This document shows positions 1-64,000 of a DNA stretch of 64,000 nucleotides, one piece after another. The stretch comes from Dugong dugon (taxonomy: Eukaryota; Chordata; Mammalia; Sirenia; Dugongidae). Positions within the stretch are counted from its first letter, which is position 1. The number at the start of each line of letters is the position of its first letter. Location of the stretch: NCBI GenBank assembly GCA_030035585.1, contig JASCZL010000099.1:16523-80522 (forward strand). The letters are read 5' to 3'. The notes under the pieces are model-generated. The model did not search any database, was not told the DNA's origin, and saw nothing but the letters and a program-made list of their open reading frames with translations. Position numbers and translations under genes: made by a program.

Positions 1-212
1 GGTCCCTCGCCTCTCTGCTAGCTTCTGTCTTTTCTATCTCACAAGAGATTGCCTGGCCATACAAGCTAACCCTGTAGATTGCCTCCGGACTCATTAACAT
101 AACTGCCTGGAATCCTGCCTCATTTCATCATAGAGGCTAGGATTTACGACACATCAGATAATGAGGACAGATCACAAATCCCGGAACAATCACACAACTC
201 TGGGAATCATGG
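1..212. repeat. Interspersed repeat, copy A (3' part, cut by window start)
   Basis: This is the end of the element described at 7097-7595. It stops at ...GGGAATCATGG, directly before the DUX fragment. Confidence 0.7.
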
Positions 213-215
213 GTC

Positions 216-373
216 CTTTGGATTCTCAGGCTCTTGAGAGGAGTCTTGGTGGCGCAATCTTGTCCGGACAGCGAGTTGATTATGGTCCTAGCCATATGCC
301 GGGTATGGGGGCCAGGAAGGAGTCTGAGTATCTGACAGCCTCTTTCCCACAGTCGGTTCTATTGGCTGCTGAT
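216..373 (-). pseudogene. Broken DUX fragment inside the repeat unit, unit 1
   Basis: Bases 216-373 align with bases 5815-5969 of the DUX coding sequence of the same unit, in the same orientation, at roughly 80% identity by eye and with one 3-base insertion. The stretch from GGGGCCAGGAAGGAG to CCCACAGTCGGTT is nearly unchanged. It corresponds to about residues 261-312 of the protein, in the Pro/Gln-rich middle and away from both homeodomains. Read in the DUX frame it meets a TAG (plus bases 288-290), so it is not coding. It sits where the interspersed repeat at 1-212 breaks off. Its divergence is far greater than that between units, so it is an old event fixed before the array was last homogenised. 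Confidence 0.85.
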
Positions 374-811
374 GTGCGCCTCCCCCGGGGCTCCTTTCCC
401 CCTGCACGGTGGGTTCCTTGCCCCTTTCCCTTCTGCCTATCCCCTTCCGCCCCGCGTGATGCTGGGTTGGGTGGAGGGCCCGCCCCTCCAGCCCACCTCC
501 TCTCTCTGTCAGCTCTCTCTGTCAGCTCTCTCTGTTTTCCTCGCGGCGGGTTCCTTCGCTTCACCATCGCGTGGCTGGCCTCCCCGGGTGTGCCCCTGCC
601 GGGGCCGCGTGTCCGTCCTTCCTCTGGCAGAGGGAAGTGAAATCGCGTGGCTCCCAGGGAGCGCGCTTGCGCCCGCAGCGGGGTCCTCTGCCCCACTCCC
701 CCACCCCCCACCCCCCGCCCGCCCGCCCTCCTCCACAGCATGGTCCTTGTCCCTGCATCCCCACGGTGCCGACAGGGAGCACAGCCCACGCCTTCCTCGC
801 TCTCCCTTCTC
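374..811. other. GC-rich spacer between the two repeat copies (all units)
   Basis: No gene is supported here. The stretch is CpG-rich and strongly pyrimidine-biased on the plus strand. It holds a short tandem of a 13-mer (CTCTCTCTGTCAG, about 2.5 copies near 500-533) and six C-runs at 691-728 that could form a G-quadruplex on the minus strand. Several overlapping open frames on both strands are composition effects. It recurs in the other units directly after the DUX fragment. The base at 631 is A in units 1, 2, 3, 6, 8 and 9 and C in units 4, 5 and 7. Confidence 0.6.
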
Positions 812-1105
812 CTGCCTCTGCCTCTTCTGCCTTGGTGCTCATAGGTCCCTCTCCTGTCTGCTAGCTACTCTTTTCTGTCTCAAAAGACATGCCCTGGGGA
901 TACAACCTAACCCTGTAGGTTGCCTCTTGCCTCCTTAACATAACTGCCTGGAATTCCACCTCATTAACATCACAGAGGCTAGGAGTGACAACCCAGAGTA
1001 TACTGAAGACAGATCACAAATCCCAGGACAACCACACAACACTGGGAATGAGGGCCAAGACAAGTTGACACACATTCTGGGGGGGACACATTTTAATCCA
1101 TGACA
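812..1105. repeat. Interspersed repeat, copy B (3' part), unit 1
   Basis: It begins at CTGCCTCTGCCTCTTCTG, matching the middle of copy A, and continues past where copy A is broken to ...GGGGGACACATTTTAATCCATGACA, the probable true 3' end of the element. Copies A and B are direct repeats in the same orientation and flank the DUX fragment plus the GC-rich spacer. Confidence 0.7.
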
Positions 1106-2243
1106 CCAGGCTATCTCAGAACAAACCCACCGACACCGAGTCCCTCTAGAAGGAAAGGACAAGAACAGCGCCCCTAGCCCGCCACCCAAGGACAGCGCAC
1201 CTGCAATAGGCAATAGGAGTCCCGCGGTGAGGGGCTGAGTGCCCATCAGTTGAGTGAGTTGGGTCTTCCCAGAGATTGGTTCCTTTAGGATGGCTTCCCT
1301 AGTCACAAGCCCATGTCCCCACCGCGACCAGCCAGCCTGCTGACCAAACGGAAGGATTCCGGTTCGCTTGGAGACAAGGTGGCTATCCCCAGGCGTCCAC
1401 CACGGTCAGGCTTTGTTTTGGTCTTCAGAGGCCGCCCAGTTCCAGCCCTGCCCCGTCTCTTCTGGGGTCTCTGGCTCTCCCTCTTCCTGTGACCTTGCAC
1501 CCACCGACTGCCTCATACCCTCCACTCCCCAGCCTCCCTCTCGTCGCTCTCCTTCCCTTTCTGCCAGCTCCATGCACGTCCACCCCTACCCCACGGCCAT
1601 CACCTCCAGCCCTGCCTTCACCAACACCCTCTCCCCAAAGGATTGGCAGACAACACGCCCGCATAGGGGACTCCTCAAGAGGGTTCCCCATGAAAATTCC
1701 ACAGGACCCAAGCGAGCAGGGCGGGTTTCCAGGGCAGTAGGCCACATCACTGGGCATGAGGGCTCCATTTCTGCAGGCGGCGAGAACCTCACCCATGGGG
1801 AGGGAAGGCAAAAGGTCCAGGCTGGGGGAGGGAGAGGCAAGTCGCTGAGGGAGGAATGGCTGGGCCTGGAGACTCAGAAGATGGCGACCAAGGCGGGACC
1901 GCCTCCACCCAGCTACTCTTAACGCTCCTCTGTCTCTCCATATGCTTCTTCGGTTTGTTTTTTTCCGGGGGGGTGGGGGGACTTTTACCAAGGGTCCAGT
2001 TCACATCGCCCAGTATCCCCGAGTTTCTTCTCCACGCTCCAGGAACGCTCTGAGGAGTTGAGAGACAGAGAGAACTCATCTAATAGAGGATTTTTCTTTT
2101 AAATATTCATTGTTGGCCACTGGATTTGGAATCATGTCAAAAGCGTGTGTTATAAAGTTAGAACTGCTGTCTAGGGTTTTCTTGGCTGTAATCTTGAATG
2201 GAAGCAGATAGCCACGATTCCCTGCTGCACCGCTCGGTACCTT
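1106..2243. other. Unrecognised intergenic segment (all units)
   Basis: I see no gene, RNA or known element. It holds a C-rich half (about 1430-1640), a purine-rich half (about 1790-1890) and a G7-T-G6 run at 1967-1980. Long open frames overlap on both strands and reflect low stop-codon density, not coding. Sites that vary between units lie at 1383, around 1636 and around 1731. Confidence 0.5.
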
Positions 2244-2661
2244 TCAACAGCCAGTCTTTTGATTAGTAGCCCACAGCAAACTGTTTGAAGCACCCGGGAA
2301 CCCGAATGTGAGAAGACATTCTCCCGAAACACTTGGAGTCAGGGCGCACAGAGACACATTGCCCCAAACATAGTCTTCTTTCAGGGAAGCGCGGGTCTCC
2401 TTCAGCCATCCTTCGTGCTTTTCCTTGTTGATTGTGCAGAACGCGCCGATATAGAGAGGGTCGGTCACGATTCTTTTCACAGAAATAGTGTCCCATTGCA
2501 CAATTTCTTCCGAAGCGAACGCCGAAGGTGTCCTTCTGGGCGAGCGATGGAGATCCGCTCTCGGCCAGAAAATCCCTTGGCACTGCTAGGTGTAGCTCGA
2601 TGAGCTGTTTGCCCAGGAGATGTTCTACTTTGCCAGAAAGGAGAGGAACAAAACAAAACAA
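2244..2661 (-). other. Possible decayed coding remnant, unrecognised (all units)
   Basis: On the minus strand two overlapping frames (about 2263-2661 and 2244-2501) read through without stops for 132 and 85 codons. Neither begins with ATG; both open at GTG. The residue mix looks more protein-like than the compositional frames elsewhere, and one frame seems to hand over to the other around 2510, as in a frameshifted pseudogene. I cannot assign a family. The sequence appears unchanged in all nine units. It could equally be chance. Confidence 0.2.
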
Positions 2662-2900
2662 AACACCTTATTTCTCACTAACAACAGAGAAGGAAAGGCG
2701 ATTCAAAGCTCAAAATACAGTGGCGTCACTAGGGTTCGTGTCACGCAGTGCAGGACTCATAGTGCCACCCACATCATCGACCTCCTCCCGTACCAGCCCA
2801 TACAGAATCCTTGGTATTGGTTTTTGTACCAATGTTAATGGTGAATCGTTATTCCTGTATATTGCTCATTCTTTTCTCTTGAATTACTACTTCATTCCCC

Positions 2901-2921
2901 AAAAAAAAAAAAAAAAAAAAA
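2901..2921 (+). repeat. Variable A-tract 1, unit 1 (21 A)
   Basis: A homopolymer after CCCC and before TTATTCAAC. It may be the tail of an old retroposed insertion on the plus strand, since the preceding 100 bp are AT-rich, but no element is recognised. Its length is the main cause of unit-length differences. Confidence 0.9.
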
Positions 2922-3339
2922 TTATTCAACTAGGTTCAGAAGTACTAATTGCCACGATACTGTACCGAAAACGCCAGAAACTTTGACCAAATCGGTGACT
3001 ACAAAAACTCGGCAGCCAAGAAAACAACAGCAGAGAAACCTCGAAACCAGAGGTTTCCACGCGTCACTGTAATTGAGGAATCACGACAGCTCTCCACAGA
3101 GGGCATTTTAAGGTTCCCAAAGTCAATTACCATAGCCTCTTTTAAACCTGTGTTTGGTTACATGGGTCCACGTAAGCCGGGCTTACGAAAAATGTTTTTG
3201 GAATTGTATCTACTTCAGGGATATCGTTTTAAAAATACTACATTTCTGCAGAAACACAGCACAGGAATGTCTGGACGGTCATTTTGGTGTGCCCCTCTGA
3301 AAGTGTCACCCGGTGCAGTCCGCATCGCCCCTACCCCGC
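2922..3339. other. AT-rich segment with a perfect dyad (all units)
   Basis: No gene is supported. A perfect inverted repeat, CGTAAGCC-G-GGCTTACG, lies at 3171-3187. Variable sites lie near 3005 (AAAAAC or AATAAC), near 3162 (GGGTCC, or GGATCC in units 5-9) and at 3277 (G or A, a CpG site). Confidence 0.5.
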
Positions 3340-3710
3340 AACCCGTGACGTCACTGGAGAACTAGGTAAAACCCCTTTAGGTAGTCACTTAGACGCGCGC
3401 GTATAACGGCGATACATCGGCTGTCTATCCGTTGAGGCTGTCGCCGACTCGTTCCTGGTGTCACCTCACTGCCCCTCCATTAGCAGCCGCTCAGGCTCAA
3501 GGTCCAGCGTGTTGCCGTTCCGGGGCCGCCAGATGGCGCGGCCTCTCCCGGAGAGCAGGGCCGGGTCCCCTCCATGCGCTGGGAGCTCTGGGCTTCGTGT
3601 TCCAGCCTCGCGCGTTCGGAATCCGCCTTGACCAGGCGAGCCAAGCCTGTGCCGAGGGCCATGACGTCGCGCGGACCTCGTCGCCTCCCCCTGATTTGCT
3701 CTTGAACACA
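3340..3710. promoter_or_regulatory. CpG-dense block with CRE and CTCF-like motif, unit 1
   Basis: CpG density rises sharply here. It contains a full CRE palindrome TGACGTCA (3347-3354), a half-related TGACGTCG (3662-3669), a self-complementary ACGCGCGCGT (3393-3402) and CCGCCAGATGGCGC (3526-3539). The last fits the CTCF core CCASYAGRKGGCRS with one mismatch at its third base. The block is about 1.7 kb past the end of the DUX gene. It could be an insulator or a separate, possibly antisense, promoter; both are inferences from motif content. Confidence 0.5.
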
Positions 3711-4916
3711 CTTATACTGCGGGAAGTCTTCTCCCTCCCCGCCACCGCCCCCCACCCCCACCCCGCTGCTCTCCATTAGCTGCTCTCTGGCCACCTAACA
3801 CCTGGTGACCCTGCTGCTCTCCGCTCCTCTCTCTTCGCCCACCTGTGTAGGGCCCGGAGGGCGTAGGGACTCTGAACTCTGAAGCGATCTGATCTTGAAG
3901 CCCAGACAGCCAAGTGTCCCCAGAACCCAAGCTCACGAGCCCGGACGGACCGAAGCAAATCAGTCTCGTGTGTCAAACATTCTTTCTTTCCTTCACTTGC
4001 GTTTTCTGGCTCGCTCCTTCCTTTAACTCCTTTGTTCCATTAAGAAACCTAGCCGACTGTCAAAGATCACAAGATTCGATGATGACACAGTTAGCTGGCG
4101 ACGCTGTGGGCAAATCGGCACTTTGATACGTGGCTGGCAAGCAATGAGGACACAGAAAGGGTCAGGCAGCCAGAGGAGGCGTGCCGGGACCCAACGCCTA
4201 GATGCCAGCAAAGGAGGAAAGCGGCAGGAGGAAGAAGGGTGGGCAGTGGGACCTCATTCCTATTTGGAAAGTGGGGGGAGTGCAGAGAGGTCTCGGATAC
4301 GGATAGGAGATTGGGGTTTCTAGGAACGGAGCTGAGGTTCCGGAGGGACATCTACTCGTTCTTTCATACTCGTTTGTGCTATTGAGATTTCTTTTCAGGC
4401 GCATGTTTTCCGTCTTTCAAAAGAAAAATGGATTTTCTTCTGTGTACGTTCCAACCATGTCTTTATTGTACCGAGGAAAACTCACATCCAGCTCGACAAT
4501 CGATATCAAGTTTGAGAGGCTACCACTTCCCACGACGATGGGAGGAGTCTCAGATGAGAGATGATAAGAAAGAGGTCTGAAGTCTACATACCATAAATCT
4601 ATTTTTCAGAAGATAGGAGAGCGTATGGAGAGACATGACCTAAATATACACATAACTCCAAAAAAGGTGCGACAACAATTACATCGCTACGCTTTGTTCA
4701 GTGACGGAATGGTGTTGCCCTAATGTCTTTCAGTCCGTTGTCTGCGGGTTGAAAGTGGCTCAAGGAAACCATATATTCACGGGGGGCGATCACTGTGGGG
4801 CATAATCTGTGGCATCATTCCTTCAGTGATGGATTGGGAAGAAACTCTCTTCCGGCCTCCAATTCGCACTCTCAAGGCTAAGGAAAAACGAACAAGCAAA
4901 CAGAAAAATAAAAAAC
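3711..4916. other. Segment 3' of DUX without a recognised gene (all units)
   Basis: It begins with C-runs (about 3733-3764, a minus-strand G-quadruplex candidate) and becomes AT-richer towards 4900. Apart from the AATAAA at 4462-4467 I find no gene, RNA or known element. If DUX transcripts run past 5437 they would cover this segment. On the minus strand a long T-rich tract (opposite about 4883-4929) ends in a TAG at 4878-4880, which resembles a splice acceptor, but I found no convincing donor for it. Confidence 0.5.
4462..4467 (-). terminator. Candidate DUX polyadenylation signal AATAAA, unit 1
   Basis: Plus-strand TTTATT reads AATAAA on the DUX sense strand, about 970 bp past the stop codon. 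It is the only canonical hexamer I noticed between the stop and this point. Confidence 0.4.
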
Positions 4917-4929
4917 AAAAAAAAAAAAA
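4917..4929 (+). repeat. A-tract 2, unit 1 (13 A)
   Basis: A homopolymer within an A-rich stretch. Lengths in units 2-9 are 13 (12298-12310), 13 (19676-19688), 12 (27055-27066), 13 (34439-34451), 14 (41825-41838), 13 (49211-49223), 14 (56597-56610) and 14 (63983-63996). Confidence 0.9.
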
Positions 4930-5436
4930 CCCTCATTTTCAGAAAATCCCGTTACGAGTAGAGAGAGCATCCCCTCATTCTCTACATGAACCTCATTTCC
5001 AGTTTGACTGCCCATCTCGTCAGAACGGAAAGGAGTAGAGGTGTGTGCAAGGTAGACCTATTTGCCTTGCTGGGGTTTGGTTACAATTCGTGAATTGCCC
5101 AGACTGCCAAGGAGGTGATGATCTCAAGGAGGAGTTTAGGTCAGTCATGAGAAGGCTATTGTTCATGTGGCTTCAGTGAATGGGTCCAGTGCCTGGTGTC
5201 CTTGGTGCCTCCGGTGGCAAGAGGGAGCCTCCAAAGGATCGGGCACCCAATGACTTGAAGACCCGGCGTCAGCGCTGTGACAATGTGCTAGATGGAAGTT
5301 TCCCAGAGTCTTATCCTTCTTCCTGCCTTGGTTTTGCTCCCGAACACCCCGTGTTGGTTGTTCGGCATCTCTTTAAATCATTCTGATGCCACCACAAGGC
5401 ATAGGATGCCTGAATGCGGGTCTGGACGCCCCAGTC
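4930..5436. other. Immediate 3' flank of DUX (all units)
   Basis: This is the probable start of the DUX 3' untranslated region on the minus strand. No second gene is seen. Units 6 and 8 have a C-to-A change here that makes a CACGTG E-box (42257-42262 and 57029-57034). Confidence 0.5.
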
Positions 5437-6750
5437 CTAAATCTGAAGCCCTGGTGAGTCTTGCAGCGCGTCCAGCAGAGCCTGGAAGTCAACGTCGCCG
5501 AGGGTGAGTTCGAGTTGCGGAGGGTCCTCCTCCAGTGGATCCACGTTCAGAAAGGCTTGGGCCTTTTCCTGAAAGTGTGTGGTGGAGAGGAGTTCATCTA
5601 AAAGGCTCATGGTTTCTAGACAGCCTTGGTCCAGTGGACGAGATGAGCCTTGCGCTGACCGTGCCGGCTCCTGCCACAGGTGTACCTCGGGGTGTGCGGG
5701 CTGCTGAATTGTCTCTTGGGTAGGTTCCCATCTGGCCGTCACGCCCTGGGCCACCCCACAGCCCCATTGCATGAAGGGAGCTGGGCCTTGCTGAGCCAGA
5801 GCCTGCCCCTGCTTCTTTGGATTCTCAGGCTGAGGAGAGTCTTGGCCGCGCAATCCTGCCGAGACACTGTGTTGGTTGGGATCCTGGCCATGTCCTGGGT
5901 ATTGGGGCCAGGAAGGAGCCTGAGTGTCTGACAGCCTCTTTCCCACAGTCGGTTCCGTTGGCAAGTGATTCAGGTCTGTCTCCGGGGCGTGAGAGGTCTC
6001 TGCTCTCTGCACATCCAGGGTGGGCTGGACCAGCATGACACCTGGTGCTTGACTGACACAGCCCTGGGTGGCACGCGAAGGAACAAAGGGTGTGGGGGAC
6101 TCCAGGAGAAGAGGCAGCATGGCTTGGTTGCCGCTGGAAGGATGGGAGCGTAGGCCATGATGAGACGTGCTCTGGACACAGGACAGGTTGCTTTGGTCAA
6201 GTGGAAGCGTCCCATGCGCTGGGCTGCCTGCCAAGAACTTCACCGGTGGTGCATTTGTGCCCTGCACTGGGTTCCGAGCCCTTCGGTTCTGAAACCATAT
6301 GTGAACTCGGGATTCTGGAAGGCCCGTTCGTCGAGCCAGTTCTTCCCTGGCCTCGATACCAGGGTATCGGTTCTTCTCAAAGGCTTCAACTAGGAGACTC
6401 CTTTGAGATCGGGTGATGAACGTGCGCTTTCGTCTGGCTGCTTTGGGGAAGTTTTCTGGAGACCAAGGCTGAGGCTCTTGCTCACCCTGGAACGGCTCTT
6501 CTTCGAAGGCACGCCCAGAGGCCGAGCTGCCCTTCTTCAGGTGACTTGCTCTGCGGTTTTGAAACCATATCTGAATGCGATCCTCCGGAATGCCAAGTTT
6601 TTGGGCGAGTTCTTCTCTGGTAGTGATACCAGGGTAGGGGTTCTGTTCAAAAGACGCCCACAGGACCTCTCTTTGACTCGGCTGCAAAACCAACCTCTTT
6701 CGTCGGCCTTGTGGTTTCTGAGAACGACTTGAAGTGCCGGTCAGATCCAT
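5437..6750 (-). CDS. DUX4: DUX4/DUXC-type double-homeobox transcription factor, unit 1
   Basis: This is a single uninterrupted frame of 437 codons ending in TAG. I start at the ATG at 6750, which has A at -3 and G at +4, a strong initiation context; the frame is open 8 codons further to a GTG, which I do not use. Homeodomain 1 spans about residues 15-74 and homeodomain 2 about 105-164, joined by a 30-residue acidic linker. Both recognition helices read IWFQNRRA and keep W48, F49, N51 and R53 of the homeodomain. A long Pro/Gln/Ser-rich middle follows. The C terminus has LLDELL (383-388) and DFQALLDAL (421-429), like the transactivation region of DUX4. Family role: a nuclear DNA-binding activator of zygotic-genome-activation genes, normally silenced in somatic cells. 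The lack of introns fits a DUX4-type retrocopy. Whether to name it DUX4 or DUXC depends on the species. Confidence 0.9.
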   Translation of the reverse strand: MDLTGTSSRSQKPQGRRKRLVLQPSQREVLWASFEQNPYPGITTREELAQKLGIPEDRIQIWFQNRRASHLKKGSSASGRAFEEEPFQGEQEPQPWSPENFPKAARRKRTFITRSQRSLLVEAFEKNRYPGIEAREELARRTGLPESRVHIWFQNRRARNPVQGTNAPPVKFLAGSPAHGTLPLDQSNLSCVQSTSHHGLRSHPSSGNQAMLPLLLESPTPFVPSRATQGCVSQAPGVMLVQPTLDVQRAETSHAPETDLNHLPTEPTVGKRLSDTQAPSWPQYPGHGQDPNQHSVSAGLRGQDSPQPENPKKQGQALAQQGPAPFMQWGCGVAQGVTARWEPTQETIQQPAHPEVHLWQEPARSAQGSSRPLDQGCLETMSLLDELLSTTHFQEKAQAFLNVDPLEEDPPQLELTLGDVDFQALLDALQDSPGLQI

Positions 6751-6816
6751 ACTGGCAAGTGACCTGGATTGCACGGAGACCAGCGGCCAAGCGAACAGCT
6801 CCCGGAAACAAAGGAC

Positions 6817-6867
6817 TCAGCGACACCCAGAAAGCTTTGCGGAGCAAAGGAAGGCGCCAAGGGCCAT
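6817..6867 (-). other. Short upstream ORF before DUX start (unit 1)
   Basis: An ATG at 6867 opens 16 codons and ends in TGA at 6817-6819, 66 bp before the DUX ATG and out of frame with it. It would be in the 5' leader only if transcription starts from the upstream TATA-like box (6899-6905); from the nearer one it would be left out. The same frame recurs upstream of every DUX copy. Confidence 0.35.
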
Positions 6868-6870
6868 TTC

Positions 6871-6905
6871 TTAAATACCTTCCCACTGGAGCCCTTCATT
6901 AAATA
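6871..6905 (-). promoter_or_regulatory. Paired TATA-like boxes of DUX promoter, unit 1
   Basis: Read on the minus strand there are two TATTTAA boxes, at 6899-6905 and 6871-6877, 28 bp apart and about 149 and 121 bp before the ATG. They are correctly placed and oriented to position transcription starts for the DUX gene. That they work as TATA boxes is inferred; no start-site data are available. Confidence 0.55.
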
Positions 6906-7096
6906 CCTAAGACCTTGGAGGACGGCGTGGAAGGGCGGGATGACTCCTAAGTGGAAGTGGAGATTTTATCAGGGGAGTGGGCAACGGTCATCCTATTAAG
7001 GTATTGCGTCAGAGGAATGCATCTCTAATGGAAGGATTTCCGGCACCTTGTGCGGTCGGCGGGAGCTGGGGAAGGAGACTGGCATTCCCAGGTGCC
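6906..7096. other. Upstream flank of the DUX promoter (all units)
   Basis: About 190 bp between the TATA-like boxes and the interspersed repeat. I see no further recognisable element. The equivalent of the base at 7003 is G in units 5 and 7 (36525, 51297) and A elsewhere. Confidence 0.5.
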
Positions 7097-7595
7097 TTAG
7101 TTATCTAGCGCTGCTCTAAACAGAACCAGCACAAGATCAGGACTAAAACAAACCCAAATGGATTCTTTCACACTCCAGGAAGGGGCGCGTTCACATTCGG
7201 GCCGCCAGCCCTGGTGGGGGGAAAGGGGGATGGGGAGGGGCGAGGGGGAGGCTTTCTCTGCCTGTCAGCTCTGGAGCAAGGTCCTTGTCATCACTCTTCT
7301 TCTGGTCTAGGAGCTTCTCAACGCAGGGACCCCGGGTCCAAAGTACAAGCTCTGCCTCTGCCTCTTCTGGCTTGGTGCCCATAGGTCCCTCGCCTCTCTG
7401 CTAGCTTCTGTCTTTTCTATCTCACAAGAGATTGCCTGGCCATACAAGCTAACCCTGTAGATTGCCTCCGGACTCATTAACATAACTGCCTGGAATCCTG
7501 CCTCATTTCATCATAGAGGCTAGGATTTACGACACATCAGATAATGAGGACAGATCACAAATCCCGGAACAATCACACAACTCTGGGAATCATGG
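7097..7595. repeat. Interspersed repeat, copy A, bridging units 1 and 2
   Basis: It runs from TTAGTTATCTAGCGCTGCTC through a G-rich stretch to ...CTGGGAATCATGG. Its last 240 bp are matched imperfectly by copy B at 8195-8488, so the family is recognisable from two diverged copies within the unit. Phrases such as TCCTTGTCATCA, CTGGTCTAGGAGCTTCTCA, CTCATTAACATAACTGCCTGGAAT and ATCATAGAGGCTAGGATTTAC recall, from memory, an ancient repeat family I associate with elephant-like genomes; I cannot name it with certainty. It contains a strong G-quadruplex motif at 7216-7248 (five runs of four or more G). Confidence 0.7.
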
Positions 7596-7598
7596 GTC

Positions 7599-7756
7599 CT
7601 TTGGATTCTCAGGCTCTTGAGAGGAGTCTTGGTGGCGCAATCTTGTCCGGACAGCGAGTTGATTATGGTCCTAGCCATATGCCGGGTATGGGGGCCAGGA
7701 AGGAGTCTGAGTATCTGACAGCCTCTTTCCCACAGTCGGTTCTATTGGCTGCTGAT
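7599..7756 (-). pseudogene. Broken DUX fragment, unit 2
   Basis: The same 158-bp fragment as at 216-373, with the same in-frame stop. Confidence 0.85.
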
Positions 7757-8194
7757 GTGCGCCTCCCCCGGGGCTCCTTTCCCCCTGCACGGTGGGTTCC
7801 TTGCCCCTTTCCCTTCTGCCTATCCCCTTCCGCCCCGCGTGATGCTGGGTTGGGTGGAGGGCCCGCCCCTCCAGCCCACCTCCTCTCTCTGTCAGCTCTC
7901 TCTGTCAGCTCTCTCTGTTTTCCTCGCGGCGGGTTCCTTCGCTTCACCATCGCGTGGCTGGCCTCCCCGGGTGTGCCCCTGCCGGGGCCGCGTGTCCGTC
8001 CTTCCTCTGGCAGAGGGAAGTGAAATCGCGTGGCTCCCAGGGAGCGCGCTTGCGCCCGCAGCGGGGTCCTCTGCCCCACTCCCCCACCCCCCACCCCCCG
8101 CCCGCCCGCCCTCCTCCACAGCATGGTCCTTGTCCCTGCATCCCCACGGTGCCGACAGGGAGCACAGCCCACGCCTTCCTCGCTCTCCCTTCTC

Positions 8195-8488
8195 CTGCCT
8201 CTGCCTCTTCTGCCTTGGTGCTCATAGGTCCCTCTCCTGTCTGCTAGCTACTCTTTTCTGTCTCAAAAGACATGCCCTGGGGATACAACCTAACCCTGTA
8301 GGTTGCCTCTTGCCTCCTTAACATAACTGCCTGGAATTCCACCTCATTAACATCACAGAGGCTAGGAGTGACAACCCAGAGTATACTGAAGACAGATCAC
8401 AAATCCCAGGACAACCACACAACACTGGGAATGAGGGCCAAGACAAGTTGACACACATTCTGGGGGGGACACATTTTAATCCATGACA
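8195..8488. repeat. Interspersed repeat, copy B, unit 2
   Basis: The same as 812-1105. Confidence 0.7.
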
Positions 8489-10283
8489 CCAGGCTATCTC
8501 AGAACAAACCCACCGACACCGAGTCCCTCTAGAAGGAAAGGACAAGAACAGCGCCCCTAGCCCGCCACCCAAGGACAGCGCACCTGCAATAGGCAATAGG
8601 AGTCCCGCGGTGAGGGGCTGAGTGCCCATCAGTTGAGTGAGTTGGGTCTTCCCAGAGATTGGTTCCTTTAGGATGGCTTCCCTAGTCACAAGCCCATGTC
8701 CCCACCGCGACCAGCCAGCCTGCTGACCAAACGGAAGGATTCCGGTTCGCTTGGAGACAAGGTGGATATCCCCAGGCGTCCACCACGGTCAGGCTTTGTT
8801 TTGGTCTTCAGAGGCCGCCCAGTTCCAGCCCTGCCCCGTCTCTTCTGGGGTCTCTGGCTCTCCCTCTTCCTGTGACCTTGCACCCACCGACTGCCTCATA
8901 CCCTCCACTCCCCAGCCTCCCTCTCGTCGCTCTCCTTCCCTTTCTGCCAGCTCCATGCACGTCCACCCCTACCCCACGGCCATCACCTCCAGCCCTGCCT
9001 TCACCAACACCCTCTCCACAAAGGATTGGCAGACAACACGCCCGCATAGGGGACTCCTCAAGAGGGTTCCCCATGAAAATTCCACAGGACCCAAGCGAGC
9101 AGGGCGGGTTTCCAGGGCAGTAGGCCACATCACTGGGCATGAGGGCTCCATTTCTGCAGGCGGCGAGAACCTCACCCATGGGGAGGGAAGGCAAAAGGTC
9201 CAGGCTGGGGGAGGGAGAGGCAAGTCGCTGAGGGAGGAATGGCTGGGCCTGGAGACTCAGAAGATGGCGACCAAGGCGGGACCGCCTCCACCCAGCTACT
9301 CTTAACGCTCCTCTGTCTCTCCATATGCTTCTTCGGTTTGTTTTTTTCCGGGGGGGTGGGGGGACTTTTACCAAGGGTCCAGTTCACATCGCCCAGTATC
9401 CCCGAGTTTCTTCTCCACGCTCCAGGAACGCTCTGAGGAGTTGAGAGACAGAGAGAACTCATCTAATAGAGGATTTTTCTTTTAAATATTCATTGTTGGC
9501 CACTGGATTTGGAATCATGTCAAAAGCGTGTGTTATAAAGTTAGAACTGCTGTCTAGGGTTTTCTTGGCTGTAATCTTGAATGGAAGCAGATAGCCACGA
9601 TTCCCTGCTGCACCGCTCGGTACCTTTCAACAGCCAGTCTTTTGATTAGTAGCCCACAGCAAACTGTTTGAAGCACCCGGGAACCCGAATGTGAGAAGAC
9701 ATTCTCCCGAAACACTTGGAGTCAGGGCGCACAGAGACACATTGCCCCAAACATAGTCTTCTTTCAGGGAAGCGCGGGTCTCCTTCAGCCATCCTTCGTG
9801 CTTTTCCTTGTTGATTGTGCAGAACGCGCCGATATAGAGAGGGTCGGTCACGATTCTTTTCACAGAAATAGTGTCCCATTGCACAATTTCTTCCGAAGCG
9901 AACGCCGAAGGTGTCCTTCTGGGCGAGCGATGGAGATCCGCTCTCGGCCAGAAAATCCCTTGGCACTGCTAGGTGTAGCTCGATGAGCTGTTTGCCCAGG
10001 AGATGTTCTACTTTGCCAGAAAGGAGAGGAACAAAACAAAACAAAACACCTTATTTCTCACTAACAACAGAGAAGGAAAGGCGATTCAAAGCTCAAAATA
10101 CAGTGGCGTCACTAGGGTTCGTGTCACGCAGTGCAGGACTCATAGTGCCACCCACATCATCGACCTCCTCCCGTACCAGCCCATACAGAATCCTTGGTAT
10201 TGGTTTTTGTACCAATGTTAATGGTGAATCGTTATTCCTGTATATTGCTCATTCTTTTCTCTTGAATTACTACTTCATTCCCC

Positions 10284-10302
10284 AAAAAAAAAAAAAAAAA
10301 AA
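10284..10302 (+). repeat. Variable A-tract 1, unit 2 (19 A)
   Basis: 19 A after CCCC. Confidence 0.9.
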
Positions 10303-10720
10303 TTATTCAACTAGGTTCAGAAGTACTAATTGCCACGATACTGTACCGAAAACGCCAGAAACTTTGACCAAATCGGTGACTACAATAACTCGGCAGCCAA
10401 GAAAACAACAGCAGAGAAACCTCGAAACCAGAGGTTTCCACGCGTCACTGTAATTGAGGAATCACGACAGCTCTCCACAGAGGGCATTTTAAGGTTCCCA
10501 AAGTCAATTACCATAGCCTCTTTTAAACCTGTGTTTGGTTACATGGGTCCACGTAAGCCGGGCTTACGAAAAATGTTTTTGGAATTGTATCTACTTCAGG
10601 GATATCGTTTTAAAAATACTACATTTCTGCAGAAACACAGCACAGGAATGTCTGGACAGTCATTTTGGTGTGCCCCTCTGAAAGTGTCACCCGGTGCAGT
10701 CCGCATCGCCCCTACCCCGC

Positions 10721-11091
10721 AACCCGTGACGTCACTGGAGAACTAGGTAAAACCCCTTTAGGTAGTCACTTAGACGCGCGCGTATAACGGCGATACATCG
10801 GCTGTCTATCCGTTGAGGCTGTCGCCGACTCGTTCCTGGTGTCACCTCACTGCCCCTCCATTAGCAGCCGCTCAGGCTCAAGGTCCAGCGTGTTGCCGTT
10901 CCGGGGCCGCCAGATGGCGCGGCCTCTCCCGGAGAGCAGGGCCGGGTCCCCTCCATGCGCTGGGAGCTCTGGGCTTCGTGTTCCAGCCTCGCGCGTTCGG
11001 AATCCGCCTTGACCAGGCGAGCCAAGCCTGTGCCGAGGGCCATGACGTCGCGCGGACCTCGTCGCCTCCCCCTGATTTGCTCTTGAACACA
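10721..11091. promoter_or_regulatory. CpG-dense block, unit 2
   Basis: The CRE is retained, and the CTCF-like motif is at 10907-10920. Confidence 0.5.
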
Positions 11092-11842
11092 CTTATACTG
11101 CGGGAAGTCTTCTCCCTCCCCGCCACCGCCCCCCACCCCCACCCCGCTGCTCTCCATTAGCTGCTCTCTGGCCACCTAACACCTGGTGACCCTGCTGCTC
11201 TCCGCTCCTCTCTCTTCGCCCACCTGTGTAGGGCCCGGAGGGCGTAGGGACTCTGAACTCTGAAGCGATCTGATCTTGAAGCCCAGACAGCCAAGTGTCC
11301 CCAGAACCCAAGCTCACGAGCCCGGACGGACCGAAGCAAATCAGTCTCGTGTGTCAAACATTCTTTCTTTCCTTCACTTGCGTTTTCTGGCTCGCTCCTT
11401 CCTTTAACTCCTTTGTTCCATTAAGAAACCTAGCCGACTGTCAAAGATCACAAGATTCGATGATGACACAGTTAGCTGGCGACGCTGTGGGCAAATCGGC
11501 ACTTTGATACGTGGCTGGCAAGCAATGAGGACACAGAAAGGGTCAGGCAGCCAGAGGAGGCGTGCCGGGACCCAACGCCTAGATGCCAGCAAAGGAGGAA
11601 AGCGGCAGGAGGAAGAAGGGTGGGCAGTGGGACCTCATTCCTATTTGGAAAGTGGGGGGAGTGCAGAGAGGTCTCGGATACGGATAGGAGATTGGGGTTT
11701 CTAGGAACGGAGCTGAGGTTCCGGAGGGACATCTACTCGTTCTTTCATACTCGTTTGTGCTATTGAGATTTCTTTTCAGGCGCATGTTTTCCGTCTTTCA
11801 AAAGAAAAATGGATTTTCTTCTGTGTACGTTCCAACCATGTC

Positions 11843-11848
11843 TTTATT
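11843..11848 (-). terminator. Candidate polyadenylation signal, unit 2
   Basis: The AATAAA is retained on the minus strand, about 970 bp past the unit-2 stop. Confidence 0.4.
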
Positions 11849-12817
11849 GTACCGAGGAAAACTCACATCCAGCTCGACAATCGATATCAAGTTTGAGAGG
11901 CTACCACTTCCCACGACGATGGGAGGAGTCTCAGATGAGAGATGATAAGAAAGAGGTCTGAAGTCTACATACCATAAATCTATTTTTCAGAAGATAGGAG
12001 AGCGTATGGAGAGACATGACCTAAATATACACATAACTCCAAAAAAGGTGCGACAACAATTACATCGCTACGCTTTGTTCAGTGACGGAATGGTGTTGCC
12101 CTAATGTCTTTCAGTCCGTTGTCTGCGGGTTGAAAGTGGCTCAAGGAAACCATATATTCACGGGGGGCGATCACTGTGGGGCATAATCTGTGGCATCATT
12201 CCTTCAGTGATGGATTGGGAAGAAACTCTCTTCCGGCCTCCAATTCGCACTCTCAAGGCTAAGGAAAAACGAACAAGCAAACAGAAAAATAAAAAACAAA
12301 AAAAAAAAAACCCTCATTTTCAGAAAATCCCGTTACGAGTAGAGAGAGCATCCCCTCATTCTCTACATGAACCTCATTTCCAGTTTGACTGCCCATCTCG
12401 TCAGAACGGAAAGGAGTAGAGGTGTGTGCAAGGTAGACCTATTTGCCTTGCTGGGGTTTGGTTACAATTCGTGAATTGCCCAGACTGCCAAGGAGGTGAT
12501 GATCTCAAGGAGGAGTTTAGGTCAGTCATGAGAAGGCTATTGTTCATGTGGCTTCAGTGAATGGGTCCAGTGCCTGGTGTCCTTGGTGCCTCCGGTGGCA
12601 AGAGGGAGCCTCCAAAGGATCGGGCACCCAATGACTTGAAGACCCGGCGTCAGCGCTGTGACAATGTGCTAGATGGAAGTTTCCCAGAGTCTTATCCTTC
12701 TTCCTGCCTTGGTTTTGCTCCCGAACACCCCGTGTTGGTTGTTCGGCATCTCTTTAAATCATTCTGATGCCACCACAAGGCATAGGATGCCTGAATGCGG
12801 GTCTGGACGCCCCAGTC

Positions 12818-14131
12818 CTAAATCTGAAGCCCTGGTGAGTCTTGCAGCGCGTCCAGCAGAGCCTGGAAGTCAACGTCGCCGAGGGTGAGTTTGAGTTGCG
12901 GAGGGTCCTCCTCCAGTGGATCCACGTTCAGAAAGGCTTGGGCCTTTTCCTGAAAGTGTGTGGTGGAGAGGAGTTCATCTAAAAGGCTCATGGTTTCTAG
13001 ACAGCCTTGGTCCAGTGGACGAGATGAGCCTTGCGCTGACCGTGCCGGCTCCTGCCACAGGTGTACCTCGGGGTGTGCGGGCTGCTGAATTGTCTCTTGG
13101 GTAGGTTCCCATCTGGCCGTCACGCCCTGGGCCACCCCACAGCCCCATTGCATGAAGGGAGCTGGGCCTTGCTGAGCCAGAGCCTGCCCCTGCTTCTTTG
13201 GATTCTCAGGCTGAGGAGAGTCTTGGCCGCGCAATCCTGCCGAGACACTGTGTTGGTTGGGATCCTGGCCATGTCCTGGGTATTGGGGCCAGGAAGGAGC
13301 CTGAGTGTCTGACAGCCTCTTTCCCACAGTCGGTTCCGTTGGCAAGTGATTCAGGTCTGTCTCCGGGGCGTGAGAGGTCTCTGCTCTCTGCACATCCAGG
13401 GTGGGCTGGACCAGCATGACACCTGGTGCTTGACTGACACAGCCCTGGGTGGCACGCGAAGGAACAAAGGGTGTGGGGGACTCCAGGAGAAGAGGCAGCA
13501 TGGCTTGGTTGCCGCTGGAAGGATGGGAGCGTAGGCCATGATGAGACGTGCTCTGGACACAGGACAGGTTGCTTTGGTCAAGTGGAAGCGTCCCATGCGC
13601 TGGGCTGCCTGCCAAGAACTTCACCGGTGGTGCATTTGTGCCCTGCACTGGGTTCCGAGCCCTTCGGTTCTGAAACCATATGTGAACTCGGGATTCTGGA
13701 AGGCCCGTTCGTCGAGCCAGTTCTTCCCTGGCCTCGATACCAGGGTATCGGTTCTTCTCAAAGGCTTCAACTAGGAGACTCCTTTGAGATCGGGTGATGA
13801 ACGTGCGCTTTCGTCTGGCTGCTTTGGGGAAGTTTTCTGGAGACCAAGGCTGAGGCTCTTGCTCACCCTGGAACGGCTCTTCTTCGAAGGCACGCCCAGA
13901 GGCCGAGCTGCCCTTCTTCAGGTGACTTGCTCTGCGGTTTTGAAACCATATCTGAATGCGATCCTCCGGAATGCCAAGTTTTTGGGCGAGTTCTTCTCTG
14001 GTAGTGATACCAGGGTAGGGGTTCTGTTCAAAAGACGCCCACAGGACCTCTCTTTGACTCGGCTGCAAAACCAACCTCTTTCGTCGGCCTTGTGGTTTCT
14101 GAGAACGACTTGAAGTGCCGGTCAGATCCAT
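12818..14131 (-). CDS. DUX4: DUX4/DUXC-type double-homeobox factor, unit 2 (E414K)
   Basis: An intact 437-codon copy, identical in translation to unit 1 except Glu414 to Lys (T at 12892 on the plus strand). The change lies between the LLDELL and DFQALLDAL motifs, in the presumed activation domain, and reverses a charge in an otherwise acidic stretch. The underlying base change is a CpG-to-TpG transition. Promoter boxes and start context match unit 1. Both homeodomains are unchanged, so DNA binding should be unaffected. Confidence 0.9.
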   Translation of the reverse strand: MDLTGTSSRSQKPQGRRKRLVLQPSQREVLWASFEQNPYPGITTREELAQKLGIPEDRIQIWFQNRRASHLKKGSSASGRAFEEEPFQGEQEPQPWSPENFPKAARRKRTFITRSQRSLLVEAFEKNRYPGIEAREELARRTGLPESRVHIWFQNRRARNPVQGTNAPPVKFLAGSPAHGTLPLDQSNLSCVQSTSHHGLRSHPSSGNQAMLPLLLESPTPFVPSRATQGCVSQAPGVMLVQPTLDVQRAETSHAPETDLNHLPTEPTVGKRLSDTQAPSWPQYPGHGQDPNQHSVSAGLRGQDSPQPENPKKQGQALAQQGPAPFMQWGCGVAQGVTARWEPTQETIQQPAHPEVHLWQEPARSAQGSSRPLDQGCLETMSLLDELLSTTHFQEKAQAFLNVDPLEEDPPQLKLTLGDVDFQALLDALQDSPGLQI

Positions 14132-14251
14132 ACTGGCAAGTGACCTGGATTGCACGGAGACCAGCGGCCAAGCGAACAGCTCCCGGAAACAAAGGACTCA
14201 GCGACACCCAGAAAGCTTTGCGGAGCAAAGGAAGGCGCCAAGGGCCATTTC

Positions 14252-14286
14252 TTAAATACCTTCCCACTGGAGCCCTTCATTAAATA
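14252..14286 (-). promoter_or_regulatory. Paired TATA-like boxes, unit 2
   Basis: Both TATTTAA boxes are retained (14252-14258 and 14280-14286). Confidence 0.55.
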
Positions 14287-14477
14287 CCTAAGACCTTGGA
14301 GGACGGCGTGGAAGGGCGGGATGACTCCTAAGTGGAAGTGGAGATTTTATCAGGGGAGTGGGCAACGGTCATCCTATTAAGGTATTGCGTCAGAGGAATG
14401 CATCTCTAATGGAAGGATTTCCGGCACCTTGTGCGGTCGGCGGGAGCTGGGGAAGGAGACTGGCATTCCCAGGTGCC

Positions 14478-14976
14478 TTAGTTATCTAGCGCTGCTCTAA
14501 ACAGAACCAGCACAAGATCAGGACTAAAACAAACCCAAATGGATTCTTTCACACTCCAGGAAGGGGCGCGTTCACATTCGGGCCGCCAGCCCTGGTGGGG
14601 GGAAAGGGGGATGGGGAGGGGCGAGGGGGAGGCTTTCTCTGCCTGTCAGCTCTGGAGCAAGGTCCTTGTCATCACTCTTCTTCTGGTCTAGGAGCTTCTC
14701 AACGCAGGGACCCCGGGTCCAAAGTACAAGCTCTGCCTCTGCCTCTTCTGGCTTGGTGCCCATAGGTCCCTCGCCTCTCTGCTAGCTTCTGTCTTTTCTA
14801 TCTCACAAGAGATTGCCTGGCCATACAAGCTAACCCTGTAGATTGCCTCCGGACTCATTAACATAACTGCCTGGAATCCTGCCTCATTTCATCATAGAGG
14901 CTAGGATTTACGACACATCAGATAATGAGGACAGATCACAAATCCCGGAACAATCACACAACTCTGGGAATCATGG
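14478..14976. repeat. Interspersed repeat, copy A, units 2-3
   Basis: The same element, including the G-quadruplex run at 14597-14629. Confidence 0.7.
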
Positions 14977-14979
14977 GTC

Positions 14980-15137
14980 CTTTGGATTCTCAGGCTCTTG
15001 AGAGGAGTCTTGGTGGCGCAATCTTGTCCGGACAGCGAGTTGATTATGGTCCTAGCCATATGCCGGGTATGGGGGCCAGGAAGGAGTCTGAGTATCTGAC
15101 AGCCTCTTTCCCACAGTCGGTTCTATTGGCTGCTGAT
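14980..15137 (-). pseudogene. Broken DUX fragment, unit 3
   Basis: The same 158-bp fragment, unchanged, with the same in-frame stop. Confidence 0.85.
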
Positions 15138-15575
15138 GTGCGCCTCCCCCGGGGCTCCTTTCCCCCTGCACGGTGGGTTCCTTGCCCCTTTCCCTTCTGC
15201 CTATCCCCTTCCGCCCCGCGTGATGCTGGGTTGGGTGGAGGGCCCGCCCCTCCAGCCCACCTCCTCTCTCTGTCAGCTCTCTCTGTCAGCTCTCTCTGTT
15301 TTCCTCGCGGCGGGTTCCTTCGCTTCACCATCGCGTGGCTGGCCTCCCCGGGTGTGCCCCTGCCGGGGCCGCGTGTCCGTCCTTCCTCTGGCAGAGGGAA
15401 GTGAAATCGCGTGGCTCCCAGGGAGCGCGCTTGCGCCCGCAGCGGGGTCCTCTGCCCCACTCCCCCACCCCCCACCCCCCGCCCGCCCGCCCTCCTCCAC
15501 AGCATGGTCCTTGTCCCTGCATCCCCACGGTGCCGACAGGGAGCACAGCCCACGCCTTCCTCGCTCTCCCTTCTC

Positions 15576-15869
15576 CTGCCTCTGCCTCTTCTGCCTTGGT
15601 GCTCATAGGTCCCTCTCCTGTCTGCTAGCTACTCTTTTCTGTCTCAAAAGACATGCCCTGGGGATACAACCTAACCCTGTAGGTTGCCTCTTGCCTCCTT
15701 AACATAACTGCCTGGAATTCCACCTCATTAACATCACAGAGGCTAGGAGTGACAACCCAGAGTATACTGAAGACAGATCACAAATCCCAGGACAACCACA
15801 CAACACTGGGAATGAGGGCCAAGACAAGTTGACACACATTCTGGGGGGGACACATTTTAATCCATGACA
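15576..15869. repeat. Interspersed repeat, copy B, unit 3
   Basis: The same as 812-1105. Confidence 0.7.
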
Positions 15870-17663
15870 CCAGGCTATCTCAGAACAAACCCACCGACAC
15901 CGAGTCCCTCTAGAAGGAAAGGACAAGAACAGCGCCCCTAGCCCGCCACCCAAGGACAGCGCACCTGCAATAGGCAATAGGAGTCCCGCGGTGAGGGGCT
16001 GAGTGCCCATCAGTTGAGTGAGTTGGGTCTTCCCAGAGATTGGTTCCTTTAGGATGGCTTCCCTAGTCACAAGCCCATGTCCCCACCGCGACCAGCCAGC
16101 CTGCTGACCAAACGGAAGGATTCCGGTTCGCTTGGAGACAAGGTGGATATCCCCAGGCGTCCACCACGGTCAGGCTTTGTTTTGGTCTTCAGAGGCCGCC
16201 CAGTTCCAGCCCTGCCCCGTCTCTTCTGGGGTCTCTGGCTCTCCCTCTTCCTGTGACCTTGCACCCACCGACTGCCTCATACCCTCCACTCCCCAGCCTC
16301 CCTCTCGTCGCTCTCCTTCCCTTTCTGCCAGCTCCATGCACGTCCACCCCTACCCCACGGCCATCACCTCCAGCCCTGCCTTCACCAACACCCTCTCCAC
16401 AAAGGATTGGCAGACAACACGCCCGCATAGGGGACTCCTCAAGAGGGTTCCCCATGAAAATTCCACAGGACCCAAGCGAGCAGGGCGGGTTTCCAGGGCA
16501 GTAGGCCACATCACTGGGCATGAGGGCTCCATTTCTGCAGGCGGCGAGAACCTCACCCATGGGGAGGGAAGGCAAAAGGTCCAGGCTGGGGGAGGGAGAG
16601 GCAAGTCGCTGAGGGAGGAATGGCTGGGCCTGGAGACTCAGAAGATGGCGACCAAGGCGGGACCGCCTCCACCCAGCTACTCTTAACGCTCCTCTGTCTC
16701 TCCATATGCTTCTTCGGTTTGTTTTTTTCCGGGGGGGTGGGGGGACTTTTACCAAGGGTCCAGTTCACATCGCCCAGTATCCCCGAGTTTCTTCTCCACG
16801 CTCCAGGAACGCTCTGAGGAGTTGAGAGACAGAGAGAACTCATCTAATAGAGGATTTTTCTTTTAAATATTCATTGTTGGCCACTGGATTTGGAATCATG
16901 TCAAAAGCGTGTGTTATAAAGTTAGAACTGCTGTCTAGGGTTTTCTTGGCTGTAATCTTGAATGGAAGCAGATAGCCACGATTCCCTGCTGCACCGCTCG
17001 GTACCTTTCAACAGCCAGTCTTTTGATTAGTAGCCCACAGCAAACTGTTTGAAGCACCCGGGAACCCGAATGTGAGAAGACATTCTCCCGAAACACTTGG
17101 AGTCAGGGCGCACAGAGACACATTGCCCCAAACATAGTCTTCTTTCAGGGAAGCGCGGGTCTCCTTCAGCCATCCTTCGTGCTTTTCCTTGTTGATTGTG
17201 CAGAACGCGCCGATATAGAGAGGGTCGGTCACGATTCTTTTCACAGAAATAGTGTCCCATTGCACAATTTCTTCCGAAGCGAACGCCGAAGGTGTCCTTC
17301 TGGGCGAGCGATGGAGATCCGCTCTCGGCCAGAAAATCCCTTGGCACTGCTAGGTGTAGCTCGATGAGCTGTTTGCCCAGGAGATGTTCTACTTTGCCAG
17401 AAAGGAGAGGAACAAAACAAAACAAAACACCTTATTTCTCACTAACAACAGAGAAGGAAAGGCGATTCAAAGCTCAAAATACAGTGGCGTCACTAGGGTT
17501 CGTGTCACGCAGTGCAGGACTCATAGTGCCACCCACATCATCGACCTCCTCCCGTACCAGCCCATACAGAATCCTTGGTATTGGTTTTTGTACCAATGTT
17601 AATGGTGAATCGTTATTCCTGTATATTGCTCATTCTTTTCTCTTGAATTACTACTTCATTCCC

Positions 17664-17680
17664 AAAAAAAAAAAAAAAAA
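17664..17680 (+). repeat. Variable A-tract 1, unit 3 (17 A)
   Basis: 17 A after CCC (one C lost). Confidence 0.9.
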
Positions 17681-18098
17681 TTATTCAACTAGGTTCAGAA
17701 GTACTAATTGCCACGATACTGTACCGAAAACGCCAGAAACTTTGACCAAATCGGTGACTACAATAACTCGGCAGCCAAGAAAACAACAGCAGAGAAACCT
17801 CGAAACCAGAGGTTTCCACGCGTCACTGTAATTGAGGAATCACGACAGCTCTCCACAGAGGGCATTTTAAGGTTCCCAAAGTCAATTACCATAGCCTCTT
17901 TTAAACCTGTGTTTGGTTACATGGGTCCACGTAAGCCGGGCTTACGAAAAATGTTTTTGGAATTGTATCTACTTCAGGGATATCGTTTTAAAAATACTAC
18001 ATTTCTGCAGAAACACAGCACAGGAATGTCTGGACAGTCATTTTGGTGTGCCCCTCTGAAAGTGTCACCCGGTGCAGTCCGCATCGCCCCTACCCCGC

Positions 18099-18469
18099 AA
18101 CCCGTGACGTCACTGGAGAACTAGGTAAAACCCCTTTAGGTAGTCACTTAGACGCGCGCGTATAACGGCGATACATCGGCTGTCTATCCGTTGAGGCTGT
18201 CGCCGACTCGTTCCTGGTGTCACCTCACTGCCCCTCCATTAGCAGCCGCTCAGGCTCAAGGTCCAGCGTGTTGCCGTTCCGGGGCCGCCAGATGGCGCGG
18301 CCTCTCCCGGAGAGCAGGGCCGGGTCCCCTCCATGCGCTGGGAGCTCTGGGCTTCGTGTTCCAGCCTCGCGCGTTCGGAATCCGCCTTGACCAGGCGAGC
18401 CAAGCCTGTGCCGAGGGCCATGACGTCGCGCGGACCTCGTCGCCTCCCCCTGATTTGCTCTTGAACACA
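18099..18469. promoter_or_regulatory. CpG-dense block, unit 3
   Basis: The CRE is retained, and the CTCF-like motif is at 18285-18298. Confidence 0.5.
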
Positions 18470-19220
18470 CTTATACTGCGGGAAGTCTTCTCCCTCCCCG
18501 CCACCGCCCCCCACCCCCACCCCGCTGCTCTCCATTAGCTGCTCTCTGGCCACCTAACACCTGGTGACCCTGCTGCTCTCCGCTCCTCTCTCTTCGCCCA
18601 CCTGTGTAGGGCCCGGAGGGCATAGGGACTCTGAACTCTGAAGCGATCTGATCTTGAAGCCCAGACAGCCAAGTGTCCCCAGAACCCAAGCTCACGAGCC
18701 CGGACGGACCGAAGCAAATCAGTCTCGTGTGTCAAACATTCTTTCTTTCCTTCACTTGCGTTTTCTGGCTCGCTCCTTCCTTTAACTCCTTTGTTCCATT
18801 AAGAAACCTAGCCGACTGTCAAAGATCACAAGATTCGATGATGACACAGTTAGCTGGCGACGCTGTGGGCAAATCGGCACTTTGATACGTGGCTGGCAAG
18901 CAATGAGGACACAGAAAGGGTCAGGCAGCCAGAGGAGGCGTGCCGGGACCCAACGCCTAGATGCCAGCAAAGGAGGAAAGCGGCAGGAGGAAGAAGGGTG
19001 GGCAGTGGGACCTCATTCCTATTTGGAAAGTGGGGGGAGTGCAGAGAGGTCTCGGATAGGGATAGGAGATTGGGGTTTCTAGGAACGGAGCTGAGGTTCC
19101 GGAGGGACATCTACTCGTTCTTTCATACTCGTTTGTGCTATTGAGATTTCTTTTCAGGCGCATGTTTTCCGTCTTTCAAAAGAAAAATGGATTTTCTTCT
19201 GTGTACGTTCCAACCATGTC

Positions 19221-19226
19221 TTTATT
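19221..19226 (-). terminator. Candidate polyadenylation signal, unit 3
   Basis: The AATAAA is retained. Confidence 0.4.
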
Positions 19227-20195
19227 GTACCGAGGAAAACTCACATCCAGCTCGACAATCGATATCAAGTTTGAGAGGCTACCACTTCCCACGACGATGG
19301 GAGGAGTCTCAGATGAGAGATGATAAGAAAGAGGTCTGAAGTCTACATACCATAAATCTATTTTTCAGAAGATAGGAGAGCGTATGGAGAGACATGACCT
19401 AAATATACACATAACTCCAAAAAAGGTGCGACAACAATTACATCGCTACGCTTTGTTCAGTGACGGAATGGTGTTGCCCTAATGTCTTTCAGTCCGTTGT
19501 CTGCGGGTTGAAAGTGGCTCAAGGAAACCATATATTCACGGGGGGCGATCACTGTGGGGCATAATCTGTGGCATCATTCCTTCAGTGATGGATTGGGAAG
19601 AAACTCTCTTCCCGCCTCCAATTCACACTCTCAAGGCTAAGGAAAAACGAACAAGCAAACAGAAAAATAAAAAACAAAAAAAAAAAAACCCTCATTTTCA
19701 GAAAATCCCGTTACGAGTAGAGAGAGCATCCCCTCATTCTCTACATGAACCTCATTTCCAGTTTGACTGCCCATCTCGTCAGAACGGAAAGGAGTAGAGG
19801 TGTGTGCAAGGTAGACCTATTTGCCTTGCTGGGGTTTGGTTACAATTCGTGAATTGCCCAGACTGCCAAGGAGGTGATGATCTCAAGGAGGAGTTTAGGT
19901 CAGTCATGAGAAGGCTATTGTTCATGTGGCTTCAGTGAATGGGTCCAGTGCCTGGTGTCCTTGGTGCCTCCGGTGGCAAGAGGGAGCCTCCAAAGGATCG
20001 GGCACCCAATGACTTGAAGACCCGGCGTCAGCGCTGTGACAATGTGCTAGATGGAAGTTTCCCAGAGTCTTATCCTTCTTCCTGCCTTGGTTTTGCTCCC
20101 GAACACCCCGTGTTGGTTGTTCGGCATCTCTTTAAATCATTCTGATGCCACCACAAGGCATAGGATGCCTGAATGCGGGTCTGGACGCCCCAGTC

Positions 20196-21509
20196 CTAAA
20201 TCTGAAGCCCTGGTGAGTCTTGCAGCGCGTCCAGCAGAGCCTGGAAGTCAACGTCGCCGAGGGTGAGTTCGAGTTGCGGAGGGTCCTCCTCCAGTGGATC
20301 CATGTTCAGAAAGGCTTGGGCCTTTTCCTGAAAGTGTGTGGTGGAGAGGAGTTCATCTAAAAGGCTCATGGTTTCTAGACAGCCTTGGTCCAGTGGACGA
20401 GATGAGCCTTGCGCTGACCGTGCCGGCTCCTGCCACAGGTGTACCTCGGGGTGTGCGGGCTGCTGAATTGTCTCTTGGGTAGGTTCCCATCTGGCCGTCA
20501 CGCCCTGGGCCACCCCACAGCCCCATTGCATGAAGGGAGCTGGGCCTTGCTGAGCCAGAGCCTGCCCCTGCTTCTTTGGATTCTCAGGCTGAGGAGAGTC
20601 TTGGCCGCGCAATCCTGCCGAGACACTGTGTTGGTTGGGATCCTGGCCATGTCCTGGGTATTGGGGCCAGGAAGGAGCCTGAGTGTCTGACAGCCTCTTT
20701 CCCACAGTCGGTTCCGTTGGCAAGTGATTCAGGTCTGTCTCCGGGGCGTGAGAGGTCTCTGCTCTCTGCACATCCAGGGTGGGCTGGACCAGCATGACAC
20801 CTGGTGCTTGACTGACACAGCCCTGGGTGGCACGCGAAGGAACAAAGGGTGTGGGGGACTCCAGGAGAAGAGGCAGCATGGCTTGGTTGCCGCTGGAAGG
20901 ATGGGAGCGTAGGCCATGATGAGACGTGCTCTGGACACAGGACAGGTTGCTTTGGTCAAGTGGAAGCGTCCCATGCGCTGGGCTGCCTGCCAAGAACTTC
21001 ACCGGTGGTGCATTTGTGCCCTGCACTGGGTTCCGAGCCCTTCGGTTCTGAAACCATATGTGAACTCGGGATTCTGGAAGGCCCGTTCGTCGAGCCAGTT
21101 CTTCCCTGGCCTCGATACCAGGGTATCGGTTCTTCTCAAAGGCTTCAACTAGGAGACTCCTTTGAGATCGGGTGATGAACGTGCGCTTTCGTCTGGCTGC
21201 TTTGGGGAAGTTTTCTGGAGACCAAGGCTGAGGCTCTTGCTCACCCTGGAACGGCTCTTCTTCGAAGGCACGCCCAGAGGCCGAGCTGCCCTTCTTCAGG
21301 TGACTTGCTCTGCGGTTTTGAAACCATATCTGAATGCGATCCTCCGGAATGCCAAGTTTTTGGGCGAGTTCTTCTCTGGTAGTGATACCAGGGTAGGGGT
21401 TCTGTTCAAAAGACGCCCACAGGACCTCTCTTTGACTCGGCTGCAAAACCAACCTCTTTCGTCGGCCTTGTGGTTTCTGAGAACGACTTGAAGTGCCGGT
21501 CAGATCCAT
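20196..21509 (-). CDS. DUX4: DUX4/DUXC-type double-homeobox factor, unit 3 (V403M)
   Basis: An intact 437-codon copy. The only residue difference from unit 1 is Val403 to Met (T at 20303, a CpG site), shared with unit 4 and lying between LLDELL and DFQALLDAL. It is a conservative hydrophobic change in the C-terminal region. The homeodomains, linker and stop are identical to the other copies. Confidence 0.9.
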   Translation of the reverse strand: MDLTGTSSRSQKPQGRRKRLVLQPSQREVLWASFEQNPYPGITTREELAQKLGIPEDRIQIWFQNRRASHLKKGSSASGRAFEEEPFQGEQEPQPWSPENFPKAARRKRTFITRSQRSLLVEAFEKNRYPGIEAREELARRTGLPESRVHIWFQNRRARNPVQGTNAPPVKFLAGSPAHGTLPLDQSNLSCVQSTSHHGLRSHPSSGNQAMLPLLLESPTPFVPSRATQGCVSQAPGVMLVQPTLDVQRAETSHAPETDLNHLPTEPTVGKRLSDTQAPSWPQYPGHGQDPNQHSVSAGLRGQDSPQPENPKKQGQALAQQGPAPFMQWGCGVAQGVTARWEPTQETIQQPAHPEVHLWQEPARSAQGSSRPLDQGCLETMSLLDELLSTTHFQEKAQAFLNMDPLEEDPPQLELTLGDVDFQALLDALQDSPGLQI

Positions 21510-21629
21510 ACTGGCAAGTGACCTGGATTGCACGGAGACCAGCGGCCAAGCGAACAGCTCCCGGAAACAAAGGACTCAGCGACACCCAGAAAGCTTTGCG
21601 GAGCAAAGGAAGGCGCCAAGGGCCATTTC

Positions 21630-21664
21630 TTAAATACCTTCCCACTGGAGCCCTTCATTAAATA
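21630..21664 (-). promoter_or_regulatory. Paired TATA-like boxes, unit 3
   Basis: Both boxes are retained with the same spacing to the ATG at 21509. Confidence 0.55.
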
Positions 21665-21855
21665 CCTAAGACCTTGGAGGACGGCGTGGAAGGGCGGGAT
21701 GACTCCTAAGTGGAAGTGGAGATTTTATCAGGGGAGTGGGCAACGGTCATCCTATTAAGGTATTGCGTCAGAGGAATGCATCTCTAATGGAAGGATTTCC
21801 GGCACCTTGTGCGGTCGGCGGGAGCTGGGGAAGGAGACTGGCATTCCCAGGTGCC

Positions 21856-22354
21856 TTAGTTATCTAGCGCTGCTCTAAACAGAAACAGCACAAGATCAGG
21901 ACTAAAACAAACCCAAATGGATTCTTTCACACTCCAGGAAGGGGCGCGTTCACATTCGGGCCGCCAGCCCTGGTGGGGGGAAAGGGGGATGGGGAGGGGC
22001 GAGGGGGAGGCTTTCTCTGCCTGTCAGCTCTGGAGCAAGGTCCTTGTCATCACTCTTCTTCTGGTCTAGGAGCTTCTCAACGCAGGGACCCCGGGTCCAA
22101 AGTACAAGCTCTGCCTCTGCCTCTTCTGGCTTGGTGCCCATAGGTCCCTCGCCTCTCTGCTAGCTTCTGTCTTTTCTATCTCACAAGAGATTGCCTGGCC
22201 ATACAAGCTAACCCTGTAGATTGCCTCCGGACTCATTAACATAACTGCCTGGAATCCTGCCTCATTTCATCATAGAGGCTAAGATTTATGACACATCAGA
22301 TAATGAGGACAGATCACAAATCCCGGAACAATCACACAACTCTGGGAATCATGG
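21856..22354. repeat. Interspersed repeat, copy A, units 3-4
   Basis: The same element with A at 21885 (GAAACAGC) and the unit-4 private changes at 22282 and 22289. G-run at 21975-22007. Confidence 0.7.
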
Positions 22355-22357
22355 GTC

Positions 22358-22515
22358 CTTTGGATTCTCAGGCTCTTGAGAGGAGTCTTGGTGGCGCAAT
22401 CTTGTCCGGACAGCGAGTTGATTATGGTCCTAGCCATATGCCGGGTATGGGGGCCAGGAAGGAGTCTGAGTATCTGACAGCCTCTTTCCCACAGTCGGTT
22501 CTATTGGCTGCTGAT
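22358..22515 (-). pseudogene. Broken DUX fragment, unit 4
   Basis: The same fragment; the private changes of this unit (22282, 22289) lie just outside it. Confidence 0.85.
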
Positions 22516-22953
22516 GTGCGCCTCCCCCGGGGCTCCTTTCCCCCTGCACGGTGGGTTCCTTGCCCCTTTCCCTTCTGCCTATCCCCTTCCGCCCCGCGTG
22601 ATGCTGGGTTGGGTGGAGGGCCCGCCCCTCCAGCCCACCTCCTCTCTCTGTCAGCTCTCTCTGTCAGCTCTCTCTGTTTTCCTCGCGGCGGGTTCCTTCG
22701 CTTCACCATCGCGTGGCTGGCCTCCCCGGGTGTGCCCCTGCCGGGGCCGCGTGTCCGTCCTTCCTCTGGCAGCGGGAAGTGAAATCGCGTGGCTCCCAGG
22801 GAGCGCGCTTGCGCCCGCAGCGGGGTCCTCTGCCCCACTCCCCCACCCCCCACCCCCCGCCCGCCCGCCCTCCTCCACAGCATGGTCCTTGTCCCTGCAT
22901 CCCCACGGTGCCGACAGGGAGCACAGCCCACGCCTTCCTCGCTCTCCCTTCTC

Positions 22954-23247
22954 CTGCCTCTGCCTCTTCTGCCTTGGTGCTCATAGGTCCCTCTCCTGTC
23001 TGCTAGCTACTCTTTTCTGTCTCAAAAGACATGCCCTGGGGATACAACCTAACCCTGTAGGTTGCCTCTTGCCTCCTTAACATAACTGCCTGGAATTCCA
23101 CCTCATTAACATCACAGAGGCTAGGAGTGACAACCCAGAGTATACTGAAGACAGATCACAAATCCCAGGACAACCACACAACACTGGGAATGAGGGCCAA
23201 GACAAGTTGACACACATTCTGGGGGGGACACATTTTAATCCATGACA
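22954..23247. repeat. Interspersed repeat, copy B, unit 4
   Basis: The same as 812-1105. Confidence 0.7.
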
Positions 23248-25041
23248 CCAGGCTATCTCAGAACAAACCCACCGACACCGAGTCCCTCTAGAAGGAAAGG
23301 ACAAGAACAGCGCCCCTAGCCCGCCACCCAAGGACAGCGCACCTGCAATAGGCAATAGGAGTCCCGCGGTGAGGGGCTGAGTGCCCATCAGTTGAGTGAG
23401 TTGGGTCTTCCCAGAGATTGGTTCCTTTAGGATGGCTTCCCTAGTCACAAGCCCATGTCCCCACCGCGACCAGCCAGCCTGCTGACCAAACGGAAGGATT
23501 CCGGTTCGCTTGGAGACAAGGTGGATATCCCCAGGCGTCCACCACGGTCAGGCTTTGTTTTGGTCTTCAGAGGCCGCCCAGTTCCAGCCCTGCCCCGTCT
23601 CTTCTGGGGTCTCTGGCTCTCCCTCTTCCTGTGACCTTGCACCCACCGACTGCCTCATACCCTCCACTCCCCAGCCTCCCTCTCGTCGCTCTCCTTCCCT
23701 TTCTGCCAGCTCCATGCACGTCCACCCCTACCCCACGGCCATCACCTCCAGCCCTGCCTTCACCAACACCCTCTCCACAAAGGATTGGCAGACAACACGC
23801 CCGCATAGGGGACTCCTCAAGAGGGTTCCCCATGAAAATTCCACAGGACCCAAGCGAGCAGGGCGGGTTTCCAGGGCAGTAGGCCACATCACTGGGCATG
23901 AGGGCTCCATTTCTGCAGGCGGCGAGAACCTCACCCATGGGGAGGGAAGGCAAAAGGTCCAGGCTGGGGGAGGGAGAGGCAAGTCGCTGAGGGAGGAATG
24001 GCTGGGCCTGGAGACTCAGAAGATGGCGACCAAGGCGGGACCGCCTCCACCCAGCTACTCTTAACGCTCCTCTGTCTCTCCATATGCTTCTTCGGTTTGT
24101 TTTTTTCCGGGGGGGTGGGGGGACTTTTACCAAGGGTCCAGTTCACATCGCCCAGTATCCCCGAGTTTCTTCTCCACGCTCCAGGAACGCTCTGAGGAGT
24201 TGAGAGACAGAGAGAACTCATCTAATAGAGGATTTTTCTTTTAAATATTCATTGTTGGCCACTGGATTTGGAATCATGTCAAAAGCGTGTGTTATAAAGT
24301 TAGAACTGCTGTCTAGGGTTTTCTTGGCTGTAATCTTGAATGGAAGCAGATAGCCACGATTCCCTGCTGCACCGCTCGGTACCTTTCAACAGCCAGTCTT
24401 TTGATTAGTAGCCCACAGCAAACTGTTTGAAGCACCCGGGAACCCGAATGTGAGAAGACATTCTCCCGAAACACTTGGAGTCAGGGCGCACAGAGACACA
24501 TTGCCCCAAACATAGTCTTCTTTCAGGGAAGCGCGGGTCTCCTTCAGCCATCCTTCGTGCTTTTCCTTGTTGATTGTGCAGAACGCGCCGATATAGAGAG
24601 GGTCGGTCACGATTCTTTTCACAGAAATAGTGTCCCATTGCACAATTTCTTCCGAAGCGAACGCCGAAGGTGTCCTTCTGGGCGAGCGATGGAGATCCGC
24701 TCTCGGCCAGAAAATCCCTTGGCACTGCTAGGTGTAGCTCGATGAGCTGTTTGCCCAGGAGATGTTCTACTTTGCCAGAAAGGAGAGGAACAAAACAAAA
24801 CAAAACACCTTATTTCTCACTAACAACAGAGAAGGAAAGGCGATTCAAAGCTCAAAATACAGTGGCGTCACTAGGGTTCGTGTCACGCAGTGCAGGACTC
24901 ATAGTGCCACCCACATCATCGACCTCCTCCCGTACCAGCCCATACAGAATCCTTGGTATTGGTTTTTGTACCAATGTTAATGGTGAATCGTTATTCCTGT
25001 ATATTGCTCATTCTTTTCTCTTGAATTACTACTTCATTCCC

Positions 25042-25059
25042 AAAAAAAAAAAAAAAAAA
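25042..25059 (+). repeat. Variable A-tract 1, unit 4 (18 A)
   Basis: 18 A after CCC (one C lost, as in unit 3). Confidence 0.9.
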
Positions 25060-25477
25060 TTATTCAACTAGGTTCAGAAGTACTAATTGCCACGATACTG
25101 TACCGAAAACGCCAGAAACTTTGACCAAATCGGTGACTACAATAACTCGGCAGCCAAGAAAACAACAGCAGAGAAACCTCGAAACCAGAGGTTTCCACGC
25201 GTCACTGTAATTGAGGAATCACGACAGCTCTCCACAGAGGGCATTTTAAGGTTCCCAAAGTCAATTACCATAGCCTCTTTTAAACCTGTGTTTGGTTACA
25301 TGGGTCCACGTAAGCCGGGCTTACGAAAAATGTTTTTGGAATTGTATCTACTTCAGGGATATCGTTTTAAAAATACTACATTTCTGCAGAAACACAGCAC
25401 AGGAATGTCTGGACAGTCATTTTGGTGTGCCCCTCTGCAAGTGTCACCCGGTGCAGTCCGCATCGCCCCTACCCCGC

Positions 25478-25848
25478 AACCCGTGACGTCACTGGAGAAC
25501 TAGGTAAAACCCCTTTAGGTAGTCACTTAGACGCGCGCGTATAACGGCGATACATCGGCTGTCTATCCGTTGAGGCTGTCGCCGACTCGTTCCTGGTGTC
25601 ACCTCACTGCCCCTCCATTAGCAGCCGCTCAGGCTCAAGGTCCAGCGTGTTGCCGTTCCGGGGCCGCCAGATGGCGCGGCCTCTCCCGGAGAGCAGGGCC
25701 GGGTCCCCTCCATGCGCTGGGAGCTCTGGGCTTCGTGTTCCAGCCTCGCGCGTTCGGAATCCGCCTTGACCAGGCGAGCCAAGCCTGTGCCGAGGGCCAT
25801 GACGTCGCGCGGACCTCGTCGCCTCCCCCTGATTTGCTCTTGAACACA
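25478..25848. promoter_or_regulatory. CpG-dense block, unit 4
   Basis: The CRE is retained, and the CTCF-like motif is at 25664-25677. Just upstream this unit switches to CTGCAAGTG (others of block 1 have CTGAAAGTG). Confidence 0.5.
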
Positions 25849-26599
25849 CTTATACTGCGGGAAGTCTTCTCCCTCCCCGCCACCGCCCCCCACCCCCACC
25901 CCGCTGCTCTCCATTAGCTGCTCTCTGGCCACCTAACACCTGGTGACCCTGCTGCTCTCCGCTCCTCTCTCTTCGCCCACCTGTGTAGGGCCCGGAGGGC
26001 ATAGGGACTCTGAACTCTGAAGCGATCTGATCTTGAAGCCCAGACAGCCAAGTGTCCCCAGAACCCAAGCTCACGAGCCCGGACGGACCGAAGCAAATCA
26101 GTCTCGTGTGTCAAACATTCTTTCTTTCCTTCACTTGCGTTTTCTGGCTCGCTCCTTCCTTTAACTCCTTTGTTCCATTAAGAAACCTAGCCGACTGTCA
26201 AAGATCACAAGATTCGATGATGACACAGTTAGCTGGCGACGCTGTGGGCAAATCGGCACTTTGATACGTGGCTGGCAAGCAATGAGGACACAGAAAGGGT
26301 CAGGCAGCCAGAGGAGGCGTGCCGGGACCCAACGCCTAGATGCCAGCAAAGGAGGAAAGCGGCAGGAGGAAGAAGGGTGGGCAGTGGGACCTCATTCCTA
26401 TTTGGAAAGTGGGGGGAGTGCAGAGAGGTCTCGGATAGGGATAGGAGATTGGGGTTTCTAGGAACGGAGCTGAGGTTCCGGAGGGACATCTACTCGTTCT
26501 TTCATACTCGTTTGTGCTATTGAGATTTCTTTTCAGGCGCATGTTTTCCGTCTTTCAAAAGAAAAATGGATTTTCTTCTGTGTACGTTCCAACCATGTC

Positions 26600-26605
26600 T
26601 TTATT
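26600..26605 (-). terminator. Candidate polyadenylation signal, unit 4
   Basis: The AATAAA is retained. Confidence 0.4.
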
Positions 26606-27573
26606 GTACCGAGGAAAACTCACATCCAGCTCGACAATCGATATCAAGTTTGAGAGGCTACCACTTCCCACGACGATGGGAGGAGTCTCAGATGAGAGAT
26701 GATAAGAAAGAGGTCTGAAGTCTACATACCATAAATCTATTTTTCAGAAGATAGGAGAGCGTATGGAGAGACATGACCTAAATATACACATAACTCCAAA
26801 AAAGGTGCGACAACAATTACATCGCTACGCTTTGTTCAGTGACGGAATGGTGTTGCCCTAATGTCTTTCAGTCCGTTGTCTGCGGGTTGAAAGTGGCTCA
26901 AGGAAACCATATATTCACGGGGGGCGATCACTGTGGGGCATAATCTGTGGCATCATTCCTTCAGTGATGGATTGGGAAGAAACTCTCTTCCCGCCTCCAA
27001 TTCACACTCTCAAGGCTAAGGAAAAACGAACAAGCAAACAGAAAAATAAAAAACAAAAAAAAAAAACCCTCATTTTCAGAAAATCCCGTTACGAGTAGAG
27101 AGAGCATCCCCTCATTCTCTACATGAACCTCATTTCCAGTTTGACTGCCCATCTCGTCAGAACGGAAAGGAGTAGAGGTGTGTGCAAGGTAGACCTATTT
27201 GCCTTGCTGGGGTTTGGTTACAATTCGTGAATTGCCCAGACTGCCAAGGAGGTGATGATCTCAAGGAGGAGTTTAGGTCAGTCATGAGAAGGCTATTGTT
27301 CATGTGGCTTCAGTGAATGGGTCCAGTGCCTGGTGTCCTTGGTGCCTCCGGTGGCAAGAGGGAGCCTCCAAAGGATCGGGCACCCAATGACTTGAAGACC
27401 CGGCGTCAGCGCTGTGACAATGTGCTAGATGGAAGTTTCCCAGAGTCTTATCCTTCTTCCTGCCTTGGTTTTGCTCCCGAACACCCCGTGTTGGTTGTTC
27501 GGCATCTCTTTAAATCATTCTGATGCCACCACAAGGCATAGGATGCCTGAATGCGGGTCTGGACGCCCCAGTC

Positions 27574-28887
27574 CTAAATCTGAAGCCCTGGTGAGTCTTG
27601 CAGCGCGTCCAGCAGAGCCTGGAAGTCAACGTCGCCGAGGGTGAGTTCGAGTTGCGGAGGGTCCTCCTCCAGTGGATCCATGTTCAGAAAGGCTTGGGCC
27701 TTTTCCTGAAAGTGTGTGGTGGAGAGGAGTTCATCTAAAAGGCTCATGGTTTCTAGACAGCCTTGGTCCAGTGGACGAGATGAGCCTTGCGCTGACCGTG
27801 CCGGCTCCTGCCACAGGTGTACCTCGGGGTGTGCGGGCTGCTGAATTGTCTCTTGGGTAGGTTCCCATCTGGCCGTCACGCCCTGGGCCACCCCACAGCC
27901 CCATTGCATGAAGGGAGCTGGGCCTTGCTGAGCCAGAGCCTGCCCCTGCTTCTTTGGATTCTCAGGCTGAGGAGAGTCTTGGCCGCGCAATCCTGCCGAG
28001 ACACTGTGTTGGTTGGGATCCTGGCCATGTCCTGGGTATTGGGGCCAGGAAGGAGCCTGAGTGTCTGACAGCCTCTTTCCCACAGTCGGTTCCGTTGGCA
28101 AGTGATTCAGGTCTGTCTCCGGGGCGTGAGAGGTCTCTGCTCTCTGCACATCCAGGGTGGGCTGGACCAGCATGACACCTGGTGCTTGACTGACACAGCC
28201 CTGGGTGGCACGCGAAGGAACAAAGGGTGTGGGGGACTCCAGGAGAAGAGGCAGCATGGCTTGGTTGCCGCTGGAAGGATGGGAGCGTAGGCCATGATGA
28301 GACGTGCTCTGGACACAGGACAGGTTGCTTTGGTCAAGTGGAAGCGTCCCATGCGCTGGGCTGCCTGCCAAGAACTTCACCGGTGGTGCATTTGTGCCCT
28401 GCACTGGGTTCCGAGCCCTTCGGTTCTGAAACCATATGTGAACTCGGGATTCTGGAAGGCCCGTTCGTCGAGCCAGTTCTTCCCTGGCCTCGATACCAGG
28501 GTATCGGTTCTTCTCAAAGGCTTCAACTAGGAGACTCCTTTGAGATCGGGTGATGAACGTGCGCTTTCGTCTGGCTGCTTTGGGGAAGTTTTCTGGAGAC
28601 CAAGGCTGAGGCTCTTGCTCACCCTGGAACGGCTCTTCTTCGAAGGCACGCCCAGAGGCCGAGCTGCCCTTCTTCAGGTGACTTGCTCTGCGGTTTTGAA
28701 ACCATATCTGAATGCGATCCTCCGGAATGCCAAGTTTTTGGGCGAGTTCTTCTCTGGTAGTGATACCAGGGTAGGGGTTCTGTTCAAAAGACGCCCACAG
28801 GACCTCTCTTTGACTCGGCTGCAAAACCAACCTCTTTCGTCGGCCTTGTGGTTTCTGAGAACGACTTGAAGTGCCGGTCAGATCCAT
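27574..28887 (-). CDS. DUX4: DUX4/DUXC-type double-homeobox factor, unit 4 (V403M)
   Basis: An intact 437-codon copy with the same protein as unit 3, including Met403 (T at 27681). Sharing this allele with the adjacent unit points to duplication or gene conversion between units 3 and 4. Confidence 0.9.
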   Translation of the reverse strand: MDLTGTSSRSQKPQGRRKRLVLQPSQREVLWASFEQNPYPGITTREELAQKLGIPEDRIQIWFQNRRASHLKKGSSASGRAFEEEPFQGEQEPQPWSPENFPKAARRKRTFITRSQRSLLVEAFEKNRYPGIEAREELARRTGLPESRVHIWFQNRRARNPVQGTNAPPVKFLAGSPAHGTLPLDQSNLSCVQSTSHHGLRSHPSSGNQAMLPLLLESPTPFVPSRATQGCVSQAPGVMLVQPTLDVQRAETSHAPETDLNHLPTEPTVGKRLSDTQAPSWPQYPGHGQDPNQHSVSAGLRGQDSPQPENPKKQGQALAQQGPAPFMQWGCGVAQGVTARWEPTQETIQQPAHPEVHLWQEPARSAQGSSRPLDQGCLETMSLLDELLSTTHFQEKAQAFLNMDPLEEDPPQLELTLGDVDFQALLDALQDSPGLQI

Positions 28888-29007
28888 ACTGGCAAGTGAC
28901 CTGGATTGCACGGAGACCAGCGGCCAAGCGAACAGCTCCCGGAAACAAAGGACTCAGCGACACCCAGAAAGCTTTGCGGAGCAAAGGAAGGCGCCAAGGG
29001 CCATTTC

Positions 29008-29042
29008 TTAAATACCTTCCCACTGGAGCCCTTCATTAAATA
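29008..29042 (-). promoter_or_regulatory. Paired TATA-like boxes, unit 4
   Basis: Both boxes are retained with the same spacing to the ATG at 28887. Confidence 0.55.
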
Positions 29043-29233
29043 CCTAAGACCTTGGAGGACGGCGTGGAAGGGCGGGATGACTCCTAAGTGGAAGTGGAGA
29101 TTTTATCAGGGGAGTGGGCAACGGTCATCCTATTAAGGTATTGCGTCAGAGGAATGCATCTCTAATGGAAGGATTTCCGGCACCTTGTGCGGTCGGCGGG
29201 AGCTGGGGAAGGAGACTGGCATTCCCAGGTGCC

Positions 29234-29732
29234 TTAGTTATCTAGCGCTGCTCTAAACAGAAACAGCACAAGATCAGGACTAAAACAAACCCAAATGGAT
29301 TCTTTCACACTCCAGGAAGGGGCGCGTTCACATTCGGGCCGCCAGCCCTGGTGGGGGGAAAGGGGGATGGGGAGGGGCGAGGGGGAGGCTTTCTCTGCCT
29401 GTCAGCTCTGGAGCAAGGTCCTTGTCATCACTCTTCTTCTGGTCTAGGAGCTTCTCAACGCAGGGACCCCGGGTCCAAAGTACAAGCTCTGCCTCTGCCT
29501 CTTCTGGCTTGGTGCCCATAGGTCCCTCGCCTCTCTGCTAGCTTCTGTCTTTTCTATCTCACAAGAGATTGCCTGGCCATACAAGCTAACCCTGTAGATT
29601 GCCTCCGGACTCATTAACATAACTGCCTGGAATCCTGCCTCATTTCATCATAGAGGCTAGGATTTACGACACATCAGATAATGAGGACAGATCACAAATC
29701 CCGGAACAATCACACAACTCTGGGAATCATGG
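29234..29732. repeat. Interspersed repeat, copy A, units 4-5
   Basis: The same element with A at 29263. G-run at 29353-29385. Confidence 0.7.
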
Positions 29733-29735
29733 GTC

Positions 29736-29893
29736 CTTTGGATTCTCAGGCTCTTGAGAGGAGTCTTGGTGGCGCAATCTTGTCCGGACAGCGAGTTGAT
29801 TATGGTCCTAGCCATATGCCGGGTATGGGGGCCAGGAAGGAGTCTGAGTATCTGACAGCCTCTTTCCCACAGTCGGTTCTATTGGCTGCTGAT
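29736..29893 (-). pseudogene. Broken DUX fragment, unit 5
   Basis: The same 158-bp fragment with the same in-frame stop. Confidence 0.85.
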
Positions 29894-30331
29894 GTGCGCC
29901 TCCCCCGGGGCTCCTTTCCCCCTGCACGGTGGGTTCCTTGCCCCTTTCCCTTCTGCCTATCCCCTTCCGCCCCGCGTGATGCTGGGTTGGGTGGAGGGCC
30001 CGCCCCTCCAGCCCACCTCCTCTCTCTGTCAGCTCTCTCTGTCAGCTCTCTCTGTTTTCCTCGCGGCGGGTTCCTTCGCTTCACCATCGCGTGGCTGGCC
30101 TCCCCGGGTGTGCCCCTGCCGGGGCCGCGTGTCCGTCCTTCCTCTGGCAGCGGGAAGTGAAATCGCGTGGCTCCCAGGGAGCGCGCTTGCGCCCGCAGCG
30201 GGGTCCTCTGCCCCACTCCCCCACCCCCCACCCCCCGCCCGCCCGCCCTCCTCCACAGCATGGTCCTTGTCCCTGCATCCCCACGGTGCCGACAGGGAGC
30301 ACAGCCCACGCCTTCCTCGCTCTCCCTTCTC

Positions 30332-30625
30332 CTGCCTCTGCCTCTTCTGCCTTGGTGCTCATAGGTCCCTCTCCTGTCTGCTAGCTACTCTTTTCTGTCT
30401 CAAAAGACATGCCCTGGGGATACAACCTAACCCTGTAGGTTGCCTCTTGCCTCCTTAACATAACTGCCTGGAATTCCACCTCATTAACATCACAGAGGCT
30501 AGGAGTGACAACCCAGAGTATACTGAAGACAGATCACAAATCCCAGGACAACCACACAACACTGGGAATGAGGGCCAAGACAAGTTGACACACATTCTGG
30601 GGGGGACACATTTTAATCCATGACA
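30332..30625. repeat. Interspersed repeat, copy B, unit 5
   Basis: The same as 812-1105. Confidence 0.7.
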
Positions 30626-32420
30626 CCAGGCTATCTCAGAACAAACCCACCGACACCGAGTCCCTCTAGAAGGAAAGGACAAGAACAGCGCCCCTAGCCC
30701 GCCACCCAAGGACAGCGCACCTGCAATAGGCAATAGGAGTCCCGCGGTGAGGGGCTGAGTGCCCATCAGTTGAGTGAGTTGGGTCTTCCCAGAGATTGGT
30801 TCCTTTAGGATGGCTTCCCTAGTCACAAGCCCATGTCCCCACCGCGACCAGCCAGCCTGCTGACCAAACGGAAGGATTCCGGTTCGCTTGGAGACAAGGT
30901 GGATATCCCCAGGCGTCCACCACGGTCAGGCTTTGTTTTGGTCTTCAGAGGCCGCCCAGTTCCAGCCCTGCCCCGTCTCTTCTGGGGTCTCTGGCTCTCC
31001 CTCTTCCTGTGACCTTGCACCCACCGACTGCCTCATACCCTCCACTCCCCAGCCTCCCTCTCGTCGCTCTCCTTCCCTTTCTGCCAGCTCCATGCACGTC
31101 CACCCCTACCCCACGGCCATCACCTCCAGCCCTGCCTTCACCAACACCCTCTCCCCAAAGGATTGGCAGACAACACGCCCGCATAGGGGACTCCTCAAGA
31201 GGGTTCCCCATGAAAATTCCACAGGACCCAAGCGAGCAGGGCGGGTTTCCAAGGCAGTAGGCCACATCACTGGGCATGAGGGCTCCATTTCTGCAGGCGG
31301 CGAGAACCTCACCCATGGGGAGGGAAGGCAAAAGGTCCAGGCTGGGGGAGGGAGAGGCAAGTCGCTGAGGGAGGAATGGCTGGGCCTGGAGACTCAGAAG
31401 ATGGCGACCAAGGCGGGACCGCCTCCACCCAGCTACTCTTAACGCTCCTCTGTCTCTCCATATGCTTCTTCGGTTTGTTTTTTTCCGGGGGGGTGGGGGG
31501 ACTTTTACCAAGGGTCCAGTTCACATCGCCCAGTATCCCCGAGTTTCTTCTCCACGCTCCAGGAACGCTCTGAGGAGTTGAGAGACAGAGAGAACTCATC
31601 TAATAGAGGATTTTTCTTTTAAATATTCATTGTTGGCCACTGGATTTGGAATCATGTCAAAAGCGTGTGTTATAAAGTTAGAACTGCTGTCTAGGGTTTT
31701 CTTGGCTGTAATCTTGAATGGAAGCAGATAGCCACGATTCCCTGCTGCACCGCTCGGTACCTTTCAACAGCCAGTCTTTTGATTAGTAGCCCACAGCAAA
31801 CTGTTTGAAGCACCCGGGAACCCGAATGTGAGAAGACATTCTCCCGAAACACTTGGAGTCAGGGCGCACAGAGACACATTGCCCCAAACATAGTCTTCTT
31901 TCAGGGAAGCGCGGGTCTCCTTCAGCCATCCTTCGTGCTTTTCCTTGTTGATTGTGCAGAACGCGCCGATATAGAGAGGGTCGGTCACGATTCTTTTCAC
32001 AGAAATAGTGTCCCATTGCACAATTTCTTCCGAAGCGAACGCCGAAGGTGTCCTTCTGGGCGAGCGATGGAGATCCGCTCTCGGCCAGAAAATCCCTTGG
32101 CACTGCTAGGTGTAGCTCGATGAGCTGTTTGCCCAGGAGATGTTCTACTTTGCCAGAAAGGAGAGGAACAAAACAAAACAAAACACCTTATTTCTCACTA
32201 ACAACAGAGAAGGAAAGGCGATTCAAAGCTCAAAATACAGTGGCGTCACTAGGGTTCGTGTCACGCAGTGCAGGACTCATAGTGCCACCCACATCATCGA
32301 CCTCCTCCCGTACCAGCCCATACAGAATCCTTGGTATTGGTTTTTGTACCAATGTTAATGGTGAATCGTTATTCCTGTATATTGCTCATTCTTTTCTCTT
32401 GAATTACTACTTCATTCCCC

Positions 32421-32443
32421 AAAAAAAAAAAAAAAAAAAAAAA
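32421..32443 (+). repeat. Variable A-tract 1, unit 5 (23 A)
   Basis: 23 A after CCCC, followed by TTATT. Confidence 0.9.
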
Positions 32444-32861
32444 TTATTCAACTAGGTTCAGAAGTACTAATTGCCACGATACTGTACCGAAAACGCCAGA
32501 AACTTTGACCAAATCGGTGACTACAAAAACTCGGCAGCCAAGAAAACAACAGCAGAGAAACCTCGAAACCAGAGGTTTCCACGCGTCACTGTAATTGAGG
32601 AATCACGACAGCTCTCCACAGAGGGCATTTTAAGGTTCCCAAAGTCAATTACCATAGCCTCTTTTAAACCTGTGTTTGGTTACATGGATCCACGTAAGCC
32701 GGGCTTACGAAAAATGTTTTTGGAATTGTATCTACTTCAGGGATATCGTTTTAAAAATACTACATTTCTGCAGAAACACAGCACAGGAATGTCTGGACGG
32801 TCATTTTGGTGTGCCCCTCTGCAAGTGTCACCCGGTGCAGTCCGCATCGCCCCTACCCCGC

Positions 32862-33232
32862 AACCCGTGACGTCACTGGAGAACTAGGTAAAACCCCTTT
32901 AGGTAGTCACTTAGACGCGCGCGTATAACGGGGATACATCGGCTGTCTATCCGTTGAGGCTGTCGCCGACTCGTTCCTGGTGTCACCTCACTGCCCCTCC
33001 ATTAGCAGCCGCTCAGGCTCAAGGTCCAGCGTGTTGCCGTTCCGCGGCCGCCAGATGGCGCGGCCTCTCCCGGAGAGCAGGGCCGGGTCCCCTCCATGCG
33101 CTGGGAGCTCTGGGCTTCGTGTTCCAGCCTCGCGCGTTCGGAATCCGCCTTGACCAGGCGAGCCAAGCCTGTGCCGAGGGCCATGACGTCGCGCGGACCT
33201 CGTCGCCTCCCCCTGATTTGCTCTTGAACACA
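32862..33232. promoter_or_regulatory. CpG-dense block, unit 5
   Basis: The CTCF-like motif is at 33048-33061. A G-to-C change at 33045 creates overlapping CCGCGG and GCGGCCGC strings immediately before it. The base before GATACATCGG also changes from C to G. Confidence 0.5.
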
Positions 33233-33983
33233 CTTATACTGCGGGAAGTCTTCTCCCTCCCCGCCACCGCCCCCCACCCCCACCCCGCTGCTCTCCATTA
33301 GCTGCTCTCTGGCCACCTAACACCTGGTGACCCTGCTGCTCTCCGCTCCTCTCTCTTCGCCCACCTGTGTAGGGCCCGGAGGGCATAGGGACTCTGAACT
33401 CTGAAGCGATCTGATCTTGAAGCCCAGACAGCCAAGTGTCCCCAGAACCCAAGCTCACGAGCCCGGACGGACCGAAGCAAATCAGTCTCGTGTGTCAAAC
33501 ATTCTTTCTTTCCTTCACTTGCGTTTTCTGGCTCGCTCCTTCCTTTAACTCCTTTGTTCCATTAAGAAACCTAGCCGACTGTCAAAGATCACAAGATTCG
33601 ATGATGACACAGTTAGCTGGCGACGCTGTGGGCAAATCGGCACTTTGATACGTGGCTGGCAAGCAATGAGGACACAGAAAGGGTCAGGCAGCCAGAGGAG
33701 GCGTGCCGGGACCCAACGCCTAGATGCCAGCAAAGGAGGAAAGCGGCAGGAGGAAGAAGGGTGGGCAGTGGGACCTCATTCCTATTTGGAAAGTGGGGGG
33801 AGTGCAGAGAGGTCTCGGATAGGGATAGGAGATTGGGGTTTCTAGGAACGGAGCTGAGGTTCCGGAGGGACATCTACTCGTTCTTTCATACTCGTTTGTG
33901 CTATTGAGATTTCTTTTCAGGCGCATGTTTTCCGTCTTTCAAAAGAAAAATGGATTTTCTTCTGTGTACGTTCCAACCATGTC

Positions 33984-33989
33984 TTTATT
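33984..33989 (-). terminator. Candidate polyadenylation signal, unit 5
   Basis: The AATAAA is retained. Confidence 0.4.
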
Positions 33990-34958
33990 GTACCGAGGAA
34001 AACTCACATCCAGCTCGACAATCGATATCAAGTTTGAGAGGCTACCACTTCCCACGACGATGGGAGGAGTCTCAGATGAGAGATGATAAGAAAGAGGTCT
34101 GAAGTCTACATACCATAAATCTATTTTTCAGAAGATAGGAGAGCGTATGGAGAGACATGACCTAAATATACACATAACTCCAAAAAAGGTGCGACAACAA
34201 TTACATCGCTACGCTTTGTTCAGTGACGGAATGGTGTTGCCCTAATGTCTTTCAGTCCGTTGTCTGCGGGTTGAAAGTGGCTCAAGGAAACCATATATTC
34301 ACGGGGGGCGATCACTGTGGGGCATAATCTGTGGCATCATTCCTTCAGTGATGGATTGGGAAGAAACTCTCTTCCGGCCTCCAATTCGCACTCTCAAGGC
34401 TAAGGAAAAACGAACAAGCAAACAGAAAAATAAAAAACAAAAAAAAAAAAACCCTCATTTTCAGAAAATCCCGTTACGAGTAGAGAGAGCATCCCCTCAT
34501 TCTCTACATGAACCTCATTTCCAGTTTGACTGCCCATCTCGTCAGAACGGAAAGGAGTAGAGGTGTGTGCAAGGTAGACCTATTTGCCTTGCTGGGGTTT
34601 GGTTACAATTCGTGAATTGCCCAGACTGCCAAGGAGGTGATGATCTCAAGGAGGAGTTTAGGTCAGTCATGAGAAGGCTATTGTTCATGTGGCTTCAGTG
34701 AATGGGTCCAGTGCCTGGTGTCCTTGGTGCCTCCGGTGGCAAGAGGGAGCCTCCAAAGGATCGGGCACCCAATGACTTGAAGACCCGGCGTCAGCGCTGT
34801 GACAATGTGCTAGATGGAAGTTTCCCAGAGTCTTATCCTTCTTCCTGCCTTGGTTTTGCTCCCGAACACCCCGTGTTGGTTGTTCGGCATCTCTTTAAAT
34901 CATTCTGATGCCACCACAAGGCATAGGATGCCTGAATGCGGGTCTGGACGCCCCAGTC

Positions 34959-36272
34959 CTAAATCTGAAGCCCTGGTGAGTCTTGCAGCGCGTCCAGCAG
35001 AGCCTGGAAGTCAACGTCGCCGAGGGTGAGTTCGAGTTGCGGAGGGTCCTCCTCCAGTGGATCCACGTTCAGAAAGGCTTGGGCCTTTTCCTGAAAGTGT
35101 GTGGTGGAGAGGAGTTCATCTAAAAGGCTCATGGTTTCTAGACAGCCTTGGTCCAGTGGACGAGATGAGCCTTGCGCTGACCGTGCCGGCTCCTGCCACA
35201 GGTGTACCTCGGGGTGTGCGGGCTGCTGAATTGTCTCTTGGGTAGGTTCCCATCTGGCCGTCACGCCCTGGGCCACCCCACAGCCCCATTGCATGAAGGG
35301 AGCTGGGCCTTGCTGAGCCAGAGCCTGCCCCTGCTTCTTTGGATTCTCAGGCTGAGGAGAGTCTTGGCCGCGCAATCCTGCCGAGACACTGTGTTGGTTG
35401 GGATCCTGGCCATGTCCTGGGTATTGGGGCCAGGAAGGAGCCTGAGTGTCTGACAGCCTCTTTCCCACAGTCGGTTCCGTTGGCAAGTGATTCAGGTCTG
35501 TCTCCGGGGCGTGAGAGGTCTCTGCTCTCTGCACATCCAGGGTGGGCTGGACCAGCATGACACCTGGTGCTTGACTGACACAGCCCTGGGTGGCACGCGA
35601 AGGAACAAAGGGTGTGGGGGACTCCAGGAGAAGAGGCAGCATGGCTTGGTTGCCGCTGGAAGGATGGGAGCGTAGGCCATGATGAGACGTGCTCTGGACA
35701 CAGGACAGGTTGCTTTGGTCAAGTGGAAGCGTCCCATGCGCTGGGCTGCCTGCCAAGAACTTCACCGGTGGTGCATTTGTGCCCTGCACTGGGTTCCGAG
35801 CCCTTCGGTTCTGAAACCATATGTGAACTCGGGATTCTGGAAGGCCCGTTCGTCGAGCCAGTTCTTCCCTGGCCTCGATACCAGGGTATCGGTTCTTCTC
35901 AAAGGCTTCAACTAGGAGACTCCTTTGAGATCGGGTGATGAACGTGCGCTTTCGTCTGGCTGCTTTGGGGAAGTTTTCTGGAGACCAAGGCTGAGGCTCT
36001 TGCTCACCCTGGAACGGCTCTTCTTCGAAGGCACGCCCAGAGGCCGAGCTGCCCTTCTTCAGGTGACTTGCTCTGCGGTTTTGAAACCATATCTGAATGC
36101 GATCCTCCGGAATGCCAAGTTTTTGGGCGAGTTCTTCTCTGGTAGTGATACCAGGGTAGGGGTTCTGTTCAAAAGACGCCCACAGGACCTCTCTTTGACT
36201 CGGCTGCAAAACCAACCTCTTTCGTCGGCCTTGTGGTTTCTGAGAACGACTTGAAGTGCCGGTCAGATCCAT
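34959..36272 (-). CDS. DUX4: DUX4/DUXC-type double-homeobox factor, unit 5
   Basis: An intact 437-codon copy whose translation equals unit 1, although this unit belongs to the other sequence block of the array. The majority protein (Val403, Glu414) is thus found on both sides of the block boundary, so it is probably the ancestral form and M403 and K414 are derived. Confidence 0.9.
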   Translation of the reverse strand: MDLTGTSSRSQKPQGRRKRLVLQPSQREVLWASFEQNPYPGITTREELAQKLGIPEDRIQIWFQNRRASHLKKGSSASGRAFEEEPFQGEQEPQPWSPENFPKAARRKRTFITRSQRSLLVEAFEKNRYPGIEAREELARRTGLPESRVHIWFQNRRARNPVQGTNAPPVKFLAGSPAHGTLPLDQSNLSCVQSTSHHGLRSHPSSGNQAMLPLLLESPTPFVPSRATQGCVSQAPGVMLVQPTLDVQRAETSHAPETDLNHLPTEPTVGKRLSDTQAPSWPQYPGHGQDPNQHSVSAGLRGQDSPQPENPKKQGQALAQQGPAPFMQWGCGVAQGVTARWEPTQETIQQPAHPEVHLWQEPARSAQGSSRPLDQGCLETMSLLDELLSTTHFQEKAQAFLNVDPLEEDPPQLELTLGDVDFQALLDALQDSPGLQI

Positions 36273-36392
36273 ACTGGCAAGTGACCTGGATTGCACGGAG
36301 ACCAGCGGCCAAGCGAACAGCTCCCGGAAACAAAGGACTCAGCGACACCCAGAAAGCTTTGCGGAGCAAAGGAAGGCGCCAAGGGCCATTTC

Positions 36393-36427
36393 TTAAATAC
36401 CTTCCCACTGGAGCCCTTCATTAAATA
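36393..36427 (-). promoter_or_regulatory. Paired TATA-like boxes, unit 5
   Basis: Both boxes are retained. This unit has G at 36525, about 100 bp further upstream, where most units have A. Confidence 0.55.
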
Positions 36428-36618
36428 CCTAAGACCTTGGAGGACGGCGTGGAAGGGCGGGATGACTCCTAAGTGGAAGTGGAGATTTTATCAGGGGAGT
36501 GGGCAACGGTCATCCTATTAAGGTGTTGCGTCAGAGGAATGCATCTCTAATGGAAGGATTTCCGGCACCTTGTGCGGTCGGCGGGAGCTGGGGAAGGAGA
36601 CTGGCATTCCCAGGTGCC

Positions 36619-37117
36619 TTAGTTATCTAGCGCTGCTCTAAACAGAACCAGCACAAGATCAGGACTAAAACAAACCCAAATGGATTCTTTCACACTCCAG
36701 GAAGGGGCGCGTTCACATTCGGGCCGCCAGCCCTGGTGGGGGGAAAGGGGGATGGGGAGGGGCGAGGGGGAGGCTTTCTCTGCCTGTCAGCTCTGGAGCA
36801 AGGTCCTTGTCATCACTCTTCTTCTGGTCTAGGAGCTTCTCAACGCAGGGACCCCGGGTCCAAAGTACAAGCTCTGCCTCTGCCTCTTCTGGCTTGGTGC
36901 CCATAGGTCCCTCGCCTCTCTGCTAGCTTCTGTCTTTTCTATCTCACAAGAGATTGCCTGGCCATACAAGCTAACCCTGTAGATTGCCTCCGGACTCATT
37001 AACATAACTGCCTGGAATCCTGCCTCATTTCATCATAGAGGCTAGGATTTACGACACATCAGATAATGAGGACAGATCACAAATCCCGGAACAATCACAC
37101 AACTCTGGGAATCATGG
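36619..37117. repeat. Interspersed repeat, copy A, units 5-6
   Basis: The same element with the C allele (GAACCAGC) near its start. G-run at 36738-36770. Confidence 0.7.
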
Positions 37118-37120
37118 GTC

Positions 37121-37278
37121 CTTTGGATTCTCAGGCTCTTGAGAGGAGTCTTGGTGGCGCAATCTTGTCCGGACAGCGAGTTGATTATGGTCCTAGCCAT
37201 ATGCCGGGTATGGGGGCCAGGAAGGAGTCTGAGTATCTGACAGCCTCTTTCCCACAGTCGGTTCTATTGGCTGCTGAT
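37121..37278 (-). pseudogene. Broken DUX fragment, unit 6
   Basis: The same 158-bp fragment with the same in-frame stop. Confidence 0.85.
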
Positions 37279-37716
37279 GTGCGCCTCCCCCGGGGCTCCT
37301 TTCCCCCTGCACGGTGGGTTCCTTGCCCCTTTCCCTTCTGCCTATCCCCTTCCGCCCCGCGTGATGCTGGGTTGGGTGGAGGGCCCGCCCCTCCAGCCCA
37401 CCTCCTCTCTCTGTCAGCTCTCTCTGTCAGCTCTCTCTGTTTTCCTCGCGGCGGGTTCCTTCGCTTCACCATCGCGTGGCTGGCCTCCCCGGGTGTGCCC
37501 CTGCCGGGGCCGCGTGTCCGTCCTTCCTCTGGCAGAGGGAAGTGAAATCGCGTGGCTCCCAGGGAGCGCGCTTGCGCCCGCAGCGGGGTCCTCTGCCCCA
37601 CTCCCCCACCCCCCACCCCCCGCCCGCCCGCCCTCCTCCACAGCATGGTCCTTGTCCCTGCATCCCCACGGTGCCGACAGGGAGCACAGCCCACGCCTTC
37701 CTCGCTCTCCCTTCTC

Positions 37717-38010
37717 CTGCCTCTGCCTCTTCTGCCTTGGTGCTCATAGGTCCCTCTCCTGTCTGCTAGCTACTCTTTTCTGTCTCAAAAGACATGCCCT
37801 GGGGATACAACCTAACCCTGTAGGTTGCCTCTTGCCTCCTTAACATAACTGCCTGGAATTCCACCTCATTAACATCACAGAGGCTAGGAGTGACAACCCA
37901 GAGTATACTGAAGACAGATCACAAATCCCAGGACAACCACACAACACTGGGAATGAGGGCCAAGACAAGTTGACACACATTCTGGGGGGGACACATTTTA
38001 ATCCATGACA
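37717..38010. repeat. Interspersed repeat, copy B, unit 6
   Basis: The same as 812-1105. Confidence 0.7.
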
Positions 38011-39805
38011 CCAGGCTATCTCAGAACAAACCCACCGACACCGAGTCCCTCTAGAAGGAAAGGACAAGAACAGCGCCCCTAGCCCGCCACCCAAGGACAG
38101 CGCACCTGCAATAGGCAATAGGAGTCCCGCGGTGAGGGGCTGAGTGCCCATCAGTTGAGTGAGTTGGGTCTTCCCAGAGATTGGTTCCTTTAGGATGGCT
38201 TCCCTAGTCACAAGCCCATGTCCCCACCGCGACCAGCCAGCCTGCTGACCAAACGGAAGGATTCCGGTTCGCTTGGAGACAAGGTGGATATCCCCAGGCG
38301 TCCACCACGGTCAGGCTTTGTTTTGGTCTTCAGAGGCCGCCCAGTTCCAGCCCTGCCCCGTCTCTTCTGGGGTCTCTGGCTCTCCCTCTTCCTGTGACCT
38401 TGCACCCACCGACTGCCTCATACCCTCCACTCCCCAGCCTCCCTCTCGTCGCTCTCCTTCCCTTTCTGCCAGCTCCATGCACGTCCACCCCTACCCCACG
38501 GCCATCACCTCCAGCCCTGCCTTCACCAACACCCTCTCCACAAAGGATTGGCAGACAACACGCCCGCATAGGGGACTCCTCAAGAGGGTTCCCCATGAAA
38601 ATTCCACAGGACCCAAGCGAGCAGGGCGGGTTTCCAGGGCAGTAGGCCACATCACTGGGCATGAGGGCTCCATTTCTGCAGGCGGCGAGAACCTCACCCA
38701 TGGGGAGGGAAGGCAAAAGGTCCAGGCTGGGGGAGGGAGAGGCAAGTCGCTGAGGGAGGAATGGCTGGGCCTGGAGACTCAGAAGATGGCGACCAAGGCG
38801 GGACCGCCTCCACCCAGCTACTCTTAACGCTCCTCTGTCTCTCCATATGCTTCTTCGGTTTGTTTTTTTCCGGGGGGGTGGGGGGACTTTTACCAAGGGT
38901 CCAGTTCACATCGCCCAGTATCCCCGAGTTTCTTCTCCACGCTCCAGGAACGCTCTGAGGAGTTGAGAGACAGAGAGAACTCATCTAATAGAGGATTTTT
39001 CTTTTAAATATTCATTGTTGGCCACTGGATTTGGAATCATGTCAAAAGCGTGTGTTATAAAGTTAGAACTGCTGTCTAGGGTTTTCTTGGCTGTAATCTT
39101 GAATGGAAGCAGATAGCCACGATTCCCTGCTGCACCGCTCGGTACCTTTCAACAGCCAGTCTTTTGATTAGTAGCCCACAGCAAACTGTTTGAAGCACCC
39201 GGGAACCCGAATGTGAGAAGACATTCTCCCGAAACACTTGGAGTCAGGGCGCACAGAGACACATTGCCCCAAACATAGTCTTCTTTCAGGGAAGCGCGGG
39301 TCTCCTTCAGCCATCCTTCGTGCTTTTCCTTGTTGATTGTGCAGAACGCGCCGATATAGAGAGGGTCGGTCACGATTCTTTTCACAGAAATAGTGTCCCA
39401 TTGCACAATTTCTTCCGAAGCGAACGCCGAAGGTGTCCTTCTGGGCGAGCGATGGAGATCCGCTCTCGGCCAGAAAATCCCTTGGCACTGCTAGGTGTAG
39501 CTCGATGAGCTGTTTGCCCAGGAGATGTTCTACTTTGCCAGAAAGGAGAGGAACAAAACAAAACAAAACACCTTATTTCTCACTAACAACAGAGAAGGAA
39601 AGGCGATTCAAAGCTCAAAATACAGTGGCGTCACTAGGGTTCGTGTCACGCAGTGCAGGACTCATAGTGCCACCCACATCATCGACCTCCTCCCGTACCA
39701 GCCCATACAGAATCCTTGGTATTGGTTTTTGTACCAATGTTAATGGTGAATCGTTATTCCTGTATATTGCTCATTCTTTTCTCTTGAATTACTACTTCAT
39801 TCCCC

Positions 39806-39828
39806 AAAAAAAAAAAAAAAAAAAAAAA
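39806..39828 (+). repeat. Variable A-tract 1, unit 6 (23 A)
   Basis: 23 A, followed by TTTATT (one T gained). Confidence 0.9.
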
Positions 39829-40247
39829 TTTATTCAACTAGGTTCAGAAGTACTAATTGCCACGATACTGTACCGAAAACGCCAGAAACTTTGACCAAAT
39901 CGGTGACTACAAAAACTCGGCAGCCAAGAAAACAACAGCAGAGAAACCTCGAAACCAGAGGTTTCCACGCGTCACTGTAATTGAGGAATCACGACAGCTC
40001 TCCACAGAGGGCATTTTAAGGTTCCCAAAGTCAATTACCATAGCCTCTTTTAAACCTGTGTTTGGTTACATGGATCCACGTAAGCCGGGCTTACGAAAAA
40101 TGTTTTTGGAATTGTATCTACTTCAGGGATATCGTTTTAAAAATACTACATTTCTGCAGAAACACAGCACAGGAATGTCTGGACAGTCATTTTGGTGTGC
40201 CCCTCTGCAAGTGTCACCCGGTGCAGTCCGCATCGCCCCTACCCCGC

Positions 40248-40618
40248 AACCCGTGACGTCACTGGAGAACTAGGTAAAACCCCTTTAGGTAGTCACTTAG
40301 ACGCGCGCGTATAACGGGGATACATCGGCTGTCTATCCGTTGAGGCTGTCGCCGACTCGTTCCTGGTGTCACCTCACTGCCCCTCCATTAGCAGCCGCTC
40401 AGGCTCAAGGTCCAGCGTGTTGCCGTTCCGCGGCCGCCAGATGGCGCGGCCTCTCCCGGAGAGCAGGGCCGGGTCCCCTCCATGCGCTGGGAGCTCTGGG
40501 CTTCGTGTTCCAGCCTCGCGCGTTCGGAATCCGCCTTGACCAGGCGAGCCAAGCCTGTGCCGAGGGCCATGACGTCGCGCGGACCTCGTCGCCTCCCCCT
40601 GATTTGCTCTTGAACACA
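40248..40618. promoter_or_regulatory. CpG-dense block, unit 6
   Basis: Block-2 form; CTCF-like motif at 40434-40447. Confidence 0.5.
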
Positions 40619-41369
40619 CTTATACTGCGGGAAGTCTTCTCCCTCCCCGCCACCGCCCCCCACCCCCACCCCGCTGCTCTCCATTAGCTGCTCTCTGGCC
40701 ACCTAACACCTGGTGACCCTGCTGCTCTCCGCTCCTCTCTCTTCGCCCACCTGTGTAGGGCCCGGAGGGCATAGGGACTCTGAACTCTGAAGCGATCTGA
40801 TCTTGAAGCCCAGACAGCCAAGTGTCCCCAGAACCCAAGCTCACGAGCCCGGACGGACCGAAGCAAATCAGTCTCGTGTGTCAAACATTCTTTCTTTCCT
40901 TCACTTGCGTTTTCTGGCTCGCTCCTTCCTTTAACTCCTTTGTTCCATTAAGAAACCTAGCCGACTGTCAAAGATCACAAGATTCGATGATGACACAGTT
41001 AGCTGGCGACGCTGTGGGCAAATCGGCACTTTGATACGTGGCTGGCAAGCAATGAGGACACAGAAAGGGTCAGGCAGCCAGAGGAGGCGTGCCGGGACCC
41101 AACGCCTAGATGCCAGCAAAGGAGGAAAGCGGCAGGAGGAAGAAGGGTGGGCAGTGGGACCTCATTCCTATTTGGAAAGTGGGGGGAGTGCAGAGAGGTC
41201 TCGGATAGGGATAGGAGATTGGGGTTTCTAGGAACGGAGCTGAGGTTCCGGAGGGACATCTACTCGTTCTTTCATACTCGTTTGTGCTATTGAGATTTCT
41301 TTTCAGGCGCATGTTTTCCGTCTTTCAAAAGAAAAATGGATTTTCTTCTGTGTACGTTCCAACCATGTC

Positions 41370-41375
41370 TTTATT
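41370..41375 (-). terminator. Candidate polyadenylation signal, unit 6
   Basis: The AATAAA is retained. Confidence 0.4.
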
Positions 41376-42256
41376 GTACCGAGGAAAACTCACATCCAGC
41401 TCGACAATCGATATCAAGTTTGAGAGGCTACCACTTCCCACGACGATGGGAGGAGTCTCAGATGAGAGATGATAAGAAAGAGGTCTGAAGTCTACATACC
41501 ATAAATCTATTTTTCAGAAGATAGGAGAGCGTATGGAGAGACATGACCTAAATATACACATAACTCCAAAAAAGGTGCGACAACAATTACATCGCTACGC
41601 TTTGTTCAGTGACGGAATGGTGTTGCCCTAATGTCTTTCAGTCCGTTGTCTGCGGGTTGAAAGTGGCTCAAGGAAACCATATATTCACGGGGGGCGATCA
41701 CTGTGGGGCATAATCTGTGGCATCATTCCTTCAGTGATGGATTGGGAAGAAACTCTCTTCCGGCCTCCAATTCGCACTCTCAAGGCTAAGGAAAAACGAA
41801 CAAGCAAACAGAAAAATAAAAAACAAAAAAAAAAAAAACCCTCATTTTCAGAAAATCCCGTTACGAGTAGAGAGAGCATCCCCTCATTCTCTACATGAAC
41901 CTCATTTCCAGTTTGACTGCCCATCTCGTCAGAACGGAAAGGAGTAGAGGTGTGTGCAAGGTAGACCTATTTGCCTTGCTGGGGTTTGGTTACAATTCGT
42001 GAATTGCCCAGACTGCCAAGGAGGTGATGATCTCAAGGAGGAGTTTAGGTCAGTCATGAGAAGGCTATTGTTCATGTGGCTTCAGTGAATGGGTCCAGTG
42101 CCTGGTGTCCTTGGTGCCTCCGGTGGCAAGAGGGAGCCTCCAAAGGATCGGGCACCCAATGACTTGAAGACCCGGCGTCAGCGCTGTGACAATGTGCTAG
42201 ATGGAAGTTTCCCAGAGTCTTATCCTTCTTCCTGCCTTGGTTTTGCTCCCGAACAC

Positions 42257-42262
42257 CACGTG
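42257..42262. promoter_or_regulatory. E-box CACGTG specific to type-B units (unit 6)
   Basis: Produced by A at 42258 where other unit types have C (CCCGTG). It also occurs in unit 8 at 57029-57034. No role is shown. Confidence 0.35.
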
Positions 42263-42345
42263 TTGGTTGTTCGGCATCTCTTTAAATCATTCTGATGCCA
42301 CCACAAGGCATAGGATGCCTGAATGCGGGTCTGGACGCCCCAGTC

Positions 42346-43659
42346 CTAAATCTGAAGCCCTGGTGAGTCTTGCAGCGCGTCCAGCAGAGCCTGGAAGTCA
42401 ACGTCGCCGAGGGTGAGTTCGAGTTGCGGAGGGTCCTCCTCCAGTGGATCCACGTTCAGAAAGGCTTGGGCCTTTTCCTGAAAGTGTGTGGTGGAGAGGA
42501 GTTCATCTAAAAGGCTCATGGTTTCTAGACAGCCTTGGTCCAGTGGACGAGATGAGCCTTGCGCTGACCGTGCCGGCTCCTGCCACAGGTGTACCTCGGG
42601 GTGTGCGGGCTGCTGAATTGTCTCTTGGGTAGGTTCCCATCTGGCCGTCACGCCCTGGGCCACCCCACAGCCCCATTGCATGAAGGGAGCTGGGCCTTGC
42701 TGAGCCAGAGCCTGCCCCTGCTTCTTTGGATTCTCAGGCTGAGGAGAGTCTTGGCCGCGCAATCCTGCCGAGACACTGTGTTGGTTGGGATCCTGGCCAT
42801 GTCCTGGGTATTGGGGCCAGGAAGGAGCCTGAGTGTCTGACAGCCTCTTTCCCACAGTCGGTTCCGTTGGCAAGTGATTCAGGTCTGTCTCCGGGGCGTG
42901 AGAGGTCTCTGCTCTCTGCACATCCAGGGTGGGCTGGACCAGCATGACACCTGGTGCTTGACTGACACAGCCCTGGGTGGCACGCGAAGGAACAAAGGGT
43001 GTGGGGGACTCCAGGAGAAGAGGCAGCATGGCTTGGTTGCCGCTGGAAGGATGGGAGCGTAGGCCATGATGAGACGTGCTCTGGACACAGGACAGGTTGC
43101 TTTGGTCAAGTGGAAGCGTCCCATGCGCTGGGCTGCCTGCCAAGAACTTCACCGGTGGTGCATTTGTGCCCTGCACTGGGTTCCGAGCCCTTCGGTTCTG
43201 AAACCATATGTGAACTCGGGATTCTGGAAGGCCCGTTCGTCGAGCCAGTTCTTCCCTGGCCTCGATACCAGGGTATCGGTTCTTCTCAAAGGCTTCAACT
43301 AGGAGACTCCTTTGAGATCGGGTGATGAACGTGCGCTTTCGTCTGGCTGCTTTGGGGAAGTTTTCTGGAGACCAAGGCTGAGGCTCTTGCTCACCCTGGA
43401 ACGGCTCTTCTTCGAAGGCACGCCCAGAGGCCGAGCTGCCCTTCTTCAGGTGACTTGCTCTGCGGTTTTGAAACCATATCTGAATGCGATCCTCCGGAAT
43501 GCCAAGTTTTTGGGCGAGTTCTTCTCTGGTAGTGATACCAGGGTAGGGGTTCTGTTCAAAAGACGCCCACAGGACCTCTCTTTGACTCGGCTGCAAAACC
43601 AACCTCTTTCGTCGGCCTTGTGGTTTCTGAGAACGACTTGAAGTGCCGGTCAGATCCAT
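42346..43659 (-). CDS. DUX4: DUX4/DUXC-type double-homeobox factor, unit 6
   Basis: An intact 437-codon copy with the majority protein. Its 3' flank differs from units 1-5 and 7 by the change that makes a CACGTG E-box at 42257-42262, about 84 bp past the stop codon. The E-box is outside the protein. Confidence 0.9.
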   Translation of the reverse strand: MDLTGTSSRSQKPQGRRKRLVLQPSQREVLWASFEQNPYPGITTREELAQKLGIPEDRIQIWFQNRRASHLKKGSSASGRAFEEEPFQGEQEPQPWSPENFPKAARRKRTFITRSQRSLLVEAFEKNRYPGIEAREELARRTGLPESRVHIWFQNRRARNPVQGTNAPPVKFLAGSPAHGTLPLDQSNLSCVQSTSHHGLRSHPSSGNQAMLPLLLESPTPFVPSRATQGCVSQAPGVMLVQPTLDVQRAETSHAPETDLNHLPTEPTVGKRLSDTQAPSWPQYPGHGQDPNQHSVSAGLRGQDSPQPENPKKQGQALAQQGPAPFMQWGCGVAQGVTARWEPTQETIQQPAHPEVHLWQEPARSAQGSSRPLDQGCLETMSLLDELLSTTHFQEKAQAFLNVDPLEEDPPQLELTLGDVDFQALLDALQDSPGLQI

Positions 43660-43779
43660 ACTGGCAAGTGACCTGGATTGCACGGAGACCAGCGGCCAAG
43701 CGAACAGCTCCCGGAAACAAAGGACTCAGCGACACCCAGAAAGCTTTGCGGAGCAAAGGAAGGCGCCAAGGGCCATTTC

Positions 43780-43814
43780 TTAAATACCTTCCCACTGGAG
43801 CCCTTCATTAAATA
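43780..43814 (-). promoter_or_regulatory. Paired TATA-like boxes, unit 6
   Basis: Both boxes are retained with the same spacing to the ATG at 43659. Confidence 0.55.
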
Positions 43815-44005
43815 CCTAAGACCTTGGAGGACGGCGTGGAAGGGCGGGATGACTCCTAAGTGGAAGTGGAGATTTTATCAGGGGAGTGGGCAACGGTCAT
43901 CCTATTAAGGTATTGCGTCAGAGGAATGCATCTCTAATGGAAGGATTTCCGGCACCTTGTGCGGTCGGCGGGAGCTGGGGAAGGAGACTGGCATTCCCAG
44001 GTGCC

Positions 44006-44504
44006 TTAGTTATCTAGCGCTGCTCTAAACAGAAACAGCACAAGATCAGGACTAAAACAAACCCAAATGGATTCTTTCACACTCCAGGAAGGGGCGCGTT
44101 CACATTCGGGCCGCCAGCCCTGGTGGGGGGAAAGGGGGATGGGGAGGGGCGAGGGGGAGGCTTTCTCTGCCTGTCAGCTCTGGAGCAAGGTCCTTGTCAT
44201 CACTCTTCTTCTGGTCTAGGAGCTTCTCAACGCAGGGACCCCGGGTCCAAAGTACAAGCTCTGCCTCTGCCTCTTCTGGCTTGGTGCCCATAGGTCCCTC
44301 GCCTCTCTGCTAGCTTCTGTCTTTTCTATCTCACAAGAGATTGCCTGGCCATACAAGCTAACCCTGTAGATTGCCTCCGGACTCATTAACATAACTGCCT
44401 GGAATCCTGCCTCATTTCATCATAGAGGCTAGGATTTACGACACATCAGATAATGAGGACAGATCACAAATCCCGGAACAATCACACAACTCTGGGAATC
44501 ATGG
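44006..44504. repeat. Interspersed repeat, copy A, units 6-7
   Basis: The same element with A at 44035. G-run at 44125-44157. Confidence 0.7.
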
Positions 44505-44507
44505 GTC

Positions 44508-44665
44508 CTTTGGATTCTCAGGCTCTTGAGAGGAGTCTTGGTGGCGCAATCTTGTCCGGACAGCGAGTTGATTATGGTCCTAGCCATATGCCGGGTATGG
44601 GGGCCAGGAAGGAGTCTGAGTATCTGACAGCCTCTTTCCCACAGTCGGTTCTATTGGCTGCTGAT
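44508..44665 (-). pseudogene. Broken DUX fragment, unit 7
   Basis: The same 158-bp fragment with the same in-frame stop. Confidence 0.85.
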
Positions 44666-45103
44666 GTGCGCCTCCCCCGGGGCTCCTTTCCCCCTGCACG
44701 GTGGGTTCCTTGCCCCTTTCCCTTCTGCCTATCCCCTTCCGCCCCGCGTGATGCTGGGTTGGGTGGAGGGCCCGCCCCTCCAGCCCACCTCCTCTCTCTG
44801 TCAGCTCTCTCTGTCAGCTCTCTCTGTTTTCCTCGCGGCGGGTTCCTTCGCTTCACCATCGCGTGGCTGGCCTCCCCGGGTGTGCCCCTGCCGGGGCCGC
44901 GTGTCCGTCCTTCCTCTGGCAGCGGGAAGTGAAATCGCGTGGCTCCCAGGGAGCGCGCTTGCGCCCGCAGCGGGGTCCTCTGCCCCACTCCCCCACCCCC
45001 CACCCCCCGCCCGCCCGCCCTCCTCCACAGCATGGTCCTTGTCCCTGCATCCCCACGGTGCCGACAGGGAGCACAGCCCACGCCTTCCTCGCTCTCCCTT
45101 CTC

Positions 45104-45397
45104 CTGCCTCTGCCTCTTCTGCCTTGGTGCTCATAGGTCCCTCTCCTGTCTGCTAGCTACTCTTTTCTGTCTCAAAAGACATGCCCTGGGGATACAACCT
45201 AACCCTGTAGGTTGCCTCTTGCCTCCTTAACATAACTGCCTGGAATTCCACCTCATTAACATCACAGAGGCTAGGAGTGACAACCCAGAGTATACTGAAG
45301 ACAGATCACAAATCCCAGGACAACCACACAACACTGGGAATGAGGGCCAAGACAAGTTGACACACATTCTGGGGGGGACACATTTTAATCCATGACA
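45104..45397. repeat. Interspersed repeat, copy B, unit 7
   Basis: The same as 812-1105. Confidence 0.7.
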
Positions 45398-47192
45398 CCA
45401 GGCTATCTCAGAACAAACCCACCGACACCGAGTCCCTCTAGAAGGAAAGGACAAGAACAGCGCCCCTAGCCCGCCACCCAAGGACAGCGCACCTGCAATA
45501 GGCAATAGGAGTCCCGCGGTGAGGGGCTGAGTGCCCATCAGTTGAGTGAGTTGGGTCTTCCCAGAGATTGGTTCCTTTAGGATGGCTTCCCTAGTCACAA
45601 GCCCATGTCCCCACCGCGACCAGCCAGCCTGCTGACCAAACGGAAGGATTCCGGTTCGCTTGGAGACAAGGTGGATATCCCCAGGCGTCCACCACGGTCA
45701 GGCTTTGTTTTGGTCTTCAGAGGCCGCCCAGTTCCAGCCCTGCCCCGTCTCTTCTGGGGTCTCTGGCTCTCCCTCTTCCTGTGACCTTGCACCCACCGAC
45801 TGCCTCATACCCTCCACTCCCCAGCCTCCCTCTCGTCGCTCTCCTTCCCTTTCTGCCAGCTCCATGCACGTCCACCCCTACCCCACGGCCATCACCTCCA
45901 GCCCTGCCTTCACCAACACCCTCTCCCCAAAGGATTGGCAGACAACACGCCCGCATAGGGGACTCCTCAAGAGGGTTCCCCATGAAAATTCCACAGGACC
46001 CAAGCGAGCAGGGCGGGTTTCCAAGGCAGTAGGCCACATCACTGGGCATGAGGGCTCCATTTCTGCAGGCGGCGAGAACCTCACCCATGGGGAGGGAAGG
46101 CAAAAGGTCCAGGCTGGGGGAGGGAGAGGCAAGTCGCTGAGGGAGGAATGGCTGGGCCTGGAGACTCAGAAGATGGCGACCAAGGCGGGACCGCCTCCAC
46201 CCAGCTACTCTTAACGCTCCTCTGTCTCTCCATATGCTTCTTCGGTTTGTTTTTTTCCGGGGGGGTGGGGGGACTTTTACCAAGGGTCCAGTTCACATCG
46301 CCCAGTATCCCCGAGTTTCTTCTCCACGCTCCAGGAACGCTCTGAGGAGTTGAGAGACAGAGAGAACTCATCTAATAGAGGATTTTTCTTTTAAATATTC
46401 ATTGTTGGCCACTGGATTTGGAATCATGTCAAAAGCGTGTGTTATAAAGTTAGAACTGCTGTCTAGGGTTTTCTTGGCTGTAATCTTGAATGGAAGCAGA
46501 TAGCCACGATTCCCTGCTGCACCGCTCGGTACCTTTCAACAGCCAGTCTTTTGATTAGTAGCCCACAGCAAACTGTTTGAAGCACCCGGGAACCCGAATG
46601 TGAGAAGACATTCTCCCGAAACACTTGGAGTCAGGGCGCACAGAGACACATTGCCCCAAACATAGTCTTCTTTCAGGGAAGCGCGGGTCTCCTTCAGCCA
46701 TCCTTCGTGCTTTTCCTTGTTGATTGTGCAGAACGCGCCGATATAGAGAGGGTCGGTCACGATTCTTTTCACAGAAATAGTGTCCCATTGCACAATTTCT
46801 TCCGAAGCGAACGCCGAAGGTGTCCTTCTGGGCGAGCGATGGAGATCCGCTCTCGGCCAGAAAATCCCTTGGCACTGCTAGGTGTAGCTCGATGAGCTGT
46901 TTGCCCAGGAGATGTTCTACTTTGCCAGAAAGGAGAGGAACAAAACAAAACAAAACACCTTATTTCTCACTAACAACAGAGAAGGAAAGGCGATTCAAAG
47001 CTCAAAATACAGTGGCGTCACTAGGGTTCGTGTCACGCAGTGCAGGACTCATAGTGCCACCCACATCATCGACCTCCTCCCGTACCAGCCCATACAGAAT
47101 CCTTGGTATTGGTTTTTGTACCAATGTTAATGGTGAATCGTTATTCCTGTATATTGCTCATTCTTTTCTCTTGAATTACTACTTCATTCCCC

Positions 47193-47215
47193 AAAAAAAA
47201 AAAAAAAAAAAAAAA
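47193..47215 (+). repeat. Variable A-tract 1, unit 7 (23 A)
   Basis: 23 A, followed by TTATT, as in unit 5. Confidence 0.9.
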
Positions 47216-47633
47216 TTATTCAACTAGGTTCAGAAGTACTAATTGCCACGATACTGTACCGAAAACGCCAGAAACTTTGACCAAATCGGTGACTACAAAA
47301 ACTCGGCAGCCAAGAAAACAACAGCAGAGAAACCTCGAAACCAGAGGTTTCCACGCGTCACTGTAATTGAGGAATCACGACAGCTCTCCACAGAGGGCAT
47401 TTTAAGGTTCCCAAAGTCAATTACCATAGCCTCTTTTAAACCTGTGTTTGGTTACATGGATCCACGTAAGCCGGGCTTACGAAAAATGTTTTTGGAATTG
47501 TATCTACTTCAGGGATATCGTTTTAAAAATACTACATTTCTGCAGAAACACAGCACAGGAATGTCTGGACGGTCATTTTGGTGTGCCCCTCTGCAAGTGT
47601 CACCCGGTGCAGTCCGCATCGCCCCTACCCCGC

Positions 47634-48004
47634 AACCCGTGACGTCACTGGAGAACTAGGTAAAACCCCTTTAGGTAGTCACTTAGACGCGCGCGTATAA
47701 CGGGGATACATCGGCTGTCTATCCGTTGAGGCTGTCGCCGACTCGTTCCTGGTGTCACCTCACTGCCCCTCCATTAGCAGCCGCTCAGGCTCAAGGTCCA
47801 GCGTGTTGCCGTTCCGCGGCCGCCAGATGGCGCGGCCTCTCCCGGAGAGCAGGGCCGGGTCCCCTCCATGCGCTGGGAGCTCTGGGCTTCGTGTTCCAGC
47901 CTCGCGCGTTCGGAATCCGCCTTGACCAGGCGAGCCAAGCCTGTGCCGAGGGCCATGACGTCGCGCGGACCTCGTCGCCTCCCCCTGATTTGCTCTTGAA
48001 CACA
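47634..48004. promoter_or_regulatory. CpG-dense block, unit 7
   Basis: Block-2 form; CTCF-like motif at 47820-47833. Confidence 0.5.
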
Positions 48005-48755
48005 CTTATACTGCGGGAAGTCTTCTCCCTCCCCGCCACCGCCCCCCACCCCCACCCCGCTGCTCTCCATTAGCTGCTCTCTGGCCACCTAACACCTGGT
48101 GACCCTGCTGCTCTCCGCTCCTCTCTCTTCGCCCACCTGTGTAGGGCCCGGAGGGCATAGGGACTCTGAACTCTGAAGCGATCTGATCTTGAAGCCCAGA
48201 CAGCCAAGTGTCCCCAGAACCCAAGCTCACGAGCCCGGACGGACCGAAGCAAATCAGTCTCGTGTGTCAAACATTCTTTCTTTCCTTCACTTGCGTTTTC
48301 TGGCTCGCTCCTTCCTTTAACTCCTTTGTTCCATTAAGAAACCTAGCCGACTGTCAAAGATCACAAGATTCGATGATGACACAGTTAGCTGGCGACGCTG
48401 TGGGCAAATCGGCACTTTGATACGTGGCTGGCAAGCAATGAGGACACAGAAAGGGTCAGGCAGCCAGAGGAGGCGTGCCGGGACCCAACGCCTAGATGCC
48501 AGCAAAGGAGGAAAGCGGCAGGAGGAAGAAGGGTGGGCAGTGGGACCTCATTCCTATTTGGAAAGTGGGGGGAGTGCAGAGAGGTCTCGGATAGGGATAG
48601 GAGATTGGGGTTTCTAGGAACGGAGCTGAGGTTCCGGAGGGACATCTACTCGTTCTTTCATACTCGTTTGTGCTATTGAGATTTCTTTTCAGGCGCATGT
48701 TTTCCGTCTTTCAAAAGAAAAATGGATTTTCTTCTGTGTACGTTCCAACCATGTC

Positions 48756-48761
48756 TTTATT
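48756..48761 (-). terminator. Candidate polyadenylation signal, unit 7
   Basis: The AATAAA is retained. Confidence 0.4.
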
Positions 48762-49730
48762 GTACCGAGGAAAACTCACATCCAGCTCGACAATCGATAT
48801 CAAGTTTGAGAGGCTACCACTTCCCACGACGATGGGAGGAGTCTCAGATGAGAGATGATAAGAAAGAGGTCTGAAGTCTACATACCATAAATCTATTTTT
48901 CAGAAGATAGGAGAGCGTATGGAGAGACATGACCTAAATATACACATAACTCCAAAAAAGGTGCGACAACAATTACATCGCTACGCTTTGTTCAGTGACG
49001 GAATGGTGTTGCCCTAATGTCTTTCAGTCCGTTGTCTGCGGGTTGAAAGTGGCTCAAGGAAACCATATATTCACGGGGGGCGATCACTGTGGGGCATAAT
49101 CTGTGGCATCATTCCTTCAGTGATGGATTGGGAAGAAACTCTCTTCCGGCCTCCAATTCGCACTCTCAAGGCTAAGGAAAAACGAACAAGCAAACAGAAA
49201 AATAAAAAACAAAAAAAAAAAAACCCTCATTTTCAGAAAATCCCGTTACGAGTAGAGAGAGCATCCCCTCATTCTCTACATGAACCTCATTTCCAGTTTG
49301 ACTGCCCATCTCGTCAGAACGGAAAGGAGTAGAGGTGTGTGCAAGGTAGACCTATTTGCCTTGCTGGGGTTTGGTTACAATTCGTGAATTGCCCAGACTG
49401 CCAAGGAGGTGATGATCTCAAGGAGGAGTTTAGGTCAGTCATGAGAAGGCTATTGTTCATGTGGCTTCAGTGAATGGGTCCAGTGCCTGGTGTCCTTGGT
49501 GCCTCCGGTGGCAAGAGGGAGCCTCCAAAGGATCGGGCACCCAATGACTTGAAGACCCGGCGTCAGCGCTGTGACAATGTGCTAGATGGAAGTTTCCCAG
49601 AGTCTTATCCTTCTTCCTGCCTTGGTTTTGCTCCCGAACACCCCGTGTTGGTTGTTCGGCATCTCTTTAAATCATTCTGATGCCACCACAAGGCATAGGA
49701 TGCCTGAATGCGGGTCTGGACGCCCCAGTC

Positions 49731-51044
49731 CTAAATCTGAAGCCCTGGTGAGTCTTGCAGCGCGTCCAGCAGAGCCTGGAAGTCAACGTCGCCGAGGGTG
49801 AGTTCGAGTTGCGGAGGGTCCTCCTCCAGTGGATCCACGTTCAGAAAGGCTTGGGCCTTTTCCTGAAAGTGTGTGGTGGAGAGGAGTTCATCTAAAAGGC
49901 TCATGGTTTCTAGACAGCCTTGGTCCAGTGGACGAGATGAGCCTTGCGCTGACCGTGCCGGCTCCTGCCACAGGTGTACCTCGGGGTGTGCGGGCTGCTG
50001 AATTGTCTCTTGGGTAGGTTCCCATCTGGCCGTCACGCCCTGGGCCACCCCACAGCCCCATTGCATGAAGGGAGCTGGGCCTTGCTGAGCCAGAGCCTGC
50101 CCCTGCTTCTTTGGATTCTCAGGCTGAGGAGAGTCTTGGCCGCGCAATCCTGCCGAGACACTGTGTTGGTTGGGATCCTGGCCATGTCCTGGGTATTGGG
50201 GCCAGGAAGGAGCCTGAGTGTCTGACAGCCTCTTTCCCACAGTCGGTTCCGTTGGCAAGTGATTCAGGTCTGTCTCCGGGGCGTGAGAGGTCTCTGCTCT
50301 CTGCACATCCAGGGTGGGCTGGACCAGCATGACACCTGGTGCTTGACTGACACAGCCCTGGGTGGCACGCGAAGGAACAAAGGGTGTGGGGGACTCCAGG
50401 AGAAGAGGCAGCATGGCTTGGTTGCCGCTGGAAGGATGGGAGCGTAGGCCATGATGAGACGTGCTCTGGACACAGGACAGGTTGCTTTGGTCAAGTGGAA
50501 GCGTCCCATGCGCTGGGCTGCCTGCCAAGAACTTCACCGGTGGTGCATTTGTGCCCTGCACTGGGTTCCGAGCCCTTCGGTTCTGAAACCATATGTGAAC
50601 TCGGGATTCTGGAAGGCCCGTTCGTCGAGCCAGTTCTTCCCTGGCCTCGATACCAGGGTATCGGTTCTTCTCAAAGGCTTCAACTAGGAGACTCCTTTGA
50701 GATCGGGTGATGAACGTGCGCTTTCGTCTGGCTGCTTTGGGGAAGTTTTCTGGAGACCAAGGCTGAGGCTCTTGCTCACCCTGGAACGGCTCTTCTTCGA
50801 AGGCACGCCCAGAGGCCGAGCTGCCCTTCTTCAGGTGACTTGCTCTGCGGTTTTGAAACCATATCTGAATGCGATCCTCCGGAATGCCAAGTTTTTGGGC
50901 GAGTTCTTCTCTGGTAGTGATACCAGGGTAGGGGTTCTGTTCAAAAGACGCCCACAGGACCTCTCTTTGACTCGGCTGCAAAACCAACCTCTTTCGTCGG
51001 CCTTGTGGTTTCTGAGAACGACTTGAAGTGCCGGTCAGATCCAT
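49731..51044 (-). CDS. DUX4: DUX4/DUXC-type double-homeobox factor, unit 7
   Basis: An intact 437-codon copy with the majority protein, in the second type-A unit. It is exactly 14,772 bp from its unit-5 counterpart, from which I see no difference. Confidence 0.9.
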   Translation of the reverse strand: MDLTGTSSRSQKPQGRRKRLVLQPSQREVLWASFEQNPYPGITTREELAQKLGIPEDRIQIWFQNRRASHLKKGSSASGRAFEEEPFQGEQEPQPWSPENFPKAARRKRTFITRSQRSLLVEAFEKNRYPGIEAREELARRTGLPESRVHIWFQNRRARNPVQGTNAPPVKFLAGSPAHGTLPLDQSNLSCVQSTSHHGLRSHPSSGNQAMLPLLLESPTPFVPSRATQGCVSQAPGVMLVQPTLDVQRAETSHAPETDLNHLPTEPTVGKRLSDTQAPSWPQYPGHGQDPNQHSVSAGLRGQDSPQPENPKKQGQALAQQGPAPFMQWGCGVAQGVTARWEPTQETIQQPAHPEVHLWQEPARSAQGSSRPLDQGCLETMSLLDELLSTTHFQEKAQAFLNVDPLEEDPPQLELTLGDVDFQALLDALQDSPGLQI

Positions 51045-51164
51045 ACTGGCAAGTGACCTGGATTGCACGGAGACCAGCGGCCAAGCGAACAGCTCCCGGA
51101 AACAAAGGACTCAGCGACACCCAGAAAGCTTTGCGGAGCAAAGGAAGGCGCCAAGGGCCATTTC

Positions 51165-51199
51165 TTAAATACCTTCCCACTGGAGCCCTTCATTAAATA
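51165..51199 (-). promoter_or_regulatory. Paired TATA-like boxes, unit 7
   Basis: Both boxes are retained. As in unit 5, the A-to-G variant lies upstream, here at 51297. Confidence 0.55.
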
Positions 51200-51390
51200 C
51201 CTAAGACCTTGGAGGACGGCGTGGAAGGGCGGGATGACTCCTAAGTGGAAGTGGAGATTTTATCAGGGGAGTGGGCAACGGTCATCCTATTAAGGTGTTG
51301 CGTCAGAGGAATGCATCTCTAATGGAAGGATTTCCGGCACCTTGTGCGGTCGGCGGGAGCTGGGGAAGGAGACTGGCATTCCCAGGTGCC

Positions 51391-51889
51391 TTAGTTATCT
51401 AGCGCTGCTCTAAACAGAACCAGCACAAGATCAGGACTAAAACAAACCCAAATGGATTCTTTCACACTCCAGGAAGGGGCGCGTTCACATTCGGGCCGCC
51501 AGCCCTGGTGGGGGGAAAGGGGGATGGGGAGGGGCGAGGGGGAGGCTTTCTCTGCCTGTCAGCTCTGGAGCAAGGTCCTTGTCATCACTCTTCTTCTGGT
51601 CTAGGAGCTTCTCAACGCAGGGACCCCGGGTCCAAAGTACAAGCTCTGCCTCTGCCTCTTCTGGCTTGGTGCCCATAGGTCCCTCGCCTCTCTGCTAGCT
51701 TCTGTCTTTTCTATCTCACAAGAGATTGCCTGGCCATACAAGCTAACCCTGTAGATTGCCTCCGGACTCATTAACATAACTGCCTGGAATCCTGCCTCAT
51801 TTCATCATAGAGGCTAGGATTTACGACACATCAGATAATGAGGACAGATCACAAATCCCGGAACAATCACACAACTCTGGGAATCATGG
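51391..51889. repeat. Interspersed repeat, copy A, units 7-8
   Basis: The same element with the C allele near its start. G-run at 51510-51542. Confidence 0.7.
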
Positions 51890-51892
51890 GTC

Positions 51893-52050
51893 CTTTGGAT
51901 TCTCAGGCTCTTGAGAGGAGTCTTGGTGGCGCAATCTTGTCCGGACAGCGAGTTGATTATGGTCCTAGCCATATGCCGGGTATGGGGGCCAGGAAGGAGT
52001 CTGAGTATCTGACAGCCTCTTTCCCACAGTCGGTTCTATTGGCTGCTGAT
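51893..52050 (-). pseudogene. Broken DUX fragment, unit 8
   Basis: The same 158-bp fragment with the same in-frame stop. Confidence 0.85.
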
Positions 52051-52488
52051 GTGCGCCTCCCCCGGGGCTCCTTTCCCCCTGCACGGTGGGTTCCTTGCCC
52101 CTTTCCCTTCTGCCTATCCCCTTCCGCCCCGCGTGATGCTGGGTTGGGTGGAGGGCCCGCCCCTCCAGCCCACCTCCTCTCTCTGTCAGCTCTCTCTGTC
52201 AGCTCTCTCTGTTTTCCTCGCGGCGGGTTCCTTCGCTTCACCATCGCGTGGCTGGCCTCCCCGGGTGTGCCCCTGCCGGGGCCGCGTGTCCGTCCTTCCT
52301 CTGGCAGAGGGAAGTGAAATCGCGTGGCTCCCAGGGAGCGCGCTTGCGCCCGCAGCGGGGTCCTCTGCCCCACTCCCCCACCCCCCACCCCCCGCCCGCC
52401 CGCCCTCCTCCACAGCATGGTCCTTGTCCCTGCATCCCCACGGTGCCGACAGGGAGCACAGCCCACGCCTTCCTCGCTCTCCCTTCTC

Positions 52489-52782
52489 CTGCCTCTGCCT
52501 CTTCTGCCTTGGTGCTCATAGGTCCCTCTCCTGTCTGCTAGCTACTCTTTTCTGTCTCAAAAGACATGCCCTGGGGATACAACCTAACCCTGTAGGTTGC
52601 CTCTTGCCTCCTTAACATAACTGCCTGGAATTCCACCTCATTAACATCACAGAGGCTAGGAGTGACAACCCAGAGTATACTGAAGACAGATCACAAATCC
52701 CAGGACAACCACACAACACTGGGAATGAGGGCCAAGACAAGTTGACACACATTCTGGGGGGGACACATTTTAATCCATGACA
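52489..52782. repeat. Interspersed repeat, copy B, unit 8
   Basis: The same as 812-1105. Confidence 0.7.
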
Positions 52783-54577
52783 CCAGGCTATCTCAGAACA
52801 AACCCACCGACACCGAGTCCCTCTAGAAGGAAAGGACAAGAACAGCGCCCCTAGCCCGCCACCCAAGGACAGCGCACCTGCAATAGGCAATAGGAGTCCC
52901 GCGGTGAGGGGCTGAGTGCCCATCAGTTGAGTGAGTTGGGTCTTCCCAGAGATTGGTTCCTTTAGGATGGCTTCCCTAGTCACAAGCCCATGTCCCCACC
53001 GCGACCAGCCAGCCTGCTGACCAAACGGAAGGATTCCGGTTCGCTTGGAGACAAGGTGGATATCCCCAGGCGTCCACCACGGTCAGGCTTTGTTTTGGTC
53101 TTCAGAGGCCGCCCAGTTCCAGCCCTGCCCCGTCTCTTCTGGGGTCTCTGGCTCTCCCTCTTCCTGTGACCTTGCACCCACCGACTGCCTCATACCCTCC
53201 ACTCCCCAGCCTCCCTCTCGTCGCTCTCCTTCCCTTTCTGCCAGCTCCATGCACGTCCACCCCTACCCCACGGCCATCACCTCCAGCCCTGCCTTCACCA
53301 ACACCCTCTCCACAAAGGATTGGCAGACAACACGCCCGCATAGGGGACTCCTCAAGAGGGTTCCCCATGAAAATTCCACAGGACCCAAGCGAGCAGGGCG
53401 GGTTTCCAGGGCAGTAGGCCACATCACTGGGCATGAGGGCTCCATTTCTGCAGGCGGCGAGAACCTCACCCATGGGGAGGGAAGGCAAAAGGTCCAGGCT
53501 GGGGGAGGGAGAGGCAAGTCGCTGAGGGAGGAATGGCTGGGCCTGGAGACTCAGAAGATGGCGACCAAGGCGGGACCGCCTCCACCCAGCTACTCTTAAC
53601 GCTCCTCTGTCTCTCCATATGCTTCTTCGGTTTGTTTTTTTCCGGGGGGGTGGGGGGACTTTTACCAAGGGTCCAGTTCACATCGCCCAGTATCCCCGAG
53701 TTTCTTCTCCACGCTCCAGGAACGCTCTGAGGAGTTGAGAGACAGAGAGAACTCATCTAATAGAGGATTTTTCTTTTAAATATTCATTGTTGGCCACTGG
53801 ATTTGGAATCATGTCAAAAGCGTGTGTTATAAAGTTAGAACTGCTGTCTAGGGTTTTCTTGGCTGTAATCTTGAATGGAAGCAGATAGCCACGATTCCCT
53901 GCTGCACCGCTCGGTACCTTTCAACAGCCAGTCTTTTGATTAGTAGCCCACAGCAAACTGTTTGAAGCACCCGGGAACCCGAATGTGAGAAGACATTCTC
54001 CCGAAACACTTGGAGTCAGGGCGCACAGAGACACATTGCCCCAAACATAGTCTTCTTTCAGGGAAGCGCGGGTCTCCTTCAGCCATCCTTCGTGCTTTTC
54101 CTTGTTGATTGTGCAGAACGCGCCGATATAGAGAGGGTCGGTCACGATTCTTTTCACAGAAATAGTGTCCCATTGCACAATTTCTTCCGAAGCGAACGCC
54201 GAAGGTGTCCTTCTGGGCGAGCGATGGAGATCCGCTCTCGGCCAGAAAATCCCTTGGCACTGCTAGGTGTAGCTCGATGAGCTGTTTGCCCAGGAGATGT
54301 TCTACTTTGCCAGAAAGGAGAGGAACAAAACAAAACAAAACACCTTATTTCTCACTAACAACAGAGAAGGAAAGGCGATTCAAAGCTCAAAATACAGTGG
54401 CGTCACTAGGGTTCGTGTCACGCAGTGCAGGACTCATAGTGCCACCCACATCATCGACCTCCTCCCGTACCAGCCCATACAGAATCCTTGGTATTGGTTT
54501 TTGTACCAATGTTAATGGTGAATCGTTATTCCTGTATATTGCTCATTCTTTTCTCTTGAATTACTACTTCATTCCCC

Positions 54578-54600
54578 AAAAAAAAAAAAAAAAAAAAAAA
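54578..54600 (+). repeat. Variable A-tract 1, unit 8 (23 A)
   Basis: 23 A, followed by TTTATT, as in unit 6. Confidence 0.9.
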
Positions 54601-55019
54601 TTTATTCAACTAGGTTCAGAAGTACTAATTGCCACGATACTGTACCGAAAACGCCAGAAACTTTGACCAAATCGGTGACTACAAAAACTCGGCAGCCAAG
54701 AAAACAACAGCAGAGAAACCTCGAAACCAGAGGTTTCCACGCGTCACTGTAATTGAGGAATCACGACAGCTCTCCACAGAGGGCATTTTAAGGTTCCCAA
54801 AGTCAATTACCATAGCCTCTTTTAAACCTGTGTTTGGTTACATGGATCCACGTAAGCCGGGCTTACGAAAAATGTTTTTGGAATTGTATCTACTTCAGGG
54901 ATATCGTTTTAAAAATACTACATTTCTGCAGAAACACAGCACAGGAATGTCTGGACAGTCATTTTGGTGTGCCCCTCTGCAAGTGTCACCCGGTGCAGTC
55001 CGCATCGCCCCTACCCCGC

Positions 55020-55390
55020 AACCCGTGACGTCACTGGAGAACTAGGTAAAACCCCTTTAGGTAGTCACTTAGACGCGCGCGTATAACGGGGATACATCGG
55101 CTGTCTATCCGTTGAGGCTGTCGCCGACTCGTTCCTGGTGTCACCTCACTGCCCCTCCATTAGCAGCCGCTCAGGCTCAAGGTCCAGCGTGTTGCCGTTC
55201 CGCGGCCGCCAGATGGCGCGGCCTCTCCCGGAGAGCAGGGCCGGGTCCCCTCCATGCGCTGGGAGCTCTGGGCTTCGTGTTCCAGCCTCGCGCGTTCGGA
55301 ATCCGCCTTGACCAGGCGAGCCAAGCCTGTGCCGAGGGCCATGACGTCGCGCGGACCTCGTCGCCTCCCCCTGATTTGCTCTTGAACACA
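55020..55390. promoter_or_regulatory. CpG-dense block, unit 8
   Basis: Block-2 form; CTCF-like motif at 55206-55219. Confidence 0.5.
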
Positions 55391-56141
55391 CTTATACTGC
55401 GGGAAGTCTTCTCCCTCCCCGCCACCGCCCCCCACCCCCACCCCGCTGCTCTCCATTAGCTGCTCTCTGGCCACCTAACACCTGGTGACCCTGCTGCTCT
55501 CCGCTCCTCTCTCTTCGCCCACCTGTGTAGGGCCCGGAGGGCATAGGGACTCTGAACTCTGAAGCGATCTGATCTTGAAGCCCAGACAGCCAAGTGTCCC
55601 CAGAACCCAAGCTCACGAGCCCGGACGGACCGAAGCAAATCAGTCTCGTGTGTCAAACATTCTTTCTTTCCTTCACTTGCGTTTTCTGGCTCGCTCCTTC
55701 CTTTAACTCCTTTGTTCCATTAAGAAACCTAGCCGACTGTCAAAGATCACAAGATTCGATGATGACACAGTTAGCTGGCGACGCTGTGGGCAAATCGGCA
55801 CTTTGATACGTGGCTGGCAAGCAATGAGGACACAGAAAGGGTCAGGCAGCCAGAGGAGGCGTGCCGGGACCCAACGCCTAGATGCCAGCAAAGGAGGAAA
55901 GCGGCAGGAGGAAGAAGGGTGGGCAGTGGGACCTCATTCCTATTTGGAAAGTGGGGGGAGTGCAGAGAGGTCTCGGATAGGGATAGGAGATTGGGGTTTC
56001 TAGGAACGGAGCTGAGGTTCCGGAGGGACATCTACTCGTTCTTTCATACTCGTTTGTGCTATTGAGATTTCTTTTCAGGCGCATGTTTTCCGTCTTTCAA
56101 AAGAAAAATGGATTTTCTTCTGTGTACGTTCCAACCATGTC

Positions 56142-56147
56142 TTTATT
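56142..56147 (-). terminator. Candidate polyadenylation signal, unit 8
   Basis: The AATAAA is retained. Confidence 0.4.
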
Positions 56148-57028
56148 GTACCGAGGAAAACTCACATCCAGCTCGACAATCGATATCAAGTTTGAGAGGC
56201 TACCACTTCCCACGACGATGGGAGGAGTCTCAGATGAGAGATGATAAGAAAGAGGTCTGAAGTCTACATACCATAAATCTATTTTTCAGAAGATAGGAGA
56301 GCGTATGGAGAGACATGACCTAAATATACACATAACTCCAAAAAAGGTGCGACAACAATTACATCGCTACGCTTTGTTCAGTGACGGAATGGTGTTGCCC
56401 TAATGTCTTTCAGTCCGTTGTCTGCGGGTTGAAAGTGGCTCAAGGAAACCATATATTCACGGGGGGCGATCACTGTGGGGCATAATCTGTGGCATCATTC
56501 CTTCAGTGATGGATTGGGAAGAAACTCTCTTCCGGCCTCCAATTCGCACTCTCAAGGCTAAGGAAAAACGAACAAGCAAACAGAAAAATAAAAAACAAAA
56601 AAAAAAAAAACCCTCATTTTCAGAAAATCCCGTTACGAGTAGAGAGAGCATCCCCTCATTCTCTACATGAACCTCATTTCCAGTTTGACTGCCCATCTCG
56701 TCAGAACGGAAAGGAGTAGAGGTGTGTGCAAGGTAGACCTATTTGCCTTGCTGGGGTTTGGTTACAATTCGTGAATTGCCCAGACTGCCAAGGAGGTGAT
56801 GATCTCAAGGAGGAGTTTAGGTCAGTCATGAGAAGGCTATTGTTCATGTGGCTTCAGTGAATGGGTCCAGTGCCTGGTGTCCTTGGTGCCTCCGGTGGCA
56901 AGAGGGAGCCTCCAAAGGATCGGGCACCCAATGACTTGAAGACCCGGCGTCAGCGCTGTGACAATGTGCTAGATGGAAGTTTCCCAGAGTCTTATCCTTC
57001 TTCCTGCCTTGGTTTTGCTCCCGAACAC

Positions 57029-57034
57029 CACGTG
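57029..57034. promoter_or_regulatory. E-box CACGTG specific to type-B units (unit 8)
   Basis: The same substitution as in unit 6. Confidence 0.35.
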
Positions 57035-57117
57035 TTGGTTGTTCGGCATCTCTTTAAATCATTCTGATGCCACCACAAGGCATAGGATGCCTGAATGCGG
57101 GTCTGGACGCCCCAGTC

Positions 57118-58431
57118 CTAAATCTGAAGCCCTGGTGAGTCTTGCAGCGCGTCCAGCAGAGCCTGGAAGTCAACGTCGCCGAGGGTGAGTTCGAGTTGCG
57201 GAGGGTCCTCCTCCAGTGGATCCACGTTCAGAAAGGCTTGGGCCTTTTCCTGAAAGTGTGTGGTGGAGAGGAGTTCATCTAAAAGGCTCATGGTTTCTAG
57301 ACAGCCTTGGTCCAGTGGACGAGATGAGCCTTGCGCTGACCGTGCCGGCTCCTGCCACAGGTGTACCTCGGGGTGTGCGGGCTGCTGAATTGTCTCTTGG
57401 GTAGGTTCCCATCTGGCCGTCACGCCCTGGGCCACCCCACAGCCCCATTGCATGAAGGGAGCTGGGCCTTGCTGAGCCAGAGCCTGCCCCTGCTTCTTTG
57501 GATTCTCAGGCTGAGGAGAGTCTTGGCCGCGCAATCCTGCCGAGACACTGTGTTGGTTGGGATCCTGGCCATGTCCTGGGTATTGGGGCCAGGAAGGAGC
57601 CTGAGTGTCTGACAGCCTCTTTCCCACAGTCGGTTCCGTTGGCAAGTGATTCAGGTCTGTCTCCGGGGCGTGAGAGGTCTCTGCTCTCTGCACATCCAGG
57701 GTGGGCTGGACCAGCATGACACCTGGTGCTTGACTGACACAGCCCTGGGTGGCACGCGAAGGAACAAAGGGTGTGGGGGACTCCAGGAGAAGAGGCAGCA
57801 TGGCTTGGTTGCCGCTGGAAGGATGGGAGCGTAGGCCATGATGAGACGTGCTCTGGACACAGGACAGGTTGCTTTGGTCAAGTGGAAGCGTCCCATGCGC
57901 TGGGCTGCCTGCCAAGAACTTCACCGGTGGTGCATTTGTGCCCTGCACTGGGTTCCGAGCCCTTCGGTTCTGAAACCATATGTGAACTCGGGATTCTGGA
58001 AGGCCCGTTCGTCGAGCCAGTTCTTCCCTGGCCTCGATACCAGGGTATCGGTTCTTCTCAAAGGCTTCAACTAGGAGACTCCTTTGAGATCGGGTGATGA
58101 ACGTGCGCTTTCGTCTGGCTGCTTTGGGGAAGTTTTCTGGAGACCAAGGCTGAGGCTCTTGCTCACCCTGGAACGGCTCTTCTTCGAAGGCACGCCCAGA
58201 GGCCGAGCTGCCCTTCTTCAGGTGACTTGCTCTGCGGTTTTGAAACCATATCTGAATGCGATCCTCCGGAATGCCAAGTTTTTGGGCGAGTTCTTCTCTG
58301 GTAGTGATACCAGGGTAGGGGTTCTGTTCAAAAGACGCCCACAGGACCTCTCTTTGACTCGGCTGCAAAACCAACCTCTTTCGTCGGCCTTGTGGTTTCT
58401 GAGAACGACTTGAAGTGCCGGTCAGATCCAT
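57118..58431 (-). CDS. DUX4: DUX4/DUXC-type double-homeobox factor, unit 8
   Basis: An intact 437-codon copy with the majority protein, in the second type-B unit. This is the rightmost coding copy in the window; the array continues, but the next copy would lie beyond base 64000. Because all copies are on the minus strand, this one is furthest upstream in the direction of transcription. Confidence 0.9.
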   Translation of the reverse strand: MDLTGTSSRSQKPQGRRKRLVLQPSQREVLWASFEQNPYPGITTREELAQKLGIPEDRIQIWFQNRRASHLKKGSSASGRAFEEEPFQGEQEPQPWSPENFPKAARRKRTFITRSQRSLLVEAFEKNRYPGIEAREELARRTGLPESRVHIWFQNRRARNPVQGTNAPPVKFLAGSPAHGTLPLDQSNLSCVQSTSHHGLRSHPSSGNQAMLPLLLESPTPFVPSRATQGCVSQAPGVMLVQPTLDVQRAETSHAPETDLNHLPTEPTVGKRLSDTQAPSWPQYPGHGQDPNQHSVSAGLRGQDSPQPENPKKQGQALAQQGPAPFMQWGCGVAQGVTARWEPTQETIQQPAHPEVHLWQEPARSAQGSSRPLDQGCLETMSLLDELLSTTHFQEKAQAFLNVDPLEEDPPQLELTLGDVDFQALLDALQDSPGLQI

Positions 58432-58551
58432 ACTGGCAAGTGACCTGGATTGCACGGAGACCAGCGGCCAAGCGAACAGCTCCCGGAAACAAAGGACTCA
58501 GCGACACCCAGAAAGCTTTGCGGAGCAAAGGAAGGCGCCAAGGGCCATTTC

Positions 58552-58586
58552 TTAAATACCTTCCCACTGGAGCCCTTCATTAAATA
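58552..58586 (-). promoter_or_regulatory. Paired TATA-like boxes, unit 8
   Basis: Both boxes are retained with the same spacing to the ATG at 58431. Confidence 0.55.
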
Positions 58587-58777
58587 CCTAAGACCTTGGA
58601 GGACGGCGTGGAAGGGCGGGATGACTCCTAAGTGGAAGTGGAGATTTTATCAGGGGAGTGGGCAACGGTCATCCTATTAAGGTATTGCGTCAGAGGAATG
58701 CATCTCTAATGGAAGGATTTCCGGCACCTTGTGCGGTCGGCGGGAGCTGGGGAAGGAGACTGGCATTCCCAGGTGCC

Positions 58778-59276
58778 TTAGTTATCTAGCGCTGCTCTAA
58801 ACAGAACCAGCACAAGATCAGGACTAAAACAAACCCAAATGGATTCTTTCACACTCCAGGAAGGGGCGCGTTCACATTCGGGCCGCCAGCCCTGGTGGGG
58901 GGAAAGGGGGATGGGGAGGGGCGAGGGGGAGGCTTTCTCTGCCTGTCAGCTCTGGAGCAAGGTCCTTGTCATCACTCTTCTTCTGGTCTAGGAGCTTCTC
59001 AACGCAGGGACCCCGGGTCCAAAGTACAAGCTCTGCCTCTGCCTCTTCTGGCTTGGTGCCCATAGGTCCCTCGCCTCTCTGCTAGCTTCTGTCTTTTCTA
59101 TCTCACAAGAGATTGCCTGGCCATACAAGCTAACCCTGTAGATTGCCTCCGGACTCATTAACATAACTGCCTGGAATCCTGCCTCATTTCATCATAGAGG
59201 CTAGGATTTACGACACATCAGATAATGAGGACAGATCACAAATCCCGGAACAATCACACAACTCTGGGAATCATGG
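58778..59276. repeat. Interspersed repeat, copy A, units 8-9
   Basis: The same element with the C allele near its start, unlike the otherwise matching unit 6-7 junction. G-run at 58897-58929. Confidence 0.7.
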
Positions 59277-59279
59277 GTC

Positions 59280-59437
59280 CTTTGGATTCTCAGGCTCTTG
59301 AGAGGAGTCTTGGTGGCGCAATCTTGTCCGGACAGCGAGTTGATTATGGTCCTAGCCATATGCCGGGTATGGGGGCCAGGAAGGAGTCTGAGTATCTGAC
59401 AGCCTCTTTCCCACAGTCGGTTCTATTGGCTGCTGAT
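59280..59437 (-). pseudogene. Broken DUX fragment, unit 9
   Basis: The same 158-bp fragment; present although the intact gene of this unit is beyond the window. Confidence 0.85.
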
Positions 59438-59875
59438 GTGCGCCTCCCCCGGGGCTCCTTTCCCCCTGCACGGTGGGTTCCTTGCCCCTTTCCCTTCTGC
59501 CTATCCCCTTCCGCCCCGCGTGATGCTGGGTTGGGTGGAGGGCCCGCCCCTCCAGCCCACCTCCTCTCTCTGTCAGCTCTCTCTGTCAGCTCTCTCTGTT
59601 TTCCTCGCGGCGGGTTCCTTCGCTTCACCATCGCGTGGCTGGCCTCCCCGGGTGTGCCCCTGCCGGGGCCGCGTGTCCGTCCTTCCTCTGGCAGAGGGAA
59701 GTGAAATCGCGTGGCTCCCAGGGAGCGCGCTTGCGCCCGCAGCGGGGTCCTCTGCCCCACTCCCCCACCCCCCACCCCCCGCCCGCCCGCCCTCCTCCAC
59801 AGCATGGTCCTTGTCCCTGCATCCCCACGGTGCCGACAGGGAGCACAGCCCACGCCTTCCTCGCTCTCCCTTCTC

Positions 59876-60169
59876 CTGCCTCTGCCTCTTCTGCCTTGGT
59901 GCTCATAGGTCCCTCTCCTGTCTGCTAGCTACTCTTTTCTGTCTCAAAAGACATGCCCTGGGGATACAACCTAACCCTGTAGGTTGCCTCTTGCCTCCTT
60001 AACATAACTGCCTGGAATTCCACCTCATTAACATCACAGAGGCTAGGAGTGACAACCCAGAGTATACTGAAGACAGATCACAAATCCCAGGACAACCACA
60101 CAACACTGGGAATGAGGGCCAAGACAAGTTGACACACATTCTGGGGGGGACACATTTTAATCCATGACA
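59876..60169. repeat. Interspersed repeat, copy B, unit 9
   Basis: The same as 812-1105. Confidence 0.7.
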
Positions 60170-61964
60170 CCAGGCTATCTCAGAACAAACCCACCGACAC
60201 CGAGTCCCTCTAGAAGGAAAGGACAAGAACAGCGCCCCTAGCCCGCCACCCAAGGACAGCGCACCTGCAATAGGCAATAGGAGTCCCGCGGTGAGGGGCT
60301 GAGTGCCCATCAGTTGAGTGAGTTGGGTCTTCCCAGAGATTGGTTCCTTTAGGATGGCTTCCCTAGTCACAAGCCCATGTCCCCACCGCGACCAGCCAGC
60401 CTGCTGACCAAACGGAAGGATTCCGGTTCGCTTGGAGACAAGGTGGATATCCCCAGGCGTCCACCACGGTCAGGCTTTGTTTTGGTCTTCAGAGGCCGCC
60501 CAGTTCCAGCCCTGCCCCGTCTCTTCTGGGGTCTCTGGCTCTCCCTCTTCCTGTGACCTTGCACCCACCGACTGCCTCATACCCTCCACTCCCCAGCCTC
60601 CCTCTCGTCGCTCTCCTTCCCTTTCTGCCAGCTCCATGCACGTCCACCCCTACCCCACGGCCATCACCTCCAGCCCTGCCTTCACCAACACCCTCTCCAC
60701 AAAGGATTGGCAGACAACACGCCCGCATAGGGGACTCCTCAAGAGGGTTCCCCATGAAAATTCCACAGGACCCAAGCGAGCAGGGCGGGTTTCCAGGGCA
60801 GTAGGCCACATCACTGGGCATGAGGGCTCCATTTCTGCAGGCGGCGAGAACCTCACCCATGGGGAGGGAAGGCAAAAGGTCCAGGCTGGGGGAGGGAGAG
60901 GCAAGTCGCTGAGGGAGGAATGGCTGGGCCTGGAGACTCAGAAGATGGCGACCAAGGCGGGACCGCCTCCACCCAGCTACTCTTAACGCTCCTCTGTCTC
61001 TCCATATGCTTCTTCGGTTTGTTTTTTTCCGGGGGGGTGGGGGGACTTTTACCAAGGGTCCAGTTCACATCGCCCAGTATCCCCGAGTTTCTTCTCCACG
61101 CTCCAGGAACGCTCTGAGGAGTTGAGAGACAGAGAGAACTCATCTAATAGAGGATTTTTCTTTTAAATATTCATTGTTGGCCACTGGATTTGGAATCATG
61201 TCAAAAGCGTGTGTTATAAAGTTAGAACTGCTGTCTAGGGTTTTCTTGGCTGTAATCTTGAATGGAAGCAGATAGCCACGATTCCCTGCTGCACCGCTCG
61301 GTACCTTTCAACAGCCAGTCTTTTGATTAGTAGCCCACAGCAAACTGTTTGAAGCACCCGGGAACCCGAATGTGAGAAGACATTCTCCCGAAACACTTGG
61401 AGTCAGGGCGCACAGAGACACATTGCCCCAAACATAGTCTTCTTTCAGGGAAGCGCGGGTCTCCTTCAGCCATCCTTCGTGCTTTTCCTTGTTGATTGTG
61501 CAGAACGCGCCGATATAGAGAGGGTCGGTCACGATTCTTTTCACAGAAATAGTGTCCCATTGCACAATTTCTTCCGAAGCGAACGCCGAAGGTGTCCTTC
61601 TGGGCGAGCGATGGAGATCCGCTCTCGGCCAGAAAATCCCTTGGCACTGCTAGGTGTAGCTCGATGAGCTGTTTGCCCAGGAGATGTTCTACTTTGCCAG
61701 AAAGGAGAGGAACAAAACAAAACAAAACACCTTATTTCTCACTAACAACAGAGAAGGAAAGGCGATTCAAAGCTCAAAATACAGTGGCGTCACTAGGGTT
61801 CGTGTCACGCAGTGCAGGACTCATAGTGCCACCCACATCATCGACCTCCTCCCGTACCAGCCCATACAGAATCCTTGGTATTGGTTTTTGTACCAATGTT
61901 AATGGTGAATCGTTATTCCTGTATATTGCTCATTCTTTTCTCTTGAATTACTACTTCATTCCCC

Positions 61965-61986
61965 AAAAAAAAAAAAAAAAAAAAAA
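61965..61986 (+). repeat. Variable A-tract 1, unit 9 (22 A)
   Basis: 22 A, followed by TTTATT (type-B flank). Confidence 0.9.
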
Positions 61987-62405
61987 TTTATTCAACTAGG
62001 TTCAGAAGTACTAATTGCCACGATACTGTACCGAAAACGCCAGAAACTTTGACCAAATCGGTGACTACAAAAACTCGGCAGCCAAGAAAACAACAGCAGA
62101 GAAACCTCGAAACCAGAGGTTTCCACGCGTCACTGTAATTGAGGAATCACGACAGCTCTCCACAGAGGGCATTTTAAGGTTCCCAAAGTCAATTACCATA
62201 GCCTCTTTTAAACCTGTGTTTGGTTACATGGATCCACGTAAGCCGGGCTTACGAAAAATGTTTTTGGAATTGTATCTACTTCAGGGATATCGTTTTAAAA
62301 ATACTACATTTCTGCAGAAACACAGCACAGGAATGTCTGGACGGTCATTTTGGTGTGCCCCTCTGCAAGTGTCACCCGGTGCAGTCCGCATCGCCCCTAC
62401 CCCGC

Positions 62406-62776
62406 AACCCGTGACGTCACTGGAGAACTAGGTAAAACCCCTTTAGGTAGTCACTTAGACGCGCGCGTATAACGGGGATACATCGGCTGTCTATCCGTTG
62501 AGGCTGTCGCCGACTCGTTCCTGGTGTCACCTCACTGCCCCTCCATTAGCAGCCGCTCAGGCTCAAGGTCCAGCGTGTTGCCGTTCCGCGGCCGCCAGAT
62601 GGCGCGGCCTCTCCCGGAGAGCAGGGCCGGGTCCCCTCCATGCGCTGGGAGCTCTGGGCTTCGTGTTCCAGCCTCGCGCGTTCGGAATCCGCCTTGACCA
62701 GGCGAGCCAAGCCTGTGCCGAGGGCCATGACGTCGCGCGGACCTCGTCGCCTCCCCCTGATTTGCTCTTGAACACA
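62406..62776. promoter_or_regulatory. CpG-dense block, unit 9
   Basis: Block-2 form; CTCF-like motif at 62592-62605. Confidence 0.5.
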
Positions 62777-63527
62777 CTTATACTGCGGGAAGTCTTCTCC
62801 CTCCCCGCCACCGCCCCCCACCCCCACCCCGCTGCTCTCCATTAGCTGCTCTCTGGCCACCTAACACCTGGTGACCCTGCTGCTCTCCGCTCCTCTCTCT
62901 TCGCCCACCTGTGTAGGGCCCGGAGGGCATAGGGACTCTGAACTCTGAAGCGATCTGATCTTGAAGCCCAGACAGCCAAGTGTCCCCAGAACCCAAGCTC
63001 ACGAGCCCGGACGGACCGAAGCAAATCAGTCTCGTGTGTCAAACATTCTTTCTTTCCTTCACTTGCGTTTTCTGGCTCGCTCCTTCCTTTAACTCCTTTG
63101 TTCCATTAAGAAACCTAGCCGACTGTCAAAGATCACAAGATTCGATGATGACACAGTTAGCTGGCGACGCTGTGGGCAAATCGGCACTTTGATACGTGGC
63201 TGGCAAGCAATGAGGACACAGAAAGGGTCAGGCAGCCAGAGGAGGCGTGCCGGGACCCAACGCCTAGATGCCAGCAAAGGAGGAAAGCGGCAGGAGGAAG
63301 AAGGGTGGGCAGTGGGACCTCATTCCTATTTGGAAAGTGGGGGGAGTGCAGAGAGGTCTCGGATAGGGATAGGAGATTGGGGTTTCTAGGAACGGAGCTG
63401 AGGTTCCGGAGGGACATCTACTCGTTCTTTCATACTCGTTTGTGCTATTGAGATTTCTTTTCAGGCGCATGTTTTCCGTCTTTCAAAAGAAAAATGGATT
63501 TTCTTCTGTGTACGTTCCAACCATGTC

Positions 63528-63533
63528 TTTATT
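63528..63533 (-). terminator. Candidate polyadenylation signal, unit 9
   Basis: The AATAAA is retained; the gene it would serve begins beyond the window. Confidence 0.4.
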
Positions 63534-64000
63534 GTACCGAGGAAAACTCACATCCAGCTCGACAATCGATATCAAGTTTGAGAGGCTACCACTTCCCACG
63601 ACGATGGGAGGAGTCTCAGATGAGAGATGATAAGAAAGAGGTCTGAAGTCTACATACCATAAATCTATTTTTCAGAAGATAGGAGAGCGTATGGAGAGAC
63701 ATGACCTAAATATACACATAACTCCAAAAAAGGTGCGACAACAATTACATCGCTACGCTTTGTTCAGTGACGGAATGGTGTTGCCCTAATGTCTTTCAGT
63801 CCGTTGTCTGCGGGTTGAAAGTGGCTCAAGGAAACCATATATTCACGGGGGGCGATCACTGTGGGGCATAATCTGTGGCATCATTCCTTCAGTGATGGAT
63901 TGGGAAGAAACTCTCTTCCGGCCTCCAATTCGCACTCTCAAGGCTAAGGAAAAACGAACAAGCAAACAGAAAAATAAAAAACAAAAAAAAAAAAAACCCT

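What the first reader, a model, noticed from the sequence alone, without database searches (positions are those of the whole stretch)
1..64000. DUX4/DUXC macrosatellite with 7.38-kb units and an intact gene in every unit
Eight of eight complete units keep an open 437-codon double-homeobox frame with start context, both homeodomains and the C-terminal activation motifs. The unit is more than twice the length of human D4Z4 and carries long non-coding segments that do not resemble it. Intact copies throughout suggest the array can express functional protein and is not a fossil.
Basis: partly seen in the sequence, partly recalled or inferred. Interest (0 to 1): 0.85.

Follow-up and report, generated by a model that had tools for sequence, protein, structure and literature searches.

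The report
Dugong DUX4 gene array beside rDNA
The window is the inside of a long row of nearly identical, intact copies of DUX4, a gene that in other mammals helps switch on the embryo's genome, most probably from the dugong, and one such row in this genome ends directly against ribosomal RNA gene repeats, a place that could help keep it silent.

Summary
All 8 complete units in the window keep an open, intronless 437-codon double-homeobox frame on the minus strand; seven whole units are 7378-7387 bp and 99.81-100% identical. The best solved-structure matches are human DUX4. The genome fits the dugong assembly mDugDug1.hap1 by size, scaffold count and N50. Intronless DUX4 arrays are already known in afrotherians, so the array itself is a new species' case of a known kind.

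New from the whole genome: (1) 80 of 80 scored type-A units and 16 of 16 scored units of a second array type, 86% identical, are open. (2) Between one unit of each type, none of 42 indel events falls in the frame, yet dN/dS is 0.7-1.0: the frame is kept open while the protein drifts. (3) No FRG1 match lies on the contig of the placed array. (4) That array (36 units, C12) passes, with no N at the junction, into ribosomal DNA spacer beside an rDNA cluster. Mouse Dux is silenced at the nucleolus (PMC8973846), so cis silencing becomes testable. The junction rests on one contig; the functional link is inference.

The parts
1..64000 (-). interior of a head-to-tail macrosatellite, unit 7378-7387 bp; part of contig C193 (80,522 bp, array at both contig ends)
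5437..6750 (-). DUX4-type ORF 1, 437 aa
12818..14131 (-). DUX4-type ORF 2, 437 aa (E to K near the C terminus)
20196..21509 (-). DUX4-type ORF 3, 437 aa (V to M near the C terminus)
27574..28887 (-). DUX4-type ORF 4, 437 aa (V to M near the C terminus)
34959..36272 (-). DUX4-type ORF 5, 437 aa
42346..43659 (-). DUX4-type ORF 6, 437 aa
49731..51044 (-). DUX4-type ORF 7, 437 aa
57118..58431 (-). DUX4-type ORF 8, 437 aa
36392..36416 (-). candidate core promoter of ORF 5 (GGGCTCCAGTGGGAAGGTATTTAAG, 120 bp before the start codon); the same in 8 of 8 units (6870, 14251, 21629, 29007, 36392, 43779, 51164, 58551) and in the one type-B unit aligned; promoter role inferred
33984..33989 (-). AATAAA 970 nt after the stop codon of ORF 5; at the matching place in the other units of the window, absent from the one type-B unit examined
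29736..29886 (-). decayed 151-bp duplicate of ORF nucleotides 789-936 (82% identical), about 850 bp upstream of the start codon of ORF 4; nine copies in the window (216, 7599, 14980, 22358, 29736, 37121, 44508, 51893, 59280)
30332..30569 (-). first of two related ~240-bp segments of the unit (83-84% identical; probably an interspersed repeat)
   Evidence: coordinates computed from positions 5704-5941 of window unit 5
29489..29727 (-). second of the two related ~240-bp segments
   Evidence: coordinates computed from positions 6546-6784 of window unit 5

Best explanation
The window is the interior of a DUX4-type macrosatellite of a sirenian, most probably the dugong. Shown: each 7.38-kb unit carries one intronless double-homeobox gene; copies within the type-A arrays are nearly identical; a second, diverged array type keeps the same frame open; and one type-A array of 36 units on contig C12 ends inside a unit and continues, with no N at the junction, as ribosomal intergenic spacer, beside a cluster of rDNA repeats that point the other way. 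Inferred: the genes came from a retrocopied DUXC transcript, as in other afrotherians. Each unit is transcribed from its own promoter just upstream of the start codon. The protein binds DNA with two homeodomains, recruits co-activators with its C-terminal LLDELL/LLDAL motifs, and fires in the cleavage-stage embryo. Elsewhere the array is silenced as repeat heterochromatin, and where it adjoins rDNA it should lie at the nucleolar border, so that its silencing may follow nucleolar maturation in cis.
For: Frames and units. Human DUX4 as best solved match over both homeodomains, E 2e-45. Genome: G000, 3,158,355,915 bp, 196 contigs, C9 = 140,654,138 bp, against dugong mDugDug1.hap1 with 3.159 Gbp, 198 scaffolds, scaffold N50 140.7 Mbp, 24 chromosomes (PMC10936554, Results section read). 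Open copies: 96 of 96 scored matches cover 1-437 without a stop (C12 36, C165 18, C169 16, C193 10, type B 16; 96 of 544 candidates scored). The four type-A contigs have room for about as many units as were found. A against B: 0 of 42 indel events in the frame, 9.1 expected, Poisson P about 1e-4; 0.065% of 20,000 neutral simulations stay free of stops. rDNA: pRNA match 19 kb from the junction; a promoter stretch with 40 scored copies (of 80 candidates), 26 on C12, 25 of these in + orientation; full 5.8S, 143 bits, on C12. Junction: letters 1-229 of the query match DUX units, letters 228-651 match rDNA spacer at two other places in full and at six in part, and one place matches all of it (40 of 3550 candidates scored). 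C12 gene spacing is even, 35 of 35 distances 7377-7393 bp. DUX loci silenced at nucleoli in mouse and D4Z4 proposed as nucleolus-associated: PMC8973846, passages read.
Against: No expression data. dN/dS between types is 0.70 (NG86) or about 1.04 (YN00), and amino-acid changes are not depleted (83 seen, 84.4 expected for the same 125 base changes), so protein-level constraint is weak over this interval; only one unit of each type was compared. The high identity continues some 340 bp past the stop codon, so gene conversion between the types could explain part of the slower ORF. The rDNA junction occurs in a single contig; the interior of the C12 array was not read base by base; parts of the C12 rDNA read N; 18S and 28S were not sought; no second haplotype was available. 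The window's own contig C193 is not placed.
Confidence: 0.8

Rival explanations
1. The array is a homogenised repeat whose open frames are kept only by recent amplification and gene conversion; the protein is no longer under selection.
For: Units in the window are 99.8-100% identical, which alone would give equal frames. dN/dS between array types is 0.7-1.0 and changes are spread evenly over codon positions (41, 40, 44).
Against: Two types 86% apart both keep the whole frame, with no indel and no stop where neutrality would almost always break it. Both C-terminal LxxL motifs, a purine at -3 of the start codon and the core promoter block are kept.
Confidence: 0.12
2. The DUX/rDNA junction is an assembly artefact: two high-copy repeats joined by a chimeric path.
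For: Only one place in the genome matches the junction end to end. Both partners are high-copy arrays, and part of the neighbouring rDNA reads N.
Against: No N lies in the 9.5 kb read from the last array unit across the junction into the spacer (L013), and the 36 genes before it are evenly spaced. The spacer side is ordinary rDNA spacer that also occurs elsewhere on C12 and on C178 and C179, and 25 of 26 scored C12 promoter copies run the same way. The assembly is HiFi-based (PMC10936554).
Confidence: 0.2
3. The array is an intron-containing DUXC array, as in cow, dog or sloth.
For: DUXC also forms tandem arrays and has the same C-terminal domain (PMC3004920).
Against: DUXC homeoboxes are split by introns at fixed positions; here both homeoboxes and the C-terminal domain lie in one frame.
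Confidence: 0.03

Closest known systems
Intronless DUX4 arrays of Afrotheria (elephant, hyrax, tenrec; Leidenroth et al. 2012, known here only through passages of PMC11359688 and PMC8877164)
   Same: intronless double-homeobox gene in tandem arrays, same superorder
   Different: a sirenian; two array types; junction of one array with rDNA. I could not read the 2012 paper, so I do not know whether unit length or location differ there
Human D4Z4/DUX4 (4q35)
   Same: one intronless DUX4 gene per unit, both homeodomains, C-terminal LLDELL and LLxxL motifs
   Different: unit 7.38 kb against 3.3 kb; 437 against 424 residues (the latter inferred from the aa339-424 construct in PMC10195082), with a linker between homeodomains about 15 residues longer and a short tail after the last motif; no FRG1 match on the placed contig; AATAAA inside the type-A unit
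Mouse Dux array (chromosome 10)
   Same: intronless arrayed DUXC-family gene; nucleolar silencing shown in mouse (PMC8973846, passages)
   Different: in mouse the locus is brought to the nucleolus; here one array adjoins rDNA in sequence; no triplicated C-terminal domain (mouse triplication: PMC10195082)
Human acrocentric D4Z4-like repeats
   Same: DUX4-like repeats on chromosome arms that also carry rDNA (PMC12963445, passages)
   Different: in the passages shown I saw no statement that repeats abut rDNA directly; here intact genes do
DUXC arrays of Laurasiatheria and Xenarthra
   Same: tandem organisation, C-terminal domain
   Different: DUXC has introns in both homeoboxes

Membership tests
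DUX4-type (DUXC family, intronless) macrosatellite | two closely spaced PRD-class homeodomains | tested here: met
   PF00046 twice, E 4.8e-38; human DUX4 best, E 2e-45 over residues 13-164
DUX4-type (DUXC family, intronless) macrosatellite | C-terminal domain with two (L)LxxL(L) motifs | tested here: met
   LLDELL and LLDAL (type A) or LLDVL (type B); definition from PMC10195082, passages
DUX4-type (DUXC family, intronless) macrosatellite | no intron in the coding frame | tested here: met
   one 437-codon frame through both homeoboxes and C terminus, 8 of 8; no RNA data
DUX4-type (DUXC family, intronless) macrosatellite | gene copies in a tandem array of kb-long units | tested here: met
DUX4-type (DUXC family, intronless) macrosatellite | origin by retrotransposition of DUXC | tested here: inconclusive
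   introns absent, which fits; no poly-A tail or target-site duplication was sought; DUXC itself was not reached in the genome because array copies fill the scored candidates
DUX4-type (DUXC family, intronless) macrosatellite | cleavage-stage expression and target activation | not testable with these tools
   no RNA data
Human D4Z4 (orthologous locus) | linkage to FRG1 | tested here: not met
   five FRG1 matches (8 of 8 candidates scored): three pieces in gene order on C19:78.32 Mb, two on C21, none on C12 where the placed array lies; C193 itself is unplaced; FRG2 was not searched
Human D4Z4 (orthologous locus) | 3.3-kb unit | tested here: not met
   7378-7387 bp
Human D4Z4 (orthologous locus) | no polyadenylation signal inside the unit | tested here: inconclusive
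   AATAAA 970 nt after the stop in type A, none in the one type-B unit examined; use of the signal unknown
DUXC (intron-containing) | introns inside both homeoboxes | tested here: not met
   frame uninterrupted; definition PMC3004920

The most novel reading that the evidence does not exclude
In the dugong (and perhaps other paenungulates) a working DUX4 array is built into the edge of the nucleolar organiser, so that its off-switch is hard-wired in cis: the array is free while embryonic nucleoli are immature and is shut when rRNA synthesis and nucleoli mature. The lineage would then have fixed in the DNA the nucleolar tether that mouse Dux reaches by nuclear positioning.
Probability: 0.22. Interest if true: 0.85.

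Novelty: new variant of a known kind. Interest (0 to 1): 0.55.

Why it matters
DUX4-family genes help start the embryonic genome programme and are harmful when they escape silencing (FSHD). They recur in tandem arrays in the lineages described (primates, rodents, Laurasiatheria, Xenarthra, Afrotheria), and why they do is called an unresolved question in PMC3004920. A sirenian genome with two diverged array types, all scored copies open, allows selection on DUX4 to be measured. The direct junction of one array with ribosomal DNA gives a natural test of whether nucleolar attachment is how DUX arrays are silenced.

Tried and rejected
Species by solved globins: a myoglobin and an alpha-globin exon read from the genome match many mammalian chains, but the best matches shown are not exact; the assembly statistics decided it. 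Afrotherian origin from the RTE/SINE-like repeat in the type-B flank is recalled from memory, not tested.

The pRNA family search of the genome found nothing because 60 of 185,828 candidates were scored; it is no negative. The 5.8S search scored 39 of 75,919 candidates and matched 2 places, C12 and C69; its control rang in 9 of 14 prokaryotes, 5 over the cut-off, so the family alone is not specific, but the C12 match is full length at 143 bits.

The family search with PF00046 scored 150 of 572 candidates and the protein search 96 of 544. Array copies fill them, so DUXA, DUXB and DUXC in this genome remain unseen and copy counts are lower bounds. C174 also carries type-B array sequence that was not scored.

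Binding sites of the human DUX4 type (TAAYYNAATCA) in the unit: none in one type-A and one type-B unit (motif recalled). tRNAs: none in window 1-16000. An Rfam hit to Vax2os1 in both units of window 1-16000 is below the gathering score (29.5 against 55 bits, E 2e-6) and was not pursued.

Left flank of the C12 array, beyond a 200-N gap: of the frames printed, five were scanned; three next to the gap and one satellite frame gave no Pfam family, one LINE-like frame gave Exo_endo_phos. An 11-bp satellite TCTATTCCACA lies there. No anchor gene was recognised in the 24 kb read; the other frames were not scanned. A placement of type B was sought by its flank (40 of 3408 candidates scored): four long matches, 100% on C33 and C174, 92% at C8:0.77 Mb, 85% at C22:2.59 Mb; the other 36 rows match only a piece of about 130-170 bp. 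The C8 sequence read next to it shows no match to array or flank, so type B stays unplaced.
Full report
What is there. The window is one array from end to end. Eight of eight complete frames of 437 codons lie on the minus strand. The seven whole units are 7378-7387 bp and 99.81-100% identical; units 5 and 7 are identical, as are 6 and 8. Both homeodomains are found (PF00046, E 4.8e-38) and the best solved-structure matches are human DUX4, E 2e-45 over residues 13-164. The linker between the homeodomains is about 15 residues longer than in human DUX4. The C terminus has LLDELL and LLDAL, the pair of motifs that characterises the DUXC family and is needed for DUX4 activity (PMC10195082, passages read). 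Start context is TTGCCAGTATGG in all eight.

Whose genome. The window lies at C193:16523-80522 of a genome of 3,158,355,915 bp in 196 contigs; contig C9 has 140,654,138 bp. The dugong assembly mDugDug1.hap1 has 3.159 Gbp in 198 scaffolds with scaffold N50 140.7 Mbp and 24 chromosomes (PMC10936554, Results section; its Table 2 prints another N50). I take this as dugong, about 95% sure. Globin exons did not decide the species. Afrotherian DUX4 arrays are known: reviews name elephant, hyrax and tenrec (PMC11359688, passages; PMC8877164, passages). The primary paper is not held. A search for papers with both 'dugong' and 'DUX4' gave none.

How many copies, and are they intact. The protein search scored 96 of 544 candidates; all 96 cover residues 1-437 with no stop: C12 36, C165 18, C169 16, C193 10 (type A, 98-100% identical protein) and 16 on C33, C49 and C104 (type B, 81%). 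Best candidates are scored first, so broken copies could lie among the unscored. For type A this is answered in part by length: the C12 array (264.6 kb), C165 (132.0 kb), C169 (121.5 kb) and C193 (80.5 kb) have room for about as many complete units as the 80 found. For type B the count is a lower bound: of eight C49 units, four were scored, one more was read whole in L022 and three were seen only as open homeodomain frames; C174 carries further type-B sequence. In the pieces fetched, a script that asked only for frames of at least 300 codons with WFQN found 16 frames with nine distinct proteins, all of 437 residues.

Selection. I compared one type-A unit (window unit 5) with one type-B unit (C33). 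They are 86.1% identical over 7234 aligned sites. In the frame 125 of 1311 sites differ, against 873 of 5904 outside (14.8%). Of 42 indel events none falls in the frame; 9.1 are expected, Poisson P about 1e-4. Of 20,000 neutral simulations 0.065% kept the frame free of stops. Against a strong reading: changes fall evenly on codon positions (41, 40, 44), dN/dS is 0.70 by NG86 and about 1.04 by YN00, and amino-acid changes are not depleted for the number of base changes, over all (83 seen, 84.4 expected) or in any of the four regions tested. Homeodomain 2 and the C-terminal domain change least in bases (5.5% and 5.8%; homeodomain 1 7.8%, the middle 11.9%). High identity runs on about 340 bp past the stop codon, so conversion between the types may have slowed the frame. 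The fair statement is that the frame has been kept open through about 15% neutral divergence while the protein drifts fast. Homeodomain 1 has Q at position 50 in type A and H in type B, a position known to set DNA preference (recalled).

Anatomy of the unit. A block of 25 bases with GGTATTTAAG, 120 bp before the start codon, is the same in all eight units and in the type-B unit aligned and is my candidate core promoter. The type-A unit has one AATAAA 970 nt after the stop, the type-B unit none; three further AATAAA occur elsewhere in some units of the window. In human D4Z4 the signal lies outside the array (PMC3004920), so type A might finish transcripts inside each unit; this is untested. About 850 bp before each start codon lies a decayed 151-bp duplicate of the frame, 82% identical, found also in type B, so it probably predates the split of the types. 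Beside it lie two related segments of about 240 bp.

Where the arrays lie. The FRG1 family search scored 8 of 8 candidates and gave five matches: three pieces in gene order on C19:78.32 Mb and two overlapping pieces on C21 that look like a broken processed copy; each of the five aligned stretches holds at least one stop, which on C19 may be intron edges. None is on C12, where the placed DUX array lies at 71,679,552-71,944,177. The human D4Z4 neighbourhood is thus not shared by that array. The left end of the C12 array meets a 200-N gap, then an 11-bp satellite and LINE-like sequence. The inside of the array was not fetched beyond its ends; its 36 genes are evenly spaced, 35 of 35 distances 7377-7393 bp. 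The right end stops inside a unit, 646 bp before the start codon of the last gene, and goes on without N for 5.4 kb into very GC-rich DNA with long CCT runs. That DNA is rDNA spacer. A pRNA match, the conserved RNA at rDNA promoters, lies 19 kb on, and again in a locus from contig C179. A 1153-bp promoter stretch has 40 scored copies (of 80 candidates), 26 on C12 between 71.96 and 73.60 Mb, 25 of these in + orientation; of 25 neighbour distances 14 are 18.0-19.7 kb and five are 36-38 kb. A complete 5.8S gene lies at C12:73,510,502 in the same orientation. The junction query of 651 bases matches end to end at one place; letters 1-229 match DUX units of C12 (97%) and C169 (99%), letters 228-651 match spacer in full on C12 (98%) and C178 (96%) and in part at six more places on C12 and C179 (40 of 3550 candidates scored). 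Array genes and rDNA are transcribed away from each other. Part of the rDNA reads N, and I could not tell gaps from withheld stretches. The 18S and 28S genes were not sought. The window's contig C193 is array at both ends, so its own flanks are unknown; C12 pieces are 98.0-99.6% identical to window unit 5, so C193 may be a piece of that array, an allele, or a second locus.

How it most likely works. The family reading is firm: a DUX4-type transcription factor in an intronless array. That it is expressed in cleavage embryos and then silenced is inferred from mouse Dux and human DUX4. In mouse, Dux loci are silenced at the nucleolar border and move away within 4 h when Pol I is inhibited; the authors also note that human D4Z4 has been proposed to be nucleolus-associated (PMC8973846, passages; also PMC11065130, passages). 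A DUX array joined to rDNA could hardly avoid the nucleolar border wherever that rDNA cluster is active. I therefore think cis silencing by the organiser likely enough to test, but it is not shown. The two could also sit together merely because heterochromatic repeats gather at such sites.

Novelty. The array itself is a new species' case of a known kind. The direct junction with rDNA was not described in what I saw: the searches 'Dux, nucleolus, perinucleolar, rDNA' (8 papers), 'D4Z4, acrocentric, rDNA, DUX4' (12 papers) and 'DUX4, nucleolar organizer, macrosatellite' (3 papers). I saw passages of four of these (PMC8973846, PMC12771815, PMC12963445, PMC11065130), and none of the passages reports such a junction; the others I saw only as listings. 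The 2012 paper on DUX macrosatellites could not be read.

Noticed in passing
C12:71.96-73.60 Mb (L015, L041): The rDNA promoter copies are commonly only 18-20 kb apart (14 of 25 neighbour distances), short for a mammalian rDNA repeat (human about 43 kb, recalled), with a long CCT-rich spacer; worth a check with reads. One scored promoter copy at 73.10 Mb runs the other way.
   Followed up: partly
L013:4177-4178 (C12:71,944,176-71,944,177): Junction of DUX unit and rDNA spacer; the DUX side is 99% like five listed units of C169 but 97% like the 26 listed C12 units (capped list).
   Followed up: partly
C33 (L018-L020), C49, C104, C174 (L043): Second DUX array type, 86% identical units, in unplaced contigs; C33 and C174 share the same array end and flank (99.7% over 2.5 kb), and the flank has a 92% copy 0.77 Mb from the start of C8.
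   Followed up: partly
type-B ORF residue 64 (L019): Homeodomain 1 position 50 is H instead of Q, which may change the site bound.
   Followed up: no
window 9500-10000, minus strand: A stretch that reads like a decayed protein-coding insert (broken frames with an open piece of over 100 residues); its origin was not identified.
   Followed up: partly
C21:23,084,128-23,084,689 (L029, L030): FRG1-like copy with stops that looks like a processed pseudogene, apart from the exon-like pieces on C19.
   Followed up: no
L011:38-2342 (C12, left of the array beyond the gap): Satellite of 11-bp units TCTATTCCACA, about 200 copies, 63% matches.
   Followed up: no
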